NCBI RefSeq assembly: GCF_007991655.1
Contig: NZ_BJYT01000019.1
Span: forward strand, 1-64,000
Direction: 5' to 3'
Length of the DNA stretch: 64,000 nt
Source of the DNA: Segetibacter aerophilus
Lineage (GTDB): Bacteria > Bacteroidota > Bacteroidia > Chitinophagales > Chitinophagaceae
Shown here: one piece after another, positions 1 to 64,000 of the stretch
Layout: each line of letters starts with the position of its first letter
Numbering within the stretch: position 1 is the stretch's first letter
Made by a program: the position numbers and the translations under genes
The notes under the pieces: generated by a model
Told to the model about the DNA's origin: nothing
The model's input: the letters and a program-made list of their open reading frames with translations, nothing else
Databases searched by the model: none

Positions 1-325
1 AGTCCCGTTGCAAGAACGAAGCCCAGCGGCTTGAGCGTTAACTAGAGTTCTGAGCTTTTTAAGAAAAAGAAACTTCTAAGAACAAGACCACGAGGCTTTG
101 GTCAAATACTGACAAAAAAAGTTTGATTCGCAGAAAGCCAATTTTTAGGCGGCAAAAGTTTGCCGCTACTGGCAACCATTAATCTTTCTCACATTTTTGA
201 AAACAGCACTCAAATCATTCATTCAATCTATGCTTAACCCTATGTAAAAAAAAGTTAAGCACTCCGCTTTTGCTCAGGAATATATTTTAGATTTGGACAG
301 AATATCTAACAATTGCAATAGCACA
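1..325. other. intergenic stretch at window edge
   Basis: No convincing gene is visible here. Two forward frames end within the first 45 bases, so a gene entering from the left could stop there, but too little is present to name it. Bases 149-166 form a perfect 8-bp inverted repeat (GCGGCAAA, AG, TTTGCCGC) with a two-base gap. It lacks a following T-run on either strand, so I do not call it a terminator. Confidence 0.5.
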
Positions 326-1678
326 ATGAAATTAGCTCCCTTCTTTTTTATTTGTTTTCTCCTTTTTACGATTTCGATTTCTGCACAAACTAAGGGATGG
401 CAAAATCTGTTCAATGGCAAAGACCTGACTGGATGGCGACAGCTAAACGGCAAAGCAAAATACGAGGTTAAGAATGGCGAGATCGTTGGAACAACTGTTC
501 CGAATGAACCCAACTCTTTTCTTGCAACAGACATAGATTACTCTGATTTTATTCTTGACTTAGAGTTGCTTGTTGATACTTCAATGAACTCAGGTTTGCA
601 GATAAGAAGCCTCAGCACGCCAGAATATTCTAATGGAAGAGTTCATGGTTACCAGGTGGAAGTAGATCCTTCGGACAGGCAATGGAGTGGTGGATTGTAT
701 GATGAGGCAAGACGTGGCTGGTTGTATTCATTAGAACTTAATCCTGCAGGAAAAAAAGCCTTTAAAAAAGATGGTTGGAACAAATACCATATTGAGTGTA
801 TTGGCAACTCCATAAGAACATGGCTCAATGGAATTCCAACGTCTAATGTTGTTGATGCTATGACACCTAAAGGTTTTATTGCCTTGCAGGTACATGCTGT
901 TAGAGATGCGGCACATGCAGGAAAGCAAATTAGGTGGAGAAATATCCGCATTAAAACAACCGATCTAAAACCTTCTCCGCCTGATAATATCTTCGTTGTA
1001 AACCTGGTTCCTAATAACCTTTCTGCCCAGGAACAAAAAAACGGCTATTCATTTTTGTGGGATGGACAAACGACCAAAGGGTGGCGGGGAGCTTATAAGC
1101 CCACTTTTCCCTCCAAGGGTTGGGAGATGAGTAATGGTGAATTAAGCATAGAAAAATCTAACGGCAGAGAATCTACAAACGGTGGAGATATTGTAACAGA
1201 GAAAATGTTTAGTTCCTTCGAATTGAAATTCGATTTTAAACTGACTGAAGGAGCTAATAGCGGAGTGAAATACTTTGTAACAGAAACGGAAGGTAACGCC
1301 GGTTCTGCCATAGGTCTCGAGTACCAGGTGTTGGATGATGACAAACATCCGGATGCTAAACTGGGGATGAATGGTAACCGAACTTTGTCTTCTTTATACG
1401 ATTTGATCCCATCTAACAAACCTTCTGCGGCTATAAAGAAAATAGGAGAGTGGAACCAGGGAATGGTTAGGGTGTATCCGAATAACAAAGTGGAGCATTG
1501 GTTAAATGGCTATAAGGTGCTGGAATACCAACGCGGTTCTGCAGATTTTTTAAATTATGTATCAAAAAGTAAATTCAAGGATAGACCCAATTTTGGTGTA
1601 GCAAAACAAGGACGAATTCTGATTCAGGATCACGGTGATAAAGTTTATTTTAGAAGTATAAAAATTAGGCAACTGTAA
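326..1678 (+). CDS. DUF1080 protein with two domains (3-keto-disaccharide hydrolase-like)
   Basis: The product is about 450 residues and begins with a signal peptide ([14 protein letters not shown] then ISAQ), so it acts in the periplasm or at the surface. I chose the ATG at 326 because it starts exactly at this signal peptide; an in-frame start at 293 would put a polar extension in front. Two DUF1080 (concanavalin-like beta-sandwich) repeats are visible: [14 protein letters not shown] near residue 25 and [11 protein letters not shown] near residue 240, each followed by the NSGLQIRS or NSGVKYFV strand typical of the family. DUF1080 proteins are known to hydrolyse 3-keto-glycosides. The next gene is a Gfo/Idh oxidoreductase, the usual partner that oxidises sugars at C3, so a joint role in 3-keto-glycoside turnover is likely (inference). 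Confidence 0.85.
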
Positions 1679-1690
1679 TTCACCGAAAAA

Positions 1691-1724
1691 CATCTGTCAT
1701 CCGTCATCATTCATCCGTCAACTC
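1691..1724. repeat. short word array (TGTCATC/CGTCATC type)
   Basis: Just after the DUF1080 stop codon the sequence runs through degenerate copies of CATCTGTCATC, CGTCATCATTCATC and CGTCAACTC. The same words fill the nusB-groES intergenic region near 20.5 kb. It looks like a low-complexity intergenic array with no coding potential. Confidence 0.5.
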
Positions 1725-1735
1725 TTATTTCAATG

Positions 1736-1792
1736 GTACAAGTGAGTGACACAACGAGGTTGAAAAAAGATATAAAGCTCGTAACAGAAAAA
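1736..1792 (+). repeat. GTACAAG dispersed element, copy 1
   Basis: Box 1 is GTACAAGTGAGTGACACAAC (1736-1755), followed by GAGGTTGA. After 25 nt comes the A-rich second box GTAACAGAAAAA. The copy points at the Gfo/Idh gene, whose ATG lies 29 bp beyond it. It belongs to the T/A subfamily (GTGACAC core). Confidence 0.85.
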
Positions 1793-1820
1793 TCTTCATA
1801 AAATCGTAAAACAAATTGTT

Positions 1821-3182
1821 ATGGATAAATCACGCAGAGAATTTTTAAAGCAAACAGCGATAACATCAACAGGAATGATCGTTGGTGCGAATGCTTTTAG
1901 TGCAAAAAGCTACGGTCGCATTATTGGCGCCAATGACCGTGTAAGAGTTGGTGTTGTTGGCTACTCCGACAGGCATCGCGGTTCGCACATGCCTTGTTTT
2001 ATGAACCACTACAAAGAACTGAATTTTGACCTGGTGGCTGTATCAGACATTTGGAAAAAAAGGCGCGAAGATGGGTCAGCAGCATGGAAAGAAAAAATGG
2101 GTCATGATGTAGTTGCGTGCCGCAACAACGAAGAGATGTATGATAAGAAACTGGTAGACGCGGTGTTTGTAAGCACAGCCGACTTTCAACATGCGTTGCA
2201 TGCCATTGAAGCTGTAAAAGCAGGTTGCGACGTCTATTGTGAAAAGCCGTTTGCAGAAACAATGGAAGATAACCGCGCCGCTTTAAAAGCCATTAAAAGC
2301 TCAGATAGAATTGTACAAATCGGTTCTCAAAGAAGAAGTGGCTCTAACTATCATGCAGCAAATGACTTTATAAGATCAGGCAAATTTGGGCCTATAACAA
2401 TGGTTGAATTGACATGGAACGTGAATCAACCGGGACGTTGGCGCAGAACTGCTTTATTGAATCAATTGAAGGAAGAGGATACTGACTGGAAGAGGTTCTT
2501 ATTGAATCGGCCAGCGGACAAGTTTGACCCGCGTAAATATCTTGAGTTCCGTTTATTCTGGCCTTACTCTTCAGGTTTAGCCGGGCAGTGGATGAGCCAC
2601 CAAATCGATACAGTGCATTGGTTTACTGGTCTGCAACATCCAAGAAGCGTGGTGGCAAATGGTGGAATTTATGTATGGAAAGATGGAAGAAAGAACTGGG
2701 ATACGATTTCAGCTGTTTTCGATTATGGTCCTGTAAATGATCCAACCTCTGGCTTCCAGGTTACGTTCGGCTCACGGATGCATAATGGTAGCGATAATCC
2801 TACTGAAATTTATTACTCAAACGGCGGAGAGCTAAACCTCGATACAAATAAGGTTACGCCAAAAGGTGGCTTGACAAAAAGACTTGCTGCGGAGATGAAT
2901 ATGGAAGCGAATCTGCTTCCCGAAACATCGCTGTCAGAAGTTGAGAAGGTGGTAACATCTGCAAATACCGGTGGAGACAAACTGACTTCAAACCACATCA
3001 GAAACTGGATGGAATGTATCAGGAGTCGCAAGCAACCAAACGCGCCGGTTGAAGCAGGATATAGCCATTCCATTGCTACCATCATGACGAATGCTGCCGT
3101 ACAAACAGGAGCTAAAGTAACTTTTGATGAGGCAAAGCAGGAGGTTATGGCAAATGGCAAACCTTTTAAATATTATGCATAG
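1821..3182 (+). CDS. Gfo/Idh/MocA family oxidoreductase, Tat-exported
   Basis: This 453-residue protein starts with a twin-arginine signal (SRREFLKQTAITSTGMIVGANAF), so it is probably folded with its NAD(P) cofactor in the cytoplasm and exported. The N-terminal Rossmann region reads VRVGVVGYSDRHRG, and the family motif CEKPFAETMEDN, whose lysine belongs to the catalytic EKP motif, follows around residue 140. The C-terminal alpha/beta domain carries the substrate-side sequence GLAGQWMSHQIDTVHWFTG with the usual histidines. Family members oxidise or reduce sugars and inositols. Position directly after a DUF1080 gene suggests glycoside C3 oxidation or reduction of a 3-keto sugar; the exact substrate cannot be read from the sequence. 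Confidence 0.88.
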   Translation: MDKSRREFLKQTAITSTGMIVGANAFSAKSYGRIIGANDRVRVGVVGYSDRHRGSHMPCFMNHYKELNFDLVAVSDIWKKRREDGSAAWKEKMGHDVVACRNNEEMYDKKLVDAVFVSTADFQHALHAIEAVKAGCDVYCEKPFAETMEDNRAALKAIKSSDRIVQIGSQRRSGSNYHAANDFIRSGKFGPITMVELTWNVNQPGRWRRTALLNQLKEEDTDWKRFLLNRPADKFDPRKYLEFRLFWPYSSGLAGQWMSHQIDTVHWFTGLQHPRSVVANGGIYVWKDGRKNWDTISAVFDYGPVNDPTSGFQVTFGSRMHNGSDNPTEIYYSNGGELNLDTNKVTPKGGLTKRLAAEMNMEANLLPETSLSEVEKVVTSANTGGDKLTSNHIRNWMECIRSRKQPNAPVEAGYSHSIATIMTNAAVQTGAKVTFDEAKQEVMANGKPFKYYA

Positions 3183-3335
3183 TAAGTTGCTAGTCGGAAC
3201 CTGTTAGTCGCGAGTTGTTAGTTGTTGTTGATCGCTAATTGTTAATCGCTAATCGTTGGTCGCGAGTTCTACAATGTTGATCCTTACTTGCGATTAACGA
3301 CTTACGATTTCCGACCTCGTGGTTCATTTTTTGAT
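3183..3335. repeat. intergenic word array (TTAGTCGC / GATCGCTAATTG words)
   Basis: The region is built from near-repeats such as GTTAGTCGCGAGTTGTTAGT, GATCGCTAATTGTTAATCGC and TAATCGTTGGTCGCGAGTT. Its two ends are loosely inverted (AGTCGGAA near 3193 against TTCCGACC near 3311). No reading frame is preserved. It is the same kind of structure as the arrays at 20.2 kb, 39.8 kb and 42.0 kb, but made of different words. Confidence 0.55.
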
Positions 3336-3356
3336 ACTATTAGCCAAAAAAACAAT

Positions 3357-3596
3357 ATGAGTAATCAAAACAATAATGAGGAGCAAGCGCCGGAACAAAA
3401 GTCGAACACGGTAAAAGACCCAGATCAATGGACAACAGGCGCAGAGCCAATGACTGGCGCACAAAAGTCTTATTTGAAAACACTGTCGGATGAAGCAGGA
3501 GAGGAAACAGACGAGAACCTGACCAAAGCTGAGGCATCAAAGAAAATAGATGAGCTGCAGCATAAAACCGGACGGGGATTGAATAACGGGCAGTAG
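3357..3596 (+). CDS. DUF3072 protein
   Basis: A 79-residue, acidic and polar protein. The C-terminal half reads MTGAQKSYLKTLSDEAGEE and then LTKAEASKKIDELQHKTGRG, the signature of DUF3072, a small family of unknown function found in many environmental bacteria. I chose the ATG at 3357 (MSNQNNNEEQ); an upstream in-frame start at 3288 would run back into the intergenic word array. No membrane segment or signal peptide. It stands alone, with a strong bidirectional terminator after it. Confidence 0.8.
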   Translation: MSNQNNNEEQAPEQKSNTVKDPDQWTTGAEPMTGAQKSYLKTLSDEAGEETDENLTKAEASKKIDELQHKTGRGLNNGQ

Positions 3597-3653
3597 TAAA
3601 GTTTAGGGTTTTGGTTTGATATGTGTCGAGTTTGAGTTCACGAGCTTTAAAGG

Positions 3654-3698
3654 AAATGGGAGTAAATATTGAAAACGGTCAATATTTGCTCCCATTTT
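3654..3698. terminator. bidirectional terminator between DUF3072 and the MFS gene
   Basis: A perfect 18-bp stem (AAATGGGAGTAAATATTG and its complement) closes an 8-base loop AAAACGGT, with T-rich sequence beyond the stem on the plus strand and A-rich sequence before it. It separates two converging genes. Confidence 0.85.
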
Positions 3699-3706
3699 CA
3701 TTTCCG

Positions 3707-4954
3707 TTAATATTCCATTTTGCGAAGGGTGGGAGCTTTAAACCAGGTGATTATAACAACGAGCAAAGTCATTGTACCACCAAAAATTACTGATCGTACT
3801 ACTCCTAACAGTTTAGCCATTACACCACTTTCAAACTGACCCAATTCATTGCTGCTGTTGATGAACATAGAGTTCACGCTCATGACGCGGCCGCGCATTT
3901 CGTCGGGCGTTTTTAATTGGACAATGGTGCCTCGTACAACCACACTTATTGCATCCAACAATCCGCTGACAAAAAGCGCGGCAAAGGAAATCCAGAAAAT
4001 TTTTGAAATTGCAAAAACGATGATACAAAGGCCGAAACCTGCCACAACAAAAAGTAGCTTTTTGCCTTGCTGCGTCTTCAAAGGGAAAATAGTAAGTGTA
4101 ATAACCATGAGAATGCTTCCAAAATCTGTAGCTGCATTAAGCCAGCCGAAACCGATCGGGCCAACATGTAAAATATCCCGTGCATATACCGGGATCATCG
4201 CAACCGCACCGCCGAATAAAACAGCAAAAAGGTCCAAGGACAGAGCGCCTAATACTTCCTTTGTGTTGTAAACGAAATTCAGTCCTTCACGTACACTTTC
4301 CCAGGTCCGTTTATTTACGGAAGTTGAAGCAGCAGGTTTCGACTTGATCTTCGACAGCATAAACAACGCCACCGACAACAATCCTGCAACAATCCCAAGC
4401 GTTCCCGTATTTCCAAATAATGCTATACAAAAACCAGCCGAAGCATGACCGACTACTGACGCTGAAAGATAAGTTCCCTGGTTCCAGGTGATAGCGTTTT
4501 GTAAAATTACTCTCGGTACCATTTGCCCTATGATCGCCCCGAAAATAGGACCTGCAAATGCCCGGATGATTCCTGAAATAAAGATGACGGTATAGATGCC
4601 GGCAATGACAATCGTCTTGGTCGTATTTGTGTTAAAGTACCTGGTTGAAATAAGCAACAACAGGAGGCTGCAACACAGGTAGCCGAAGATGCCTTTTAGG
4701 AGTAGTTTTCGTTTCTCGCTCACGTCGATTACATGTCCGGCATACAAAGCAAGAGATAAGGCAGGTATGACTTCAGCTAGTCCGATTAAACCAATTGCAA
4801 GAGGCGCATTTGTTAATTCATACATCCACCAACCTACCAAAGTGCCGAGCATTCTTAAGGCTGTAATGAAACAAAAGCGGCCGGCTAAAAGGCTTCGGTA
4901 TTCAGGTATCTTAACGGCAGCTATTGCATTGTTGCTGTAAGTCGGTTCACTCAA
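3707..4954 (-). CDS. MFS transporter (enterobactin-exporter/EntS-like family)
   Basis: The 415-residue protein is almost wholly hydrophobic and can be divided into about 12 transmembrane segments. The first segment begins YRSLLAGRFCFITALRMLGT, and the central loop (around residue 205-220) is basic, KIKSKPAASTSVNKRTWESV, as in the MFS_3/EntS-like group. These proteins export small molecules or drugs; the substrate is unknown. The gene begins 9 bp after the deoxynucleoside kinase stop on the same strand, so the two are probably co-transcribed, although no functional link is obvious. Confidence 0.82.
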   Translation of the reverse strand: MSEPTYSNNAIAAVKIPEYRSLLAGRFCFITALRMLGTLVGWWMYELTNAPLAIGLIGLAEVIPALSLALYAGHVIDVSEKRKLLLKGIFGYLCCSLLLLLISTRYFNTNTTKTIVIAGIYTVIFISGIIRAFAGPIFGAIIGQMVPRVILQNAITWNQGTYLSASVVGHASAGFCIALFGNTGTLGIVAGLLSVALFMLSKIKSKPAASTSVNKRTWESVREGLNFVYNTKEVLGALSLDLFAVLFGGAVAMIPVYARDILHVGPIGFGWLNAATDFGSILMVITLTIFPLKTQQGKKLLFVVAGFGLCIIVFAISKIFWISFAALFVSGLLDAISVVVRGTIVQLKTPDEMRGRVMSVNSMFINSSNELGQFESGVMAKLLGVVRSVIFGGTMTLLVVIITWFKAPTLRKMEY

Positions 4955-4963
4955 AATCTTGCA

Positions 4964-5596
4964 TTAAGGTAAAGTAATATAATGCTGACCTACCGGATAT
5001 TTGCGTTGAAGTGCATCGAGGATCACGTCAACATGTTTTTCATTATCAATAAAATCAGCATTCGATGCGTCTACAAAAAGGGTCTTTAGGTTGTGTTGTT
5101 TTATGTAGCTCGTATAGGTTTCCTGTATGCTAAACAGGTAGTCATCTGGTATCGCCTGTTCAAATTGGCGCTGCCTTTTTTTAATGTTTTCCTGCAACTT
5201 TTTCACAGGCGCGTGAAGATATATAAGAATATCTGGATGTAACAATTGTTGATGAATAATGTCGAAGAGTTTTTGGTACAAATGAAATTCCTGTTCACCC
5301 AAATTCACCTTTGCAAAAAGCAGGCATTTGGTAAACAAATAATCGCTAACAGTCACGCTATGAAAAAGGTCCTCGGTGTGCAACAGATCTTTTAATTGCT
5401 TATAGCGCTCCGCCATAAAAAACAGTTCAAGCGGAAAGGCATATTGGCCGGGGTTTTCGTAAAACTTAGGTAAGAAAGGGTTGTCAGCAAATTCTTCTAA
5501 AATCAATCTTGCATCTAATCTTTTTGAAAGCGCGTTTGCAAGTGTTGTTTTGCCAACCCCAATATTTCCTTCGATTGTAATAAACTTATACTTCAT
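4964..5596 (-). CDS. deoxynucleoside kinase
   Basis: A cytoplasmic 210-residue kinase of the deoxyadenosine/deoxyguanosine (dNK) family. The Walker A loop EGNIGVGKTT lies at residues 8-17, the deoxyribonucleoside-specific EEF (LILEEFADNPFLPKFY) near residue 33, and the LID-type arginine stretch KKRQRQFEQ near residue 138. It phosphorylates deoxynucleosides for salvage into dNTPs; purine against pyrimidine preference cannot be fixed by eye. A promoter-like TACGTTTG lies 25 bp upstream of the ATG, downstream of a GTACAAG element. It probably forms a two-gene operon with the MFS gene. Confidence 0.88.
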   Translation of the reverse strand: MKYKFITIEGNIGVGKTTLANALSKRLDARLILEEFADNPFLPKFYENPGQYAFPLELFFMAERYKQLKDLLHTEDLFHSVTVSDYLFTKCLLFAKVNLGEQEFHLYQKLFDIIHQQLLHPDILIYLHAPVKKLQENIKKRQRQFEQAIPDDYLFSIQETYTSYIKQHNLKTLFVDASNADFIDNEKHVDVILDALQRKYPVGQHYITLP

Positions 5597-5620
5597 GTGC
5601 TGCTTTCGAAACTAAGAGGT

Positions 5621-5628
5621 CAAACGTA
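5621..5628 (-). promoter_or_regulatory. -7 box TACGTTTG for the kinase gene
   Basis: Read on the minus strand this is TACGTTTG, matching the Bacteroidota -7 consensus TAnnTTTG, 25 bp upstream of the deoxynucleoside kinase ATG. No clear TTTG -33 box is found at the usual distance, so the call rests on the -7 box alone. Confidence 0.4.
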
Positions 5629-5716
5629 CAGCAAAATGATAGAAGAGTGTTGCTATTGACAGAAGAGATTATGAACAGGTAACCAGCAAGATGTTGAAAA
5701 GTTCTTTTTAAATATT

Positions 5717-5774
5717 GTGTTTTTGAAATCAGCTACTTAACTGTAATCAACATCGTTGTGTCACTCACTTGTAC
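5717..5774 (-). repeat. GTACAAG dispersed element, copy 2
   Basis: On the minus strand, box 1 GTACAAGTGAGTGACACAAC is followed by GATGTTGA, then 25 nt after box 1 by ATTTCAAAAACAC. It points toward the deoxynucleoside kinase gene and starts 6 bp past the end of the methyltransferase gene. T/A subfamily. Confidence 0.85.
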
Positions 5775-5779
5775 CCCAG

Positions 5780-6403
5780 TTATTTTTTTCGCCCAACAAA
5801 TCTTATGACTGAACCTTGTCCATTATGAAATACTCCTTCGCTCAACTCAATTTCCTTTTCTACTAATTCAACAATCTCATAATTCTCAAAGTCCGCCTTT
5901 AATTCATCAATTGAAAACAACATTCCGAGGTCTTTTGGCCCACCGACCTTTTCGTTCCTTTCAATGTATTCAAGGTGTTTTTTACTAAATGCTTCAAAAA
6001 TAACCGTCCCGTTTTTACGTAGATATTTGTCGAGAGCCTTGTGATAATACGATTTAACATCAGCCGGGAAGTGGGCATAGATTAAAGCGATCGCATCAAA
6101 CTGGTCGGCGCTAAATTGTAACGCCTTTAATTCACCCACCTGGTAATCAATTGTCACTTCATTCGCTTCTGCAAGTTTGAGCGCTTTGCTCCGGCCTTCA
6201 ACACTTATATCAAAAGCTGAGACTTTCCAACCCAGCCTAGCAGCAAAAACGGCGTTGCGCCCTTCGCCTTCTGCCGGAAACAGTATGGCGCCAGGCTTCA
6301 ACTTCTCCAACTGTTCCTTAAAATAGTTGTTAGGTTCTTCGCCATAGGCAAAGTCTTCGCTTCTATACCTGTCATTCCATCTCTCTGTCCAGGAATCGTT
6401 CAT
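5780..6403 (-). CDS. class I SAM-dependent methyltransferase
   Basis: A 207-residue soluble protein. The SAM-binding motif I appears as [19 protein letters not shown] (residues about 40-58), followed by the acidic motif [13 protein letters not shown] and a post-motif region [12 protein letters not shown]. The overall form fits the TehB-like/thiopurine-type methyltransferases with a short N-terminal [13 protein letters not shown] segment seen in tellurite/selenite-detoxifying and small-molecule methyltransferases. Substrate unknown. Single gene with its own promoter-like box upstream. Confidence 0.8.
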
Positions 6404-6450
6404 GCTTTTTGCAGTTTATGTGAATGTAGTATTTAGTATCTCTTTTCATT

Positions 6451-6458
6451 CAAACCTA
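6451..6458 (-). promoter_or_regulatory. -7 box TAGGTTTG for the methyltransferase
   Basis: TAGGTTTG on the minus strand fits TAnnTTTG and lies 47 bp before the methyltransferase ATG. No convincing -33 box. Confidence 0.35.
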
Positions 6459-6560
6459 TGTACACATTGTGTAGTTGCCTTTTTCTTTAACGTTAGGCAG
6501 CCTTCCTTTTTTGATAGGCTAAACTTGTATTACGGTTTTGATGTTTTTAATACCAATTCT

Positions 6561-6977
6561 TTATTTCCCGAAAAACCCTGCTTCTAACGATGCCTCAATC
6601 AATTCCTGTAAAACTTTTATGTCTACATCTTCCAGCTTATTTATGTAGAGGCAGCCAACACCGGTCTTATGCTTGCCTAGCTTTTTTAGAAGCGCCTCCT
6701 GTTTTTTAATCACTCCTGTCAGATACAACGAGAAGTTTGCTTTACGGGGAGAAAAACCGATCCGAAGCCACTCAACCTCCCTTCCTGTTCTGGGACTTTT
6801 GAGCTTTAAGTTACCAAACCCAATGAGCGAACTACCCCACATTTTTGGTTCTTCGCCGCTTGCCTTTTTCATCAGCTCAACAAGAACGAAACAGTCTTTA
6901 CGCTTCTGTTCATCCATCACAGTATTGATAAAATCTTCAACACTTTCGGCCGTCGGTTTTGTTTTGATTTCTGCCAT
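6561..6977 (-). CDS. DUF1801 protein
   Basis: I place the start at the ATG at 6977 (MAEIKTKPTAESV), giving 138 residues, the normal family length; a longer frame to 7052 adds a basic, hydrophobic stretch not seen in the family. The family (YdhG-like/frataxin-like fold, DUF1801) is recognised from EDFINTVMDEQKRKDCFVLVELM, the central MWGSSLIGFGNLKLK and the terminal CLYINKLEDVDIKVLQELIEAS. Its role is not established. Cytoplasmic, no membrane segment. It is a single gene. Confidence 0.8.
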   Translation of the reverse strand: MAEIKTKPTAESVEDFINTVMDEQKRKDCFVLVELMKKASGEEPKMWGSSLIGFGNLKLKSPRTGREVEWLRIGFSPRKANFSLYLTGVIKKQEALLKKLGKHKTGVGCLYINKLEDVDIKVLQELIEASLEAGFFGK

Positions 6978-7090
6978 TGCAAGCTTTTTTGAAAAAGTGA
7001 AAAGGACTTTGGTTATAAGTTGGATTGCGCGGTATACTTTCCGGATCTGCAATCAGAATTAAAAATCACACAACTTAAAGTTGAGAGAAG

Positions 7091-7669
7091 TTACAACCTT
7101 ATGATGTTAAAAATATAAACCGGTGGATCAAAATAACCGTCATCTTCAGGCCTGTTATAAATTGTTCTTACAATATTCATCCCTTTTACTACCCGTCCAA
7201 AAGCAGCGTAACCTTGCCGGTCAGGATTATTTACTCCACCATAATCAAAACCCGGTTGGTCACCAATACAGATAAAAAATTCGGTTGAACCGGTTCCCGG
7301 CTCTAGTCGTGCGAGCGAGATCACCCCGTCCTTGTGCGAGATGCCGGTTTGTTTTGTCGTCTCATGCTCAATACCTTTTACTAGCGGCTTATTCTTTTTC
7401 CTATAAATTCCGCCTTGAATTAGTTCAGCCTTTGAAGCATCAGAAGGCTGATTGTCGTAATTCAACACACGATAAAAAGTTGCATTCCTGTAGTAACCAG
7501 AGTCAATATAAGATAGAAACGCCGCCACTGTTTTTGGCGCTTTGTCAGCATACAGTTCTACTTCGATACCTCCAATCTTCGTTTGAATCTCTATATGTGG
7601 ATTCGGGTATTTCTTTTTGCATCCTATAAGGGTGGCACAAAAAATTATGAATAAAATTCTGGTATACAT
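7091..7669 (-). CDS. cyclophilin-type peptidyl-prolyl isomerase, lipoprotein
   Basis: From the ATG at 7669 the 192-residue product starts MYTRILFIIFCATLIGCKKK, a lipoprotein signal with lipobox LIGC; an in-frame start at 7711 would spoil it, so I reject it. The body is a bacterial cyclophilin: VELYADKAPKTVAAFLSYID, then FYRV, GTGSTEFFICIGDQPGFDYGG and YAAFGRVVKGMNIVRTIY. These residues form the active-site barrel that catalyses cis-trans isomerisation of prolyl bonds. It probably helps fold exported proteins in the periplasm. Single gene. Confidence 0.87.
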   Translation of the reverse strand: MYTRILFIIFCATLIGCKKKYPNPHIEIQTKIGGIEVELYADKAPKTVAAFLSYIDSGYYRNATFYRVLNYDNQPSDASKAELIQGGIYRKKNKPLVKGIEHETTKQTGISHKDGVISLARLEPGTGSTEFFICIGDQPGFDYGGVNNPDRQGYAAFGRVVKGMNIVRTIYNRPEDDGYFDPPVYIFNIIRL

Positions 7670-7743
7670 GTTCTCAAAAGTATGAGCTAAAACCGTAAAC
7701 AAAAGCAACAAAAAGCGCGTTACAATAAATCTAAAAAACTTTT

Positions 7744-8286
7744 ATGGAAACAAATAATTCGCAAAAAATAGAGGTATCAAAGCAATTTTCTGTACCAGTC
7801 GAAAAATTGTATCAGGCATGGAACGATCCACAACAGCTAAAGCAATGGTGGAAACCCATGGGTAAAGATTTGAAAGATGTAACCAATGACCTTAAGGAGG
7901 GGGGTGAAGTGCGGTATACTTTTGAGGATGAAAGCTTGGTTATTGCCGGGAAATACGAGGAGGTGAAGCCGAATGAAAGGTTAGCTTATACCTGGGATTG
8001 GCAGTTTCCTAATGACGCTGCTAAAAATGCAGCTTATAAACTGACTATTGAATTTGCCTCAAAAGGTAGCGGGAGTGAAATTCGTGTGACGCAGGAAGAT
8101 GCGCAAAGCGAGGAGAATTTACACCCCAATGAAAACGGTTGGGAAAAAGGCCTTTCTGATCTTGAAAGCTTTTTGGGTGGTGATCAACCACAGGGGAGCA
8201 GCGGTCAGCAGGAACAATCTAATGCTGCAGCGCATGATGAAGGTTACCAGGGTAGCCCGGAGCAAGAGAAAGTAGGGGGCGGATAA
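7744..8286 (+). CDS. SRPBCC/AHSA1 family protein
   Basis: A 180-residue protein whose first ~145 residues form one SRPBCC domain of the AHSA1 (Aha1 C-terminal-like) type: the opening SKQFSVPVEKLYQAWNDPQQLKQWW, then GGEVRYTFEDE, and KPNERLAYTWDWQFP. The fold binds hydrophobic ligands; function in the cell is unknown. The last ~35 residues are a low-complexity tail rich in Gln, Ser, Gly and Glu (QPQGSSGQQEQSNAAAHDEG), longer than is usual for the family. A clear terminator follows. Confidence 0.82.
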   Translation: METNNSQKIEVSKQFSVPVEKLYQAWNDPQQLKQWWKPMGKDLKDVTNDLKEGGEVRYTFEDESLVIAGKYEEVKPNERLAYTWDWQFPNDAAKNAAYKLTIEFASKGSGSEIRVTQEDAQSEENLHPNENGWEKGLSDLESFLGGDQPQGSSGQQEQSNAAAHDEGYQGSPEQEKVGGG

Positions 8287-8334
8287 GTTTAAATAATTAT
8301 TAAATTTTTAGGTCGATTTACTTTTTTAAACGTC

Positions 8335-8367
8335 AATTCCAACACCGTATTCTGTTGGAATTTTTTT
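8335..8367 (+). terminator. rho-independent terminator after the AHSA1 gene
   Basis: Perfect 10-bp stem AATTCCAACA / TGTTGGAATT around an 8-base loop, followed by a run of seven T residues. Confidence 0.85.
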
Positions 8368-8539
8368 ATTTATATAGATTAGGCTTGTTAATACCGTGGC
8401 TATTAAGCTCAAATGACTAGAAGGAACAAAAGTTTCGCAGTTTCCATATTCTGTAAGAACAAAATCAACGGCTTTTAGCTAGTTGGCGCATGTTCGTTAT
8501 TTTCATTATATCAGCGCATTGGCGTATTTTGCGGCTTCA

Positions 8540-8947
8540 ATGAAAGACAGTTTTACAATTTTGCTTGCGGACGATGATCCTGACGACCAGGAGTTGATTA
8601 TTCACGCATTTTCCGAGGTGGCTTCCACCTTTAACCTACACGTAGTAAACGATGGTCAGCAGGTCTTAGATTTTTTAACTACAACCTCAGATAATAAATT
8701 GCCCTGCCTGATTGTTCTCGACTATAATATGCCTGAATTGAACGGTGCGCAGGTCTTGCAACATCTTACTGGTCACGAACGCTACAAAGCCATCCCCAAG
8801 ATTATTTTAAGTACTTCAAGCAATCCGAAATACATTGATGATTGCATGCATAAGGGCGCACACGCTTACCGGGTGAAGCCGGACAATTTCACCCAGCTAA
8901 TTGTATTAGCAAAGGAAATGCTTGAGTTTTGTAGCAGTGCTGCTTAA
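8540..8947 (+). CDS. single-domain response regulator
   Basis: The 135-residue protein is a lone receiver domain. From the ATG at 8540 (MKDSFTILLADDDPDDQEL) the acidic pocket is DDD, the phosphoacceptor aspartate lies in LIVLDYNMPELNG, the conserved Ser/Thr in IILSTSS and the Lys in YRVKP. I reject an in-frame start at 8483, whose extra residues are hydrophobic and unlike a receiver N-terminus. No output domain, so it probably passes phosphate to, or interacts with, another protein. First of three such regulators in front of the CheB-CheR kinase. Confidence 0.87.
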   Translation: MKDSFTILLADDDPDDQELIIHAFSEVASTFNLHVVNDGQQVLDFLTTTSDNKLPCLIVLDYNMPELNGAQVLQHLTGHERYKAIPKIILSTSSNPKYIDDCMHKGAHAYRVKPDNFTQLIVLAKEMLEFCSSAA

Positions 8948-9202
8948 GTAGTACGGGAGTATGCAAACTGCTACCTAAATAACAGTTTTATAACTTTTTT
9001 CTTCTTCAATCTTTACGGAGACTTTGAGATAATATTCTAGGCTATTTCAAATAGGCAAATAGTACACAAGTAGGAGGTAAGGTTTGTAGAAATTGTCGCA
9101 GTTTCCTGATAATTAGATAAATATCTTGGGGCAAGCTGTTTGTAATATGACTATAGGAAACGTGTTAAGAAAAGATTAGCTTAGTTATATACAAACAGAC
9201 GA

Positions 9203-9652
9203 ATGAGAAAATACAATGTATTGATTGCCGAAGATGATACGGATGATTATAATTTTTTTGTTGAAGGTTTTGAGAAGATTTCTACATCGTATTGCATTAC
9301 AAGAGCCAGGAACGGACTTGAATGCATCACCTACCTAAAAACGCATAACAATCCCGAAATAGTTTTTCTCGATCTTAATATTCCCATTAAAAGTGGTTTG
9401 GAGTGCTTGAAATTCATAAAAGACTCCAATGCTTTTCAACACATCCCTGTTGTAATTTATTCAACGTCTCACTACATAAAACATATTGATGCTGCTTTTA
9501 AAGGCGGCGCACACTATTACATTGTAAAACCATGTAATGCTGATTTGTTGGTGGAAACTTTAAATATTGTTCTTGACCGTTTAGAGGAAAATTTACAAAC
9601 TCCGGGCAAAGCAGGTTTTGTAGTTCGAAACCTTGTAACTTTAGAACACTAA
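9203..9652 (+). CDS. single-domain response regulator
   Basis: A 149-residue receiver protein: acidic residues in VLIAEDDTDDYNFF, phosphorylatable Asp in IVFLDLNIPIKSG, switch Ser/Thr in VVIYSTSHY and Lys in YYIVKP. There is a ~20-residue tail with no recognisable output domain. The family usually works with hybrid kinases such as the one encoded 1.1 kb downstream. It is separated from the first regulator by 255 bp without a visible gene, so it probably has its own promoter. Confidence 0.86.
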   Translation: MRKYNVLIAEDDTDDYNFFVEGFEKISTSYCITRARNGLECITYLKTHNNPEIVFLDLNIPIKSGLECLKFIKDSNAFQHIPVVIYSTSHYIKHIDAAFKGGAHYYIVKPCNADLLVETLNIVLDRLEENLQTPGKAGFVVRNLVTLEH

Positions 9653-9697
9653 AACCAAAAAAACATCGAATAAATTCGCATAACTCAACTCTATTCT

Positions 9698-9985
9698 ATG
9701 CAAAAAGGAACAAGTTTTAAAAAGAACAGACCGGGTTACTATAACTACAAGTCGCCATTGTTGTTCTCGATACCTTTGGACGTCTACTCAGATGAGGTTG
9801 TAAAACTTCGTGACAGGGATTCTTTTAAGAAACTTCAAAAGCTGCAAAAGAAGTGTGAAGAGCTGAGGAAAAGTTTTGAATCTGTAAAGGAGCAACATTG
9901 TACGAGAATTGAAACAACACGTGATCTTGTTTTACGAACGATTGCTGTTAATATTAACATTCGCGGAAGAAGAATAGAATACTAA
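9698..9985 (+). CDS. hypothetical protein in the response-regulator cluster
   Basis: I do not recognise this 95-residue basic protein. It starts 45 bp after the second response regulator on the same strand, so it may be co-transcribed. Residues 38-66 (DSFKKLQKLQKKCEELRKSF) look like an amphipathic, coiled-coil-prone helix, and the ends are rich in Lys, Arg and Tyr. There is no signal peptide or membrane segment. Codon use and length make it plausible as a gene, but nothing ties it to a known family. Confidence 0.55.
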   Translation: MQKGTSFKKNRPGYYNYKSPLLFSIPLDVYSDEVVKLRDRDSFKKLQKLQKKCEELRKSFESVKEQHCTRIETTRDLVLRTIAVNINIRGRRIEY

Positions 9986-10061
9986 TTCTTTTGGTCATTA
10001 TATAGATTTTACTCCGCCATTAACAACGCTAGTTTTTTAGGGCAGGCATAAAAGCTACTGT

Positions 10062-10457
10062 CTATATCCACTCCTTCGAAAAAACCTTCTCCAGCTCTAT
10101 TCTTAAGGCAATCAATGAGCTTGGTTTTGAAATAAAATGTACTGCTCCTAATTTTTTTGTTTGCTCTTTATCTTCCTCTAGCCGGGAAGTAGTATAAATA
10201 ATAACAGGAATTTTTTTAAAGTTTGCGTCTTTCTTTAATTGTTCCAGACACTGCCTTCCATTCATTCTAGGCATATTCAGGTCTAGAAACACAAAATCAG
10301 GAAGAAGTGCCTCTTTTTTCAATACTTCAAGCGCTTCAAATCCATTCCCTGCCTTCAGGCACTTTATATCGGCCTGCAATTCTGCTACAATTTCTAGAAA
10401 CATTTCCTTGTCGTCTTCGTCATCATCAACAATTAAAATGGTAGAAGTTTTACGCAT
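10062..10457 (-). CDS. single-domain response regulator
   Basis: This 131-residue receiver lies on the opposite strand to its neighbours. The acidic pocket is in ILIVDDDEDDKEMF, the phosphoacceptor in FVFLDLNMPRMNG, the Thr/Ser in VIIYTTS and Lys in HFISKP. No output domain. It is divergent from the CheB-CheR kinase gene, with 333 bp between them, an arrangement that would let one control region serve both. Confidence 0.87.
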   Translation of the reverse strand: MRKTSTILIVDDDEDDKEMFLEIVAELQADIKCLKAGNGFEALEVLKKEALLPDFVFLDLNMPRMNGRQCLEQLKKDANFKKIPVIIYTTSRLEEDKEQTKKLGAVHFISKPSSLIALRIELEKVFSKEWI

Positions 10458-10790
10458 CAGATAATAGAATTGTAGTTGGTCAAATATAAGAATTGAATAC
10501 CCTTAATTCGAAAGTTAAAGAAATAATTGATAGTTTTTGTAACATTCGTACTTGTCGGATGGGAACGTTTTGTTACCGATATTTACAGGCACGAAATTTT
10601 TTTAAAAACTAGTATTAATGTTTATCGAAGCAATATTGTTTTAGGGGAAATATTGTTGCAGGAAACAGAATATTTTCTCTATACTTGCGCACAATAGAAG
10701 CTCTTTTGTCCCTAGAGTTTCAGTAAAATTGAAATTGTAGAAATCGTTGGAGTTTTATCTTCAACTAAGTACCTTTTGAAAGTATAATTA
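10458..10790. other. divergent intergenic region, response regulator / CheB-CheR kinase
   Basis: No gene is seen in these 333 bases; the longest forward frames are under 20 codons. A promoter-like TATACTTG lies at 10680-10687 and is listed separately. I found no hairpin or dispersed repeat. Confidence 0.5.
10656..10687 (+). promoter_or_regulatory. promoter candidate for the CheB-CheR kinase
   Basis: TTG at 10656-10658 and TATACTTG at 10680-10687 are 21 bp apart, close to the Bacteroidota arrangement TTTG-N19-TAnnTTTG with one mismatch in the -7 box. The ATG of the kinase gene follows about 100 bp later. Confidence 0.4.
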
Positions 10791-13700
10791 ATGATGGATA
10801 CCCGAGTGGAAGAAAATGGAGTGAACGGTGAAGTTAAACGTTTTCCTATTGTTGCAATAGGAGCTTCAGCAGGCGGCCTTGAGGCTGTTACAGAACTGAT
10901 GCAGAACTTGCAAGGTGACACAGGGATGGCATTTGTATATATACAACACCTTGATCGTTCTCACAAAAGCGCACTTGGGCAGATTTTGCAGCGAGCTACA
11001 AAAATGAAAGTATTGGAAGTGCGTGAGGGAACAGTTCTTGAGCCTGATAGTTTATACATTATTCCGCCTAATACTGATATGACCCTCGATGGTCATACTT
11101 TCAGACTTTTTGATCGTGCCGATGCGCCACTCAAACATTCTCCTATCGACGTTTTCCTCCTTTCACTTGCAGAAAAGAAAAGAGAAGCGACAATTGCCAT
11201 TATCCTTTCCGGGACAGCGTCAGACGGGGCTTTAGGAATGAAAGCTATAAAAGAAATCGGGGGGATTACTTTTGCCCAAGACGAAAGTGCATTATTTCAA
11301 ACGATGCCGAAAGCTGCTATTGCTGAGGGAGTGGTTGATGCAGTCTTGTCTCCGGCGAAAATGGCAGAAGAAATTAGCCGTATCGGTGAGAACACTTCTC
11401 TACTATTAAACCTGGTATCTCCAGAAAACGAAGAAGGAATGGAGGATGATAGGTCTGAAATTTCAGAGATCAACCCCGACGACCTGAAAAAGATTTTACG
11501 CCAGGTTAAAGCGTCCACAGGAGTAGACTTCACTCACTACAAACAAAATACTATACGCCGCCGAATTATCAGGCGGATGTTGCTTCATAAGCTTAGTACA
11601 CTTCCTGAATATTCAGACTACATAAAGAACAAGCCTCAGGAAGTAAACCAGCTTTACCAGGATTTACTCATCAACGTAACTCATTTCTTTCGAGATCCCG
11701 ACGTGACTGATTATTTAAAAAAAGAGCTGTTGCCCAAATTGCTTAAAAACAAGTCGGTCGGCAACCCTCTGAGAATTTGGGTGCCAGCATGTTCATCTGG
11801 TGAAGAAGCTTATTCGCTTGCAATTATGCTTTGCGAAATAATGGACGAAGAAGCGGCGTATAAACCACTTCAAATCTTTGCTACAGATCTTAGTGAGGCA
11901 GCTATTACCAAGGCAAGAGTTGGTATGTATACTGTAACTGATGTTATGCAGCTTTCTAGTAAAAGACTGCAGCTTTTCTTTACCAAAGTAGATGGTCATT
12001 ATCGCATCAATAAACGCATAAGAGATTTTTGCGTTTTTGCGCCTCACAATATTCTTAAAGATCCTCCTTTTTCCCGCGTTGACCTTATTAGTTGTTGCAA
12101 CCTGCTCATTTATTTTGAGCCCGTTTTGCAGCGAAAAGTGATGGGAAATTTTCACTATGCATTAAATAAGAACGGGTATTTGGTGTTGGGTAAATCTGAA
12201 ACTATTGGTGCCTCTACCAACTTTTTTACACCGGTTGATAAAACGGTAAAAATTTATTCAAAGAAGCCTGACGCAGTGTCGACCGCCGTTTTTGATATTA
12301 ATTTCACGCCGGAGGAAATACCTGAAAGTTCCTTGCCAAAGCAACCTATGAAGCCTGTTATTAAAGAGCTAACAGCCTCAGAAAGCCAAGGTCTGGAGGA
12401 TATCGTTGATAATATTCTTTTAGCAGAGTATGTTCCGGCGGGCGTAATCGTTAACTACGATTTGGACATTATCCAGTTTCGTGGCTCTACGAGTTTATTT
12501 CTCGAACCTTCACCAGGAAAAGCAAGTCTCCATTTATTAAAGATGGTAAGAAGCGGGTTGGAACTGGAGCTAAGAAATGCGGCACATAAAGTAATAAAAT
12601 CAGGGGAACCCCTAAAAGTAACAGGTTTAGATATTACGCATAAGGGAAATATTCACCATATAGCATTTGAAATAATTCCACTATTTGAACGGACAAAGGA
12701 AAAATTACTCCTGATTATTTTCGAAGAAGTAAAGACGCCTTCGCCGGCAGATTTAAAAGCTAGTTTTTCAAAGGACAGGCGTGTTAAGCAATTGGAGGCA
12801 GAACTTGTTGCGCTTCGGCAAGACATGCGGTCACTCATGGAAGAGCAAGAGGCAGCGAATGAAGAACTGCAGTCAGCAAATGAAGAGATTGTATCGAGCA
12901 ACGAAGAGCTGCAAAGTATCAATGAAGAGTTGGAAACTTCTAAAGAAGAATTAGAGTCAAGTAACGAAGAACTGATCACAATTAACCAGGAGCTACAGGT
13001 AAGAAATGAACAGCTTTCAGAGGCGAACGATTACACTGAAAAGGTAATAGAAACAATAAGGGAAGCGGTAATAATATTGGATAGTCAACTGTTTGTAAAG
13101 TTTGCCAACAACGCTTTCTATCGCACTTTCAGTGCAAAAATCCAGGAAACTGAAGGACGGTTAATTTTTGAAATAGGAAACGGTCAATGGGATATACCAA
13201 GGCTGAAAGAATTTCTACGGGAAGTACTGCCAAAGCATACCCAGTACTACTCTTACGAATTGAAACACAAGTTTGAGGGTGTCGGCGAAAAAGTTTTGCT
13301 GCTAAGTGCCCGAAAGATTGTACAAAAAACCAGTGGTCGGCAAATTGTTTTATTAGCCATAGAAGATATCACCGAGCATAGGCAGGCTAAAAAACTACTT
13401 GAAGAGCGGGAAGAGTGGCTGCGAAATATGGCTAACAATGTAACAGCAATGTTATGGGTGGCAGCCGTAGATGAAAGTATCACTTTTGTTAATAAAACAT
13501 GGCTTGCCTTTACAGGACAGCCACTAAAGAACGAAGTGGGTCTTGGCTGGACGAAGGGAATACACAAAGACGATCTCGAAACGGTACTTACAACTTATCA
13601 TTCAAGCTTTATTGAAAGAATACCGTTTAGTATAGAATACCGAATGAGGCGGGCCGATGGAGAATACCGTTGGATTTTAAATAGCGGCGTCCCTACGTTT

Positions 13701-14594
13701 GATGCTGATGGTAAGTTTTCAGGTTATTCCGGTTCTTGCACAGAAGTTCATGATAAAAGGATACAGAACGAGGAGCTTGAAAAGAGGGTAAGAGAAAGAA
13801 CCCGCGAACTGCTGGAAGTGAATGTCGACCTCGAGCGATCGAATAATGACCTTGCACAATTTGCTTATGTGGCTAGTCATGATTTACAAGAGCCGCTTAG
13901 AAAAATAATTACATTCTCCACAAGACTTAAAGAACAGTTTCTTAGTATTATACCTACCCAAGGCAAAGAGCACATCCAAAAGATTAATGGGTCAGCGGAA
14001 AGAATGCGCAGCCTGATAGATGACCTGCTTAATTTTTCACGTATCTCCAGGTTCGACAAAAAGCTGATTAAGACAGACCTTAATAAAGTGTTGCGTGATG
14101 TGTTGAGTGATTTTGATTTGCTGATACAGGAAAGGAACGCTGATATAACTATCGACAAACTTCCGATATTAGATGCAATACCATTGCAGATGAACCAGCT
14201 TTTCAATAACCTCATCAGCAATGCGCTTAAGTTTACTTCACGCGTCTCTGTACCTACCATTTCAATTAAGTGTCGTGAGCTTCCTATGGAGGACCTGAAA
14301 AATTACAATCAACTAGAAAAGCACAATAAGTACTATGAGATTACGGTAAGTGACAATGGAGTTGGTTTTTCTCAGGAATTTGCAGACCAAATCTTCATAA
14401 TTTTTCAGCGGCTAAATGATAAGGAAGATTACCCGGGAACGGGTATAGGTCTTGCCCTGTGCAGGAAGATTGTAAGAAATCATGGGGGAGAAATAGTTGC
14501 TTTTAGCGAGGAAGGAAAGGGCGCTACTTTCAATATAATATTACCCGCCGAGCACATTAGTAAAGAAGGCAAGGAGAATGAATATGCCATTTAG
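10791..14594 (+). CDS. CheB-CheR-PAS-histidine kinase fusion
   Basis: A 1267-residue cytoplasmic signalling protein with no membrane segment. Order of parts: CheB methylesterase (active Ser in GASAGG at residue 26, His in YIQHLDRSH, Asp in SGTASDGALGM); CheR methyltransferase (basic TIRRRIIRRM near 255 and SAM motif WVPACSSGEEAYSLA near 328); a PAS-like region; a long coiled coil around 660-750 made of repeated (N/S)EEL units; two further PAS/PAC domains; HisKA with phosphoacceptor His in VASHDLQEPLRK near 1028; and an HATPase domain (NNLISNALKF, DNGVGF, GTGIGLAL). All catalytic residues seem intact. It probably autophosphorylates and signals to the nearby single-domain regulators rather than to a flagellar motor, because no chemoreceptor, CheA or CheW gene is in the window. 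Confidence 0.92.
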   Translation: MMDTRVEENGVNGEVKRFPIVAIGASAGGLEAVTELMQNLQGDTGMAFVYIQHLDRSHKSALGQILQRATKMKVLEVREGTVLEPDSLYIIPPNTDMTLDGHTFRLFDRADAPLKHSPIDVFLLSLAEKKREATIAIILSGTASDGALGMKAIKEIGGITFAQDESALFQTMPKAAIAEGVVDAVLSPAKMAEEISRIGENTSLLLNLVSPENEEGMEDDRSEISEINPDDLKKILRQVKASTGVDFTHYKQNTIRRRIIRRMLLHKLSTLPEYSDYIKNKPQEVNQLYQDLLINVTHFFRDPDVTDYLKKELLPKLLKNKSVGNPLRIWVPACSSGEEAYSLAIMLCEIMDEEAAYKPLQIFATDLSEAAITKARVGMYTVTDVMQLSSKRLQLFFTKVDGHYRINKRIRDFCVFAPHNILKDPPFSRVDLISCCNLLIYFEPVLQRKVMGNFHYALNKNGYLVLGKSETIGASTNFFTPVDKTVKIYSKKPDAVSTAVFDINFTPEEIPESSLPKQPMKPVIKELTASESQGLEDIVDNILLAEYVPAGVIVNYDLDIIQFRGSTSLFLEPSPGKASLHLLKMVRSGLELELRNAAHKVIKSGEPLKVTGLDITHKGNIHHIAFEIIPLFERTKEKLLLIIFEEVKTPSPADLKASFSKDRRVKQLEAELVALRQDMRSLMEEQEAANEELQSANEEIVSSNEELQSINEELETSKEELESSNEELITINQELQVRNEQLSEANDYTEKVIETIREAVIILDSQLFVKFANNAFYRTFSAKIQETEGRLIFEIGNGQWDIPRLKEFLREVLPKHTQYYSYELKHKFEGVGEKVLLLSARKIVQKTSGRQIVLLAIEDITEHRQAKKLLEEREEWLRNMANNVTAMLWVAAVDESITFVNKTWLAFTGQPLKNEVGLGWTKGIHKDDLETVLTTYHSSFIERIPFSIEYRMRRADGEYRWILNSGVPTFDADGKFSGYSGSCTEVHDKRIQNEELEKRVRERTRELLEVNVDLERSNNDLAQFAYVASHDLQEPLRKIITFSTRLKEQFLSIIPTQGKEHIQKINGSAERMRSLIDDLLNFSRISRFDKKLIKTDLNKVLRDVLSDFDLLIQERNADITIDKLPILDAIPLQMNQLFNNLISNALKFTSRVSVPTISIKCRELPMEDLKNYNQLEKHNKYYEITVSDNGVGFSQEFADQIFIIFQRLNDKEDYPGTGIGLALCRKIVRNHGGEIVAFSEEGKGATFNIILPAEHISKEGKENEYAI

Positions 14595-14685
14595 ATGACT
14601 AAATGTTGACTAAAGTTTAGGCATAAGATATTCTCTTACTTTAAAAGATTTCGGGATATAAAACGGAGAATAGCAAAAACAAAGT

Positions 14686-14740
14686 TGAAGAGTGCGACGC
14701 AACAAAAGCTTATTTTTGTCATCAGCCTGGCTCAAAACCT
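14686..14740 (+). repeat. GTACAAG dispersed element, copy 3 (5' end degraded)
   Basis: Here the initial GTACA is lost, but AAGAGTGCGACGCAAC remains, followed by AAAAGC and then, 25 nt after box 1, GGCTCAAAACC. C/G subfamily (GCGACGC core). It points at the stand-alone cheB, whose ATG is 120 bp further on. Confidence 0.8.
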
Positions 14741-14859
14741 TTCTATTATTTCTCCAAATTGTAAAGACTAAGAGTTGTTAATTCCTTTTGTGCTGCTAGC
14801 AAAAACTTTAGTGTTTAATTAAAAATGCAGTGAAAAGGGCGAAAGCTTAAAAACGTAAA

Positions 14860-15882
14860 ATGGATAAAAAAGATATAATAGTAATAGGTGCTTCAGCAGG
14901 TGGTGTGAACGCTTTAATAGACTTCGTGAAAGGGTTACCTGCAAACCTGGATGCTTCAATTTTTGTAGTGCTACATGTTCATCCTTCTACACCAAGTAAC
15001 CTTCCGCAGATTTTAGCGAATTATGGACCTCTGTTGGCCTCTCATGCTGAAGACGGAGAAAAGATAAAACCGCGGCGAATTTATGTGGCGCCTCCGGACC
15101 ATCACCTGTTGATTGAAAATGGAAGGGTGCTTGTAAGAAAAGGACCTAAGGAAAACAGATTCCGTCCATCGATCGACGTTCTGTTTAGATCTGCTGCCTA
15201 CAATTATGGTTCGAGGGTTATTGGTATTGTGCTTTCGGGAATGCTAAACGACGGCACTTCTGGAATGTGGTCGGTGAAACACTTGGGAGGTACATGCATT
15301 GTACAAGATCCGGAGGAGGCCCTGTATGAAAGTATGCCCGAAAACGTACTGAGGGAGGTAGATGTAGACTTCTCAATGCCTGTATCGAGAATGGGTAAAT
15401 TGCTTGAAGAATTAGTTAATCAAAATGCACCTAAAATGCATGAAATCACGCCCGAGCAAATGGAGCTCATGAAAATGGAAGTCATTATTGCTTCTAATGA
15501 CAATGCGTTTGAGTTGGGTATTTTAAATAAGGGAGAACTCACCCCTTTTACCTGTCCTGAATGTCATGGTACGCTTATCAGCCTCAAGGAAGGGACGACC
15601 GTCCGTTTTCGTTGTCATACCGGCCACGCCTTCTCATCAAGTACTCTATTAGCTGGCGTTACGCAAAGCATAGAAGAACAGATCTGGAGCACTATGCGGA
15701 CGTTTGAAGAAGCGGTTATGTTGTTGGAGCAAATTGCAAAAACGTTTCAGCAAGCCGGCAACGAGGAGGCTGCAAAGGAATTTTTTGATAAGGCTGAAGA
15801 AAGCCGCAAGCGGTCGAAGATGATGCACAACATGGTAACTACCCAGGAACTAATGAGTGAAGATTTGGCACCGGCAGTATAG
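14860..15882 (+). CDS. cheB: chemotaxis-type protein-glutamate methylesterase CheB (no receiver domain)
   Basis: The 340-residue protein consists of a CheB methylesterase domain (residues 1-185) and a C-terminal extension. The triad residues appear in GASAGG, VVLHVHPSTPSN and SGMLNDGTSGMW. There is no N-terminal receiver domain. Around residues 227-257 it has FTCPECHGTL and RFRCHTGHAF, a CxxC...CxxxH zinc-ribbon arrangement typical of the stand-alone CheB group found with CheB-CheR kinases. The last 60 residues are helical. It presumably removes methyl groups from, or deamidates, target glutamates in a signalling system; with no methyl-accepting protein nearby, the target is unknown. Confidence 0.87.
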   Translation: MDKKDIIVIGASAGGVNALIDFVKGLPANLDASIFVVLHVHPSTPSNLPQILANYGPLLASHAEDGEKIKPRRIYVAPPDHHLLIENGRVLVRKGPKENRFRPSIDVLFRSAAYNYGSRVIGIVLSGMLNDGTSGMWSVKHLGGTCIVQDPEEALYESMPENVLREVDVDFSMPVSRMGKLLEELVNQNAPKMHEITPEQMELMKMEVIIASNDNAFELGILNKGELTPFTCPECHGTLISLKEGTTVRFRCHTGHAFSSSTLLAGVTQSIEEQIWSTMRTFEEAVMLLEQIAKTFQQAGNEEAAKEFFDKAEESRKRSKMMHNMVTTQELMSEDLAPAV

Positions 15883-16247
15883 GTAAGGCATTAAGCAATT
15901 GAAACGGGAGGCGACAATTCTAACCTCTACTAATTATTCTTGCAGCGCGTTTCTGTATTTGCAATCCTTAGTTTCAATCAAATAATGGCAGATTTCCTAA
16001 ACTGCTTAATTGTTTTAGGCTGTATTAACAAGAAAGTTCTAGAGCTTGTGTGGTTGATTATTTAAATCTCGTTAGGACTTGAAGCTTTTTGATTACCCCT
16101 TCGCTTCTTTTGTAAGGAAAAAATTCAACAAAAACATCTTTTTTATTAGGAGTATTTTTAATTAGTATTACACTAGGGCTTCATGGAGAACAAATATGAG
16201 TGGCACTCATATTTACTTCAGTAAGTAAACTAATTGCAAAAAGAAAC
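15883..16247. other. intergenic region before the ECF sigma gene
   Basis: No gene or dispersed repeat seen in these 365 bases; the only frame of note is 26 codons and has no support. The 3' end holds the inverted repeat listed at 16192-16214. Confidence 0.5.
16192..16214. promoter_or_regulatory. perfect 10-bp inverted repeat upstream of the sigma gene
   Basis: AAATATGAGT, a GGC spacer, then ACTCATATTT form a perfect dyad that ends 33 bp before the ATG of the ECF sigma gene. No T-run follows, so it is more like an operator or a leader hairpin than a terminator. Confidence 0.5.
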
Positions 16248-16790
16248 ATGAAAGAAAACTTTACTCCAATAGATTGTTCACTAATTAAAAATTGCATCGC
16301 CGGTGACCGGAAAAGCCAAAAAAGATTGTACGAGTTGTTATCTCCAAAGATGTATGCTGTCTGCCTAAAATTTTTTAAAAAAAGTATAGATGCAGAAGAT
16401 GTATTGCAAGAAGGCTTTATTAAACTTTTCAATAATTTACATAAGTATCGTGGAGAAGGATCTTTCGAAGGCTGGGTAAGACGCATATTTGTTAATACTG
16501 CTATTCAGTTCTATCGTGTTCAAAAACCTGCCTCTATTTGTGCCAAAGACTTTGAAGATGTGTTACCTTGTTTTAACGCCTCTGCATTAGATAACTTGTA
16601 CGAAAAAGACGTTATTCATACAACCCAGGAATTAAGTAGCGGCTATCGTACCGTTTTTAATTTGTATGCTGTTGCCGGCTTCTCTCATAAAGAAATTTCC
16701 GAGCTGCTTGGAATATCTGAAAGCACAAGTAAGACTCAATACCTCCGTGCTAAGGCGTCTATCCGTCAAATGATAGGCAAACGGGCATAA
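16248..16790 (+). CDS. ECF-type RNA polymerase sigma factor
   Basis: This 180-residue protein has sigma-70 region 2 (KRLYELLSPKMYAVCLKFF, then DAEDVLQEGFIKLFNNLHKY and GSFEGWVRRIFVNTAIQFYR) and region 4 (YRTVFNLYAVAGFSHKEISE and LLGISESTSKTQYLRAK, a helix-turn-helix). The start at 16248 (MKENFTPIDCSLIK) gives normal length; an upstream start at 16200 lies inside the inverted repeat. It would direct RNA polymerase to a small regulon. No anti-sigma factor (FecR-like or zinc-type) lies next to it, which is unusual for FecI-type members but normal for the Bacteroidota ECF group without anti-sigma. Confidence 0.88.
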   Translation: MKENFTPIDCSLIKNCIAGDRKSQKRLYELLSPKMYAVCLKFFKKSIDAEDVLQEGFIKLFNNLHKYRGEGSFEGWVRRIFVNTAIQFYRVQKPASICAKDFEDVLPCFNASALDNLYEKDVIHTTQELSSGYRTVFNLYAVAGFSHKEISELLGISESTSKTQYLRAKASIRQMIGKRA

Positions 16791-17062
16791 AAAAGGGGAA
16801 TCATTTCCACTGTTATCCACGCTATTTCACTTCTACTTTTAACAGTTTGAAACATTTTTGGCTAAATAATCCTTTTGGGGAAAAGTAGTTTTTATACCTG
16901 CGACTAACAAGATAACTTCCGAGTTTTCCTTCGGAAAAGGTAGCTGCGGGATGTTTTAATCGACAAGTGGCAAAAGGTCGGTAATTAATCCGTGGAAGAT
17001 TGTGGCATCATTTTATCAAAGAAAGGGGTGAAAAGAATTTCTCAAACCCTAATTTCTACAAA

Positions 17063-17266
17063 ATGTCTACAGAATACATAAAGCAACCTTTTAACAAAAA
17101 CACCGGAGACTCTAAGCTGAATGCACAAGAAGGAGAAAGTTTTAAGTCGTTCATTTCTTCAACAAGCGAAGAAGGAGACTTTCATGCTAAGAGAACAGAG
17201 ACAAACTTTTTAGGTAATGTAAGTGAACAACTGCCTTACGATTTGGAAGGCGAGAGTTTATGGTAG
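17063..17266 (+). CDS. hypothetical small protein
   Basis: I do not recognise this 67-residue hydrophilic protein (MSTEYIKQPFNKN at the start, PYDLEGESLW at the end). It is rich in Ser, Glu, Asn and Thr, has no membrane segment or signal peptide, and is probably disordered. The ATG at 17063 is preferred to 17000 because the extra 21 residues have no supporting signal. A clear terminator follows, which suggests a real transcription unit. Confidence 0.5.
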   Translation: MSTEYIKQPFNKNTGDSKLNAQEGESFKSFISSTSEEGDFHAKRTETNFLGNVSEQLPYDLEGESLW

Positions 17267-17281
17267 CCTTAAATAATTATG

Positions 17282-17308
17282 GAAGCCTTGTTAGTTCTAC
17301 AAGGCTTC
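17282..17308. terminator. hairpin terminator between two small genes
   Basis: GAAGCCTTG / CAAGGCTTC form a perfect 9-bp stem with a 9-base loop. It lies after the small plus-strand gene and overlaps the last codons of the converging minus-strand gene. Confidence 0.65.
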
Positions 17309-17506
17309 ATCACTTTCCTTTTTAGTAGGAGTTCTCATTATCCAAACGATATAATAAATAGCAGTAACAATTAATATAATTCCTGTTATTGTACTTAATA
17401 CAACCGAAGTTTTTCCTTTGGTTACGGAGCTAACTACAATAAGGGCTATTACTAATATTAGTAGAAGTATTTTTCTTTTGAAGACTTTTAGGTATCTCAG
17501 TTGCAT
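17297..17506 (-). CDS. small two-span membrane protein
   Basis: A 69-residue protein with two hydrophobic segments (ILLLILVIALIVVSSV at about 13-28 and LSTITGIILIVTAIYYIVWI at about 37-56) separated by a short basic loop, and a charged tail KKESDEAL. It resembles many unnamed inner-membrane proteins of Bacteroidota. The role is unknown. Its stop codon lies inside the terminator hairpin shared with the converging gene. Confidence 0.6.
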   Translation of the reverse strand: MQLRYLKVFKRKILLLILVIALIVVSSVTKGKTSVVLSTITGIILIVTAIYYIVWIMRTPTKKESDEAL

Positions 17507-17617
17507 ATTTTCAAAAGTACCAAAATAAATGATTTAAAAGGCTTTTGTTAGAGATGCTTGAAACGTTGAACGGGTTTACGTCATATGGCATTATTGCCTG
17601 ATTTTCTTATAAAGTAT

Positions 17618-18211
17618 TCATTGCTCTTCGCCAATCTTCATTAGCTTATGATGGAGTTGCAGTACTTGTGGAATAAGTAATTGCTGGTCGTCGTTGACTA
17701 CTACAAAGTCACACAGTTTCATTTTTATTACTTCACTTATTTGACGGCTCATTCGTATCAATACTTGTTCGCTGTCAACATTGTCTCTTTGCATTACTCG
17801 TCTTACACGAAGGTCGTGAGGAGCATAAACACCAATGACATAATCTACGTTTGATGCAGAACCTGACTCGAACATAAGGGCAGCCTCTTTAATTACATAA
17901 GGAGTTGTTTGGCGAGCCATCCACCTATTAGCGGCATCTATAGTTGCCGGGTGGACCAGAGAATTTAAAACACTTAGTTTAGTTGGGTTGTTGAAAACAA
18001 TTTTGGCTAGGTACGGTCTGTTAAGTATGCCATCAGTATAGCTTTCTTCTCCAAATGTTTCTTGTACCCGCCCGACCAACTCCAAGTCAGTCTCCATAAT
18101 AGTTTTAGCCTCATAATCAGCGTCAAAAACAGGAATACCGAGTACATTAAATATGCGGGACACAGTTGTTTTACCACTGCCAATTCCGCCTGTCAATCCA
18201 ACTTTAACCAT
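17618..18211 (-). CDS. coaE: dephospho-CoA kinase
   Basis: The 197-residue enzyme catalyses the last step of coenzyme A synthesis, ATP-dependent phosphorylation of the 3'-hydroxyl of dephospho-CoA. The P-loop GLTGGIGSGKTTVSRIF is at residues 6-22, the substrate-binding DADYEAK follows near 33, and the LID/CoA region contains LVHPATIDAANRWM and RRVMQRDNVD. It follows nusB, DUF1573 and yajC on the same strand, as in other Bacteroidota, but here a terminator hairpin stands between yajC and coaE. Confidence 0.93.
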   Translation of the reverse strand: MVKVGLTGGIGSGKTTVSRIFNVLGIPVFDADYEAKTIMETDLELVGRVQETFGEESYTDGILNRPYLAKIVFNNPTKLSVLNSLVHPATIDAANRWMARQTTPYVIKEAALMFESGSASNVDYVIGVYAPHDLRVRRVMQRDNVDSEQVLIRMSRQISEVIKMKLCDFVVVNDDQQLLIPQVLQLHHKLMKIGEEQ

Positions 18212-18246
18212 ACTCTAAACGCGATTTTGTGGGATAAAATATTAAA

Positions 18247-18297
18247 ATAAAAAACCGACCACTAATTGAGAAGATCTCAAAATTAGTGTTCGGTTCT
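18247..18297 (-). terminator. terminator between yajC and coaE
   Basis: A 15-bp stem with one mismatch (AACCGACCACTAATT against its complement) encloses a smaller GAG/CTC helix. Read on the minus strand it is followed by GGTTTTTTATTTT, a classical T-run, so it should end or attenuate transcription coming from nusB-yajC. Confidence 0.75.
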
Positions 18298-18320
18298 AAA
18301 AAAATATAAAATGAAGTAGC

Positions 18321-18665
18321 TTATTTAGTATCTGCCACTACTGCCGCAGGTTTATTAAGTGCCTGGCTCCACTCTAGACTGATAGCAGATTTTTCTATCT
18401 TGATATAACTACCCGGATTAACTTCCAATTGAATAGTTGTATTGTCGTCGTTTACTTTATGAATTACTCCGTGTATACCTGCAATGGTTACTATTTTGTC
18501 GCCTTTCTTTAGATCATTAATGAAGGTTTTTTGCATTTTAGCCTTTTTGGCTTGCGGGCGAATCATAAATAGCCAAAAAACAAGCATGATGGCACCCATC
18601 ATAAGTAGCTGAACAGAACCGCCGTTTTTTGGATCACCCATCAACAGATAAGAAAATTGAAGCAT
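18321..18665 (-). CDS. yajC: preprotein translocase accessory subunit YajC
   Basis: A 114-residue single-span protein: hydrophobic segment VQLLMMGAIMLVFWLFMIRPQ (about 18-38) with the family's IRPQAKKAKMQ junction, then the cytoplasmic domain LKKGDKIVTIAGIHGVI. YajC associates with SecDF/SecYEG. It begins 5 bp after the DUF1573 gene and ends upstream of a terminator, closing the nusB-DUF1573-yajC operon. Confidence 0.92.
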   Translation of the reverse strand: MLQFSYLLMGDPKNGGSVQLLMMGAIMLVFWLFMIRPQAKKAKMQKTFINDLKKGDKIVTIAGIHGVIHKVNDDNTTIQLEVNPGSYIKIEKSAISLEWSQALNKPAAVVADTK

Positions 18666-18670
18666 TGAGA

Positions 18671-19198
18671 TTAATTTTTAGTTGGTTTTAATAAAAGGTT
18701 TCTTTTTAGTTCTTTTGATTTTAGTGCATTCAACATTGCAGTGTCTATTTTTCTTCCGGGCGTTGTGTCTCCTGCATTTTTTATTGAGCCGTAAAAGTAA
18801 ACGTAATGGCTTGTTGTACCATTCGTGTTAGTTGTCACGTGTATATTCTTTCTGAAATCTCCTGTAGTTCCTGAATTTACATTGTATGAGGCAGTTATTA
18901 CTCCTTCCGAATTAGGGGTAATCGCTTCCTTAGGATAATCAGCAATGGTACATCCACACCCAGGCTCAGCGGAAATAATAAAAAGCGGTTTGGTGCCGGT
19001 GTTTTTAAACCTGAATTTTATTTCTGTTTTTTTGCCCGCTTCAATGGCACCAATATCTTTTAGAGAGTCTATCCATTGTATGTTGGTGAATTTAGTACTG
19101 TCGTTTACCAGCACAGACAGATCTTTTTTCTTTACATCCTGGTTTTGACAAGCAATGAAGGCTACGGAGGCTGCTATTAGAAATATGTAGGGTTTCAT
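18671..19198 (-). CDS. DUF1573 lipoprotein
   Basis: The 175-residue protein begins MKPYIFLIAASVAFIACQNQ with lipobox FIAC and is followed by a DUF1573 domain: KTEIKFRFKNTGTKPLFIIS, then AEPGCGCTIADYPKEAI and GVITASYNVNSGTTGDFRKN. DUF1573 has an immunoglobulin-like fold with a conserved Cys pair (GCGC here). Function is unknown. It lies 13 bp downstream of nusB and 5 bp upstream of yajC, an order conserved in the phylum. Confidence 0.87.
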   Translation of the reverse strand: MKPYIFLIAASVAFIACQNQDVKKKDLSVLVNDSTKFTNIQWIDSLKDIGAIEAGKKTEIKFRFKNTGTKPLFIISAEPGCGCTIADYPKEAITPNSEGVITASYNVNSGTTGDFRKNIHVTTNTNGTTSHYVYFYGSIKNAGDTTPGRKIDTAMLNALKSKELKRNLLLKPTKN

Positions 19199-19211
19199 CT
19201 AAAGGAAGTAA

Positions 19212-20141
19212 TTAAGCTTTTTGTTTAAAACTTACTTTATGTATTTTATCCTGGCTTGCTAATTCCTTATGAATGTTATCCAGTATACCGTTTACAAACT
19301 GTCCGCTCTGTGGAGTGCTATAAGCTTTTGCAAGGTCAATGTATTCGTTAATGGTAACCTTTGTCGGAATTGTTTCAAAAAACAATAACTCACATACGCC
19401 CATCTCCATTAAAATCATATCGAGCACTGCAATTCTTTCTGCATCCCAGTTCTTCAACTTTGGTTTTATCAGTTCAAGAACATACTCTCTTTTGGCTATG
19501 GTTGTTTGCAAAAGACTTTTTGCAAACAACCATTTTTCGGCGGACAGCATGTCTTGCAGATTATAGCTTGCCGGTTTTTGAAGGTAATTCAGCATCAACT
19601 GGTTCATCATATCTGCATCGTCATCCCAATTGGTAAAATGCTCTTCCACATGACCGGTAAAATCTTCCGAGGGAAGCATAAGATTAGTAAAAATGAAAAT
19701 GACAATTTCTTTCTCTGACTTCTTGTCCCGGCTTTCGAGTTGAATGTAATTCTTATACTCTTCGGTCTTGGTCAGCTCGTTGTAAATCTTTTTGATTTGG
19801 GTTGAAGTATCTTCTATGAGATTAGGCTTTTCATCTTCTATCGCCTTTTTAAATGACCCGCCCTCTATTATTTTCCAGAGAAACTCATTGCCTGACAACT
19901 TTGTATTCACATTCAAATCCTGTTCGCTTGGGAGATTTTTTGAAGCTCGCTTAATCGCATCTTTTTCTGAATAGCGGGCTACTTCCGTCAACACGTAAAG
20001 AAGGTAAACGAATAGTTGTCTAGAAGAATCTACTTGTTTTTTCAACAATTTCACCGGCTCTGAAAAATTTTGCCCATCTGCGGTACTTAGTGTATAAAGC
20101 GTCTGCATCACCTTAACTCTAATATTTCTTCTGCTAATCAT
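19212..20141 (-). CDS. nusB: transcription antitermination protein NusB, long form
   Basis: The 309-residue protein carries the NusB fold in its C-terminal half (residues about 170-290: FAKSLLQTTIAKREYVLELI, RIAVLDMILMEMGVCELLFF, KVTINEYIDLAKAY, FVNGILDNIHKEL) and begins SRRNIRVKVMQTLYTLSTAD, the family's N-terminal motif. The ~130 residues between are an extra helical segment, making it about twice the length of the E. coli protein; this is the common Bacteroidota form. NusB binds boxA RNA with NusE in rRNA antitermination. First gene of an operon with DUF1573 and yajC. Confidence 0.88.
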   Translation of the reverse strand: MISRRNIRVKVMQTLYTLSTADGQNFSEPVKLLKKQVDSSRQLFVYLLYVLTEVARYSEKDAIKRASKNLPSEQDLNVNTKLSGNEFLWKIIEGGSFKKAIEDEKPNLIEDTSTQIKKIYNELTKTEEYKNYIQLESRDKKSEKEIVIFIFTNLMLPSEDFTGHVEEHFTNWDDDADMMNQLMLNYLQKPASYNLQDMLSAEKWLFAKSLLQTTIAKREYVLELIKPKLKNWDAERIAVLDMILMEMGVCELLFFETIPTKVTINEYIDLAKAYSTPQSGQFVNGILDNIHKELASQDKIHKVSFKQKA

Positions 20142-20170
20142 TTCCTAAAGAGCTTTATTGATTTGGGCAG

Positions 20171-20178
20171 CGAAGATA
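20171..20178 (-). promoter_or_regulatory. -7 box TATCTTCG for the nusB operon
   Basis: On the minus strand TATCTTCG matches the TAnnTTTG consensus except for one base and lies 29 bp before the nusB ATG. No clear -33 element, so support is moderate. Confidence 0.38.
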
Positions 20179-20220
20179 GCAATTCGAGTTCTTTCGTAAT
20201 ACCCTTAAGGAAAAATTATG

Positions 20221-20560
20221 AAATCTGTGAGAGGGAAGGTGAGGGTGACTGAGGTGTTAAGGAAGAGGGAGATGACAGTTGTAAGTTGAGAGATGACAGA
20301 AGGGGAAATATTGTAATTACGGAATGACGAGGGGATAAAAGATCACCAATAAAAGTTGACCGATGATAGAAGACACTGTAAGACATTAGTTACCAGAATT
20401 GATGGCAGGACTGGCTCACTCTCTACATCTTACATCTGCCCAATCTTATCGAACATCTGTCATCTAACGTCTGTCATCCAACAACTGTCATCTGTCAACT
20501 GATCTATGGCCTGTCATCTCTCAACTTCCAACTGTCATCTCCCTTGCCTGCTTCCTGTCA
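20221..20560. repeat. word array with long inverted repeat between nusB and groES
   Basis: This noncoding block contains many copies of GATGACAG on the left and CTGTCATC on the right. Its outer arms, 20267-20299 and 20511-20543, are a 33-bp inverted repeat with one mismatch, separated by 211 bp. The right half also holds TGTCATCTAACGTCTGTCATC and TGTCATCTGTCAACTG runs. No reading frame is kept. Confidence 0.75.
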
Positions 20561-20690
20561 TTAATGCAAGCAAGAGGTTAAAAAGTGACAGTTACTGCTA
20601 ATTTGACTTTTTTATAACGAATGGCACAATAGTCGATGCACAGGAGAAACGAAATCACAATTCTTTTACACTAAATAAAAACTAAAAAGT

Positions 20691-20972
20691 ATGGCTGAAA
20701 GTTTAAAAGTTACCCCTTTACATGACAGGGTAATTGTAAAGCCCGCTGCGGCTGAAGAGAAAACTGCTGGTGGTATCATTATACCTGACACTGCTAAAGA
20801 AAAACCTCAAAAAGGAGTAGTTATCGCAGCAGGTCCTGGAAAGAAAGATGAGCCGGTAACTGTAAAAGCAGGTGATACTGTTTTATATGGTAAATATGCA
20901 GGAACTGAGATTTCTGTCGAAGGTGGTGAATACCTAATCATGAGAGAAAGCGATATTCTCGCAATCGTTTAA
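20691..20972 (+). CDS. groES: co-chaperonin GroES
   Basis: The 93-residue protein is a complete Gro[22 protein letters not shown], the mobile loop [16 protein letters not shown], then [20 protein letters not shown] and the terminal ILAIV. It caps GroEL and closes the folding chamber in the cytoplasm. groEL follows after 142 bp, a wider gap than usual, holding a small hairpin and a dispersed element. A TTTG lies at 20602-20605 upstream, but no clean -7 box follows it at the normal spacing. No CIRCE-type operator is visible. Confidence 0.96.
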
Positions 20973-20977
20973 ATCCA

Positions 20978-20997
20978 AACCCCTGAAGGGGCTTTTT
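20978..20997 (+). terminator. weak hairpin with T-run after groES
   Basis: CCCC-TGAA-GGGG followed by CTTTTT forms a short but GC-rich hairpin 7 bp after the groES stop. It may act as an attenuator that sets the groES to groEL ratio, because groEL lies downstream on the same strand. Confidence 0.55.
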
Positions 20998-21020
20998 AAA
21001 AGCCGAATTGCGTGATAAAC

Positions 21021-21078
21021 GTACAAGAGTGCGACGCAACGAAAGCTAAATAGTTTTAATTAGTTCGGTTCAAAACCT
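21021..21078 (+). repeat. GTACAAG dispersed element, copy 4 (inside groES-groEL)
   Basis: Box 1 is GTACAAGAGTGCGACGCAAC, followed by GAAAGC and, after 26 nt, GGTTCAAAACC. C/G subfamily. It lies between groES and groEL, ending 37 bp before the groEL ATG, so it must be transcribed if the two genes form one operon. Confidence 0.87.
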
Positions 21079-21093
21079 TACACTTTAAACTAA

Positions 21094-22755
<1,662 letters not shown>

Positions 22756-22784
22756 TATCAGGACTCGAATTAATTCGAAATATA

Positions 22785-22818
22785 AAAACCCTTGTTGCGT
22801 TTGCAGCAAGGGTTTTTT
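22785..22818 (+). terminator. rho-independent terminator after groEL
   Basis: AACCCTTGTTGC and GCAGCAAGGGTT pair over 12 bp (one G-U) around a GTTT loop, and a run of six T residues follows. Confidence 0.9.
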
Positions 22819-23033
22819 GTTTTGTGGCGGGTCTTGCGATAGATTTTATTTTGAGACAATGCATAATCTGCACTTTAACTATATTAAGAAGCAGGTACGC
22901 CAAACTACTACTTAAAATATTAATATAGTTTTGATTTTCTATAAGATAATGGAAGCTAATGAGCTTTATTCTTAGGAACTTGCAGGACTGAAAATTTACT
23001 AATCCCGCGATTTCAATATTATAAAAAAGGTGC

Positions 23034-24674
23034 TTGTATATGTTAAAAGTGAATTTGCTAAAACTGTCTCTTGTTGCTGTGGCTCTGTCAGCTTTCATGG
23101 CTTCCTGTAAGAAAGACATGGATGTAATAGTTCCTCCACCATTGCCTCCTGCTGCTCCCGATACAACCGGCACGCTTAAAGATGCTTCAGCCTTTCCAAT
23201 AGGCATTGCTATAGAATATGCTTTATGGAAAAATGATGCGGCTTATCGCTCTACCATCATACGTCAAGCAAATAGTGTAACCTTCGGATACCAAATGAAG
23301 CACGGTGCAATAGTGAAAGATGACGGCACTTTTCACTTTGCGGCGTCCGACGATTTGTTTAACCAGGTAACAAACGCGGGTTTGGATGTTTTTGGGCATA
23401 CTTTGGCGTGGCACCAAAATCAAAATGGGACATATCTAAGATCGTTAACCGCTGGAACTCCAAATCCAAACGCTCCAAATGTTCTTACGAATGGCGATTT
23501 TGAGGCAGCTAGCACAGGAACTCCAATAAATTGGAATGTTTACAACACCAATGGAGCTACCGTATCTACAGGATCATCTGCCGAGGCGCACAATGGAACA
23601 CGATCATTAAAAATTGTAAATCCAAATAACAACCCGGGCAATCAATGGAAAGTACAAGTTGCAAGTGATGTTTTTAATACCACAGTAAATACCTCTTATA
23701 AAGTTTCTTTTTGGATAAAGGCAGCTTCCGCAGGTGGAAGTGGCAGACTATCGACTCTGCCAACAGCGCAATACCAGAATGACTTCAATGTCACTACCGA
23801 TTGGAGCCAAATAACCTGGACATTTTCTGCAAGGGATGCGCAGTCGAGAATTTCTTTAGACATGGGTGCCGTTGCTAATACTTATTTTATCGACGACGTA
23901 ACTGTAACAGATGCAAGTTCTGTAGTACCTGCAAACGGTGCACAGGTGGCAGCGGCTGTAGATACGGCGCTTAGCAGGTTTATTAGAAGTACAGTGACCA
24001 AGTACGCAGGAAAAATTAAAGCCTGGGACGTAGTAAACGAATCTATGGCTGATGGTGTAAGCGGACTTAGAACAAGTGCTAACTCAGAGATAACTCCCGG
24101 TGCAACCGATTACTTTTTTTGGTCCGAATACCTTGGAAGAAACTTTGCTTTGAAAGCTTTCAATTATGCTAAAGCTGCAGACCCCAACGCACTCCTTTTT
24201 ATTAACGACTATAACCTGGAGTCCAATACTGCTAAACTAGACTCACTTTTAAATTTTGTAAAAGAGCTGCAGGCTAAAGGAGCCAAAATAGATGGTATAG
24301 GTACTCAAATGCATATCGGTGTAAATAACTCAACTGCTGCTATAGATGCTATGTTTCAGAAGCTTGCTGCAACGGGCTTAAAAGTAAGAGTGTCTGAATT
24401 GGATGTTCGTATTAATCCAAGTGATGCTGCCGGTTTTACACCTACTGCTGCTTCGCTTCAGAGCCAGGCCGAGATGTATAAATATGTGGTACAGTCGTAT
24501 ATGAGAAACGTCCCTGTGGCACAACGTCATGGCTTAACAATTTGGGGTGTTACCGACAAGGATAGCTGGATCATCAATGCTTTGAAGAAAATAGATAATC
24601 CGCTTCTTTTCAACCAGGATTATAGTAAAAAGCCAGCCTTTTATAGTTTGTTATTGGGTTTGAAAGGGAAGTAA
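23034..24674 (+). CDS. GH10 endo-beta-1,4-xylanase with inserted carbohydrate-binding module, lipoprotein
   Basis: The 546-residue protein begins with a lipoprotein signal (LSLVAVALSAFMASCKKD), so it is probably attached to the outer membrane. The GH10 barrel starts at about residue 55 (FPIGIAIEYALW), with the strand-3 motif FGHTLAWHQNQNGTYL near 120. Residues about 150-295 are a CBM4_9-type module (NGDFEAASTGTPINWNVYN, then SYKVSFWIKAAS) placed inside the barrel, a layout known in Bacteroidota xylanases. The acid/base Glu is in WDVVNESMADG (E336) and the nucleophile in VRVSELDVRI (E455). It would cut xylan backbones. No SusC/SusD pair or other glycosidase lies beside it. ATG at 23040 is an alternative start. 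Confidence 0.92.
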   Translation: MYMLKVNLLKLSLVAVALSAFMASCKKDMDVIVPPPLPPAAPDTTGTLKDASAFPIGIAIEYALWKNDAAYRSTIIRQANSVTFGYQMKHGAIVKDDGTFHFAASDDLFNQVTNAGLDVFGHTLAWHQNQNGTYLRSLTAGTPNPNAPNVLTNGDFEAASTGTPINWNVYNTNGATVSTGSSAEAHNGTRSLKIVNPNNNPGNQWKVQVASDVFNTTVNTSYKVSFWIKAASAGGSGRLSTLPTAQYQNDFNVTTDWSQITWTFSARDAQSRISLDMGAVANTYFIDDVTVTDASSVVPANGAQVAAAVDTALSRFIRSTVTKYAGKIKAWDVVNESMADGVSGLRTSANSEITPGATDYFFWSEYLGRNFALKAFNYAKAADPNALLFINDYNLESNTAKLDSLLNFVKELQAKGAKIDGIGTQMHIGVNNSTAAIDAMFQKLAATGLKVRVSELDVRINPSDAAGFTPTAASLQSQAEMYKYVVQSYMRNVPVAQRHGLTIWGVTDKDSWIINALKKIDNPLLFNQDYSKKPAFYSLLLGLKGK

Positions 24675-24742
24675 GAAGGTGACTGCTTTCCAAATAGTAC
24701 CTTTCCCTTTGCTCCCTAACCGAATGGATTAAACCAATTAAT

Positions 24743-24970
24743 ATGATTCTTTATTCAACTGATTTATTAATAGAAAATTTCGTTATTCCATACGAGGTCA
24801 ACAGAGAAGGAAATCGATTGTTCTTTAAACCTCTGAAAGATATTGACGGTTTAGATGTGCCAATTTTTTGGGTTGCGAAGATAAACGGCAACTGGATGCC
24901 ACTTAATATTGACGATGCCAAATTTGTACAACAGGTGCAGGATGATATTTTAAATCACAAGATTAACTGA
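24743..24970 (+). CDS. hypothetical protein
   Basis: A 75-residue protein I cannot assign. It has the alternating hydrophobic/charged pattern of a small soluble alpha/beta protein (NFVIPYEVNREGNRLFFKPL, then VPIFWVAKINGNWMPLNI) and no signal peptide. The start is the only ATG near a normal gene distance after the xylanase. Its regular composition suggests a genuine small gene; possibly co-transcribed with the xylanase, 68 bp upstream. Confidence 0.55.
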   Translation: MILYSTDLLIENFVIPYEVNREGNRLFFKPLKDIDGLDVPIFWVAKINGNWMPLNIDDAKFVQQVQDDILNHKIN

Positions 24971-25071
24971 TAGTGGCTCGGCGGTTGACAATTCAAGGCT
25001 TAGTAGTATGAACGTTTATTTGCCACTTCTGTCAAAAACGTAAAATCGAATTGATTGTATGGAGGATACTA

Positions 25072-25128
25072 AAATTGTTTCCGGGCTTTTGTTAACTGTT
25101 TGGCTTTTGTTGTGTCACTCCCTTGTAC
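25072..25128 (-). repeat. GTACAAG dispersed element, copy 5
   Basis: Minus-strand box 1 is GTACAAGGGAGTGACACAAC, followed by AAAAGCC and, 25 nt later, CGGAAACAATTTT with CCGG just before. T/A subfamily with one changed base. It points away from copy 6. Confidence 0.82.
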
Positions 25129-25232
25129 CTTAGTTTGCTGCTCAGCGCTCTTAAACCTTCCGCCATCTCCCACTCTGATTAAATTGGTAGGCTTGTTACA
25201 AAAGCCGCGGAGCTGCCGCTTATAAAACAAAA

Positions 25233-25260
25233 GTACAAGTGAGTGACACAACAGAAGATG
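25233..25260 (+). repeat. GTACAAG dispersed element, copy 6
   Basis: Box 1 is GTACAAGTGAGTGACACAAC followed by AGAAGATG. The second box is not clear at the usual distance; a good match, CCTGGCTCAAAC, appears at 25328-25339, so the spacer may have grown. T/A subfamily. Copies 5 and 6 are divergent, with 104 bp between their first boxes. Confidence 0.82.
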
Positions 25261-25375
25261 CTATGAAATTCTTATGCTTGTATCATACAAAATCTCATCA
25301 CTCGAAAACGTAATTAATTCGAAGCTTCCTGGCTCAAACTTTTCTCAGCATAAGCAAGTAGTTTGAAGCTTTTAC

Positions 25376-26266
25376 CTAGGATTTTAGTTTATCGCTAAAA
25401 AAATCTATCGTACGCTTCCACGCTAATTCTGCGGCAGGCTTATCGTAACGCGGTGTTGTATCGTTATGGAACCCATGGTTTACGTTGGGATAGATGTAGG
25501 CTGTATATTCTTTTTTATTTTCTTTTAAAGCTGCTTCATATGCAGGCCATCCCTCATTAACCCGTGTATCAAGGGCGGCATAATGTAGAAGGAGAGGTGC
25601 CTTTATTTTAGGAACATCTTCTTTAGCAGGCTGGCCCCCATAAAAAGGTACTGAGGCATTTAGTCCCGGAATTCTTACTGCCATTTTATTTGCAATGCTG
25701 CCACCAAAACAGAAACCAACTACACCAATTTTACCATTACAATCTTTGTTGTTCTTCAGGTAGTCATAAGCAGCTATAAAGTCTTCTAACATTTCATTCT
25801 GGTCACGCTTGCTTTGCATTTCGCGACCGGCGTCATCTGTGCCGGGGTAACCTCCTAACGGAGTTAATGCATCGGGAGCAATGGAAATAAATCCCGCAAG
25901 GGCAGCTCTTCTTGCTACGTCCTCAATGTGCGGGTTAAGTCCGCGGTTTTCATGAACAACCACAATGCCGCCCAATTTCTTTTTATTGTCGGCAGGCATC
26001 GACAGCAATGCTTTGATCGTTCCGCCACCTTTTGGAGATGGGTAATTGATGTATTCAGATTTTAAACGCGGGTCGTCTTTCTTAATCTGTATGGCCCCCT
26101 GGTAGTCCGGCATTAAGAAGCTCATCAGCGCAGGTACTGTTAGACTTCCCACCGCAAAGGCTGACAGCTTCTGCATAAAATCGCGCCTATCAAGCCTGTT
26201 GTGCGCATAGTCGTCGTAAAGGTCAAACACGTCTTGTTTGATGTCTTCTTTTTTGATTTCGCTCAT
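25376..26266 (-). CDS. dienelactone hydrolase family protein, Tat-type leader
   Basis: I take the ATG at 26266 ([13 protein letters not shown]), giving 296 residues; the upstream in-frame start adds a basic stretch. Residues about 25-55 read [20 protein letters not shown], a twin-arginine leader placed unusually far from the N-terminus, as is common in the YghX-like group. The alpha/beta hydrolase core has [20 protein letters not shown], the nucleophile Cys in [10 protein letters not shown], Asp in AALDTRVN and His in NVNHGFHND, a Cys-His-Asp triad. Such enzymes cleave lactones or small esters; the substrate is unknown. Confidence 0.87.
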
Positions 26267-26397
26267 GTTAGTTCGGATGTTTAATTTTAAAATTAATCTA
26301 TTCTCTATAACCACGTAGACTTAACACCTGTCTATCTGCGGTCCTCGCCGATATCTTACCGTCAAGTAAATTTGGGAAAAGTCACTCTTTATAAACT

Positions 26398-26790
26398 CTA
26401 AACTGTCCGAACCTTGTGTAGTTTTTTATGCCAGTAATAATACGAGACAATACCAGGTAGTATCCAAACCAGCATGGTAAGCATCATAGGATCAAACTTA
26501 CCGTATGTGGCAACGGCGGAATAAACGGCGCCAGTAAGGTCGAAAAATAGACCTGCATAAGCCCATTCTTTTACACTGCGGGGTAAGCCGGGAATGAGTA
26601 TAGCAATAGAGCCGATCAATTTGGCAATGCTCAGAAACTGGATAAAATATATCGGGTAACCAAGACCGTCATGCATCATCTGAATAGCCTGTTGAGAAGG
26701 TTGTAATCCGCCAACAGAGGAGAATATCATCAAGCCGGCAAAAACAAGGGTAGAGATCCAATAAATGAGGTTGGTTGTTTTGGCTGTCAT
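26398..26790 (-). CDS. DoxX-like membrane protein
   Basis: A 130-residue protein with four hydrophobic segments (for example LIYWISTLVFAGLMIFSS, FIQFLSIAKLIGSIAILIPG, FFDLTGAVYSAVATYG and MLTMLVWILPGIVSYYYW). The motifs YPIYFIQFLSIAKLIG and WAYAGLFFDLTGA fit the DoxX-like_2 family of inner-membrane proteins of unsettled function, some linked to thiol or redox stress. It stands alone, 131 bp upstream of the dienelactone hydrolase gene on the same strand. Confidence 0.8.
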   Translation of the reverse strand: MTAKTTNLIYWISTLVFAGLMIFSSVGGLQPSQQAIQMMHDGLGYPIYFIQFLSIAKLIGSIAILIPGLPRSVKEWAYAGLFFDLTGAVYSAVATYGKFDPMMLTMLVWILPGIVSYYYWHKKLHKVRTV

Positions 26791-27072
26791 TGGAATCTTT
26801 TTAAGTTGGGGAAAATTGCAAATAAAAATAATCGCTTCCCTTCATTTTAAGGAATCGATTTTCATAAGCTACTCTCATGATCATTTTTTTGAAATTCTTG
26901 TTCTTTAGGAAGGAGAGGTCTTTTGAAATTTTTAAGAAAGCATGCTAATATCTTTCAAACTGTTCGAAATTTTATAACTTTTAGTTTCAATTTCTGCGTC
27001 GATTATTCTGCCCGGAAGGGTAAGATTAAATAGTACTTGCGAAACAAAATGTGTTACTATAATATTAAGGCT

Positions 27073-28119
27073 ATGAGAAAATTTAAAGATCTGTCGTTTC
27101 AATTGATTGTACACGTTTTCCTAATAGGGACAATTTATTCAGCAACAGATTGTCTTGCACAAACAACACCAAAGCGCACGTTGCTTGCCCTGTCGAAAGC
27201 CAATCATACCCTAGCTTTAGTAGACCCTTCTACGTTGAAGATTATTTCTCAAATACCGGTGGGAACTGATCCTCACGAGCTCGTAGCCTCTTCGGATGGA
27301 CGCACTGCTTACGTTTGCATTTATGGTGGGGGCGCGCTACATGAAATAAATGTAATTGATCTTGTTGCGCAGAAATTATTGTCAAGTATTGACACCAGGC
27401 CTTTGTTTGGCCCGCATGATATAACCTATGTAGATGGAAAGGTTTGGTTTACCGCCGAAGGTTCTAAGGCAATTGGCAGGTACGACCCAGCGACAAGTAA
27501 ACTTGATTGGAGCATGGGCACCGGCCAGGATAGGACGCACATGATTTATGTGAGTGCTGATGCAAAAAAGATTTACACTACGAATATCTCTTCGGGCACT
27601 GTAAGCATTCTTGTTAATAGCTTAATTCAGCCAGGAAGAACGGCGCCACCAAATGCCCGGCCGCGTGAGGAGTGGTTTCATACAGTAGTACCGACTGCAA
27701 GAGGATCAGAAGGATTTGATGTCTCACCAAACGGAGATGAATTATGGACAGCAGCAAGTGAAGACGGAACGATTTCGATTATAGATCTTGCTGCAAAAAA
27801 GTTAGCAACGAAAATCGATGCTAAGGTGTTAGGCGCAAACCGGGTAAAGTTTACTCCAGATGGAACGCGGGTATTTATTTCGAGTCTGCAAAATGGAGAA
27901 TTGACTGTTTTTGATGCAAAATTGCGCAAAGAGGTAAAACGGCTCAAGCTTGGTAAAGGCGCAGCAGGAATTCTTATGGACCAGCAAGGTGCACGGGCAT
28001 TTGTCGCCTGTTCATCTGATAATTATATAGCTATAATTGATCTTACAACTTTGGAAGTTACCGGTCGTTTAGATGTTGGTGGGGTACCAGATGGGCTTGC
28101 ATGGGCTGTGCGTCCCTGA
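27073..28119 (+). CDS. YncE-like beta-propeller protein, exported
   Basis: From the ATG at 27073 the 348-residue protein starts with a signal peptide (KDLSFQLIVHVFLIGTIYSA, cleaved near CLAQ). It is made of YVTN/YncE beta-propeller repeats: TLALVDPSTLKIISQIPVGT, INVIDLVAQKLLSSIDTR, ISIIDLAAKKLATKIDA, LTVFDAKLRKEVKRLKLG and IAIIDLTTLEVTGRLDVGG. The last blade ends GVPDGLAWA. The family includes PQQ-associated and surface-layer propellers; no specific role can be given. An ATG at 27037 in frame is less likely because it precedes the signal peptide with polar residues. Confidence 0.85.
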   Translation: MRKFKDLSFQLIVHVFLIGTIYSATDCLAQTTPKRTLLALSKANHTLALVDPSTLKIISQIPVGTDPHELVASSDGRTAYVCIYGGGALHEINVIDLVAQKLLSSIDTRPLFGPHDITYVDGKVWFTAEGSKAIGRYDPATSKLDWSMGTGQDRTHMIYVSADAKKIYTTNISSGTVSILVNSLIQPGRTAPPNARPREEWFHTVVPTARGSEGFDVSPNGDELWTAASEDGTISIIDLAAKKLATKIDAKVLGANRVKFTPDGTRVFISSLQNGELTVFDAKLRKEVKRLKLGKGAAGILMDQQGARAFVACSSDNYIAIIDLTTLEVTGRLDVGGVPDGLAWAVRP

Positions 28120-28156
28120 GTTTTCCCGCTTAAGTTTTCAAACGTATATAAGAATA

Positions 28157-28217
28157 TACATTCACTGTCCTGCCAGCTCATCGTCTTTATTTTCTCAGTG
28201 TCAGGACAATGAATGTA
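28157..28217. terminator. bidirectional hairpin between YncE-like and SDR genes
   Basis: TACATTCACTGTCCTG and CAGGACAATGAATGTA form a 16-bp stem with one mismatch around a 29-base loop between converging genes. The T-run is weak, so function as a terminator is likely but not certain. Confidence 0.55.
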
Positions 28218-28246
28218 ATTAGTTATTAAAATTTAAACCCGAGTTT

Positions 28247-29056
28247 TTACGACTTTTTTGGTTCCTGCATTTTATTCATTTGTTCTGCGACCAATTTGTC
28301 AGGAATTACATTGCTCATCCCTACCATTGCTTTATTTTTTAATCCGGAGACTATTTTGTCATCTCCTTTCATCAAGGCCTGGTAGCCATCTTTAGCAACT
28401 TTTGCAGGGTCTGATAGTCCGGTGTCTAGTATTTTCGACGACTGCATATCTGCTTTATTAAAGAAGTCAGTGTCGGTTGCACCTGGTTGTAAGGCAGTAA
28501 GGGTAACTCCTGTATCTTTTAATTCGCTTATCAGTGCTTCAGTTAAATGCAATACATAGGCTTTTGTCGCGTGATAAACGGCCTGCCACGGACCCGGCAA
28601 CTCTGAAGCAATCGATGCCAGTTGTAATATTTTACCCTCGTTGCGTGCTACCATATCTTTTAGAAAGAGCTGTGTTAGTACCGTAAGTGAGCAGACGTTT
28701 AACTGGATTATTTCCAATAGCCGATTAATGTCCTGCTCTACAAAAAGTCCAAATTGTCCCTGGCCTGCATCATTAACCAACACATCTACTGTTAAGCCTT
28801 GACGCTTTACTTCATCGTATAACTCGAAGGCTGCATTGGATTGAAAAAGGTCTTTAGCAATGGTCGTTACGTGTATGTTATACTGTTGCTTTAGTTCAGA
28901 TGCGCGCTGTTGCAGGTCTGCTTCTGTTCGTGCCGAAAGAACAAGATTGTAACCATCTTCTGCAAAACACTTTGCGAGTTCATAACCGATGCCGCTTGTG
29001 CCGCCTGTTATTAGTACGTAACCTTTTTGACCATTATTTTCTGTTGCCATAAACAT
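28247..29056 (-). CDS. short-chain dehydrogenase/reductase
   Basis: The 269-residue enzyme has the SDR cofactor motif YVLITGGTSGIGYELAKCF (TGxxxGxG), then VNDAGQG, the catalytic Ser in LQLASIASELP and the YxxxK pair in YHATKAY, followed by the LQPGATDT loop. It would reduce or oxidise a small carbonyl or alcohol with NAD(P); the family is the DltE/YqjQ-like group of classical SDRs. The substrate is unknown. ATG at 29050 would serve equally well as the start. Single gene. Confidence 0.88.
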   Translation of the reverse strand: MFMATENNGQKGYVLITGGTSGIGYELAKCFAEDGYNLVLSARTEADLQQRASELKQQYNIHVTTIAKDLFQSNAAFELYDEVKRQGLTVDVLVNDAGQGQFGLFVEQDINRLLEIIQLNVCSLTVLTQLFLKDMVARNEGKILQLASIASELPGPWQAVYHATKAYVLHLTEALISELKDTGVTLTALQPGATDTDFFNKADMQSSKILDTGLSDPAKVAKDGYQALMKGDDKIVSGLKNKAMVGMSNVIPDKLVAEQMNKMQEPKKS

Positions 29057-29258
29057 TGTTTTAATAGTTGAAATAATACAGTTTGAAGCTTTTGGAGCAA
29101 GAAAGGTGAAACAAGAATTATTCCTGCTAAAAGTGTTGAAGAACCTTCGGTGGAAAAATTGAAAAAGAAATATTTATTACGAGCAAAGTCTTAAACAAAT
29201 GAATAAGTAGAACATTCGTGGGGTTTTAGATCAACAGTAAGATTTGGCATATTTTTAT

Positions 29259-29429
29259 TTAATATGTTTCCTTAAGAGATATGAGCTCTCTCAATATAGA
29301 AGTCGGACCATCATGGAAGTAAACGAAATGCATCTTGTATGATTTCATCTCCGGAGTGTTTGCAAGGTCCAAGAGTTTTGCCTGTAGCTGAGAAAATAGG
29401 TGGTGCCCATGTGCAGAAATTTCTTTCAT
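29259..29429 (-). CDS. small candidate protein, 56 residues
   Basis: An open frame begins ATG at 29429, preceded by AAAAAAGG as a possible ribosome-binding site and by in-frame stops. The peptide starts MKEISAHGHHLFSQLQAKLL and contains SYKMHFVYFHDGPTSILREL, a composition like a folded small protein rather than random translation. I do not recognise it. It is too short to be sure; conservation in relatives would decide. Confidence 0.35.
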   Translation of the reverse strand: MKEISAHGHHLFSQLQAKLLDLANTPEMKSYKMHFVYFHDGPTSILRELISLKETY

Positions 29430-29552
29430 CCTTTTTTAGTTTTACAACTTTCACTTGAAAAATCTCTTTAACCTTTGCACCACTTTTTCGCGAATAGAAT
29501 GGACTTTAAAAAAAAGTCGGTTTGACCGCGAAGGCTTAATAAAGATTTGCAG

Positions 29553-29608
29553 GTACAAGTGAGTGACACAACGATGTTGAAAGCGAACGAATGCCGGGGA
29601 ACAAAAAA
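29553..29608 (+). repeat. GTACAAG dispersed element, copy 7
   Basis: Box 1 GTACAAGTGAGTGACACAAC, then GATGTTGA, then CCGGGGAACAAAAAA ending 12 bp before the tex ATG. T/A subfamily, and one of the clearest examples of both boxes. Confidence 0.88.
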
Positions 29609-29620
29609 TAAAAAGTATTA

Positions 29621-31879
29621 ATGGAATTTGCACAAAGTATATCGGCTAAGCTACATGTGAGAACTGCACAGGTAGAAGCAGTTTTAGGGTTGTTGGAGGA
29701 AGGATCTACCATTCCATTTATTGCCCGTTACCGGAAAGACAAAACGGGTAATTTGGATGAAGTCCAAATCCAGCAAATACAGGACGAAGCTAAGTTTTTA
29801 AAAGAGTTTACCGAGCGTAAAGCTTTTATAGAAAAAGCAATTACCGAGCAGGGTAAAATGTCCGAAGAACTTCAAGCGAAATTAGATAAGACGACAACTG
29901 TTGCAGAGCTTGAAGACATTTATCTTCCTTACAAACCTAAGCGCAAAACCAAGGCGCAAACAGCACGTGAAAACGGACTGGAACTGTTGGCCTTGTTGCT
30001 GCTCGAGCAAAAAGATTTTGACATAAATGGAAAGGCTTCAGAATTTATTAATGAGAATGTAAAGAGCGCTGATGAAGCGTTGCAAGGTGCTCGTGATATT
30101 ATCGCAGAAACGGTGAATGAAGATGCAGAGGTGCGGGCTAAAGTGAGAAAGTTGTTTGAAGACAAAGCAACGTTGCAAAGCAAAGTGGTGGCAGATAAAG
30201 AGGCCGAAGGCATTAAATACAAGGACTATTTTGATTTTTCCGAACTGATTTCGAAAGTTCCTTCCCATCGCATACTGGCTATACTACGTGGCTTTTTAGA
30301 AGGTTATTTGCGTATTGGCATTTCACCGGATGAGGAGACTGCGGTTGAACTGATAGAAAATAAATACATCAGGGGATTAAGTAATTCTAATGAGCAAATA
30401 AAGAAAGCGATTAAGGATGCTTATCGTCGCCTGTTGCAGCCAAGTCTCGAAAGCGAATTCAGAACAGCCTTAAAGCAAAAAGGGGATGAGGATGCGATTA
30501 ATGTGTTTGCAGAAAATTTAAGGCAATTGTTGCTTAGCTCACCCTTAGGAAGTAAAAAAATTCTTGCCATTGACCCGGGTTATCGGACGGGATGTAAAGT
30601 GGTTTGCCTCGACGAAAAAGGTGAATTGAAGAAGACAAGCCTGATCTATATTCATGAAGGCAATAAGCAATACGAGGCGGAGCACATCATAAAAGACCTT
30701 GTTTCAAAGTACGAGATTGAGGTCTTTGCAATCGGAGACGGAACTGCGGGGCGGGAAACAGAACAGTTTATTAAGAAATTAAATCTTTGTCTGCCCGTGT
30801 TCATGGTAAATGAAGACGGAGCTTCGGTATACAGCGCATCGGAGACAGCCAGGGAAGAATTTCCTAACGAAGATGTTACGGTTAGAGGTTCAGTAAGTAT
30901 TGGCAGACGACTAATGGATCCGTTAGCTGAGTTGGTAAAAATAGATCCTAAAAGTATTGGAGTAGGGCAGTACCAGCACGATGTAAACCAATTCAGATTG
31001 AAGGAGAAACTCGACCAGACAGTGGAAAGCTGCGTGAATGCTGTTGGAGTAAATGTAAATACAGCAAGCAAACACCTGCTGAGTTACGTTAGCGGAATTG
31101 GTGGAACGCTTGCGGACAATATTGTAAAATATCGAAGCGAAATTGGCAGGTTCAAGAACAGAAAGGAACTGATGAAAGTACCAAGATTGGGTGGGAAAGC
31201 ATTTGAGCAGTGTGCAGGATTTCTGCGAATAAAAGAGGGTGAAAATCCACTGGACTCAAGTGCAGTACATCCCGAGGCGTATCCGTTAGTTCAACAGATG
31301 GCGAAAGACCTGGAGGTGGATGTAAAATCATTAATTGGTAATGAGACTTTGATAAAGACTATCAATCCAAAAAAATATGTTAGCGAACAGTTTGGTGAAC
31401 TAACCATTCAGGACATACTGAAAGAACTGCAAAAGCCAGGACTTGATCCGCGAAGTGAAGTTCAACAGTTTGAGTTCGCAAATATTTATAAACTTGAAGA
31501 TGTTACAGTAGGAATGGTGGTGCCGGGAGTAGTGACTAACATTACCCGCTTTGGAGCTTTTGTAGACATTGGTGTAAAACAAGATGGATTAGTTCATGTT
31601 TCTGAAATCTCTCATAAATACATAACTGATCCTAATGAAGCACTGAAACTGAACCAGCATGTACAAGTCAAAGTGTTGGAAGTGGATGTGGCAAGAAAAC
31701 GTATAGCGTTATCTATCAAACAAACACAGGAAGCACCGGCAAGAACTCAGAGGCCGCAACAGGGTTTTAAGCCGAGTAATAATAGTGGCCAAAATCAGGG
31801 TTTCAAAAAGCGCGAGCCGGAAGAGGCGTTGCCAATGAACGACGCACTAGCGATGCTGAAGAAGAAGTTTGGGAAGTAG
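29621..31879 (+). CDS. tex: Tex-family RNA-binding transcription accessory protein
   Basis: The 752-residue protein has the Tex layout: helical N-terminus with IPFIARYRKDKTGNLDEVQI near residue 30, the YqgF/RNase H-like domain starting KKILAIDPGYRTGCKVVCLD near 313, helix-hairpin-helix motifs (ASKHLLSYVSGIGGTLADNI, MKVPRLGGKAFEQCAGFLRI) around 480-540, and a C-terminal S1 RNA-binding domain (VGMVVPGVVTNITRFGAFVD near 630). The last 50 residues are a Gln/Asn/Pro-rich tail. Tex binds nucleic acid and affects transcription of several genes. Single gene, directly downstream of a GTACAAG element. Confidence 0.94.
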   Translation: MEFAQSISAKLHVRTAQVEAVLGLLEEGSTIPFIARYRKDKTGNLDEVQIQQIQDEAKFLKEFTERKAFIEKAITEQGKMSEELQAKLDKTTTVAELEDIYLPYKPKRKTKAQTARENGLELLALLLLEQKDFDINGKASEFINENVKSADEALQGARDIIAETVNEDAEVRAKVRKLFEDKATLQSKVVADKEAEGIKYKDYFDFSELISKVPSHRILAILRGFLEGYLRIGISPDEETAVELIENKYIRGLSNSNEQIKKAIKDAYRRLLQPSLESEFRTALKQKGDEDAINVFAENLRQLLLSSPLGSKKILAIDPGYRTGCKVVCLDEKGELKKTSLIYIHEGNKQYEAEHIIKDLVSKYEIEVFAIGDGTAGRETEQFIKKLNLCLPVFMVNEDGASVYSASETAREEFPNEDVTVRGSVSIGRRLMDPLAELVKIDPKSIGVGQYQHDVNQFRLKEKLDQTVESCVNAVGVNVNTASKHLLSYVSGIGGTLADNIVKYRSEIGRFKNRKELMKVPRLGGKAFEQCAGFLRIKEGENPLDSSAVHPEAYPLVQQMAKDLEVDVKSLIGNETLIKTINPKKYVSEQFGELTIQDILKELQKPGLDPRSEVQQFEFANIYKLEDVTVGMVVPGVVTNITRFGAFVDIGVKQDGLVHVSEISHKYITDPNEALKLNQHVQVKVLEVDVARKRIALSIKQTQEAPARTQRPQQGFKPSNNSGQNQGFKKREPEEALPMNDALAMLKKKFGK

Positions 31880-31880
31880 A

Positions 31881-31918
31881 ACGGGAACTGGGGATTGAAG
31901 GGAATTGAAGGGATGCGG
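31881..31918. repeat. short purine-rich word array after tex
   Basis: Starting two bases after the tex stop, ACGGGAACTGGGGATTGAAG, GGAATTGAAGG and GATGCGGGG repeat a G/A-rich word. Same style as the other intergenic word arrays, but short. Confidence 0.4.
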
Positions 31919-31920
31919 GG

Positions 31921-32235
31921 CTAAGCTGCAATTGCGTCTTTGTTTACAATGTTTCTTAGTTCTTGCTGTAAGAAACCTTTAAGACTTAAGTCTTCATCGA
32001 GCATTGGCCAATGTATTCCTTTACCGCCTGCTACCAGTTCATATTGAGCTAAATCTGTGGCTGAGGCATTAGATAGATTTTTATAAGACGAGATTTTTTG
32101 ACGAAGTATTGCTTTCGTGTTTAAGATGACTAACATAAGGTCTAACTCCTTGTGTATATCGACAGATACAATTGATAAACTCTCTTCAACTATCAACTGC
32201 TCTAATGCATCGTATTTATTTTGAGAAGTATTCAT
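31921..32235 (-). CDS. DUF2442 protein
   Basis: The 104-residue protein matches the DUF2442 style in its second half (KISSYKNLSNASATDLAQYE, then LVAGGKGIHWPMLDEDLSLK and GFLQQEL), where HWPxLDEDLSL is the family hallmark. Its first half, EESLSIVSVDIHKELDLMLV, is less typical. The gene overlaps the end of the DUF4160 gene by 20 bp, indicating translational coupling. DUF4160-DUF2442 pairs are widespread small gene pairs sometimes suggested to be toxin-antitoxin-like; no activity is shown. Confidence 0.75.
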   Translation of the reverse strand: MNTSQNKYDALEQLIVEESLSIVSVDIHKELDLMLVILNTKAILRQKISSYKNLSNASATDLAQYELVAGGKGIHWPMLDEDLSLKGFLQQELRNIVNKDAIAA

Positions 32236-32455
32236 TCCATCTGAGTTTAAGTTCTTTGAGATTTGATAACACCGCTTCCATAATTACCTTTTCTTCAGCT
32301 TTTGTAAAACCATCAAAGTAAGCTTGTTCGATTTCCGGCTCTAACCAAACTTTTCCTGAAGCATTGCCTTTTGTCACGTGTAGATGCATTGGTTCTCTAT
32401 TTTCATTACTGTAAAAAAAGAAACGAATTCCATTTATTGTCAGCAATGTTGGCAT
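32216..32455 (-). CDS. DUF4160 protein
   Basis: Starting at the ATG at 32455 the 79-residue protein reads MPTLLTINGIRFFFYSNENR then EPMHLHVTKGNASGKVWLEP, the defining DUF4160 pattern, ending LKELKLRWNEYFSK. The upstream in-frame ATG at 32503 would overlap the aat stop codon and adds residues absent in relatives. The family is small and cytoplasmic and usually paired with DUF2442, as here. Its location straight after aat on the same strand suggests readthrough transcription. Confidence 0.8.
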   Translation of the reverse strand: MPTLLTINGIRFFFYSNENREPMHLHVTKGNASGKVWLEPEIEQAYFDGFTKAEEKVIMEAVLSNLKELKLRWNEYFSK

Positions 32456-32499
32456 TACTACAAATATAAAGTTTCCTGCAATAATTTTTCTGAGGCCAT

Positions 32500-33144
32500 T
32501 CACCTCGCTCCCTTCACATACTCCATAAACACATCCCTCTCTATCATCCTTGCTCCCAGGCTTTCGAGGTGCTCGGTATATACCTGGCAGTCTATCAGTT
32601 GAACGCCTTCTTCTATCAGATGGCCTATATATTTTATAAATGCATACTTGCTGGCGTTACTTACATGACTAAACATGCTTTCACCAAAAAACATATTTCC
32701 AAGGCGTACGCCATACAAGCCCCCCGTTAATTCTCCGTTAACCCAAACTTCTGCGCTTTGTGCGTAACCCCTTTTATGTAGGTGCACGTATGCAGCTTCT
32801 ACATTGTCTGTTATCCAGGTTCCGTCCTGGCCTTCCCGTTCTTTTTCTTTGCAGGCTCTTATTACTGCCGGAAAAGCTTTGTCTATAGTAAATTCAAAAG
32901 CGTTGCGCTTGAGAAGCGCTTTCATGCTTTTACTTACTTTTAGTTCATTTGGAAATAATACAAATCGTGGATCGGGACACCACCACATGGGCACGTCTCC
33001 ATCAAACCAGGGAAAGATGCCTTTATGATAAGCCAATAACAATCGTTCTTCAGAAAGATCTCCACCAATAGCGAGCAGGCCATCCTGCAACGCCTCATTT
33101 ACGGGTGGAAACCAAAGATTATTATCGAGAACATATAAAGGCAT
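32500..33144 (-). CDS. aat: leucyl/phenylalanyl-tRNA-protein transferase
   Basis: A 214-residue enzyme that adds Leu or Phe from aminoacyl-tRNA to proteins with N-terminal Arg or Lys, marking them for ClpAP (N-degron pathway). Key family stretches are visible: WFPPVNEALQDGLLAIGGDL, LLLAYHKGIFPWF, WWCPDPRFVLFP, SAEVWVNGELTGGLYGVRLG and FFGESMFSHVSNASKYAF. Length is normal. It is followed by the DUF4160-DUF2442 pair. Confidence 0.94.
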   Translation of the reverse strand: MPLYVLDNNLWFPPVNEALQDGLLAIGGDLSEERLLLAYHKGIFPWFDGDVPMWWCPDPRFVLFPNELKVSKSMKALLKRNAFEFTIDKAFPAVIRACKEKEREGQDGTWITDNVEAAYVHLHKRGYAQSAEVWVNGELTGGLYGVRLGNMFFGESMFSHVSNASKYAFIKYIGHLIEEGVQLIDCQVYTEHLESLGARMIERDVFMEYVKGAR

Positions 33145-33239
33145 CCTTACTTGGGGGTGTTTTTGATAAAGTCTTATAAAATTCTTTCAGAAGACATTGA
33201 TACTTACCGGAATGTCTTTGTCAAAGCAAATTACTTCAA

Positions 33240-33298
33240 GTACAAGTAAGTGACACAACGATGTCGATAAGAATTCCTGAAAATTCGGTTAATAAAAC
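33240..33298 (+). repeat. GTACAAG dispersed element, copy 8
   Basis: Box 1 is GTACAAGTAAGTGACACAAC (one base changed), followed by GATGTCGA and, 25 nt after box 1, TTCGGTTAATAAAAC. T/A subfamily. It points at the SNF2 gene, 115 bp downstream. Confidence 0.84.
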
Positions 33299-33376
33299 TT
33301 CTAACAAGAAATAAACATTTTATCACACCCCAGCTTTCGATCTTTTTTATATGATTACCTGATTTTCTTAAAATAT

Positions 33377-33384
33377 TATGTTTG
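33377..33384 (+). promoter_or_regulatory. -7 box TATGTTTG for the SNF2 gene
   Basis: TATGTTTG fits TAnnTTTG exactly and lies 28 bp before the SNF2 ATG, downstream of GTACAAG copy 8. No TTTG at the usual -33 distance. Confidence 0.42.
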
Positions 33385-33412
33385 CAGCTTTATCAATTTA
33401 AAACGTGAGCGA

Positions 33413-36283
33413 ATGGCAGTAGTGAAAGTTGAAAAAAAAATTGCAATATTATTATCACCACATGAGCTGGATAGCAAGTTCCGGTTGCTGGAGTCACTGC
33501 ATATTCAGAAATCTGATAAAGGGATTGAGTACGACCTTTTTGATTTGCATAACAAAGAGCTGAATAAAAATTACCTGCACCTTCCGGAGGTCGTAAGAGA
33601 TCTGCTTGTTCACTTCAGCCCCGACGCATTCACCAAATTCCAGTATAAAGTAGGTCAACCCTTTCTTGATAAAAAGCCGACAGACGCCGAATTAAATCTT
33701 ATTCTTACAACAACCCATCGGCACTTTCACCAGTTATTTGATAAGCTAAAACCTTTTTCAGGTCTTCTTAAATGGTATCATAGAACCAGGCTTCCTGACG
33801 GTAAAAGTTTTCGAATGTCTCCCTGCGCTTTTAGTAGCTATAAGCCACAGCTCGTTTTTCATGTGGCTAACGAAAATGGCAGGCTTGTTTTAAAAACTGA
33901 GGTTATTCTCAATGGAGCGTCGTACAATCTGAAAGAGTTCAACCGGTATCATTTTTTGCTTGAAAATAGTAATGAGTATTTTCTGCTTTCTTATAAGGAC
34001 TACCAGACTTTGCGATGGCTTGCTGAAAAAAATCGGGGTCAGTATGGTGACGACCCGGTTGCATTTTCACAACACATACTTACTAAACTCGAGCTTGATT
34101 ATAAAGTAAATCGATATAATTTCTTCAGTAAAAAAGAGATTAGAACAATACCTGTTAACCGGGTGCTTCTTAGTGAATTGAATGGTTCTTTTTTAATGCT
34201 AACTCCACAATGGGTGTACGATGGGTTTGTGCTTGAAAACCCTTGGAAAGAAAGTTATGAAACGGTAGTGGACGGTGAGGCGGTAGAGATTGTTCGTAAT
34301 AAGGAAGCAGAAGATGAATTCCTGAAAAAGTTAGTGGGTATGCATGCAAATTTTTCAAATCAGCGTAATGGGTATTACTATGTTTCTTTTGGGGAGGCAC
34401 AAAAAAAACAATGGTTCTTAAAAACGTATCATCATCTTCTTGCCGAAGGTATCGAACTGGTAGGAATGGATATGTTGAACCATTTCAGGTACTCGCCATT
34501 TGAAGTAGCAACTACAGTAAAAATAAAGCAGGAAGAGAAGGGTAAAGTGCTGATGCAAATGACCGTGTCTTTTGGTAAAGAAGAATTGCGTTTGAGTGAA
34601 CTACAGAAGATGTTGCTGGCCGGGCAAAAAGCAGTGTTGTTAAAGGATGGAAGTTTGGGGGTTTTACACGAGGAATGGATGCAACAGTATTCGTCGATCC
34701 TAAAGCATGGAAAAATAAATAAAGACGAAATAGAAGTTGCGCGGGTGATGGCGATAAGCGAGCAACAATCAAACGGTGAGCGGCAGGTTTTAAAAACACT
34801 GATAAAAGATCAGTGGTGGCAGAAGTGGCAGCAGTGGCAAAATGGAAGCGACAATATTTATGAACTTCCCGCCTCTGTGAATGCGAGCCTGAGGCCATAC
34901 CAGCAAAAAGGATTTGAGTGGCTTACACTATTGGCCGAAGCGGGTGCAGGTGGATGTCTCGCTGACGATATGGGCCTTGGTAAAACACTACAGACAATTT
35001 GTTACTTGGCATATTATATTCATCATAATCCAGATTCTGTAAATATTATAGTTTGCCCTTCGTCTCTCATATTTAACTGGCAACAAGAGTTGCAAAAGTT
35101 TACTCCTGGAATTACATCCGTTGTATATCATGGTGCCTCCCGAAACGCCACAGATATTGCTAATACTAAAAGCCAGGTTATTATCACCAGCTATGGAACG
35201 GTACGTGCAGACTCGGATGTATTATTGGCAAATGATTATGGAGTTGCTGTAATTGATGAGAGCCACAATATTAAAAATCCTTCTGCCCAAATCACTACCG
35301 TCGTTAACATGATTCCTGCCCAGGTCCGCATTGCGTTGAGCGGTACACCTGTTGTTAATAATACTTTCGATTTGTACGCGCAACTCAATTTCGCGTTGCC
35401 AGGAATGTTTGGCAGTCGCGAGTTCTTTAAACGCGAATATGCAGATGCAATAGATCGAAATCATGATGAAGAAAAAATCAAAGCGCTTCAAAAGCTGACG
35501 GCGCCTTTTATCTTGCGAAGAACGAAAGAGCAGGTAGCAAAAGACCTTCCAGATAAAACTGAAATGATCTTGTGGTGCAAAATGAACAGCAGGCAACATG
35601 ACTTATACAATAACATTAAGGACCAGATCAGGGGAAATATCTTTCTCGATATTAAAAATAATGGCTTAAATAAGAGCAAACTAGCAGTGTTGCAAGGGAT
35701 GCTTAAACTAAGGCAAATTTGCAATTCTCCGTTATTGTTGCCGGTTTCGGAACAAGAGGCATGTACAGATTCAATCAAGACAGAAGTGTTGATTGGAGAA
35801 CTGAAAAACATTTTAAAGGAACATAAGGCACTTGTTTTTTCCCAGTTCAGCAGTATGCTTAACCTGCTTGCGGAAGAGTGCGATAAGCAAGACATTGCCT
35901 ATTATCATTTTGATGGTCAAACTCCCCCTGCAAAACGAATCGAAATGGTGAATGCCTTCCAGGAAAAAGACAACGCCACGAACTTGTTTTTAATTAGTCT
36001 GAAAGCAGGAAACACAGGTCTCACACTCACTGCTGCTGACTACGTTTTTCTGTTCGACCCTTGGTGGAACACAGCGGTGGAGCAACAGGCTATTGATAGA
36101 ACGCATCGTATCGGCCAAACAAAGAATGTGTTTGCTTATAAGATAATTTGTAAGGATACAATTGAAGAAAAGATCATCCAGTTACAACAGCGCAAGAAGA
36201 AGTTAGCAGAAGAACTCGTAGGTGAAGATGACGGATTTATTAAAGCTCTTAATGAAGAAGATATAGCCTATTTGTTTAGTTAA
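33413..36283 (+). CDS. SNF2-family DEAD/DEAH helicase
   Basis: A 956-residue ATP-dependent translocase. The N-terminal ~480 residues are a family-specific region with no motif I recognise. The SNF2 motor follows: RPYQQKGFEWLTLLAEAG and Walker A LADDMGLGKTLQT near 518, Walker B VIDESHNIKN near 615, LSGTPVVNN, then the C-terminal helicase lobe with SGLTLTAAD-like SLKAGNTGLTLTAADYVFLF, DPWWNTAVEQQAIDRTHRIG near 885. The last residues are a helical tail ending in EEDIAYLFS. Such proteins move along DNA and displace bound proteins, for example RNA polymerase in RapA. No restriction or DISARM-type partner lies beside it. Confidence 0.92.
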   Translation: MAVVKVEKKIAILLSPHELDSKFRLLESLHIQKSDKGIEYDLFDLHNKELNKNYLHLPEVVRDLLVHFSPDAFTKFQYKVGQPFLDKKPTDAELNLILTTTHRHFHQLFDKLKPFSGLLKWYHRTRLPDGKSFRMSPCAFSSYKPQLVFHVANENGRLVLKTEVILNGASYNLKEFNRYHFLLENSNEYFLLSYKDYQTLRWLAEKNRGQYGDDPVAFSQHILTKLELDYKVNRYNFFSKKEIRTIPVNRVLLSELNGSFLMLTPQWVYDGFVLENPWKESYETVVDGEAVEIVRNKEAEDEFLKKLVGMHANFSNQRNGYYYVSFGEAQKKQWFLKTYHHLLAEGIELVGMDMLNHFRYSPFEVATTVKIKQEEKGKVLMQMTVSFGKEELRLSELQKMLLAGQKAVLLKDGSLGVLHEEWMQQYSSILKHGKINKDEIEVARVMAISEQQSNGERQVLKTLIKDQWWQKWQQWQNGSDNIYELPASVNASLRPYQQKGFEWLTLLAEAGAGGCLADDMGLGKTLQTICYLAYYIHHNPDSVNIIVCPSSLIFNWQQELQKFTPGITSVVYHGASRNATDIANTKSQVIITSYGTVRADSDVLLANDYGVAVIDESHNIKNPSAQITTVVNMIPAQVRIALSGTPVVNNTFDLYAQLNFALPGMFGSREFFKREYADAIDRNHDEEKIKALQKLTAPFILRRTKEQVAKDLPDKTEMILWCKMNSRQHDLYNNIKDQIRGNIFLDIKNNGLNKSKLAVLQGMLKLRQICNSPLLLPVSEQEACTDSIKTEVLIGELKNILKEHKALVFSQFSSMLNLLAEECDKQDIAYYHFDGQTPPAKRIEMVNAFQEKDNATNLFLISLKAGNTGLTLTAADYVFLFDPWWNTAVEQQAIDRTHRIGQTKNVFAYKIICKDTIEEKIIQLQQRKKKLAEELVGEDDGFIKALNEEDIAYLFS

Positions 36284-36339
36284 GTTTTTGTTGCCGGCTT
36301 TGGTACACGCCCAAACATTGTTGTGTCACTCACTTGTAC
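36284..36339 (-). repeat. GTACAAG dispersed element, copy 9
   Basis: Minus-strand box 1 GTACAAGTGAGTGACACAAC, then AATGTTTG, then CCGGCAACAAAAAC whose end abuts the SNF2 stop codon. T/A subfamily, pointing into the 3' end of the SNF2 gene. Confidence 0.85.
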
Positions 36340-36407
36340 TTTAAAACATTTGGAGCAGAAATTCGTAAAAGAAAAAAATAGGAGTACTTGTCAACCGTGC
36401 TTTAAAA

Positions 36408-37304
36408 CTATTTCAGCAAAGTTCTCAAACTTAAAAAGATAAGTAACACTCCAACTAAAATTGTAATTGGTTTTCGTGGTATTTTGTTTACGAGATACGC
36501 ACTTAATGGAGCACCAATTAGTCCACCTATAACCAAGCCCGCAATTACCCGCCAGCCGCTAATGCCGTCGAATAGTATGAAAGTAATTCCGCTTGCAAAG
36601 GAGATTGCAAATTCCGCAGTATTAACTGAACCGATGGTATAGCGCGGATTTCTTCCCTGACCCAAAAGTGTTGAGGTTACAATGGGGCCCCATCCGCCGC
36701 CTCCAATAGAGTCCATAAAACCTCCAAAAACAGCAAGGAGACCGAGCTGCTTTGTTTTCTTTTTAATTAGGTTTTTTCGTAGTCCTTTAATGATAATTAT
36801 AACAGCCAAAACAATCATATAGACTGCTATATAAGGTTTGATCACTTTCCCATCTATTACATCTGCCAGTAAATAAGCACCTAATACCGAACCAATAACG
36901 CCAGGAATAACAAGGTTGAGAACGAGCTTTTTATTGATGTTTTTAAACTTGTAGTGCGACAATGCAGAAGCCCCTGTTGTAAACATTTCAGCCACATGTA
37001 CTCCCATACTACTGGTAGCAGGATTAACTCCAAATGAAAGCAAAAACGAAGTTGAAGTAGCACCGTAACCCATGCCCAATGTACCGTCGACCAGTTGTGC
37101 GAAAATTCCAATTAACAGGAAAACAACAAACTCGTAGTTAAGCCCATTTTTTACTTTTTCTATTGTAAAGCTTTCGTGATAATTTATTAGTAGAGTCAAT
37201 AACAGCCCGGTTAATAAAACTATTGGAATAATATACCATAGGTATTTTTTGGGCTTGGGGGCCAATGGAATAACCTCTATTCTTTCCATGTGCTCAGTAC
37301 TCAT
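36408..37304 (-). CDS. TauE/SafE family sulfite exporter-like permease
   Basis: A 298-residue membrane protein with about eight hydrophobic segments. The family repeats are clear: FAQLVDGTLGMGYGATSTSF (residues about 68-87) and GFMDSIGGGGWGPIVTSTLL (about 195-215), two inverted-topology halves of the TauE/SafE transporter fold. Members export sulfite, sulfoacetate or similar organic anions; the substrate here is unknown. It begins with a cytoplasmic ~20-residue segment and one extra span. Single gene. Confidence 0.88.
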   Translation of the reverse strand: MSTEHMERIEVIPLAPKPKKYLWYIIPIVLLTGLLLTLLINYHESFTIEKVKNGLNYEFVVFLLIGIFAQLVDGTLGMGYGATSTSFLLSFGVNPATSSMGVHVAEMFTTGASALSHYKFKNINKKLVLNLVIPGVIGSVLGAYLLADVIDGKVIKPYIAVYMIVLAVIIIIKGLRKNLIKKKTKQLGLLAVFGGFMDSIGGGGWGPIVTSTLLGQGRNPRYTIGSVNTAEFAISFASGITFILFDGISGWRVIAGLVIGGLIGAPLSAYLVNKIPRKPITILVGVLLIFLSLRTLLK

Positions 37305-37523
37305 ATACCTTATAATTTTACTTTCTGCTCGATAGACCAGCGAATTGTATGTCTGTCGCTGTTATTGAATGATCAAAACTTCTCAAAACGCGAAAGTAAT
37401 TGTTTTATATAAGTCTATCAAATTAATAGACTTTTTTTAGGCAAAAGCTTGTTAATGGTTTCGACAATGACATGAGTTAAGACCACAGACAGATTTTGAC
37501 TATGAAGATTTGAAAAACAAAAT

Positions 37524-37580
37524 GTACAAGTGTGTGACACAACAATGTTACTTTTTGGTGAACCGCTTGTTACCAAAAAA
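37524..37580 (+). repeat. GTACAAG dispersed element, copy 10
   Basis: Box 1 is GTACAAGTGTGTGACACAAC, then AATGTTAC, and exactly 25 nt after box 1 GTTACCAAAAAA. T/A subfamily, with T instead of A at position 10. It points into the 3' end of recF. Confidence 0.85.
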
Positions 37581-37581
37581 T

Positions 37582-38664
37582 TTATAACTCAATCAACTGA
37601 AATGGAACATGTAGATTACCTAGCGCCTGCTCGAGTCTTTCTTTGTGTGTATCTGTAATAAACACCTGGCTTCTGTTTTCAATGCATACATGGTGAAGGA
37701 GGTTTTGCATTCTGCCTGCGTCCAGCTTCTCAAAAACATCATCGAGCAAAAGAATAGGAGTGAAGCCTTTGGCTATAGCCAACTCATCAAACTCTTTAAG
37801 CTTTAAAGCAAAAAGCAAGCTTTTTCGCTGGCCCTGAGAAGCGATGTTTTTAAAATTTTCGTTGTTTAATTTCAGTTCTATGTCGTCTCTGTGTATCCCG
37901 ATGGTTGTTCTTTGCAACATCAGGTCCTTCTGTTTGAAAGTAGCTAAGAGCTTTTCAAAAGAGTCTTCGAACAGAGGGCTATAATAGGCTAGAATAACAG
38001 GCTCATGTGTTCCCGCAATTTTAAGATAGCTTTCTGCTACGCGGGGCAGATAGTTTGAAAGAAATTTTTTTCTGTAGTTAAAAATGTAATTGCCGGGCTT
38101 TACCAATTGCTGCGATAAAATATCGAGAAGAGACTCATCAAGGTATCCACGTTCCCCGGCTGACTTCAATAAACTGTTTCTTTGCTGCAGCACCTTATTA
38201 TAATCGATCAGGTTCTGTAGGTAATTTGAGTCCAGCTGACTTAGCAAGGTATCAAGGTATTTTCTCCTTGTTTCGCTGGTGCCCGTAATTAACTCAACGT
38301 CATCTGGCGCAATTACGACTGCTGGAAACTGGCCTATATGCGCACTAAATCTTTTGTAGTCTTCCCCGTTCCGCTGTATTTCCTTCTTATTATTTTCACG
38401 TAAAATGCAAACAACTTTTTCGGTTTCACCGTTCCTCGTAAAACTTCCTTCTATCCGCAAACCCTGCAAACCATGATGTACACTTGCGCTGTCGGTCTTG
38501 CTAAAATAGCTTTTAGTGAAACATAGAAAATAGATTGCGTCCAGAAGATTTGTCTTGCCAAGGCCGTTATTGCCACAAATGCCTACAATATTTTCCTTGA
38601 ACTGCAGGCTTTGTTGCCGATAGTTCTTAAACTGGTAAAGCGTAATATTATTTAGCTGCAGCAT
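37582..38664 (-). CDS. recF: DNA replication and repair protein RecF
   Basis: The 360-residue SMC-like ATPase loads RecA at single-strand gaps. Walker A VGICGNNGLGKTNLLDAIYF is at residues 28-47, the ABC signature appears in IASQGQRKSLLFALKLKEFD near 280, and Walker B in PILLLDDVFEKLDAGR near 310. The N-terminal LQLNNITLYQFKNYRQQSLQ strand is typical. A minus-strand -7-like TATCTTG lies only about 7 bp before the ATG, so the transcript could be nearly leaderless. It is divergent from pdhA. Confidence 0.93.
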   Translation of the reverse strand: MLQLNNITLYQFKNYRQQSLQFKENIVGICGNNGLGKTNLLDAIYFLCFTKSYFSKTDSASVHHGLQGLRIEGSFTRNGETEKVVCILRENNKKEIQRNGEDYKRFSAHIGQFPAVVIAPDDVELITGTSETRRKYLDTLLSQLDSNYLQNLIDYNKVLQQRNSLLKSAGERGYLDESLLDILSQQLVKPGNYIFNYRKKFLSNYLPRVAESYLKIAGTHEPVILAYYSPLFEDSFEKLLATFKQKDLMLQRTTIGIHRDDIELKLNNENFKNIASQGQRKSLLFALKLKEFDELAIAKGFTPILLLDDVFEKLDAGRMQNLLHHVCIENRSQVFITDTHKERLEQALGNLHVPFQLIEL

Positions 38665-38671
38665 GTGCCCG

Positions 38672-38678
38672 CAAGATA
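38672..38678 (-). promoter_or_regulatory. possible recF -7 box next to the start codon
   Basis: TATCTTG on the minus strand resembles TAnnTTTG and ends 7 bp before the recF ATG, which would place transcription start at or near the start codon. Weak on its own. Confidence 0.3.
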
Positions 38679-38801
38679 ATTGGAAAGGCTAAATGTTACC
38701 TGAAGTTCTAAACCTCGTCTTATCTGCGATACCTCAGCGAGCCATCTTAATTTAACGAGCGCTTGTTGTAACGACGCTGTAATGTGTACATTTCTTTTCC
38801 C

Positions 38802-38809
38802 TATATTTG
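38802..38809 (+). promoter_or_regulatory. -7 box TATATTTG for pdhA
   Basis: TATATTTG matches TAnnTTTG exactly and lies 20 bp before the GTG I chose as the pdhA start. If active, it rules out the upstream ATG at 38782, which would not be in the transcript. Confidence 0.45.
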
Positions 38810-38829
38810 CCGCTCAAAATTTTAGACAA

Positions 38830-39825
38830 GTGCCAACTAAATTTTCAAAGGAAACATATTTGTACTGGTATGAGTTGATGCAATTGATTCGCCAGTTTGA
38901 ATTGAAGGCAGAAGAGAAATACAAAATGGCAGGAAAGATCCGCGGATTTTTTCATGCGTACGTAGGCCAGGAAGCATTAGCTGCTGGTTGTATGACTGCA
39001 ACACGCCAGGAAGATCCTTTCATCACTGCTTACCGTGATCATGGTTGGGCATTGGCAAAGGGTGTTACTCCAAATGCATGTATGGCCGAACTGTATGGTA
39101 AAGCAACCGGCGCTGCAAAAGGTAAAGGTGGAAGTATGCACTTTTTTGGTGTCAAAGAATATTTCTTTGGTGGACATGGAATTGTTGGCGCACAAATAGG
39201 CACCGGTGCAGGATTGGCTTTTGCTGAACAATACAAAGGAACTGATAACGTAGTTCTTTGCTTCTTTGGTGATGGTGCTGCAAGACAAGGTATTCTTCAT
39301 GAAACCTTCAACATGGCCATGTTGTGGAAATTGCCTGTTGTATTTATTTGCGAGAACAACAACTACGCGATGGGTACTTCCGTCGAAAGAACCAGCAACG
39401 TAGTAGACATTTACAAGTTGGCTGATGCTTACGAAATGCCTGCAGACATGGTTGACGGAATGGATCCTGAGACTGTGCATGACGCCGTTGCTCGTGCAGT
39501 AAAAAGAGCCCGCGAAAAAGGTGGTCCTACTTTACTTGAAATGAAGACTTACCGTTACAAAGGTCACTCAATCAGCGATCCTCAAAAGTATCGTCGCAAG
39601 GAAGAACTGGATGAATACAAGACTAAGGATCCGATAACATTTGTTACCAAAGCAATACTTGACAATAAGTTTGCAACACAAGAAGAATTGGATGCGATAG
39701 ATGCAAGAATAAATGAGGTGGTTGAAGAAAGCGTTCGTTTTGCTGAAGAAAGCCCTTGGCCTGATGACAGCGAATTGTTGAAAGACGTGTATGCGGATGA
39801 GAATTATCAATTTATAGTTGACTAA
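38830..39825 (+). CDS. pdhA: pyruvate dehydrogenase E1 component, alpha subunit
   Basis: The enzyme decarboxylates pyruvate with thiamine diphosphate and passes the acetyl group to E2. I place the start at the GTG at 38830 (then PTKFSKETYLYWYELMQ), which matches relatives and follows a promoter-like box; the in-frame ATG at 38782 would add hydrophobic residues unlike the family. Visible features: AYVGQEALAAG near 40, the HGIVGAQIGTGAGLAFAEQY region near 117-137, and the TPP-binding stretch GDGAARQGILHETFNMA ending in NNYAMGT (about 148-187), with the phosphorylation-loop-like RYKGHSISDPQKYR. No pdhB is next to it; lpdA (E3) is in the window at 57.5 kb. Confidence 0.92.
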   Translation: MPTKFSKETYLYWYELMQLIRQFELKAEEKYKMAGKIRGFFHAYVGQEALAAGCMTATRQEDPFITAYRDHGWALAKGVTPNACMAELYGKATGAAKGKGGSMHFFGVKEYFFGGHGIVGAQIGTGAGLAFAEQYKGTDNVVLCFFGDGAARQGILHETFNMAMLWKLPVVFICENNNYAMGTSVERTSNVVDIYKLADAYEMPADMVDGMDPETVHDAVARAVKRAREKGGPTLLEMKTYRYKGHSISDPQKYRRKEELDEYKTKDPITFVTKAILDNKFATQEELDAIDARINEVVEESVRFAEESPWPDDSELLKDVYADENYQFIVD

Positions 39826-39828
39826 AAA

Positions 39829-39908
39829 AGTAAAAAGTAAAAAATAAAAAGTAAAAAGAAGGGAGCGGGAAGTGCAAACGACATTTTTCCTTTTGCCTTT
39901 TTCCTTTA
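39829..39908. repeat. intergenic word array (AAAAAGT / CCTTTTGCC words)
   Basis: After the pdhA stop come four copies of the word GTAAAAA or ATAAAAA, then GAAGGGAGCGGGAAGTGC, and then TTTTTCCTTTTGCCTTTTTC. The left half is A/G-rich and the right half C/T-rich, loosely inverted. The array ends just before the next gene. Confidence 0.55.
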
Positions 39909-39925
39909 AAAACAAACAAACAAAA

Positions 39926-40621
39926 ATGGCTGATACTAAAGTGCAGGAAGTTGTTGATGTAACGCGTAACTCTGATAATGCGACAGGTTTCTGGGAGAAA
40001 AATAAAAAATTAATAATAGGGCTTTTGGTAGCCCTTATTGTGGTTGTAGGAGGCTGGTTGTTGTACAAGAATATGATCGTTGCACCAAAGGAGGAGAAGG
40101 CTGCTGAGGCGATGTTTAAGGCAGAGGAATATTTTAGAAATGATAGTCTTGCAGTCGCTTTAAACGGTGATGGTCAGAACAAAGGTTTTTTGAACGTTAT
40201 TAAAAATTTCGACGGAACAAAAGCATCTAATCTTGCCCATTTCTACGCAGGAGTGATTTACCTGAAGACTCACGATTTCAATAATGCCGTGAAGCATTTG
40301 AAGGATTTTAGCACAGATTCTAAACAAATCCAAATGGTTGCTTACGGTCGTTTGGGTGATGCGTATAGCGAATTGGGTAAGAAAGATGAAGCGGTTGATT
40401 ATTACAAGAGGGCAGGTAAGGAGTTCGAAGCTGACCAGTTCAACTCTTCTGAGTTCCTTTTCCGTGCTGGCTACTTGTTGGAAAGCCTGGGTAAAAACAA
40501 AGAAGCCATAGATATCTATAAAGAAATAAAAGAGAAATATCCTAAAACCGAAAAAGGATTTTCTATCGACAAATACATCTATCGTCTGAGTGTTGAGAAA
40601 AACGATTTTAGCGTAAAATAA
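39926..40621 (+). CDS. membrane-anchored tetratricopeptide-repeat protein (YfgM-like)
   Basis: The 231-residue protein has a short cytoplasmic head, one transmembrane helix (KLIIGLLVALIVVVGGWLLY, residues about 32-51) and an outer TPR domain: SNLAHFYAGVIYLKTHDFNN, AYGRLGDAYSELGKKDEAVD, FLFRAGYLLESLGKNKEAID. This layout equals the YfgM/TPR_21 type of ancillary membrane protein. I chose the ATG at 39926 (MADTKVQEVV) because the upstream in-frame ATG lies in the word array. It is 1 bp from ribH, so the two are probably one transcript. Confidence 0.84.
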   Translation: MADTKVQEVVDVTRNSDNATGFWEKNKKLIIGLLVALIVVVGGWLLYKNMIVAPKEEKAAEAMFKAEEYFRNDSLAVALNGDGQNKGFLNVIKNFDGTKASNLAHFYAGVIYLKTHDFNNAVKHLKDFSTDSKQIQMVAYGRLGDAYSELGKKDEAVDYYKRAGKEFEADQFNSSEFLFRAGYLLESLGKNKEAIDIYKEIKEKYPKTEKGFSIDKYIYRLSVEKNDFSVK

Positions 40622-40622
40622 T

Positions 40623-41099
40623 ATGGCTACAAAAGGCAATACAGAATTAAACAAAGGCATCCCGTTATTACAGGATGCCTTTGTAATTATAGTGAAAACT
40701 GAATGGAACGCCCACATCATTGACAGGCTCGAAGCTGGTTGTATAAAGGTGTTAACTGAAAGTGGGGTAAAGTCAAAAACGATTGTTGTGCCTGGTGCTT
40801 TCGAAATTCCTTTCGCGATTAAATTGTTCCATGCAAACAGCGCCCAAGCTGCTGATGCATTTATTGCTTTGGGCACTGTAATCAAAGGAGATACACCCCA
40901 TTTTGATTATGTTTGTAAAGGTATCACCGACGGTGTAATGCAGCTTAATCTAAGCCTTGATGTTCCCACTATTTTTGGTGTGTTGACCGTTAACAACGAA
41001 GAGCAAGCTGAAGAACGAATTGGTGGTATTCACGGACACAAGGGAGAAGAAGCAGCTACAACGGCAATTAAAATGATTGCTTTAAAAAGAAGCATTTAA
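40623..41099 (+). CDS. ribH: 6,7-dimethyl-8-ribityllumazine synthase
   Basis: The 158-residue enzyme catalyses the penultimate step of riboflavin synthesis, joining 5-amino-6-ribitylaminouracil with dihydroxybutanone phosphate. Motifs: FVIIVKTEWNAHIIDRL, VVPGAFEIPFAIK, the catalytic His loop ALGTVIKGDTPHFDYVCKGI and FGVLTVNNEEQAEER with GHKGEEAATTAIKM. Length is typical. A perfect 12-bp hairpin lies within its first codons (40651-40684), which may affect translation or termination. Confidence 0.94.
   Translation: MATKGNTELNKGIPLLQDAFVIIVKTEWNAHIIDRLEAGCIKVLTESGVKSKTIVVPGAFEIPFAIKLFHANSAQAADAFIALGTVIKGDTPHFDYVCKGITDGVMQLNLSLDVPTIFGVLTVNNEEQAEERIGGIHGHKGEEAATTAIKMIALKRSI
40651..40684 (+). other. 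perfect hairpin inside the 5' end of ribH
   Basis: ACAAAGGCATCC and GGATGCCTTTGT form a perfect 12-bp stem with a 10-base loop, within codons 10-21 of ribH, with a short T-rich stretch after it. It looks like a terminator after the TPR gene but falls in coding sequence. Confidence 0.6.
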
Positions 41100-41109
41100 T
41101 AGTAGAAAT

Positions 41110-41166
41110 TTTTTTTGCCGGACAGAAGAAATTGGCCGTTGCATTGTTGCGTCGCACACTTGTACT
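41110..41166 (-). repeat. GTACAAG dispersed element, copy 11
   Basis: Minus-strand box 1 GTACAAGTGTGCGACGCAAC, then AATGCAAC, then TCCGGCAAAAAAAA about 24 nt further. C/G subfamily, pointing into the 3' end of ribH. Confidence 0.85.
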
Positions 41167-41243
41167 TTTAGTCTTTTTATTGATCATTTTTCTTAAGTCC
41201 ATATTACGGATGTAAGAGTTAAACTCCCTTTAAGGGCTAGGGC

Positions 41244-41963
41244 ATGAAGGTAGATATATTTATTCCTTGCTTTGTTGACCAGCTTTATCCTGAGACAGCT
41301 TTCAATATGGTGAAGGTGCTTGAGAAAGCGGGCTGCGACGTCAATTACAACAAAGACCAAACGTGTTGCGGCCAGCCAGCGTTTAACGCCGGTTTCTGGG
41401 AAGAAAGCAAAGCAGTTTGTTCTAAATTTTTAAAAGACTTCAAAGAAGCAGAATACATTGTTGCACCAAGTGCAAGCTGTGTTGGCTTCGTGAGGAATTA
41501 CTACAGCAAATTGTTCGATAATTCCTCCGATCACAACAACGTTATTAAAATAGCAGAAAAAACTTTTGAGTTCAGTGAGTTCCTGGTAAAGGTGCTAGGT
41601 ATGGATAAGTTTGGAGCTATGCTGGAAGGTAAAGCTACTTATCACGATAGCTGCGCAGGCTTACGGGAGTGCAAAATAAAAGAAGAGCCTCGCCGCTTGC
41701 TAGGCAATGTAAAAGGCCTCGAGATATTGGAGATGGATGATGTAGAAACTTGTTGTGGTTTCGGCGGTACCTTTTCTGTGAAATTCGAATCAATAAGCGT
41801 AGCAATGGCCGATCAAAAAGTTTCTCATGCATTGGCTACCGGTGCAAAATATCTTATCAGTACGGACCTTAGCTGCCTGATGCACCTTGATGGTTATATC
41901 AAAAATAAAGGTTACAACTTACAAACGTTGCATATAGCAGACGTACTCGCAAACGGCTGGTAA
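41244..41963 (+). CDS. lutA: LutA-like (Fe-S)-binding protein with two CCG domains
   Basis: A 239-residue protein of two Cys-rich (CCG) repeats: FIPCFVDQLYPETAFNMV...TCCGQPAFNAGFW (residues 5-50) and YHDSCAGLRECKIK...DDVETCCGFGGTFSVKF (about 133-180). This is the LutA/YkgE pattern, a subunit of the L-lactate oxidation complex that binds non-canonical iron-sulfur clusters. The partners LutB and LutC are not in the window beside it, so the name is by family only. It has its own space, upstream of a word array. Confidence 0.85.
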   Translation: MKVDIFIPCFVDQLYPETAFNMVKVLEKAGCDVNYNKDQTCCGQPAFNAGFWEESKAVCSKFLKDFKEAEYIVAPSASCVGFVRNYYSKLFDNSSDHNNVIKIAEKTFEFSEFLVKVLGMDKFGAMLEGKATYHDSCAGLRECKIKEEPRRLLGNVKGLEILEMDDVETCCGFGGTFSVKFESISVAMADQKVSHALATGAKYLISTDLSCLMHLDGYIKNKGYNLQTLHIADVLANGW

Positions 41964-41967
41964 GGAT

Positions 41968-42078
41968 AATTTGCAAATGACTCAATTCGAAAATTTGCAA
42001 ATGACTCAGTTCGAAAATTTGAAAATGAAAACGCAGTTGGCTGCAAATTCCTAATTCATAATTCCTAATTCAAAATTT
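41968..42078. repeat. tandem word array (24-bp period, then TAATTC words)
   Basis: AATTTGCAAATGACTCAATT followed by CGAA repeats with a 24-bp period from 41968 (second copy at 41992, third partial at 42016). The right half is ATTCCTAATTCATAATTCCT followed by AATTCAAAATTT. The two halves are only loosely inverted. It fills the whole gap between the LutA-like and EVE genes. Confidence 0.75.
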
Positions 42079-42087
42079 CCAATCCCC

Positions 42088-42498
42088 ATGGCTCATTGGC
42101 TTATAAAATCAGAACCAACAAAATATAGTTGGGACAAGTTTGTAGAAGAAAAGCAGACTTTTTGGGATGGAGTAAGAAACTACACAGCCCGAAATAATTT
42201 AAAAGCAATGAAGAAGGGCGATGAAGTTTTCTTCTATCACAGCAACGAAGGATTAGAGATAGTAGGTATTGCCAAAGTGGTAAAGGAAGCCTACCAGGAT
42301 CCCACAACCGACGACGCAAATTGGGTAGTGGTTGATTTAAAGCCAGTAAAAAAATTAAAGAAACCTGTTACGCTTGCTACAATCAAAGCAGATGTTCGGC
42401 TTGAAAAAATTGCACTGGTTAAGCTAGGTCGCTTGTCTGTCTGTCCAATAACAGACGAAGAATGGAAGATCATCCTCGAGTTAGGTGAAACTAAGTGA
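42088..42498 (+). CDS. EVE domain protein
   Basis: The 136-residue protein is a single EVE domain: HWLIKSEPTKYSWDKFVEEK at the start, DGVRNYTARNNLKAMKKGDE, VFFYHSN and GIAKVVKEAYQDPTTDDANW. EVE/YTH-like domains bind modified nucleotides (for example methylated cytosines or adenines) in a hydrophobic pocket; some take part in modification-dependent restriction, but this is a stand-alone form whose ligand is unknown. It is followed after 50 bp by a sirtuin. Confidence 0.88.
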   Translation: MAHWLIKSEPTKYSWDKFVEEKQTFWDGVRNYTARNNLKAMKKGDEVFFYHSNEGLEIVGIAKVVKEAYQDPTTDDANWVVVDLKPVKKLKKPVTLATIKADVRLEKIALVKLGRLSVCPITDEEWKIILELGETK

Positions 42499-42548
42499 TG
42501 ATATTAAGCAGATCCTACTCTGTAAGATTCGAAGACATTAATGGGAAT

Positions 42549-43250
42549 ATGGCTAAAAAGAAACTTGTAGTACTTACGGGTGCAGGCATTAGCGCAGAGA
42601 GCGGGCTTAAGACATTTCGCGACAGTGATGGACTGTGGGAAGGATACAATGTGTACGAAGTGGCTACTCCCACTGGCTTTGCTAAAAATCCTGAGCTGGT
42701 GTTGGAGTTCTATAATATGAGGCGCAAGAATGTTGCTGAAGCCAAACCAAATGCAGCTCATATTGGTTTAGCTGCACTTGAAGAGGATTTTAACGTAACG
42801 ATTATTACGCAAAATATAGATGACTTGCATGAAAGGGCAGGTAGTACTAATGTCTTGCATCTTCACGGTGAGATTTTTAAAATGCGAAGTGTAACTAACC
42901 CAACGCTCATCTCAGAGATCAGGGGAGACATACATGTTGGTGACCTTGCAGCAGACGGAGGACAACTGAGACCTCATATAGTCTGGTTCGACGAATTAGT
43001 TCCAATGATTGAAGTTGCTGTAGAGGTGGTTAGTACGGCCGAAATCTTTGTGGTCGTGGGTACGTCACTACTTGTTTATCCTGCTGCAAGTTTAGTTAAT
43101 TACGCTCCCCGGTTTGTTCCAAAATATATTATTGACAAGTCTATTCCATATACGGGTAACATACCCAATCTTACTACTATCGAAAAGCCAGCAACGGAAG
43201 GCGTCGCAGAGCTGAAGCGAATTTTATCTGTGGATAGCCTCGATGTTTAA
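42549..43250 (+). CDS. cobB: NAD-dependent protein deacylase (sirtuin), zinc-Cys-less
   Basis: The 233-residue protein starts at ATG 42549 (MAKKKLVVLTGAGISAESGL); the in-frame start at 42495 adds an unneeded segment overlapping the EVE stop. Sirtuin motifs: GAGISAESGLKTFRDSDGLW, YNMRRKN (the Tyr and Arg expected for succinyl/malonyl-lysine preference), TQNIDDLHERAGS, the catalytic His in HLHGEIFKMRS and GTSLLVYPAASLV. The two CxxC zinc pairs are absent (the site reads MRSVTNPT), as in other Bacteroidota members, so the structure must manage without zinc. Removes acyl groups from lysines using NAD. Confidence 0.88.
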   Translation: MAKKKLVVLTGAGISAESGLKTFRDSDGLWEGYNVYEVATPTGFAKNPELVLEFYNMRRKNVAEAKPNAAHIGLAALEEDFNVTIITQNIDDLHERAGSTNVLHLHGEIFKMRSVTNPTLISEIRGDIHVGDLAADGGQLRPHIVWFDELVPMIEVAVEVVSTAEIFVVVGTSLLVYPAASLVNYAPRFVPKYIIDKSIPYTGNIPNLTTIEKPATEGVAELKRILSVDSLDV

Positions 43251-43365
43251 TTTACCAGATGTAGAACGTAGTGTGGCCTGTAAATTTGGCAAATCTCCAA
43301 AACCGATCTTTATACCCCAGTTACAGCGCATACAGCCCGGGAAGCAGGTGCAACAAGTTATAAAA

Positions 43366-43423
43366 GTACAAGTGTGCGACGCAACAAAAGATGCCATAAC
43401 CCCTTTGTTGGTTTCATAAAAAC
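43366..43423 (+). repeat. GTACAAG dispersed element, copy 12
   Basis: Box 1 GTACAAGTGTGCGACGCAAC, then AAAAGATG, and at 25 nt GTTTCATAAAAAC. C/G subfamily, pointing at the ABC ATPase gene 66 bp further on. Confidence 0.85.
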
Positions 43424-43431
43424 TATCCCAT

Positions 43432-43464
43432 TTTGTTTTAAACCGTTAGCGTACTATAACTTTA
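43432..43464 (+). promoter_or_regulatory. promoter candidate for the ABC ATPase operon
   Basis: TTTG at 43432-43435 and TAACTTTA at 43457-43464 are 21 bp apart, near the Bacteroidota spacing, with one mismatch in the -7 box (A for the last G). The ATG follows 25 bp later. Copy 12 of the GTACAAG family ends just upstream. Confidence 0.4.
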
Positions 43465-43489
43465 ACCCTTTTTAAAGCCCTTTTGCAGA

Positions 43490-44248
43490 ATGAATAAAAT
43501 AATAGAGGTAGAGAAGTTGGTGAAAATGTATGGCGATTTTACTGCAGTCAAAGGCATTAGTTTTAGTGTTGATGAGGGGGAAATATTTGGTTTGCTCGGA
43601 CCGAATGGAGCAGGAAAAAGTACTACACTTGAGATCATTGAAACCCTTCGTTCGAAAACTTCGGGTAAGGTTTTGGTTGATGGAATGGATCTCGACAAAC
43701 AGCCAAACGATATAAAAAAGATTATCGGGGTACAGCTGCAAACTTCAGGATACTACCCGGGCCTTAACTTAACAGAGCTGATAGAATTGTTTAACGGGCT
43801 GTACAATAGGAGCGTAGATGCAACGCAGCTGTTGCAGATGGTAAACCTAAAGGATAAAGCAAAAGCCAAATTCAAGGAATTAAGTGGTGGGCAGAAGCAA
43901 CGGTTTTCGATAGCAACTACTTTAATCAATCAACCTAAGATCATTTTTTTAGACGAGCCAACTACGGGTCTCGATCCCCAGGCTCGCCGCAACCTTTGGG
44001 ATTTAATCAGGGATATTCGCGACAAAGGAACAACCGTAATCATCACTACTCACTACATGGATGAAGCGGAAGTTTTATGCGATAGGGTAGCAGTAATAGA
44101 TTCAGGCGAAATTATTGCTATAAACTCTCCGGATAAGATGATTGATGACCTCGTGGCTTCAGGCTTTGAAAGAAAAAAAGAAGTTAAAGCTGCGACGCTC
44201 GAGGATGTTTTTATTAATCTTACAGGCAAATCTTTACGCGAAGAATAA
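43490..44248 (+). CDS. ABC transporter ATP-binding protein
   Basis: A complete 252-residue ATPase of the ABC-2 exporter type (drug/lipid export): Walker A GLLGPNGAGKSTTLEII, Q-loop in IGVQLQTSGYYPGLNL, signature LSGGQKQRFSIATTL, Walker B KIIFLDEPTTGLDPQARR and the H-loop TTHYMDEAEVLC. No membrane subunit lies beside it; downstream are an FKBP isomerase, a YfiT protein and a Nudix hydrolase in one close run. The permease must be elsewhere or absent, so the transported substance is unknown. Confidence 0.92.
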   Translation: MNKIIEVEKLVKMYGDFTAVKGISFSVDEGEIFGLLGPNGAGKSTTLEIIETLRSKTSGKVLVDGMDLDKQPNDIKKIIGVQLQTSGYYPGLNLTELIELFNGLYNRSVDATQLLQMVNLKDKAKAKFKELSGGQKQRFSIATTLINQPKIIFLDEPTTGLDPQARRNLWDLIRDIRDKGTTVIITTHYMDEAEVLCDRVAVIDSGEIIAINSPDKMIDDLVASGFERKKEVKAATLEDVFINLTGKSLREE

Positions 44249-44278
44249 TTTATATTCAAACAATACCATTTATACGAC

Positions 44279-45004
44279 ATGAAAAAAGTGTTTTTAGTGC
44301 CTTCAGTTTTAATGCTGTGTATTTCGTTACAGGCGCAAACAAAAAAGACTACCAAAACGGTAGCCCAGACAAAAAGTACTGCGTCAACAGGTGCTGCTTT
44401 AAGAACCAATACAGACAGCATTAGCTACGCTTTCGGTCTTTCTTTAGGGCAGTATATAAAAAGCCAGGGGCTTTCCTCTCTAAATTATGCAGCGCTAAAT
44501 AAAGCGATTGAGCAGTGCATTAAAGGTCAGAAAACGACGCTTGACATGAACCAGGCAAACGAAGTAATGCAAGGATTGGCTGAGTCTAAAATGAAGCAAG
44601 TTTCTTCTGTTGAAAGACAAAAGGGCACTGAATTTTTGACAAAAAATAAAGCACGTAAAGAGGTGGTGCAAACGCCAAGTGGCCTACAATACGAAATCCT
44701 GGTAAAAGGCACGGGTCCTGTTCCAACAAGGTCAGATACCGTTTCTGCTCATTACCGCGGGTCTTTAATCGATGGTAGAGAATTTGATAACTCTTACAAA
44801 CGTGGTGAACCTTTAACAATCCCCGTTGGGTCTGTGATACCAGGTTGGACGGAAGCTTTGACAATGATGCCAGTTGGCAGCAAATGGAAGCTGTATATTC
44901 CTTCTTCAATTGGTTATGGTGATGTAGGCGCAGGGCAGGACATTCCCGGGGGAGCAACACTGGTTTTCGAAGTTGAATTGTTGGGAATTTCTAACAAAAA
45001 ATAA
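44279..45004 (+). CDS. FKBP-type peptidyl-prolyl isomerase, exported
   Basis: The 241-residue protein starts with a signal peptide (VFLVPSVLMLCISLQAQTKK), has an FkpA-type N-terminal dimerisation region (TDSISYAFGLSLGQYIKSQG, then KAIEQCIKG) and a C-terminal FKBP domain: TPSGLQYEILVKGTGPVPTR, YRGSLIDGREFDNSYKRGEP, GWTEALTMMPVGSKWKLYIP, GYGDVGAGQDIPGGATLVFE. It catalyses prolyl isomerisation in the periplasm. It follows the ABC ATPase by 30 bp and precedes the YfiT gene by 9 bp, so it belongs to the same operon. Confidence 0.9.
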   Translation: MKKVFLVPSVLMLCISLQAQTKKTTKTVAQTKSTASTGAALRTNTDSISYAFGLSLGQYIKSQGLSSLNYAALNKAIEQCIKGQKTTLDMNQANEVMQGLAESKMKQVSSVERQKGTEFLTKNKARKEVVQTPSGLQYEILVKGTGPVPTRSDTVSAHYRGSLIDGREFDNSYKRGEPLTIPVGSVIPGWTEALTMMPVGSKWKLYIPSSIGYGDVGAGQDIPGGATLVFEVELLGISNKK

Positions 45005-45013
45005 CATTACAAC

Positions 45014-45553
45014 ATGCCTGACTTCGCAGCTGATGTTCGTTACCCAATCGGCAAATTTGAAACACTACCATATTCGGAGGAGATTAAAAAAAATTGGATA
45101 AATGATATCCGGTTTTTACCAAATGACATCGAACTAGCTATCCAGACGTTTGACGAATACCAACTGGATACTCCCTACCGGGAAGGCGGTTGGACCGTGA
45201 AGCAATTAGTGCATCATATTGCAGACAGTCACATGAATGCTTACATCCGTTTCAAGCTCGCGTTGACAGAAGACAATCCCACCATTAAGCCTTATGAAGA
45301 AGCCGAATGGGCCAAGCTTCCTGACACGTTTAATGTTCCCGTAAATGTCTCTGTTACCTTGTTACATGCGCTCCATCGCCGTTGGACTGTTATCATTGAA
45401 AACATAAGCGAAGAGCAATTTCAAAACAGAACAGTCTTTCATCCCGAGCACCAGAAGCAAATGACCTTGTGGCATTTGTTAGGAATGTATGCATGGCATA
45501 GCAGGCATCATCTTGCTCATATAAAAAATCTAATAACGCTAAAGGGTTGGTAA
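45014..45553 (+). CDS. YfiT/DinB-family putative metal-dependent hydrolase (bacillithiol-transferase type)
   Basis: The 179-residue protein is a DinB-like four-helix bundle of the YfiT group: opening DVRYPIGKFETLPYSEEIKK, then YREGGWTVKQLVHHIADSHM, with metal ligands expected from His in VHHIADSH and in the C-terminal WHSRHHLAHI. YfiT relatives are bacillithiol- or metal-dependent transferases; substrate not known. It lies 9 bp after the FKBP gene and 8 bp before the Nudix gene. Confidence 0.85.
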   Translation: MPDFAADVRYPIGKFETLPYSEEIKKNWINDIRFLPNDIELAIQTFDEYQLDTPYREGGWTVKQLVHHIADSHMNAYIRFKLALTEDNPTIKPYEEAEWAKLPDTFNVPVNVSVTLLHALHRRWTVIIENISEEQFQNRTVFHPEHQKQMTLWHLLGMYAWHSRHHLAHIKNLITLKGW

Positions 45554-45561
45554 CTGACACA

Positions 45562-46128
45562 ATGCAAGACAGAAGTTTGAAATGGAAAACTATTTCATCT
45601 GAGTACCTGTTCAACGATACCTGGCTTAAAGCCAGAAAAGATAGATGCGAAAGACCCGATGGTAAAATTATCGATCCCTATTATGTGATGGAGTATCCTA
45701 CCTGGGTAACTGGTGTAGGATTAACAAGCGACGAAAAAGTAATTTTAATAAGACAATACCGTCATGCATTGGGTGAAGAGTGTATAGAATTACCAGGAGG
45801 TTGTGTAGATTCAACTGACAAGGATTACGAGCAAGCAGTACGAAGGGAGTTTTTAGAAGAGACAGGGTATACTTTTAAAACTGCAGAATACCTTGGTCGA
45901 AGCTCTGCAAATCCTTCTACTAATTCGAACCTTTTGCATATGTTTTTGCTTACAGGAGGAGAAGCGCGGCAGGAGCAGGAGTTAGATCATAATGAGGAAA
46001 TTGATGTGTTGGTGGTGACGCTTGATGAGTTTAAACAAATGCTGTTGGAAAATAAGTTCATTCAATCAATGCACGTAACAAACATCTTTTATGCTTTGCA
46101 AAAGCTCGGTAAGCTGCAGCTCATGTAG
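45562..46128 (+). CDS. Nudix hydrolase
   Basis: Starting at the ATG at 45562 (MQDRSLKWKTISS), the product is 188 residues. A TTG start at 45547 is possible. The Nudix box is GGCVDSTDKDYEQAVRREF then LEETGY: it keeps REFxEE, but the first Glu of the consensus is Lys or Asp here, as seen in some ADP-sugar pyrophosphatases. The fold starts WVTGVGLTSDEKVILIRQYR. It would hydrolyse a nucleoside diphosphate linked to another moiety. Last gene of the ABC-FKBP-YfiT-Nudix run, ahead of two hairpins. Confidence 0.86.
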   Translation: MQDRSLKWKTISSEYLFNDTWLKARKDRCERPDGKIIDPYYVMEYPTWVTGVGLTSDEKVILIRQYRHALGEECIELPGGCVDSTDKDYEQAVRREFLEETGYTFKTAEYLGRSSANPSTNSNLLHMFLLTGGEARQEQELDHNEEIDVLVVTLDEFKQMLLENKFIQSMHVTNIFYALQKLGKLQLM

Positions 46129-46154
46129 AACCGAGGTTAATTTTAATAATAGGA

Positions 46155-46175
46155 GTTTTGCCTTTTTGGCAAAAC
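46155..46175. terminator. small hairpin after the Nudix gene
   Basis: GTTTTGCC-TTTTT-GGCAAAAC is a perfect 8-bp stem. It precedes a stronger terminator and may be a leftover or an additional stop. Confidence 0.45.
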
Positions 46176-46196
46176 GTTTATCAATTACTTTAAAGT

Positions 46197-46244
46197 AAAA
46201 AGAGCGAAAGCCGAAGCAAGAAATTCTCGGCTTTCGCTCTTTTG
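46197..46244. terminator. bidirectional terminator, Nudix / GlcD-GlcF fusion
   Basis: AAAAGAGCGAAAGCCGA pairs over 17 bp with its complement around a 12-base loop, with T-runs on the plus strand and A-runs before the stem. It separates two converging genes. Confidence 0.88.
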
Positions 46245-46270
46245 TTCTTTTATTATCCAAAGTATCACTA

Positions 46271-49237
46271 CTATACCAGGGCATCATACAACACTTCAAC
46301 AGTGTGCAGCGCTTTTCTCCCGGTTCCGTCTTTTATCTGGTGGCGGCAGCTGGTTCCAGGTGCAGCGATAATTACTTCTTCAGGTTGTTGCCTTACTGTT
46401 GGAAGCAAAACTAATTCTCCTATTTGCATAGATATATCGTAATGCTCTTTTTCGTAACCAAACGAACCGGCCATTCCACAGCATCCGGAAGGGATAGTTT
46501 CTACTTTGTAGTTTTCAGGAATAGACAACATTTTTACAGAAGCAGAAAGGGCTGACCAAGCTTTTTGCTGGCAATGGCCGTGCAGCTTAATTAACTTCTG
46601 ATTACCCGTAAACTGTTCTTTTGTGATATTTCCTTTTGCTGCTTCTTTTGTTAGAAACTCATCTATTAAATAAACGTTAGAAGACAACTCTTGCGCTTTC
46701 TCAAGATCTGCATCATCAACCAAATCAACATACTCATCCCTGAAAGTAAGTATGGCAGAAGGTTCGATACCAATCAAGGGAGTTTCCTCAGTTATAATTC
46801 GGCTTAGCAGGGCCACATTTTTTTGAGCAATCTTTTTTGCATCCCTTAGAAGTCCTTTTGATAGCCATGCCCGGCCACTTTCTTCATGCTTTGGAATGTC
46901 TACTTCGTAACCCAACTTTTCCAATAGCAGAATTGCTTTGATGCCAATTTCCGTGTCGTTATAGTTGGTAAACTCGTCGCAAAAAAGGTAAACTTTTTTT
47001 GAAGGCTTAGGTTCAGAAAGGCTTTCTACCTCCTGCCTTCTACCTTCTACCTTCCTATGTTTTTCGAACCAATTTCTTAAAGTTGTTTTATACATTGTAG
47101 GCATCGACCGTTCTGCTGCAAAACCTGAGAATTTCTTAACCAGCTTACTAATGCCTTTGTTGGTCATTACGAAGTTGTACATCCCCGGCATTATAGAACC
47201 CAGCTTAGCAGAATTAGTGAAATTGGCAATCAATCTCGAACGAAAGGGTACTCCATTCGCGTCATAGTAGTGCTGCAAAAATTCTGCTTTCAGCTTAGCC
47301 ATATCAACGTTAGAAGGGCACTCGGATTTACATCCTTTGCAGCTGATGCAAAGGTCCATCACATCTTTGATTTCCTCGTGATCGAACCTGTTTAGCTTAG
47401 TTGAATTAGTAAGAAATTCCCGAAGAATATTCGCGCGTGCCCTTGTAGTATCCCGTTCACTTCTTGTAGCCATAAAGGATGGGCACATTGTCCCACCGGA
47501 AAGCTGGGTTTTGCGACAATCACCTGATCCATTACATTGCTCCGCATGTTGCAACACATCCTGGTTTTGGTATCGGAAAATGGTTTTAAAATCAGGTGTT
47601 TTCTGCCCCGGAGTATACCGAAGCATGGTATTCATAGAAGGCGTATCAACAATCTTATTGGGATTGAAAATATTCTGCGGATCCCAACTCTGTTTAATTT
47701 CCTTTAGAAGCTGGTAATTCTTTTTGCCAACCATCTGCTCTATGAATTCGCCCCGCAATCTTCCGTCACCATGCTCACCGCTCAACGAGCCGTTATATTT
47801 CTTCACCAGCGAAGCAATCTCTTCTGCGATCACTCTAAACAACCTATTGCCCTCTTCCGTTTTTAAGTTGATAATAGGCCGCAGATGAATCTCCCCTGAA
47901 CCGGCATGCGCATAATGCACAGAATGTAGTCCGTGCTTTTTGAGTATTTCATTAAACTCTCGGATATAAGCCGGCAGGTCATTCACATCAACTGCAGTGT
48001 CTTCAATCACCGGAACTGCTTTTTCATCTCCCGGCAGGTTGCTTAACAATCCCAGCCCTGCTTTCCTAAGCGTCCAAATCTTCTTTGTATCTGCCCCAAA
48101 CAGCAATGGAAAGTGATACCCCAGCCCTTCGGCTCGCATATCAGCTTCCACCTTTTTGGCTATTTCAATCACCTCTTCCTGGTTCGTACGCGCATATTCT
48201 ATAACGAGTATAGCTCCCGGATCTCCTTGTACAAAAAAGCGATTTTGAATTTGCTCAATGTTGTCTTTGGTACATTCAAGTATATAGTGGTCTATCAGTT
48301 CGCTTGCACTAGGATTATATTTTAGTGCAATCAAGTTTGCTCTTAAAGCTTCGTCGATACTGTTGAAGTGCACGCAAAGCAAACCTGCTTCTTTAGGCGG
48401 AAGCGGAACAACATTTAGCTTTATCTCCGTAATAAAAGCAAGTGTACCCTCAGAGCCTGCAATGAGTTTGCAAAAATTAAAATCTTCAGCGCCTGCGGTA
48501 AAAGGCGCGCTCTCAAGCAATACATCAACTGCGTATCCCGTATTCCGTCGTTCTACACTTTTCTTAGGAAATTCCTTCCTGATCTCTACCTGGTTTTCGT
48601 AGTTACTCAGTAGCTTTCTTACGGTTTTATAAATGCCTGCTTCTAAGGTTTCACCCTCACATTTTTCATGGAAATCCTCTATTGATAATGTCTTAAACTC
48701 GGCCTCAGAACCGTCGCTTAGCAGCCCCTTTATTTCGATCGTGTGTTCACGCGTACTTCTGTACACAACCGAGTTTGATCCGCACGAGTTGTTGCCAACC
48801 ATTCCTCCAATCATCGCCCTGTTGGCTGTGGAAGTCTCAGGACCAAAAAATAATCCATGCGGTTTTAAAAACATGTTCAACTCATCGCGTATGACACCCG
48901 GTTGTACCCGAACCCAATTTTCAGCGGTATTTAGTTCGAGTATTTTTGTAAAGTTTTTCGATACATCCACAATAATCCCATCGCCTACAACCTGTCCCGC
49001 CAGCGACGTACCTGCAGTTCTAGGTATAAGAGAAGTGCCTTCAGCACGGGCAAAAGCAATTAATTTTTTTATGTCTGATACAGACTTTGGTATGGTCACC
49101 GCCAACGGCATTTCTCTATAAGCCGAAGCATCGGTGGCGTATAAAATTCGCATCCGCCTGTCATCGTACAATTCACCTTCCAGTTCACCAGCTAACGCCT
49201 TTAGCTTCTCCGTCATTACTGTAGTTGTCGCTTTCAT
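46271..49237 (-). CDS. FAD-binding and (Fe-S)-binding oxidoreductase (GlcD/GlcF fusion type)
   Basis: A 988-residue two-part enzyme related to glycolate or D-lactate dehydrogenases. The N-terminal FAD part has LIPRTAGTSLAGQVVGDGII, RVQPGVIRDELNMFLKPHGL and GGMVGNNSCGSNSV; the C-terminal FAD-oxidase domain ends in HYAHAGSGEIHLRP and GEHGDGRLRG. Then come ferredoxin motifs CNGSGDCRKTQLSGGTMCPS and CISCKGCKSECPS near 630, and a Cys-rich GlcF-like part with SGCCGMAGSFGYEK near 922. I chose ATG 49237 because a perfect -7 box overlaps the upstream ATG at 49249. Around residue 726 an in-frame stretch KVEGRRQEVES comes from a word array. Confidence 0.9.
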   Translation of the reverse strand: MKATTTVMTEKLKALAGELEGELYDDRRMRILYATDASAYREMPLAVTIPKSVSDIKKLIAFARAEGTSLIPRTAGTSLAGQVVGDGIIVDVSKNFTKILELNTAENWVRVQPGVIRDELNMFLKPHGLFFGPETSTANRAMIGGMVGNNSCGSNSVVYRSTREHTIEIKGLLSDGSEAEFKTLSIEDFHEKCEGETLEAGIYKTVRKLLSNYENQVEIRKEFPKKSVERRNTGYAVDVLLESAPFTAGAEDFNFCKLIAGSEGTLAFITEIKLNVVPLPPKEAGLLCVHFNSIDEALRANLIALKYNPSASELIDHYILECTKDNIEQIQNRFFVQGDPGAILVIEYARTNQEEVIEIAKKVEADMRAEGLGYHFPLLFGADTKKIWTLRKAGLGLLSNLPGDEKAVPVIEDTAVDVNDLPAYIREFNEILKKHGLHSVHYAHAGSGEIHLRPIINLKTEEGNRLFRVIAEEIASLVKKYNGSLSGEHGDGRLRGEFIEQMVGKKNYQLLKEIKQSWDPQNIFNPNKIVDTPSMNTMLRYTPGQKTPDFKTIFRYQNQDVLQHAEQCNGSGDCRKTQLSGGTMCPSFMATRSERDTTRARANILREFLTNSTKLNRFDHEEIKDVMDLCISCKGCKSECPSNVDMAKLKAEFLQHYYDANGVPFRSRLIANFTNSAKLGSIMPGMYNFVMTNKGISKLVKKFSGFAAERSMPTMYKTTLRNWFEKHRKVEGRRQEVESLSEPKPSKKVYLFCDEFTNYNDTEIGIKAILLLEKLGYEVDIPKHEESGRAWLSKGLLRDAKKIAQKNVALLSRIITEETPLIGIEPSAILTFRDEYVDLVDDADLEKAQELSSNVYLIDEFLTKEAAKGNITKEQFTGNQKLIKLHGHCQQKAWSALSASVKMLSIPENYKVETIPSGCCGMAGSFGYEKEHYDISMQIGELVLLPTVRQQPEEVIIAAPGTSCRHQIKDGTGRKALHTVEVLYDALV
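47024..47062 (-). repeat. in-frame word array inside the GlcD/GlcF fusion gene
   Basis: Read on the minus strand: AAGGTAGAAGGTAGAAGGCA then GGAGGTAGAAAG, a purine word repeated three to four times. It is translated as KVEGRRQEVES, in frame, in the linker between the ferredoxin motifs and the CCG region. It resembles the intergenic arrays of this genome. Confidence 0.6.
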
Positions 49238-49246
49238 AAATCGCCG

Positions 49247-49254
49247 CAAAAATA
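49247..49254 (-). promoter_or_regulatory. -7 box TATTTTTG for the GlcD/GlcF fusion
   Basis: On the minus strand TATTTTTG fits TAnnTTTG exactly and lies 9 bp before the ATG at 49237. It overlaps the alternative ATG at 49249, which favours the later start. No -33 box at N19. Confidence 0.45.
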
Positions 49255-49312
49255 AGCTGTTTTTAAAGAAAGGGTGATTATTGAAGTTGGCTTAGAAATA
49301 GAAGATTAAAAT

Positions 49313-49373
49313 GTTTTTTATTGGCCAGACTATAGTGCTTCTATCAATCATCCGTTGCGTCGCACTCTTGTAC
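49313..49373 (-). repeat. GTACAAG dispersed element, copy 13
   Basis: Minus-strand box 1 GTACAAGAGTGCGACGCAAC, then GGATGATT, then CTGGCCAATAAAAAAC 25 nt after box 1. C/G subfamily. It points toward the GlcD/GlcF fusion gene, between divergent genes. Confidence 0.84.
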
Positions 49374-49501
49374 TTTGTATATAAAAGATGGGCTTTTCTT
49401 AAACAGCTAAATGTTCTGCATCAGCACGAAGATGACGGGTACAAATTTTGAACTGAACGGTTAGTTAAAAGGGAATTAGACATTACACAAAAACTTAACT
49501 A

Positions 49502-49996
49502 ATGAATATCATTACCGAAATATTTGGAGAAGGTAAAGAACTGAACTCGCTTCAAATAGGCACCCGCACAATTGTTATGTACATAGTTGCCCTCATTCTT
49601 ATTCGTATCGCAGGCTTAAAAACCTTTGGAAAAAATTCGTCTTTCGACAATATCATCATCATTATGTTGGGTGCAGTACTGAGCCGCGGAGTTGTAGGTG
49701 CTTCTCCGTTTTTCGGTGTGGTTATATCCGGCTTTGTTATGGTTATTATGACACGGCTTGTTTCGTGGCTTTCTATAAAAAACAAAACGTTTAGCGTATT
49801 AGTAAAAGGAAGACATAAAAGCCTCTTCAGAGAGGGAGCGATGGACAAAGAAAATTTAAATAAAAGTCTTTTAAGTGAAGATGATCTTTTAGAAGGCGTA
49901 AGGCTACAAGCCAACACCAACTCCCTAAAAGATGTTGAAGAAGCATTCCTCGAAACCAGCGGAGATATCAGTATTGTAAAAAAGAAACAGGATTGA
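49502..49996 (+). CDS. DUF421 (YetF-like) membrane protein
   Basis: The 164-residue protein has three hydrophobic segments in its first half (IVMYIVALILIRIAGLKTFG, FDNIIIIMLGAVLSRGVVGA, FFGVVISGFVMVIMTRLVSW) and a soluble C-terminal domain (FSVLVKGRHKSLFREGAMDK, then SLLSEDDLLEGVRLQAN and DVEEAFLETSGDISIVKK). This is the DUF421 layout with the K(T/S)FGK-S/T-S-F-D-xx motif. Function is unknown; members are linked to stress or spore proteins in Firmicutes. Its stop is 5 bp from that of the converging DUF4954 gene. Confidence 0.87.
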   Translation: MNIITEIFGEGKELNSLQIGTRTIVMYIVALILIRIAGLKTFGKNSSFDNIIIIMLGAVLSRGVVGASPFFGVVISGFVMVIMTRLVSWLSIKNKTFSVLVKGRHKSLFREGAMDKENLNKSLLSEDDLLEGVRLQANTNSLKDVEEAFLETSGDISIVKKKQD

Positions 49997-50001
49997 GCTT
50001 A

Positions 50002-52218
50002 TTACCAGTTCAAATAAATTTGAGCCTGTTTTTTATAATTGTCAAATTCTTCTTTTTGTTGTTTAATGAAGGTGTTGTCCTCTAGTTTACCTACTACCGC
50101 ATCCATCTCTTGCTGGTTTTCAAAAGGCATTTTTCTAAAAGAATTAGAGTAGTCTTTTGCCCTCGATTCGTAAATGCCAGTGGTCATCCATTCTTTCGTA
50201 GCAACGGCTGATTTCAGTAACGCCTTAAAACTCTCCTTATTCGTTTGGCCGACACGAGAACCGGTTACTTCGTATACTGCTGCTAGTGCATTTGCCAGTT
50301 TCTGGCTTTTATACAATCCTGCCTGTTGCTCATAGAATTCATGTAAAGCATCCCACGACTTTATTTTGCCGCCGCGAATCTTTTTTGTCAATTGATTTAC
50401 TTCAGCCCGAGGTATTAACTGTCCGCCAACATTCATCCACTCTTCGAGGTTGTATTTTGTAGGTAATGAGGTGAGCAAGTCCTGGAAGCTCGATATTTCT
50501 TTTTCTTTAATCAAACTCAACAGTTCATTCACGCAGTAATATTGAATAAGTTCTCTAAACAGCTGGTAAGCGCGCAAAACTTTTATCAGTACTACTTTTC
50601 GTTTGGTATTCTCGAAGCCTTCGGCTAATATTTCCAGTTCATTTACAATAGGATCATTTGCCTCTAACAATTGTTTTCCTTTGGCGATCGCTTCACTGTC
50701 TGACACTGTAGCGTCTGAACTTTCTTTTTTAAACCATGCTTTCCCGGTAAACTTTTGAAACATTGAAAGTGCTCCAACCATTTCGTTTACGCTGTCAGGC
50801 GCCAGGTATTCGTTTTCAAGGTGCTGTATTTTTTCTTCGCGTTTGTCGCGGTCAAGATATTTCCAACCGTTTCTTTCCAGTGCGAACATGTTGTACATAA
50901 ACCAGTAGCCCGGCATTACAACCAGCTTGTTATTGGTCACGTCGTTACTTACAAGGGAAAACGGGATAGGAATATTTAATTCAGCAGGATAATCTCCTTT
51001 GGCAACAATTGTAAACGTGGCAAATTTTGTATTGTGTTTCAGGCTTACGCATAAGCCGGGCCAAAATCCTCTTCCTGCCACCAGTTCTCCGTCTGCACTG
51101 CGGCTATTGTGATTTGAACCGATGGTTGCGCCCGCAGCAATATTACTTTGTCCCATCACAGTAGCGGCAGTCAAAAATGAATTGTTGTGATGCTGTTCGT
51201 GCGCGGGAAAAATAAGTGAGTTTAAAACTTCGCAGCACGATATGGTCGAGTTATTGCCAAGGTAAGAGTTGATTAGACGAGCGCCATATTTCAATTGAGA
51301 ATGAGACGCCATTACAAACCGCACGGCCTTTACACCGTAGAAAGCTCTGCATCCAAATCCCATTACCCCGTTCACCATTTCGCACCCTTCGCCAATCTGC
51401 GATTTACCTTCGGGACCAGAATTGATGGTAAGGTTTTTTAGCTTGTTGGCCCCTTTTAAATAAGCGTCAGAACCGATCCAAACATCTTTGATAATTCTAC
51501 AATTTTTAATAACCGTTCTGTTACCCACTTTGCCATAGTAGCCTCTTCTCTTGTCAAACTTTGCCTCAGTAAATTCTTTAAACTTTTGTAGGAGCGGTTC
51601 ATCATCTCTGAATTTTGTCCAGAGGTAAGCATCGCCGGGTAGCATCCCATTAAATGGAATTACTTTGCGTCCGCCGTTTTCGTTGCTCAGTTCCATCCAA
51701 ATTCTAATGTCTTCAGCTTCACCTTCTTTTAAAATACCATTACCAAATTTGGCATGGTCCGTCGTTACAAGTTCGTTTACATTGGTAATGATTACCTCGC
51801 TTCCGATGATGTAGTGAGATAGGTAATTAACGTTGTCGATTACCACGTTGTCTCCGAAGTCGCAGCTGATAATGGTAGAGTTATATAAACCGACGGGAAC
51901 TTTGAGATCACTAAACTCCAATACAAAAGGTTCCAGCTTTCCAATTCTTACTAATCCAAAAAACTTACAGTTTTTAACCAGCTCAGGATTGAAAGCATCG
52001 GAGACCAAAAGCTTATTCCAGTTTTCGGATGTGTTCCTGTTTCTAACCAAAACCTCAATTTCGTAGGCAGACAATTGCCTATAGCTGATGCCGTTTTGGT
52101 TTTGAAAGTTTCTTAGATAGTATTCGTCTTTTCCCTTTGGTAAATATTGAGGAGCAACAAAACCGTAACCCAATGAAGTGATGCTTTTTTTACGAATATC
52201 GTTAACGTTAGAAGCCAT
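50002..52218 (-). CDS. DUF4954 protein with left-handed beta-helix repeats
   Basis: A 738-residue cytoplasmic protein. Residues about 120-420 carry many hexapeptide-like turns (VIDNVNYLSHYIIGSEVIIT, VIKNCRIIKDVWIGSDAYLK, IGEGCEMVNGVMGFGCRAFY, SNIAAGATIGSNHNS), giving a left-handed beta-helix similar to acyl- and nucleotidyl-transferases. The N-terminal LTSLGYGFVAPQYLP-like start and a long helical C-terminal third belong to DUF4954, a Bacteroidota family of unknown function. Placement directly downstream of glmS on the same strand hints at amino-sugar metabolism (inference only). Confidence 0.85.
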   Translation of the reverse strand: MASNVNDIRKKSITSLGYGFVAPQYLPKGKDEYYLRNFQNQNGISYRQLSAYEIEVLVRNRNTSENWNKLLVSDAFNPELVKNCKFFGLVRIGKLEPFVLEFSDLKVPVGLYNSTIISCDFGDNVVIDNVNYLSHYIIGSEVIITNVNELVTTDHAKFGNGILKEGEAEDIRIWMELSNENGGRKVIPFNGMLPGDAYLWTKFRDDEPLLQKFKEFTEAKFDKRRGYYGKVGNRTVIKNCRIIKDVWIGSDAYLKGANKLKNLTINSGPEGKSQIGEGCEMVNGVMGFGCRAFYGVKAVRFVMASHSQLKYGARLINSYLGNNSTISCCEVLNSLIFPAHEQHHNNSFLTAATVMGQSNIAAGATIGSNHNSRSADGELVAGRGFWPGLCVSLKHNTKFATFTIVAKGDYPAELNIPIPFSLVSNDVTNNKLVVMPGYWFMYNMFALERNGWKYLDRDKREEKIQHLENEYLAPDSVNEMVGALSMFQKFTGKAWFKKESSDATVSDSEAIAKGKQLLEANDPIVNELEILAEGFENTKRKVVLIKVLRAYQLFRELIQYYCVNELLSLIKEKEISSFQDLLTSLPTKYNLEEWMNVGGQLIPRAEVNQLTKKIRGGKIKSWDALHEFYEQQAGLYKSQKLANALAAVYEVTGSRVGQTNKESFKALLKSAVATKEWMTTGIYESRAKDYSNSFRKMPFENQQEMDAVVGKLEDNTFIKQQKEEFDNYKKQAQIYLNW

Positions 52219-52292
52219 GAAAGAGAAATTTTACTTTAAACCATTTAAGGCATTAAAGTACCAAATGAAATAATGCTGAAATATAAAATTCA

Positions 52293-52350
52293 GTACAAGT
52301 GAGTGACACAACGATGTTGATAGAATTACTACCGGCAGTTACCAAAACAT
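52293..52350 (+). repeat. GTACAAG dispersed element, copy 14
   Basis: Box 1 GTACAAGTGAGTGACACAAC, then GATGTTGA, then CCGGCA and GTTACCAAAACA 25 nt after box 1. T/A subfamily. It points into the 3' end of glmS. Confidence 0.87.
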
Positions 52351-52372
52351 TTTGTTACAACTACCTATTGCT

Positions 52373-54208
52373 TTATTCTACTGTAACTGATTTCGCAAGA
52401 TTGCGAGGTTTATCAACATCCAAACCTTTTGCAATGCCAATGTAATAACTAAGTAACTGAAGTGGAATAACACTCAGCAACGGAGCCATCGTCTCATCTG
52501 CATCAGGCACGAACATTACATCATCAGCCATGCCCGGAATGATTTCGTCGCCTTCCGTCGCAACAGCAATCACCTTACCCTTTCGCGCTTTAATTTCCTG
52601 TACGTTAGAAACAATCTTTTCGTAGTATTTATCTTTTGTAGCTACAAAAACGACCGGCAGTTTATCATCAACAAGCGCGATCGGACCGTGCTTCATTTCG
52701 GCAGCAGGGTAGCCTTCAGCATGTATATAAGAAATCTCTTTCAGCTTTAAAGCACCCTCAAGAGCAACAGGAAAGTTATAGCCCCGACCGAGATAAAGGA
52801 AGTCCGTCGCATCTTTATATTTCTCTGCAATTGCCTGTATGTTGGAAGTGTCTTTTAGTATCTGCGAAACTTTTTCGGGGACGTCGTGCAATTCAGTTAA
52901 GAGGTGCTGGTATTTTTTTTCGTCGATTGTGCCTTTTGCATAAGCTATTTTTAAAGCCATCATAACCAGGACAGCTAGCTGACCGGTAAAAGCTTTAGTG
53001 CTTGCTACGCCTATCTCTGGACCTGCATGAGTGTAAGCACCGGCGTTACTCAATCTTGCTATACTGCTGCCAACGGCATTGACTACCCCGAATATAAAGG
53101 CACCTTTTTCTTTGGCATTTTCAAGCGCAACTAATGTGTCTGCCGTTTCTCCGCTCTGCGAAATGGCAACAATAACATCACCTCTATTAATCACCGGGTT
53201 GCGGTAACGGAACTCGCTTGCATATTCGACTTCAACCGGTATACGACACAAGTCCTCAATCCAATACTCTGCTAAAAGTCCTGCATGCCAGCTCGTACCG
53301 CAGGCCACCATGACGATTCTTTGTGCATTGATTAATGCGTTCAAATGATTGTCTACCCCGTTCATAGTGATGGTACCTGCAGCAGGGTTTAAACGACCAC
53401 GAAGGCAATCTAAAATACTTTGAGGTTGATCATAGATTTCCTTCAGCATGAAATGATCGTAGCCACCTTTTTCAATTGCTGCCAATTCCATGTCCAGCTT
53501 TTGGATGAAAGGGGTTTGCTTTTCGTTGCCGAGGTTTTTAAGTATCAATTCATCGGGCCGCACAATGGCGATCTCGTAGTCGTTTACATACACAACCTCC
53601 TTGGTATACTCAACGATTGGAGAAGCATCGGAAGCAAGGAAATGTTCGCCCTTGCCAATTCCAATAACAAGCGGGCTTCCTTTCCGGGCCGCAATGATTG
53701 TTTCAGGATCATCTTTATCTACCAGCAAAACGCAGTATGCGCCCACCACTCTTTTCAGTGCAATGCGAAGAGCTTGCTCTAACGTACAATTGTTGTTTTG
53801 CTTAATGTCTTCGATAAAGTTCAATAGTACTTCAGTATCTGTATCGCTCTTAAACTGGTAGCCTTTGTTTACCAGTTCTTGTTTTATAGAGGCATAATTT
53901 TCTATAATGCCATTATGGATCATCGCAAAACTACCTCCGGCACTTTGGTGGGGATGCGCGTTTCTATCACTTGGTTCGCCATGTGTTGCCCAGCGTGTAT
54001 GTCCGATACCTACGTGTGCATGCATGTCTTTGCCTACCACAGACTCCTCGAGCTCGCTCACTTTGCCTTTCTTTTTGTAAACTTTCAACTCACTGTTTAC
54101 AAGCGCCACTCCTGAGCTATCATATCCCCGGTATTCCAGTCTTTTCAATCCTTTTAATATAACCGGGTAAGCCTCGCGGGGACCGGTGTAACCTACAATT
54201 CCGCACAT
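52373..54208 (-). CDS. glmS: glutamine-fructose-6-phosphate aminotransferase
   Basis: The 611-residue enzyme makes glucosamine 6-phosphate, the first step of peptidoglycan and amino-sugar synthesis. The glutaminase part starts MCGIVGYTGPREAYPVILKG with nucleophile Cys2, followed by GIGHTRWATHGEPSDRNAHP. Two SIS isomerase domains follow: VMVACGTSWHAGLLAEYWIE, VIVAISQSGETADTLVAL and FLYLGRGYNFPVALEGALKL, EISYIHAEGYPAAEMKHGPI, ending KPRNLAKSVTVE, the normal C-terminus. No ribozyme is expected in this phylum. Divergent from the GNAT gene. Confidence 0.96.
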   Translation of the reverse strand: MCGIVGYTGPREAYPVILKGLKRLEYRGYDSSGVALVNSELKVYKKKGKVSELEESVVGKDMHAHVGIGHTRWATHGEPSDRNAHPHQSAGGSFAMIHNGIIENYASIKQELVNKGYQFKSDTDTEVLLNFIEDIKQNNNCTLEQALRIALKRVVGAYCVLLVDKDDPETIIAARKGSPLVIGIGKGEHFLASDASPIVEYTKEVVYVNDYEIAIVRPDELILKNLGNEKQTPFIQKLDMELAAIEKGGYDHFMLKEIYDQPQSILDCLRGRLNPAAGTITMNGVDNHLNALINAQRIVMVACGTSWHAGLLAEYWIEDLCRIPVEVEYASEFRYRNPVINRGDVIVAISQSGETADTLVALENAKEKGAFIFGVVNAVGSSIARLSNAGAYTHAGPEIGVASTKAFTGQLAVLVMMALKIAYAKGTIDEKKYQHLLTELHDVPEKVSQILKDTSNIQAIAEKYKDATDFLYLGRGYNFPVALEGALKLKEISYIHAEGYPAAEMKHGPIALVDDKLPVVFVATKDKYYEKIVSNVQEIKARKGKVIAVATEGDEIIPGMADDVMFVPDADETMAPLLSVIPLQLLSYYIGIAKGLDVDKPRNLAKSVTVE

Positions 54209-54218
54209 GATTTCCTTA

Positions 54219-54226
54219 TAATTTTG
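54219..54226 (+). promoter_or_regulatory. -7 box TAATTTTG for the GNAT gene
   Basis: TAATTTTG matches TAnnTTTG and lies 57 bp before the GNAT ATG, within the short divergent region shared with glmS. No -33 box at N19. Confidence 0.35.
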
Positions 54227-54283
54227 GGTGCAATATCCTTATTTTTAATTAATAAAGCCAACTCCAACATCACAGCTTATACT

Positions 54284-54883
54284 ATGAAAAATCACATTGA
54301 CCTTACTAACGAATATGTTCTAGAGAACTCAAACGTATTACTACGCCCATTACGTATTTCCGATCTCAATAATTTGTTGAAGTTCAGCATCGAAGAACCT
54401 GATTTATGGAAGTACTCGTTGTTGACTGCTGCCGGTGCCGACAACCTGCAGAAGTATATCCAGGTAGCGGAGAAAGGTCGGGCGCAACAGAAGGAGTATC
54501 CCTTTATTGTGTTTGACAAAAAGAGAAACGAGTATGCTGGTAGTACCCGGTTTTATGATATCCAACCCGAGTATCAAACGGTGCAGTTGGGTTACACCTG
54601 GTATGGAAAAGACTTCCAGGGAACGGGAGTGAATAAGAACTGCAAATACCTGTTACTCGAATTTGCTTTTGAGATTTGGATGGTGGAGCGGGTTGAATTC
54701 AGAGCAGATAATAACAACGAAAGAAGTATCGCCGCAATGAAAAGCATTGGTTGTACAGTAGAGGGTGTCTTAAGGAGCAACATGCCAAAGCGAGAAGGAG
54801 GAAGAAGGGATTCAATTGTTTTATCCATTTTACAAGAAGAATGGAAAAATGGGATAAAAGAGAATTTGAGAAGTAGGATATAA
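54284..54883 (+). CDS. GNAT family N-acetyltransferase (RimJ/RimL-like)
   Basis: From the ATG at 54284 (MKNHIDLTNEYVLENSNVLL) the product is 199 residues. Acetyl-CoA binding features: VLLRPLRISDLNNLLKFS at the start, then YEYAGSTRFYDI-like EYAGSTRFYDIQPEYQTVQL and TWYGKDFQGTGVNKNCKYLL (the Q/RxxGxG/A motif in relaxed form), then VERVEFRADNNNERSIAAMK. The pattern fits RimJ/RimL-type acetyltransferases of ribosomal proteins or antibiotics; the target cannot be told. Confidence 0.84.
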   Translation: MKNHIDLTNEYVLENSNVLLRPLRISDLNNLLKFSIEEPDLWKYSLLTAAGADNLQKYIQVAEKGRAQQKEYPFIVFDKKRNEYAGSTRFYDIQPEYQTVQLGYTWYGKDFQGTGVNKNCKYLLLEFAFEIWMVERVEFRADNNNERSIAAMKSIGCTVEGVLRSNMPKREGGRRDSIVLSILQEEWKNGIKENLRSRI

Positions 54884-54884
54884 A

Positions 54885-54937
54885 GCTTTACGTTCCGATC
54901 GGTATAGCCCTGATTGAACATTGTTGCGTCGCAGTAC
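54885..54937 (-). repeat. GTACAAG dispersed element, copy 15 (shortened)
   Basis: Minus-strand GTACTGCGACGCAAC lacks five bases of box 1 but keeps the C/G-type core; AATGTTCA and then CGGAACGTAAAG follow, the latter ending next to the GNAT stop codon. Confidence 0.72.
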
Positions 54938-55011
54938 GTTCATCAGTTGTAGTCCTATTAAGCTGTGCTTAGTAGATGGCATAAAATAAGAACGCGCGCA
55001 AAAATCTCTTC

Positions 55012-56184
55012 TTAACGATACTTGTACCACGAACCTGTGTTGAATAGAAGGATGGTTTCATCTTCCTTTATCCAGGCATTAGTCAAAAGCTTTTGCATCC
55101 CTTTATAAGTTGCACTTCCCTCAGGAGACAACAACATTCCTTCCTGGCTGGCTACCTCCCGTATGCCTTGTTGAATTTGATCTTCACTCACTGTTATTAC
55201 AGTTCCCTTGCTTTCCTGTACTACCTGTATCATTAAATCTTTCGCAAACGGAAAAGGCACAGCGAGGCCATAAGCCAAAGACGGTTGAGGATTATAATTA
55301 TTTGAAAGTGCACCGGATTTAAAAATTTCCATCATAGGTGCACAAATCTCACTCTGTACAATCACCATTTTAGGAAGCTTTCCCTTTATCCAACCAAGTT
55401 TCTTCATTTCTTTGAAAGCCTTCCACATGCCTATTAATCCGGTACCACCACCGGTAGGATAAATAATCACATCAGGGAGTCGCCAGTTTAATTGTTCTGC
55501 AATTTCAAATCCCAAAGTCTTCTTGCCTTCCAGCCGGTAAGGCTCTTTCATGGTAGACATATCAAAATAGCCCTTCTCCTCTGATAACTGTTTGGCCAGC
55601 TTTCCACATTTGTCAATCAATCCATCTAGCAATATCAGCTCGGCGCCGAACAGCCGGCATTCTTCTTTAAGGGTTTCTGTGGTATGTCTTGGCATTATGA
55701 CCGTAGCTTTTATATCGGCTTTTGCGCAGTAGGCAGCCATTGCGCCGCCTGCATTTCCTGCCGTGGGTATTACTACGTTTTCAATTCCAAACTCTTTGGC
55801 TTTTGAAATTGCCATACTGATGCCGCGCGCCTTAAAAGAGCCGGTTGGGTTTACGCTCTCGTCTTTTATTAAGATCTTAGCTATGTTGGTTTTTTGTGCA
55901 AGTTTATCCAGTGAATGAATTGGCGTCCATCCTTCGCCGAGGCTTACAATGTTTTTTTCATCAAACACAGGGAGCAGTTCTGCGTAACGCCACATCGTCA
56001 ATGGCCTGTTCTTAAGCGCCTCTTTTAGAAAGGGCTGATCAAGATATTCAGTTATTAGGGGCTGATTGCAGCAGGTTGCAAAAGATTGCAAAGAATGAAT
56101 ATCATACTCTTTATTGCAATGCGGGCATTGAAGGTTTTTGGCAAGAGATATGGTTTCTTGAAAAGTTTCGGGTGCTATTGGCAT
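55012..56184 (-). CDS. thrC: threonine synthase-like PLP enzyme
   Basis: The 390-residue protein belongs to the PLP fold type II threonine synthase group. It has an N-terminal zinc-ribbon-like LQCPHCNKEYDIHSLQSFAT ending CCNQPL, the PLP-lysine motif DESVNPTGSFKARGISMAIS near 110-128, and the phosphate-binding IIYPTGGGTGLIGMWKAF. It makes threonine from O-phosphohomoserine, or performs a related elimination. The usual thrA/thrB genes are not nearby. It lies 52 bp after a LysR gene on the same strand. Confidence 0.82.
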   Translation of the reverse strand: MPIAPETFQETISLAKNLQCPHCNKEYDIHSLQSFATCCNQPLITEYLDQPFLKEALKNRPLTMWRYAELLPVFDEKNIVSLGEGWTPIHSLDKLAQKTNIAKILIKDESVNPTGSFKARGISMAISKAKEFGIENVVIPTAGNAGGAMAAYCAKADIKATVIMPRHTTETLKEECRLFGAELILLDGLIDKCGKLAKQLSEEKGYFDMSTMKEPYRLEGKKTLGFEIAEQLNWRLPDVIIYPTGGGTGLIGMWKAFKEMKKLGWIKGKLPKMVIVQSEICAPMMEIFKSGALSNNYNPQPSLAYGLAVPFPFAKDLMIQVVQESKGTVITVSEDQIQQGIREVASQEGMLLSPEGSATYKGMQKLLTNAWIKEDETILLFNTGSWYKYR

Positions 56185-56236
56185 GAAGTAAAAGTAGCCT
56201 TCACTTATTACTTTTTGTATTCAATTTGCTTATACA

Positions 56237-57145
56237 CTATAACTCCTGGTTATATACGTCTTTAGCAAATGCTATCAGGTTTTTACTTAGCTCGTTTGTC
56301 ATTTCGCCTTTTCGCTGTATGAAGTAAAAGTTCCTTTTTATGTCTAAACCTTCGATATTGATTTCTGTGAGTTCCCCGTTTTCCAGTTCCTTTAAAACCG
56401 AACGTTTAGGTAAGAAGCCAAGGCAATTTGATTCAAGCAAAAAGTTTTTGAGTGCTTCTGTTCCACCCAACCTCACCTTTACGTTTAGATCGTGCAACGT
56501 TATTTTAATTTTTTCCAGGCTTTGTAGCAATGCAGCTAAAGTGCCGCTTCCTTTTTCACGTAGGACAATAGGCAGCGAAGGCAAGTCCTTTAAAGTATAC
56601 ATCCTCTTTTTTGTAAGATCGCTTTTAGAGCTGCAAACGGCGATTACCTTATCGGTGAGAAAAGGTAAAGAAGTTACCTGTTTTGATTTTATCGGTCCTT
56701 CGATTATCCCAAGGTTTATGGTTTGTTGCAGGAGTGCATCTAATACAATTTCTGAATTTCGGTTAAGCAAATTGATTTCAACTCCGGGAAATTGTTTGTG
56801 AAAAGCTGACAGGATTTTCGGTAAAATGTATAAAGCAACAGTTGTACTTGCGCCAAGTTTTAGGATGCCTTTCGCCTGCAGTTTGTCGTTGAGATAAGAG
56901 ATCTCAAACTGAGTTTGCTCCTGAATGTTTTTAACCTCTAACAATTTTTGGTACAATAAGCTTCCAACTGCAGTCAGCTCCACTTTCAATCCATGTCTTT
57001 CAAACAATTTCGCCTTGTAATCATCTTCCAACGACCTGATGCTTTTGCTAATTGCCGGCTGCGATAGAAACAGTGCTTCGCTTGCCTTTGTAAAGCTTTT
57101 CTGAGCTGCTACCTCAAGAAAAATAATATGTTTTGTAGAAAGCAT
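56237..57145 (-). CDS. LysR family transcriptional regulator
   Basis: A 302-residue regulator: N-terminal winged helix (FLEVAAQKSFTKASEALFLS then QPAISKSIRSLEDDYKAKLF, residues 9-49), a linker helix KLLEVKNIQEQTQFEISYL and a periplasmic-binding-protein-like effector domain starting GILKLGASTTVALYILPKIL. The family usually controls a neighbouring gene; the threonine synthase-like gene just downstream is the natural candidate, possibly as part of one operon, although divergent targets are more typical. Confidence 0.88.
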   Translation of the reverse strand: MLSTKHIIFLEVAAQKSFTKASEALFLSQPAISKSIRSLEDDYKAKLFERHGLKVELTAVGSLLYQKLLEVKNIQEQTQFEISYLNDKLQAKGILKLGASTTVALYILPKILSAFHKQFPGVEINLLNRNSEIVLDALLQQTINLGIIEGPIKSKQVTSLPFLTDKVIAVCSSKSDLTKKRMYTLKDLPSLPIVLREKGSGTLAALLQSLEKIKITLHDLNVKVRLGGTEALKNFLLESNCLGFLPKRSVLKELENGELTEINIEGLDIKRNFYFIQRKGEMTNELSKNLIAFAKDVYNQEL

Positions 57146-57225
57146 ATCGTCGGTTTTATTTCAAGTCGGAGTCTTAATTGCCAGAGAAATAATTGCTTTT
57201 TCTTAAGCATAATAAACAACAAACA

Positions 57226-57281
57226 GTACAAGAGTGCGACGCAACAAAAGCATCATGGTGTGATTAGTTGCTTCAACACAA
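57226..57281 (+). repeat. GTACAAG dispersed element, copy 16
   Basis: Box 1 GTACAAGAGTGCGACGCAAC, then AAAAGCAT, and CTTCAACACAA 25 nt after box 1. C/G subfamily, pointing into the 3' end of lpdA. Confidence 0.84.
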
Positions 57282-57411
57282 TTTGATTTCAAAGTAAAGA
57301 ACATATTGAGTTGCCTGCGCAAATCTGCTTTGCCATAGTTGCGTCAAAACCTTTTACTTGTAAATTTTAATTCGGCTTCATGGTCAAGGTTCTACTGTCG
57401 CTGTTATGAAA

Positions 57412-57441
57412 TTATAAAGGCCGCAATTGCGGCCTTTATAA
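57412..57441 (-). terminator. perfect palindromic terminator after lpdA
   Basis: TTATAAAGGCCGCAA and its exact complement form a 30-bp palindrome centred at 57426, with GGCCGC in the stem and T-rich sequence on the minus strand. It lies 20 bp after the lpdA stop. Confidence 0.8.
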
Positions 57442-57460
57442 AATCTACTAATTTATTTAA

Positions 57461-58867
57461 CTAAACATCTATAGCCTCGCCATAAGCAACGGCTGTCGCT
57501 TCTTTCAAACCTTCACTCATAGTTGGGTGAGGGTGGATGGAGTTAAGAATTTCATGAGCAGTTGTTTCGAGCTTGCGGGCGACAGAAACTTCTGCAATCA
57601 TTTCGGTTACGCTATTGCCGATCATGTGAGCTCCCAGGAACTCACCGTATTTCGCATCGAAAATTACTTTAACAAAACCCTCGGTTGCGCCAGCAGCACT
57701 TGCTTTGCCGCTAGCCATGAAAGGGAATTTTCCAACCTTAATGTCATACCCTGCGTCTTTAGCGGCTTTCTCGGTGTAACCGATGCTTGCAATTTCAGGA
57801 GTGCAATAAGTACAGCCCGGAATATTATTGTAATCAATTCCTTCAGGCGCATGTGCAAATTTCTTTTCAGTATAGGCTATATGCTCTGATGCATTTACGC
57901 CTTCTTTACCTGCCACGTGCGCAAGTGCCTGACCAGGCGTGCAATCACCAATCGCGTAGAATCCTGCAACGTTTGTCTGGCCAAATTTGTCTACTACGAT
58001 TTTGCCTTTTTCTGTTTTTATGCCCAATTCTTCCAAACCTATATTTTCTATATTAGCTGCGATGCCTACTGCACTTAAAACAATATCAGCCTCCAGGCTA
58101 ATTTCGCCAGACTGGGTTTTTACTCTTGCTTTTACACCGTTACCTGTCGCCTCAACTGCTTCCACAGTTGAATTGGTCATAATTTCAATTCCCTGCTTTT
58201 TATATTGCTTTTCAAGTTCTTTAGAAATTTCTTCGTCTTCAACAGGAACAATGCGAGGCAGAAACTCGACAATAGTAACCTTCGTGCCCATGCTATTATA
58301 GAAATAAGCAAACTCAACACCTATGGCTCCACTACCTACTACGATCATGCTTTTAGGTTGTGTTGGTAAAGCCATTGCTTCACGATATCCAATTACATTC
58401 TTACCATCAATTGGCAGGTTTGGTAATTGTCTTCCACGGCTTCCCGTTGCTATGATGATGTATTTAGCTTCGACTATTTGTTTGCTATTATCTGCTGCAG
58501 TTACTTCAACTTGTCCTTTGGCTTTCAACTTGCCATAACCCATGATAACATCAATCTTATTCTTCTTCATCAAAAACTGCACGCCTCTGCTCATCTTATC
58601 TGCCACACCACGGCTGCGTTTTATAACAGCTCCGAAATCATGTTGTGCTCCGCTTACATTGATACCATAAGCAGTGCTGTGCTTAGCATACTCATACACC
58701 TGGGCGCTTTTAAGTAAGGCTTTGGTAGGTATACATCCCCAGTTGAGGCATACACCTCCAAGACTTTCCTTTTCTATAATGGCAACCTTAAAACCCAATT
58801 GTGAAGCCCGGATAGCTGCAGGATAACCACCTGGTCCGCTTCCTAAAACGATTACATCGTACGCCAT
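57461..58867 (-). CDS. lpdA: dihydrolipoyl dehydrogenase
   Basis: The 468-residue flavoprotein reoxidises the lipoyl arm of 2-oxo acid dehydrogenase complexes using NAD. FAD motif VLGSGPGGYPAAIRASQLG, redox-active disulfide GGVCLNWGCIPTKALL (Cys40 and Cys45), NAD motif MIVVGSGAIGVEFAYFYNS and the C-terminal His-Glu of HPHPTMSEGLKEA are all present. It stands alone, 18 kb from pdhA. A perfect Bacteroidota-type promoter lies 114 bp upstream and a perfect terminator follows. Confidence 0.96.
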   Translation of the reverse strand: MAYDVIVLGSGPGGYPAAIRASQLGFKVAIIEKESLGGVCLNWGCIPTKALLKSAQVYEYAKHSTAYGINVSGAQHDFGAVIKRSRGVADKMSRGVQFLMKKNKIDVIMGYGKLKAKGQVEVTAADNSKQIVEAKYIIIATGSRGRQLPNLPIDGKNVIGYREAMALPTQPKSMIVVGSGAIGVEFAYFYNSMGTKVTIVEFLPRIVPVEDEEISKELEKQYKKQGIEIMTNSTVEAVEATGNGVKARVKTQSGEISLEADIVLSAVGIAANIENIGLEELGIKTEKGKIVVDKFGQTNVAGFYAIGDCTPGQALAHVAGKEGVNASEHIAYTEKKFAHAPEGIDYNNIPGCTYCTPEIASIGYTEKAAKDAGYDIKVGKFPFMASGKASAAGATEGFVKVIFDAKYGEFLGAHMIGNSVTEMIAEVSVARKLETTAHEILNSIHPHPTMSEGLKEATAVAYGEAIDV

Positions 58868-58980
58868 AGTTTTCGTTATAATATTAAAATTGAATGATAA
58901 TTTTTATTGCCTGTTTTACTTCAGCAGTTCCTGTTTCGATGGAATTGTAGTTGTACCAGCGCAACCTTTAAAAAGATGTG

Positions 58981-59011
58981 CAAAAATACTGGTTACTATG
59001 CAAACAACAAA
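58981..59011 (-). promoter_or_regulatory. promoter for lpdA (TTTG-N19-TATTTTTG)
   Basis: On the minus strand TTTG (59011-59008) is followed after exactly 19 bp by TATTTTTG (58988-58981), a full match to the Bacteroidota -33/-7 consensus. It gives a leader of about 110 nt. This is the best promoter match in the window. Confidence 0.68.
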
Positions 59012-59087
59012 TTAGATATAAGTAAAAGCGTTGAAAAGTAATGATTTCGACAGCTGGTTATCCACCGTTAAGCAATCGTATTCGTCT

Positions 59088-59095
59088 TATTTTTG
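59088..59095 (+). promoter_or_regulatory. -7 box TATTTTTG for the DUF3078 gene
   Basis: TATTTTTG fits TAnnTTTG and lies 23 bp before the ATG at 59119. It argues against the in-frame ATG at 59041, which would lie upstream of the transcript. Confidence 0.42.
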
Positions 59096-59118
59096 TTGCT
59101 TCCAATTCAATAATTGAT

Positions 59119-60054
59119 ATGAGAAAGTGGATGTTGTTGTCTATCGCTGCTTTAGGTTATATGACTTCTTATTGCCAGGACGATATCACTGTCAAAAAGC
59201 TTCAAAGTGAGATCAACCGGCAGGTAAAAAAAGAGGTGGCAGATACAACGCCGTGGAACTGGGTAAAAGGAGGCACTGTTGCGTTGAATGGTACCCAGGG
59301 TTCATTAAGAAACTGGGCGGCAGGTGGCGACAAATTTTCAATGGCGATTAACAGTTACGTAAACTATTACGTGTTCTACCGCAACGGCAGGCAGAACTGG
59401 GACAACAACCTGGATTTCAATTTCGGACTGTTGCAAAGTACCAGCACAGGTACTAGAAAGAATGACGATCGCGTGGACATTTTGTCTAAGTACGGATACA
59501 ACTTTGACGGGAAGTGGTTTTTGTCTGGCCTGTTTAATTTTCGTACGCAGCTATTTGATGGTTATTCATATTCCTCTGATAATAAGTCGTTGTCTTCTAC
59601 CTTTCTTTCGCCAGCTTATATACTTACTTCCCTGGGTTTTGACTATAAGCCTTCGGCTAAATTTTCTGCATTCATATCGCCGCTAACGAGTCGATGGGTT
59701 ATTGTTGCAAGCAGAAAGTTAGCGGCTAAAGGTTTATACGGAGTTGACTCAGGCAGACACGCTATAAATGAATTTGGTGCTTTTGCGTCTATTAATGTAG
59801 TTAGGCCGATGAGCAATAACGTCTCTTATAAAGGCCGCCTTGACTTATTTAGCAACTACCGAAACAGGGCTAAAAACGTAGATGTCTTTTTTACAAACTA
59901 CTTCGCTTTTAAGATAAACAGGTATCTCGCTGCCACCTATAATTTAGATCTCATTTATGATGATGATGTCAGAATATTTGGCAAACAAGGAAGGAGCCCC
60001 TCGCTGCAGTTAAAGAGTTTGATCGGGATAGGTTTTACTATGAAGCTTAAATAG
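59119..60054 (+). CDS. DUF3078 outer-membrane-like protein
   Basis: From ATG 59119 (MRKWMLLSIAALGYMTSYCQ, a signal peptide) the product is 311 residues. The DUF3078 family is recognised from TPWNWVKGGTVALNGTQGSL, RNWAAGGDKFSMAINSYVNY and the aromatic alternation of following strands (NLDFNFGLLQSTSTGTRKND, WFLSGLFNFRTQLFDGYS, SAKFSAFISPLTSRWVIV), ending in LKSLIGIGFTMKLK with a C-terminal strand. The pattern suggests a beta-barrel in the outer membrane. Function unknown, conserved across Bacteroidota. Confidence 0.85.
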   Translation: MRKWMLLSIAALGYMTSYCQDDITVKKLQSEINRQVKKEVADTTPWNWVKGGTVALNGTQGSLRNWAAGGDKFSMAINSYVNYYVFYRNGRQNWDNNLDFNFGLLQSTSTGTRKNDDRVDILSKYGYNFDGKWFLSGLFNFRTQLFDGYSYSSDNKSLSSTFLSPAYILTSLGFDYKPSAKFSAFISPLTSRWVIVASRKLAAKGLYGVDSGRHAINEFGAFASINVVRPMSNNVSYKGRLDLFSNYRNRAKNVDVFFTNYFAFKINRYLAATYNLDLIYDDDVRIFGKQGRSPSLQLKSLIGIGFTMKLK

Positions 60055-60167
60055 AATAAGGGACGACTTACACCTTTGGCCTATCGCCCTATATGCTTCT
60101 ACAAAGGCCGCGATTTTGTACCAAAAAGTTCCCTTTTCTAAAATTTATCTTCAGGCATAATAGTTAT

Positions 60168-60175
60168 AAAGGAGG
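60168..60175 (+). promoter_or_regulatory. strong Shine-Dalgarno sequence
   Basis: AAAGGAGG with a 5-base spacer before the ATG at 60181 is a near-perfect ribosome-binding site. Most genes in this window have none, so it stands out and fixes the start codon. Confidence 0.65.
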
Positions 60176-60180
60176 CAAAT

Positions 60181-60663
60181 ATGGCAAATCCTTCTCCTGT
60201 ATCAGACGTTTATAAAATCATAAGAGGACAAGTTGAACATGTAGATAACAACCTGGGGCAACGGGTTATATGGCTTGTAATAGCTCAGTCTTTCTTCTTC
60301 GGCGCTTATGCGTCTTTAATCAATGGAAAACCTGCAAAGCCAGAACTGGATCTAATCCACGGCGCATTAATCAAAATTTTGCCGATTGCGGCTCTATTAA
60401 CTGTACTGTTTACTTTCATTGACGTGATTAGTTCCATCGTGTACATGTATGGATTACGGAAGAAATATGAAGCCAGTCTAAATACAGACGTTGATGTAGA
60501 TAGTGCTTACCCAAATATCACCGGGTCAAAAGCGCAACGATTTTTTATGCATGCATCACCCATTTTGATACCCCTTCTTTTCATTACTGTCTGGATAATA
60601 CTACTGTATGTTCAATACAAGTCTCCGGCCGCAATGCCCGCACCTACGCCCATGCCGAAATAA
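60181..60663 (+). CDS. hypothetical membrane protein, three spans
   Basis: A 160-residue protein I do not recognise. Hydrophobic segments: VIWLVIAQSFFFGAYASLIN (about 29-48), ILPIAALLTVLFTFIDVISS (about 63-82) and ILIPLLFITVWIILLYVQYK (about 128-147), with a cytoplasmic-like helix at the start (YKIIRGQVEHVDNNLGQR) and a proline-rich tail (PAAMPAPTPMPK). Its strong Shine-Dalgarno site and unusual start context set it apart from neighbours. It ends 1 bp from the converging next gene. Confidence 0.65.
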   Translation: MANPSPVSDVYKIIRGQVEHVDNNLGQRVIWLVIAQSFFFGAYASLINGKPAKPELDLIHGALIKILPIAALLTVLFTFIDVISSIVYMYGLRKKYEASLNTDVDVDSAYPNITGSKAQRFFMHASPILIPLLFITVWIILLYVQYKSPAAMPAPTPMPK

Positions 60664-60664
60664 T

Positions 60665-61183
60665 TTATACAGACTTTAATACAGGGCCAATCTTTTTTGA
60701 TAGCCAGCTGTCTTTTACAGGGATTAACCATTTGTCTAACAATTCAGCTTTTGTTTGAACGAGGTTATTGAAATAAATAGTTTCGGGAGTTATGAAGTTA
60801 TTTTCAACCGCATACTTAAGTTGGGAGAGTGGTAGTAACTCAATTTTATCTTTTACAAGAAATGCGAGATTCTGCCTGTTAAACATATCAACCTTGAAGG
60901 TCTCTTCGATTGACTTAATAAGTCTTACACTACTGTCGGTACTGCAACCACTGACACCGGCCTGGGTTTCATCGGCCATCAGAATAATAAACTGGCCGAA
61001 AAGAAGGTTGGCATAACCTTTCACTTTTGCTCCGTGGGAGTTCCAGTTTTCGGTGAAGACGTTCATCATATCTTCTATCTCAAGCGCTTCTCCAATTGAA
61101 AAGAGGCGGCTTGACTGATAGATCCATACACGTGATGATGGGTGAAAATTTTCAGGGATCAAGTGTTTATATTCTAAGTTCAT
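60665..61183 (-). CDS. conserved hypothetical protein (often mis-named ABC transporter ATPase)
   Basis: Starting at ATG 61183 (MNLEYKHLIPENFHPSSRVW) the protein is 172 residues. It matches a Bacteroidota family sometimes labelled ABC transporter ATPase, but it has no Walker A or signature motif, so the name is wrong. Visible elements: WIYQSSRLFSIGEALEIEDM, NWNSHGAKVKGYANLLFGQF, then GCSTDSSVRLIKSIEETF and a helical C-terminus. Cytoplasmic; function unknown. It begins upstream of GTACAAG copy 17. Confidence 0.7.
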   Translation of the reverse strand: MNLEYKHLIPENFHPSSRVWIYQSSRLFSIGEALEIEDMMNVFTENWNSHGAKVKGYANLLFGQFIILMADETQAGVSGCSTDSSVRLIKSIEETFKVDMFNRQNLAFLVKDKIELLPLSQLKYAVENNFITPETIYFNNLVQTKAELLDKWLIPVKDSWLSKKIGPVLKSV

Positions 61184-61263
61184 TTTGTATGATTTTAGTA
61201 TCAATGGTGGCTACAATGAAAATGTAACCGCCGGAATGTAAGAGTGGTTAATTAAGTGTTGCA

Positions 61264-61322
61264 GTACAAGTGAGTGACACAACAATGTTTAAGTCATATT
61301 CAACTGTCAGCAACAAGGAAAC
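61264..61322 (+). repeat. GTACAAG dispersed element, copy 17
   Basis: Box 1 GTACAAGTGAGTGACACAAC, then AATGTTTA, and AGCAACAAGGAAAC at 25 nt. T/A subfamily, pointing into the 3' end of the Cys-rich Fe-S gene. Confidence 0.84.
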
Positions 61323-61401
61323 AACCAGTAAAATTTTTACAAAAATAGTTTATACGAGAAAACAAAGTGTTCAATCAACACACAAAACTGTAATCGAAAA
61401 A

Positions 61402-62178
61402 TTAAATACTAGCGGCCAGTATCTCCGCAACGTCCATTACCTGGACCTCCGTATCTTTTTCTTTGTTTTTTACACCATCTGTCAACATGGTATTGCAAAA
61501 GGGACATGCAGCAGCAATAATTTGTGCACCCGTGTTGATCGCCTCGTTACTTCGCTCTACGTTTACGTACCTGTCGCCTTTTTCTTCTTCTTTAAACATT
61601 TGCGCACCGCCTGCTCCGCAGCACAAGCCGTTACTGCGACATCGTTTCATTTCTACCAGGTCTGCATCTAAAGCTTCTAACACCTTTCTTGGCGCTTCAT
61701 AAATGTTATTCGAACGTCCGAGGTAGCAGCTATCGTGATAAGTAATCTTCTTGCCTTTAAAACTTCCTTCTTCCTTCATCTTAACCTTACCTTCATCTAT
61801 TAGTTGTTGCAGTAATTGAGTGTGATGAATGACTTCATAATTGCCACCCAGTTCTGGGTATTCGTTTTTTAAAATATTGAAGCAATGCGGGCAAGCCGTA
61901 ACTATTTTTTTAACTTCATAACCGTTTAAAATCTGGATGTTATTGTACGCAGTCATCTGGAAAAGAAACTCGTTTCCTGCTCTTCTTGCGGGGTCACCTG
62001 TACAAGCTTCCTCTTTTCCAAGGATGGCGAACTTGATACCCGCATGATTTAATATTGTGGCAAATGCTTTTGTTATTTTTTGAGCTCTTTGATCGAAACT
62101 TCCAGCACATCCAACCCAAAATAAAATTTCAGGTGTTTCTCCGTTTGCAACCATTTCTGCCATTGTAGGAACGTTCAT
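61402..62178 (-). CDS. (Fe-S)-binding Cys-rich protein (HdrB/GlcF-like)
   Basis: The 258-residue protein has two CCG-type domains: FWVGCAGSFDQRAQKITKAF with ACTGDPARRAGNEF and ACPHCFNILK, then YHDSCYLGRSNNIYEAPRKV with RSNGLCCGAGGAQMF and AACPFCNTML. The CX31-38CCGX..CxxC pattern, here with CCG in the second half, is that of heterodisulfide-reductase subunit B and GlcF. In Bacteroidota a ferredoxin-type partner usually lies next to it; here the upstream neighbour is a divergent sensor kinase, so the partner is missing. Probably carries electrons in an anaerobic or fermentative redox complex. Confidence 0.85.
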   Translation of the reverse strand: MNVPTMAEMVANGETPEILFWVGCAGSFDQRAQKITKAFATILNHAGIKFAILGKEEACTGDPARRAGNEFLFQMTAYNNIQILNGYEVKKIVTACPHCFNILKNEYPELGGNYEVIHHTQLLQQLIDEGKVKMKEEGSFKGKKITYHDSCYLGRSNNIYEAPRKVLEALDADLVEMKRCRSNGLCCGAGGAQMFKEEEKGDRYVNVERSNEAINTGAQIIAAACPFCNTMLTDGVKNKEKDTEVQVMDVAEILAASI

Positions 62179-62386
62179 TTGCTTCGAATTTTATCAAAAG
62201 CAAAGAAACTATAAATAAATGATGATTGGAGGACGAGGGAGGGTTTGACCTTTTTGAAGGCCTTTTTTCCGTTTCGCTAAAACTGCGGATTTAACGGAGG
62301 GACCGGATACAGTGGTACAATAATTTTTTAATTTTTTGACGAAGGTTCTATAAACTATGAGGATCCTTTCATAAATAATTGCTTTC

Positions 62387-63646
62387 ATGCGACTGCTCAC
62401 AAAGACGACCCTGTATTTCCTGGTTGCAATGGTTCCATTGTTGTTTGCCGGGGGATTTTTTCTATACCAGCAATTCAGTAGAGAAATGAACCATAGAATG
62501 GACCAGGAACTGATAGCCGAAGAGATTGAGTGGATAAGGTATCTGCAGACAGAAGCTGATAATGGCGCTACGTTTGTTTTGAGAACGCCTGAAATGGTCA
62601 TTGCTCCGTTTAACGCTCCTTTGACCGAGTATCCTGTTATAGCTGACGCTTATGGGTTGGGTCGAAATAGCAAGATATTATATAGGCAATTGACGCATAC
62701 CGTTCCTATAAATGGTATTCCTTATCTTATAAAGATTCGCCGCACCCAAGAACAAAAAGTAGCGATGGAACGAAATGTTACCAGGATAATGCTGCTTGTT
62801 TTCGCGGGCTTGTTTGCCGCCACATTGCTTCTCACTTGGCTAATTAGCAAAAGCGTCTGGAAACCGTTCCGACTTTCTCTAAAAAAAATAAGAGAGGCTG
62901 AATTGCAAAAGATGGAAGCGGTTCATTTTGAAGAGACGAACATCGTCGAGTTTAATGAACTGAACGCATCGCTTAATATAATGACCGATAAGATTTATAG
63001 TGATTTTGTTAGTATGAGGGAATTCACTGAGAATGCCGCTCACGAAATGCAAACACCACTTGCGATCGCTCAAAGCAAGATGGAACTCTTATTACAGGAT
63101 AGTAATCTCAACGACCAGCAGGTACAAGCAATCATGGATACCGGAACGGCATTAAGCCGCCTAAGCAAACTAAATCAATCTTTGTTGCTGTTAGCGAAAA
63201 TTGAAAACAACCAGTACGAAACGAATGATTTGATCAGCTTTATTGACGTTACACAAAAATATTTAAAGCTTTTCGATGAGGTAATAAAAGACAAGCAAAT
63301 TCAAGTAGTATCAGACTTTTTGAAAGATTGGCAAGTCAGACTTCATCCTTTGTTGGCTGACTCTTTAATAAGTAACCTGCTAGGCAACGCCGTAAAATAC
63401 AACTATAAGGGTGGGCGCATTTCTATAGAGATAAATGAATGCAGATTTGCCATCAGTAATTCAAGCGAATTGCCTGGAATAGAAGAAAAACAATTATTCA
63501 AACGCTTTAATAAGGCTAGAAACGGTGGGAATTCATCTAACGGTTTAGGCTTGGCTATTGTGAAAAAGATCTGCGACACTCACAACTTGTCTGTCACATA
63601 CACCTCGCAAAACAACACTCACAATTTCTTAATACAAACGAAGTAA
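62387..63646 (+). CDS. two-component sensor histidine kinase
   Basis: A 419-residue membrane kinase: first span TTLYFLVAMVPLLFAGGFFL (about 7-26), a periplasmic sensor of ~110 residues, second span IMLLVFAGLFAATLLLTWLI (about 134-153), a HAMP-like linker, the dimerisation/phosphoacceptor helix with His in FTENAAHEMQTPLAIAQSK near 218, and an ATPase domain with N-box LISNLLGNAVKYNYKGG and GLGLAIVKKI. The usual DNG box is replaced by ISNSSELPG. No response regulator gene is adjacent in the window, so its partner is unknown. Confidence 0.88.
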   Translation: MRLLTKTTLYFLVAMVPLLFAGGFFLYQQFSREMNHRMDQELIAEEIEWIRYLQTEADNGATFVLRTPEMVIAPFNAPLTEYPVIADAYGLGRNSKILYRQLTHTVPINGIPYLIKIRRTQEQKVAMERNVTRIMLLVFAGLFAATLLLTWLISKSVWKPFRLSLKKIREAELQKMEAVHFEETNIVEFNELNASLNIMTDKIYSDFVSMREFTENAAHEMQTPLAIAQSKMELLLQDSNLNDQQVQAIMDTGTALSRLSKLNQSLLLLAKIENNQYETNDLISFIDVTQKYLKLFDEVIKDKQIQVVSDFLKDWQVRLHPLLADSLISNLLGNAVKYNYKGGRISIEINECRFAISNSSELPGIEEKQLFKRFNKARNGGNSSNGLGLAIVKKICDTHNLSVTYTSQNNTHNFLIQTK

Positions 63647-63710
63647 AGTAGTAGAAGGCAAGAAATGGTTTGAACCTTTTTAGCTTGTATTTCAGAAAGG
63701 ACGTAAAAAC

Positions 63711-63760
63711 AGTAAGAGCAAAATAAATAGTACTCACTATTCACTTTGCTCTTACTTTTT
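63711..63760. terminator. bidirectional terminator between the kinase and DUF4197 genes
   Basis: AGTAAGAGCAAA pairs with TTTGCTCTTACT over 12 bp, with an inner AATAGT/ACTATT helix, followed by a T-run on the plus strand and preceded by an A-run. It lies between two converging genes. Confidence 0.85.
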
Positions 63761-63786
63761 GAGAGAATTTTATTTTGATCTGGTGA

Positions 63787-64000
63787 CTATTGCTGGTTCC
63801 AGTTCTTCGAGAAAACATTTTGTAGAAGTGTCGTACTTCTTGCAGACGCATCACTTCTTACCTGCACCTCTTTCTCTGCTATTTTACGAAACATTGCTTC
63901 ACTTACAGCGCCAGCCATAAGGGTGGCCAGGTCAAGGTTTAATTTATTTCCAGCCAGTGCTCTTACGGGCTTAATAATATCGTTCCACTGTTCATTTATC
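63787..64000 (-). CDS. DUF4197 protein (partial, 5' end outside the window)
   Basis: Only the C-terminal 70 residues are present; the frame runs off the right edge. They read NEQWNDIIKPVRALAGNKLN, then LDLATLMAGAVSEAMFRKIA and EKEVQVRSDASARSTTLLQN ending VFSKNWNQQ. The final EKEVQVR-D-xARST-LLxxVF motif identifies DUF4197, a family of short secreted or periplasmic proteins of unknown function. The terminator before it belongs to both this gene and the sensor kinase. Confidence 0.75.
   Translation of the reverse strand, partial: INEQWNDIIKPVRALAGNKLNLDLATLMAGAVSEAMFRKIAEKEVQVRSDASARSTTLLQNVFSKNWNQQ

What the first reader, a model, noticed from the sequence alone, without database searches (positions are those of the whole stretch)
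1736..61322. Seventeen copies of a two-box intergenic element (GTACAAG family)
Seen directly: the 20-base box GTACAAGTGAGTGACACAAC or its variant GTACAAGAGTGCGACGCAAC occurs at 1736(+), 5774(-), 14688(+), 21021(+), 25128(-), 25233(+), 29553(+), 33240(+), 36339(-), 37524(+), 41166(-), 43366(+), 49373(-), 52293(+), 54937(-), 57226(+) and 61264(+). That is about one per 3.8 kb. All copies lie outside annotated genes, on both strands. Eight point at the start of a downstream gene and nine point into the 3' end of a gene, which argues against a simple promoter or terminator. I do not recognise the family. A REP-like or nonautonomous mobile element is the leading inference, with a protein-binding site as alternative.
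Basis: partly seen in the sequence, partly recalled or inferred. Interest (0 to 1): 0.78.

Follow-up and report, generated by a model that had tools for sequence, protein, structure and literature searches.

The report
Oriented intergenic DNA sites bracketing genes
Some bacteria of one family carry hundreds of copies of a short directional DNA signal in the gaps between genes, and close neighbouring copies mostly point in opposite directions, which hints at an unknown protein that marks the edges of gene-sized pieces of chromosome.

Summary
The copies are real and far above chance: 16 of the 17 listed are clear, one is decayed, and I found one more decayed copy. The element has three boxes, not two, spans about 78 bp and is asymmetric: box0 GCTGAATA, box1 the 20-mer, box2 GCYGGTNAC plus an A-run. 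Box1 has two types, GTG-A-CAC (T) and GCG-A-CGC (C). In a phylum sample it was found only in the host family (0 of 381 genomes outside); copy number there is very uneven (0 to 737 matches). At orthologous gaps in sister species the type is mostly kept (26 of 29 pairs) while flanks have diverged almost to randomness. It takes little notice of gene direction. Its A-rich end lies against gene edges, often flush with a stop codon. Two copies in one gap are back to back in 116 of 122 cases, never direct; neighbours across one gene also tend to be inverted (39/43; repeats 34/44 and 12/20). REP/RAYT, structured RNA, Bacteroidota promoter, intrinsic terminator and transposon cargo were tested and not supported. 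Best reading: a protein-binding DNA site marking gene edges, used in inverted pairs, perhaps first spread as a mobile element. The protein is unknown.

The parts
1714..1793 (+). element, T type (box1 1736-1755)
5717..5796 (-). element, T type (box1 5755-5774)
14662..14741 (+). element, C type, box1 mutated at its start (14684-14703)
20999..21078 (+). element, C type (box1 21021-21040), between groES (Cpn10) and groEL (Cpn60)
25071..25150 (-). element, T type (box1 25109-25128); left half of a back-to-back pair
25211..25290 (+). element, T type (box1 25233-25252); right half of the back-to-back pair
29531..29610 (+). element, T type (box1 29553-29572), upstream of a Tex-like gene; a copy at the same place in G579, G582 and, as a degenerate C type, G576; none seen in G098, G172, G580, G581
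33218..33297 (+). element, T type (box1 33240-33259); copy in G578, G579, G581, G582, and a C-type copy in G576 (truncated locus)
36282..36361 (-). element, T type (box1 36320-36339); shared with G578 and G581
37502..37581 (+). element, T type (box1 37524-37543); no copy found in the six relatives looked at, three of them truncated
41108..41187 (-). element, C type (box1 41146-41165); clear in 5 of 8 relatives, degenerate in G581, absent from G098 and G577
43344..43423 (+). element, C type (box1 43366-43385); shared with G578, G579; not seen in G172, G577
49316..49395 (-). element, C type (box1 49354-49373); shared with G578, G579; not seen in G098, G172, G580, G581
52271..52350 (+). element, T type (box1 52293-52312); same orientation in G578, G579, G582, G098; a C-type copy on the other strand in G172; not seen in G576, G577, G580, G581
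54882..54961 (-). decayed C-type copy with about 5 nt missing in box1
57204..57283 (+). element, C type (box1 57226-57245)
61242..61321 (+). element, T type (box1 61264-61283); shared with G579

Best explanation
The element is an asymmetric, sequence-specific protein-binding site on double-stranded DNA, about 78 bp with three boxes. SHOWN: consensus and extent; two classes, T and C, in which the two arms of an inner dyad change together; restriction to one family in the genomes sampled; little tie to gene direction; A-rich end against gene edges; back-to-back pairs within gaps; opposite orientation of close neighbours; retention of position and type at several window loci over long times. INFERRED: one or two related proteins, probably dimers reading the GTG-A-CAC / GCG-A-CGC dyad, bind box1 and touch box0 and box2. 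Bound sites act with polarity as edge marks of gene-sized segments. Either two oppositely oriented sites up to about 3 kb apart are bridged, or each bound site blocks something (polymerase, a spreading protein) that leaves a gene towards the gap. The sites probably spread long ago in lineage-specific bursts and are now kept by selection.
For: Own genome: 120 exact T-type 20-mers, 0 in the reversed control. Three-box model: 295 copies in 1.26 Mb of three genomes, 0 in shuffles. Dyad: positions 11 and 15 complementary in essentially all of 350 copies (obs 1.00, exp 0.75). Independence from genes: letters left of box1 are nearly the same beside a gene start and a gene stop; neighbour classes 40 opp/opp, 39 same/same, 18, 15 in own. 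Polarity: box2 end faces the nearer gene edge in 221 of 294 and 246 of 323; 103 stop codons but 8 start codons lie 55-64 nt from the start of box1 on that side. Pairs: 116 of 122 two-element gaps are '-+', 6 '+-', none direct. Neighbours inverted: 45/45 below 600 bp, 49/52 at 600-2000, 73/96 at 2-4 kb, 29/62 at 4-8 kb; second data set 80/80 below 600, 25/29 at 600-1200, 38/56 at 1.2-2 kb; genome-contig loci 25/26, 22/24, 14/22 for the first three ranges. Age: type kept in 26 of 29 orthologous pairs; flanks 61 and 67% identical against 57% for random DNA.
Against: No binding protein was identified and no binding or structure test was run. The neighbour rule across one gene is clear in own+G141+G058 (39/43) and in further G141 sequence (34/44) but not in G149 (12/20, p=0.5). 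In G149 it fades beyond 1.2 kb (16/26 at 1.2-2 kb), and viral contigs break it more often (direct 1 of 4 below 600 bp, 2 of 5 at 600-2000). Copies with a close inverted partner on the gene-facing side are not better conserved than those without (53.5 against 53.6, p=0.57; gap-facing side 54.7 against 51.7, p=0.04). Presence of homologues does not differ between genes inside and outside brackets, though inside genes have slightly higher GC3. Box1 identity of 92% at orthologous gaps is inflated because gaps were chosen for holding a box1, and in some pairs only one flank aligned. The lineage-specific sequence after box1 looks like amplification of lineage-specific masters. Several relatives lack the copy at a given gap or hold another type or strand there.
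Confidence: 0.36

Rival explanations
1. Non-autonomous mobile element family: an enzyme supplied in trans inserted these units next to gene edges, A-rich end towards the gene. Lineage-specific masters amplified at different times and most copies are now old, some exapted.
For: Very uneven copy number in related genomes (0 to 737). The stretch after box1 differs by lineage: GATGTTGA in T-type copies of own and the genome-contig loci, GGCGATGCC in G058 and G149. Gaps gain, lose or replace copies of other type and strand. Copies occur on IMG/VR viral contigs.
Against: No near-identical copies in the stretches sampled: best pair identity over 80 nt 0.75 in own (117 copies), 0.82 in G141 (97), 0.88 in G058 (66). 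Among 80 bracketed proteins the eight Pfam families found in two or more include no transposase. No direct-orientation pairs in 122 two-element gaps, which random insertion would give.
Confidence: 0.3
2. Signal for DNA uptake or polar recombination (DUS/USS-like or Chi-like) that directs transformation or repair recombination into core genes.
For: Family-specific dialect, high copy number, concentration in gaps, AT-rich flanks; bracketed genes slightly richer in GC3 and with more Pfam families in the samples scanned (136 in 80 proteins of 29,959 residues against 88 in 85 of 22,718), part of which is simply greater length.
Against: Known uptake signals are about 10-12 bp and partly in genes (recalled); this one spans 78 bp and avoids genes. 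The neighbour orientation rule is not a known property of such signals (recalled). Competence was not tested.
Confidence: 0.12
3. Polar transcription roadblock or factor-dependent terminator that stops RNA polymerase leaving a gene towards the gap, on either strand.
For: Facing rule and flush position after stop codons; in own, about 3 of 59 tandem-gap gene ends with an element within 200 nt have an intrinsic terminator against 19% of 237 without an element.
Against: In the second genus no such deficit is seen (21 and 24% against 28%). Preference for gene ends over gene starts is weak: 340 against 273 right-hand neighbours. Copies are common in longer divergent gaps.
Confidence: 0.12
4. The orientation rule is only the footprint of deletion: direct repeats recombine and remove what lies between, so mainly inverted neighbours survive.
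For: Depletion of direct pairs falls with distance; second neighbours, which are direct, are also rarer than expected below 2 kb (8 observed, 16.5 expected, summed over three genomes).
Against: Depletion hardly depends on sequence identity: direct pairs below 2 kb are 0 of 52 mixed T/C and 3 of 45 same-type (counted), and 10 of 92 mixed and 12 of 73 same-type in the second set (counted). Homology-driven deletion should spare mixed pairs.
Confidence: 0.06
5. Structured small RNA or leader element.
For: Constant size and fixed spacings; a small hairpin can be drawn after box1 in both lineages; a few other column pairs show raised complementarity (9 with a box2 column, 22-26, 24-30, 24-38).
Against: Those pairs do not stack into a helix and follow the two classes and lineages (my reading); consensus folds are near 0 to -3 kcal/mol; no Rfam match at the element; both orientations relative to genes used alike.
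Confidence: 0.04

Closest known systems
REP/BIME with RAYT (TnpA_REP) (features recalled)
   Same: Short, extragenic, high copy, more than one class, pairs in opposite orientation
   Different: Not a palindrome or hairpin; three boxes over 78 bp; no Y1 match in the copy-richest genome; orientation rule reaches across whole genes
ERIC/IRU, NEMIS/Correia and other MITE-like intergenic repeats (recalled)
   Same: Intergenic, dispersed, lineage-restricted
   Different: No terminal inverted repeats in the single unit, no conserved interior, no near-identical copies in the stretches sampled
DNA uptake sequences of Neisseriaceae and Pasteurellaceae (recalled)
   Same: Hundreds to thousands of copies, family dialect, AT-rich flank
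   Different: Far longer, almost never in genes, polar towards gene edges
Oriented boundary sites such as eukaryotic CTCF sites (recalled; analogy only)
   Same: Asymmetric site, divergent pairs at boundaries, convergent sites around segments
   Different: No protein known, no contact data, spacing of gene size

Membership tests
REP/BIME with RAYT | imperfect palindrome or hairpin unit with GTAG/GTGG-type foot (recalled) | tested here: not met
   no hairpin in consensus folds, no stacked covarying helix
REP/BIME with RAYT | Y1 (PF01797) transposase in genomes that carry many copies | tested here: not met
   G141, the richest and on one contig, has 0 matches; G172 also 0; G000 3, G058 2, G149 3 matches
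REP/BIME with RAYT | transposase gene flanked by copies | tested here: inconclusive
   looked at one case only: G149 pair of Y1 genes, one element 335 bp away on one side, none within 10 kb on the other
MITE | terminal inverted repeats and target duplication around one unit | tested here: inconclusive
   single unit has no inverted termini; no closely related empty site was found, so target duplications could not be read
MITE | near-identical copies from recent spread | tested here: not met
   in 864 kb of own and 200 kb each of G141 and G058
Structured RNA family (Rfam) | match to a known family or covarying helices | tested here: not met
Intrinsic terminator | GC-rich hairpin followed by T-run | tested here: not met
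   T-run of reversed box2 is only sometimes preceded by a hairpin
Bacteroidota promoter (TTG / TAnnTTTG, recalled) | -33 and -7 motifs at fixed place | tested here: not met
   no sharp positional peak in the forward strand; a rise on the reverse strand is mostly the box1 letters themselves; the motif also separates gene starts poorly in this genome (106 sense, 68 antisense)
Transposon ends around cargo | mobile cargo or transposase between inverted ends | tested here: not met
   bracketed genes include GroEL, SRP54, EF-Tu-type GTPase, DnaB; gene order is kept in G579 and G578 over window 37.5-46 kb
DNA uptake sequence | preferential uptake of DNA that carries it | not testable with these tools
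   needs transformation assays
Protein-binding boundary site | specific protein bound in vivo | not testable with these tools
   no binding data

The most novel reading that the evidence does not exclude
A bacterial system of polar boundary sites: core genes or short gene runs are enclosed by inward-facing copies, gap interiors by outward-facing back-to-back pairs that are often of different type, so that a protein bridging or blocking at inverted sites divides the chromosome into gene-sized domains irrespective of transcription direction. This would be an orientation logic like that of CTCF sites, reached independently.
Probability: 0.13. Interest if true: 0.92.

Novelty: new variant of a known kind. 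Interest (0 to 1): 0.62.

Why it matters
Bacterial genomes hold many dispersed extragenic repeats (recalled), but a long, non-palindromic, two-class site whose copies obey an orientation rule across genes, largely independent of gene direction, turned up in none of my literature searches (open-licence PubMed Central only). If the rule reflects protein action, it gives a direct handle on how gene-sized chromosome segments are delimited in bacteria. If it reflects mobility, it shows a kind of orientation-coupled spread. Both can be tested with one bait and one knock-out. The density in some genomes is high: 104 copies in 200 kb of G141.

Tried and rejected
REP/RAYT: searched PF01797 over 195 family genomes (143 with a match) and again in six genomes by handle; the richest genome has none; one Y1 pair checked for flanking elements. 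RNA: Rfam with E up to 5 (two weak matches, neither at an element), folds, mutual information and complementarity with box0- and box2-anchored columns. Promoter: Bacteroidota motif scan, check by left context and a sigma-70-type scan of 36000-55200 (35 found, 38.9 expected); an apparent reverse-strand peak is caused by box1 letters. Terminator: hairpin+T scan near gene ends; deficit beside elements in own tandem gaps, none in the second genus. Copying of whole units: pairwise identities. Transposon modules with cargo: Pfam on a random 80 of 165 bracketed and 85 of 89 unbracketed genes taken from 1-2-gene intervals. Gene families flanked on both sides by elements: of 65 such genes one 9-member cluster of permease-like paralogues (named by eye) and three pairs. 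Neighbour elements sharing sequence: no clear excess. Phage relatives without insertion: the protein scan returned four loci, all identical to the query. GenBank phages: no match; plasmids: two weak matches at E 0.7. A polar replication signal was considered only from the mixed strand listing, not tested. Literature: search listings only; no paper was opened. PMC3733652, PMC5771137 and PMC8399275 were seen as listing and start of abstract.

Dropped before counts: copies within about 40-80 bases of a sequence end, duplicate sequences, and, in some counts, intervals of more than 6 genes. Column statistics used 428 copies of which 350 had a scorable box2. The three-box model was trained on copies from own, G141 (first 200 kb), G058, genome contigs and viral contigs, so those sets match it by construction; G149 and the later G141 stretches were not used in training. 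The p-value for mixed types in back-to-back pairs is against one half and ignores the unequal frequency of the two types.

Mended on re-check: G141 was searched again by handle; the second-set and viral orientation counts that weaken the rule were added; the phylum is not named by the tool, so outside genomes are called genomes of the same phylum.


Full report
OBSERVATION. The 20-base box is real. Two consensus searches find 12 and 7 places in the window (three shared, 16 distinct), against at most 0.01 expected. Of the 17 listed copies 16 are clear and one, 54937(-), is a decayed copy with about 5 nt missing in box1; another decayed copy lies at 57357(-). In the own genome (G000, 5.89 Mb) the exact T-type 20-mer occurs 120 times, 61 forward and 59 reverse, and 0 times read backwards.

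ANATOMY. A motif fit with free spacing shows three boxes: box0 GYTG[AC]ATA with its first G 18-19 nt before box1; box1, GTACAAG + 13; and box2, GYYGG(T or GT)NACANAAAAA, from about +41 to +43. Information in 621 copies is above background only from about -22 to +60. Box1 comes in two classes, T (A9 T11 A15) and C (T9 C11 G15). Positions 11 and 15, the arms of the dyad GTG-A-CAC / GCG-A-CGC, are complementary in essentially all of 350 copies. The C class carries one more G in box2. A few other column pairs show raised complementarity (9 with a box2 column, 22-26, 24-30, 24-38) but do not stack into a helix; I read them as a result of the two classes and lineages.

DISTRIBUTION. In 195 family genomes 69 have a match with up to one mismatch, in 43 of 101 genera, from 0 to 737 per genome, with 0 in the reversed control in every row. 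In 395 genomes of the phylum a degenerate pattern hits 6, all among the 14 of the own family; 0 of 381 others. A three-box model finds 120 copies in 864 kb of own, 104 in 200 kb of G141, 71 in 200 kb of G058 and none in shuffles, and, outside its training data, 199 in a further 400 kb of G141 and 134 in 326 kb of G149.

RELATION TO GENES. Gene calls are my own simple caller. 112 of 117 regex hits in own lie between called genes; neighbour classes are 40 opp/opp, 39 same/same, 18 and 15. The letters to the left of box1 are nearly the same whether the left gene starts or ends there. But the element is polar: its box2 end faces the nearer gene edge in 221 of 294 and 246 of 323 copies; 103 stop codons and 8 start codons lie 55-64 nt from box1 start on that side, so the A-run often abuts a stop codon. 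In tandem gaps with one copy the median margin on the box0 side is the wider one, both towards stops (own 103 against 33 nt, p=7e-5; g59, that is G141+G058, 57.5 against 30; contigs 86 against 42.5) and towards starts (169 against 64.5; 103 against 54; 152 against 61.5). In convergent gaps the left margin is wider in 28 of 41, in divergent gaps in 29 of 45 (p=0.085).

ORIENTATION RULE. Two elements in one gap are '-+' in 116 of 122 cases, '+-' in 6 and direct in none; two gaps with three copies alternate. '-+' prevails in all four gap types. Nearest neighbours (own, G141, G058) are inverted in 45/45 below 600 bp, 49/52 at 600-2000 bp, 73/96 at 2-4 kb and 29/62 at 4-8 kb. In further G141 and G149 sequence the values are 80/80 below 600, 25/29 at 600-1200, 38/56 at 1.2-2 kb and 43/65 at 2-3 kb. 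Genome-contig loci: 25/26 below 600 and 22/24 at 600-2000; viral contigs only 3/4 and 3/5. To exclude the effect of double gaps I took gaps with one copy separated by one gene: 39 of 43 inverted in the first set, 34 of 44 in further G141, but 12 of 20 in G149, not significant. In the window list, counting the two decayed copies, 14 of 17 successive steps alternate (my count). Intervals '+-' in G141 hold 1-5 genes in 41 of 42 cases, while 26 of 43 '-+' intervals hold none; in own 3 of 40 '+-' and 9 of 39 '-+' hold none, in G058 0 of 25 and 8 of 24. Back-to-back pairs are more often of mixed type, 78 against 40 (p=0.0006 against one half), although in G149 close inverted pairs are 19 same and 10 mixed. 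Deletion between homologous direct repeats does not explain the rule well: direct pairs below 2 kb are 0 of 52 mixed and 3 of 45 same-type in the first set, 10 of 92 and 12 of 73 in the second.

AGE. At gaps orthologous to window gaps in nine genus members (68-86% DNA identity in the genes beside the gap) copies are kept, lost or replaced. In 29 pairs with a copy on the same strand, some with only one flank aligned, the type agrees in 26. Box1 is 92% identical, but that figure is inflated because the pairs were chosen by box1; flanks are 61 and 67%, against 57% for unrelated DNA. So several copies have outlived the divergence of their surroundings. Window 1-28000 was not compared (one search failed).

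WHAT IT IS NOT. Rfam finds nothing at the element. Y1/RAYT: 143 of 195 family genomes have a PF01797 match but G141 has none, and neither has G172 with 63 copies; the two neighbouring Y1 genes of G149 have one element 335 bp away and none within 10 kb on the other side. No near-identical copies were found within 864 kb of own or 200 kb each of G141 and G058. No promoter motif is placed consistently. Intrinsic terminators are rarer beside elements in own tandem gaps but not in the second genus. Bracketed genes are ordinary and diverse, including GroEL, SRP54, an EF-Tu-type GTPase and DnaB; the comparison set of 85 unbracketed genes, which are shorter, has fewer Pfam families.

MECHANISM. Shown: a polar, two-class DNA site, old at several loci, placed by gene edges and mostly inverted relative to close neighbours. 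Inferred: double-strand binding by a dimeric protein reading the dyad, contacts with the flanking boxes, and action as a polar edge mark of gene-sized segments through bridging of inverted sites or blocking in one direction. Against it: no protein, no difference in conservation between copies with and without a gene-facing partner, no difference in homologue presence inside and outside brackets, weak replication in G149. The main rival is an old non-autonomous mobile family; the lineage-specific sequence after box1 speaks for it.

VERDICT. The finding is real and larger than reported. The REP label fails; the protein-site alternative is the better lead. Novelty: a new variant of the known kind 'interspersed extragenic element', with an orientation rule that none of the literature searches named above turned up.

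Noticed in passing
window 20266-20299 and 20511-20544; also 1689-1728: A separate CTGTCATC-type repeat forms a 34-nt inverted repeat (97% complementary, 211 nt apart) upstream of groES, with a related stretch at 1689-1728 next to another element.
   Followed up: no
window 20999-21078: A C-type element lies inside the groES-groEL gap, so the family can sit inside what is normally one operon.
   Followed up: partly
own contig C5 about 262-315 kb (L034-L036): A run of permease-like paralogues (MacB/FtsX-like by eye, not searched), several of them flanked on both sides by elements.
   Followed up: no
L042:4184, L058:450 and 3530: In these viral contigs the element takes up most of the gap between two ORFs (91 bp in L042); in L042 the stop codon of the upstream ORF falls at the end of box0.
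   Followed up: partly
G141, G058, G149 T-type copies: The stretch after box1 is often GGCGATGCC where own T-type copies have GATGTTGA; both can be drawn as a small hairpin with a GAT loop.
   Followed up: partly
G149:C91:74342-75518 (L276): Two neighbouring Y1-transposase-like genes, one element 335 bp beyond them.
   Followed up: partly
window 10847-10894 and 14874-14921: A 48-nt direct repeat (71%) at the start of two genes; looks like paralogous CheB-type starts, not checked.
   Followed up: no
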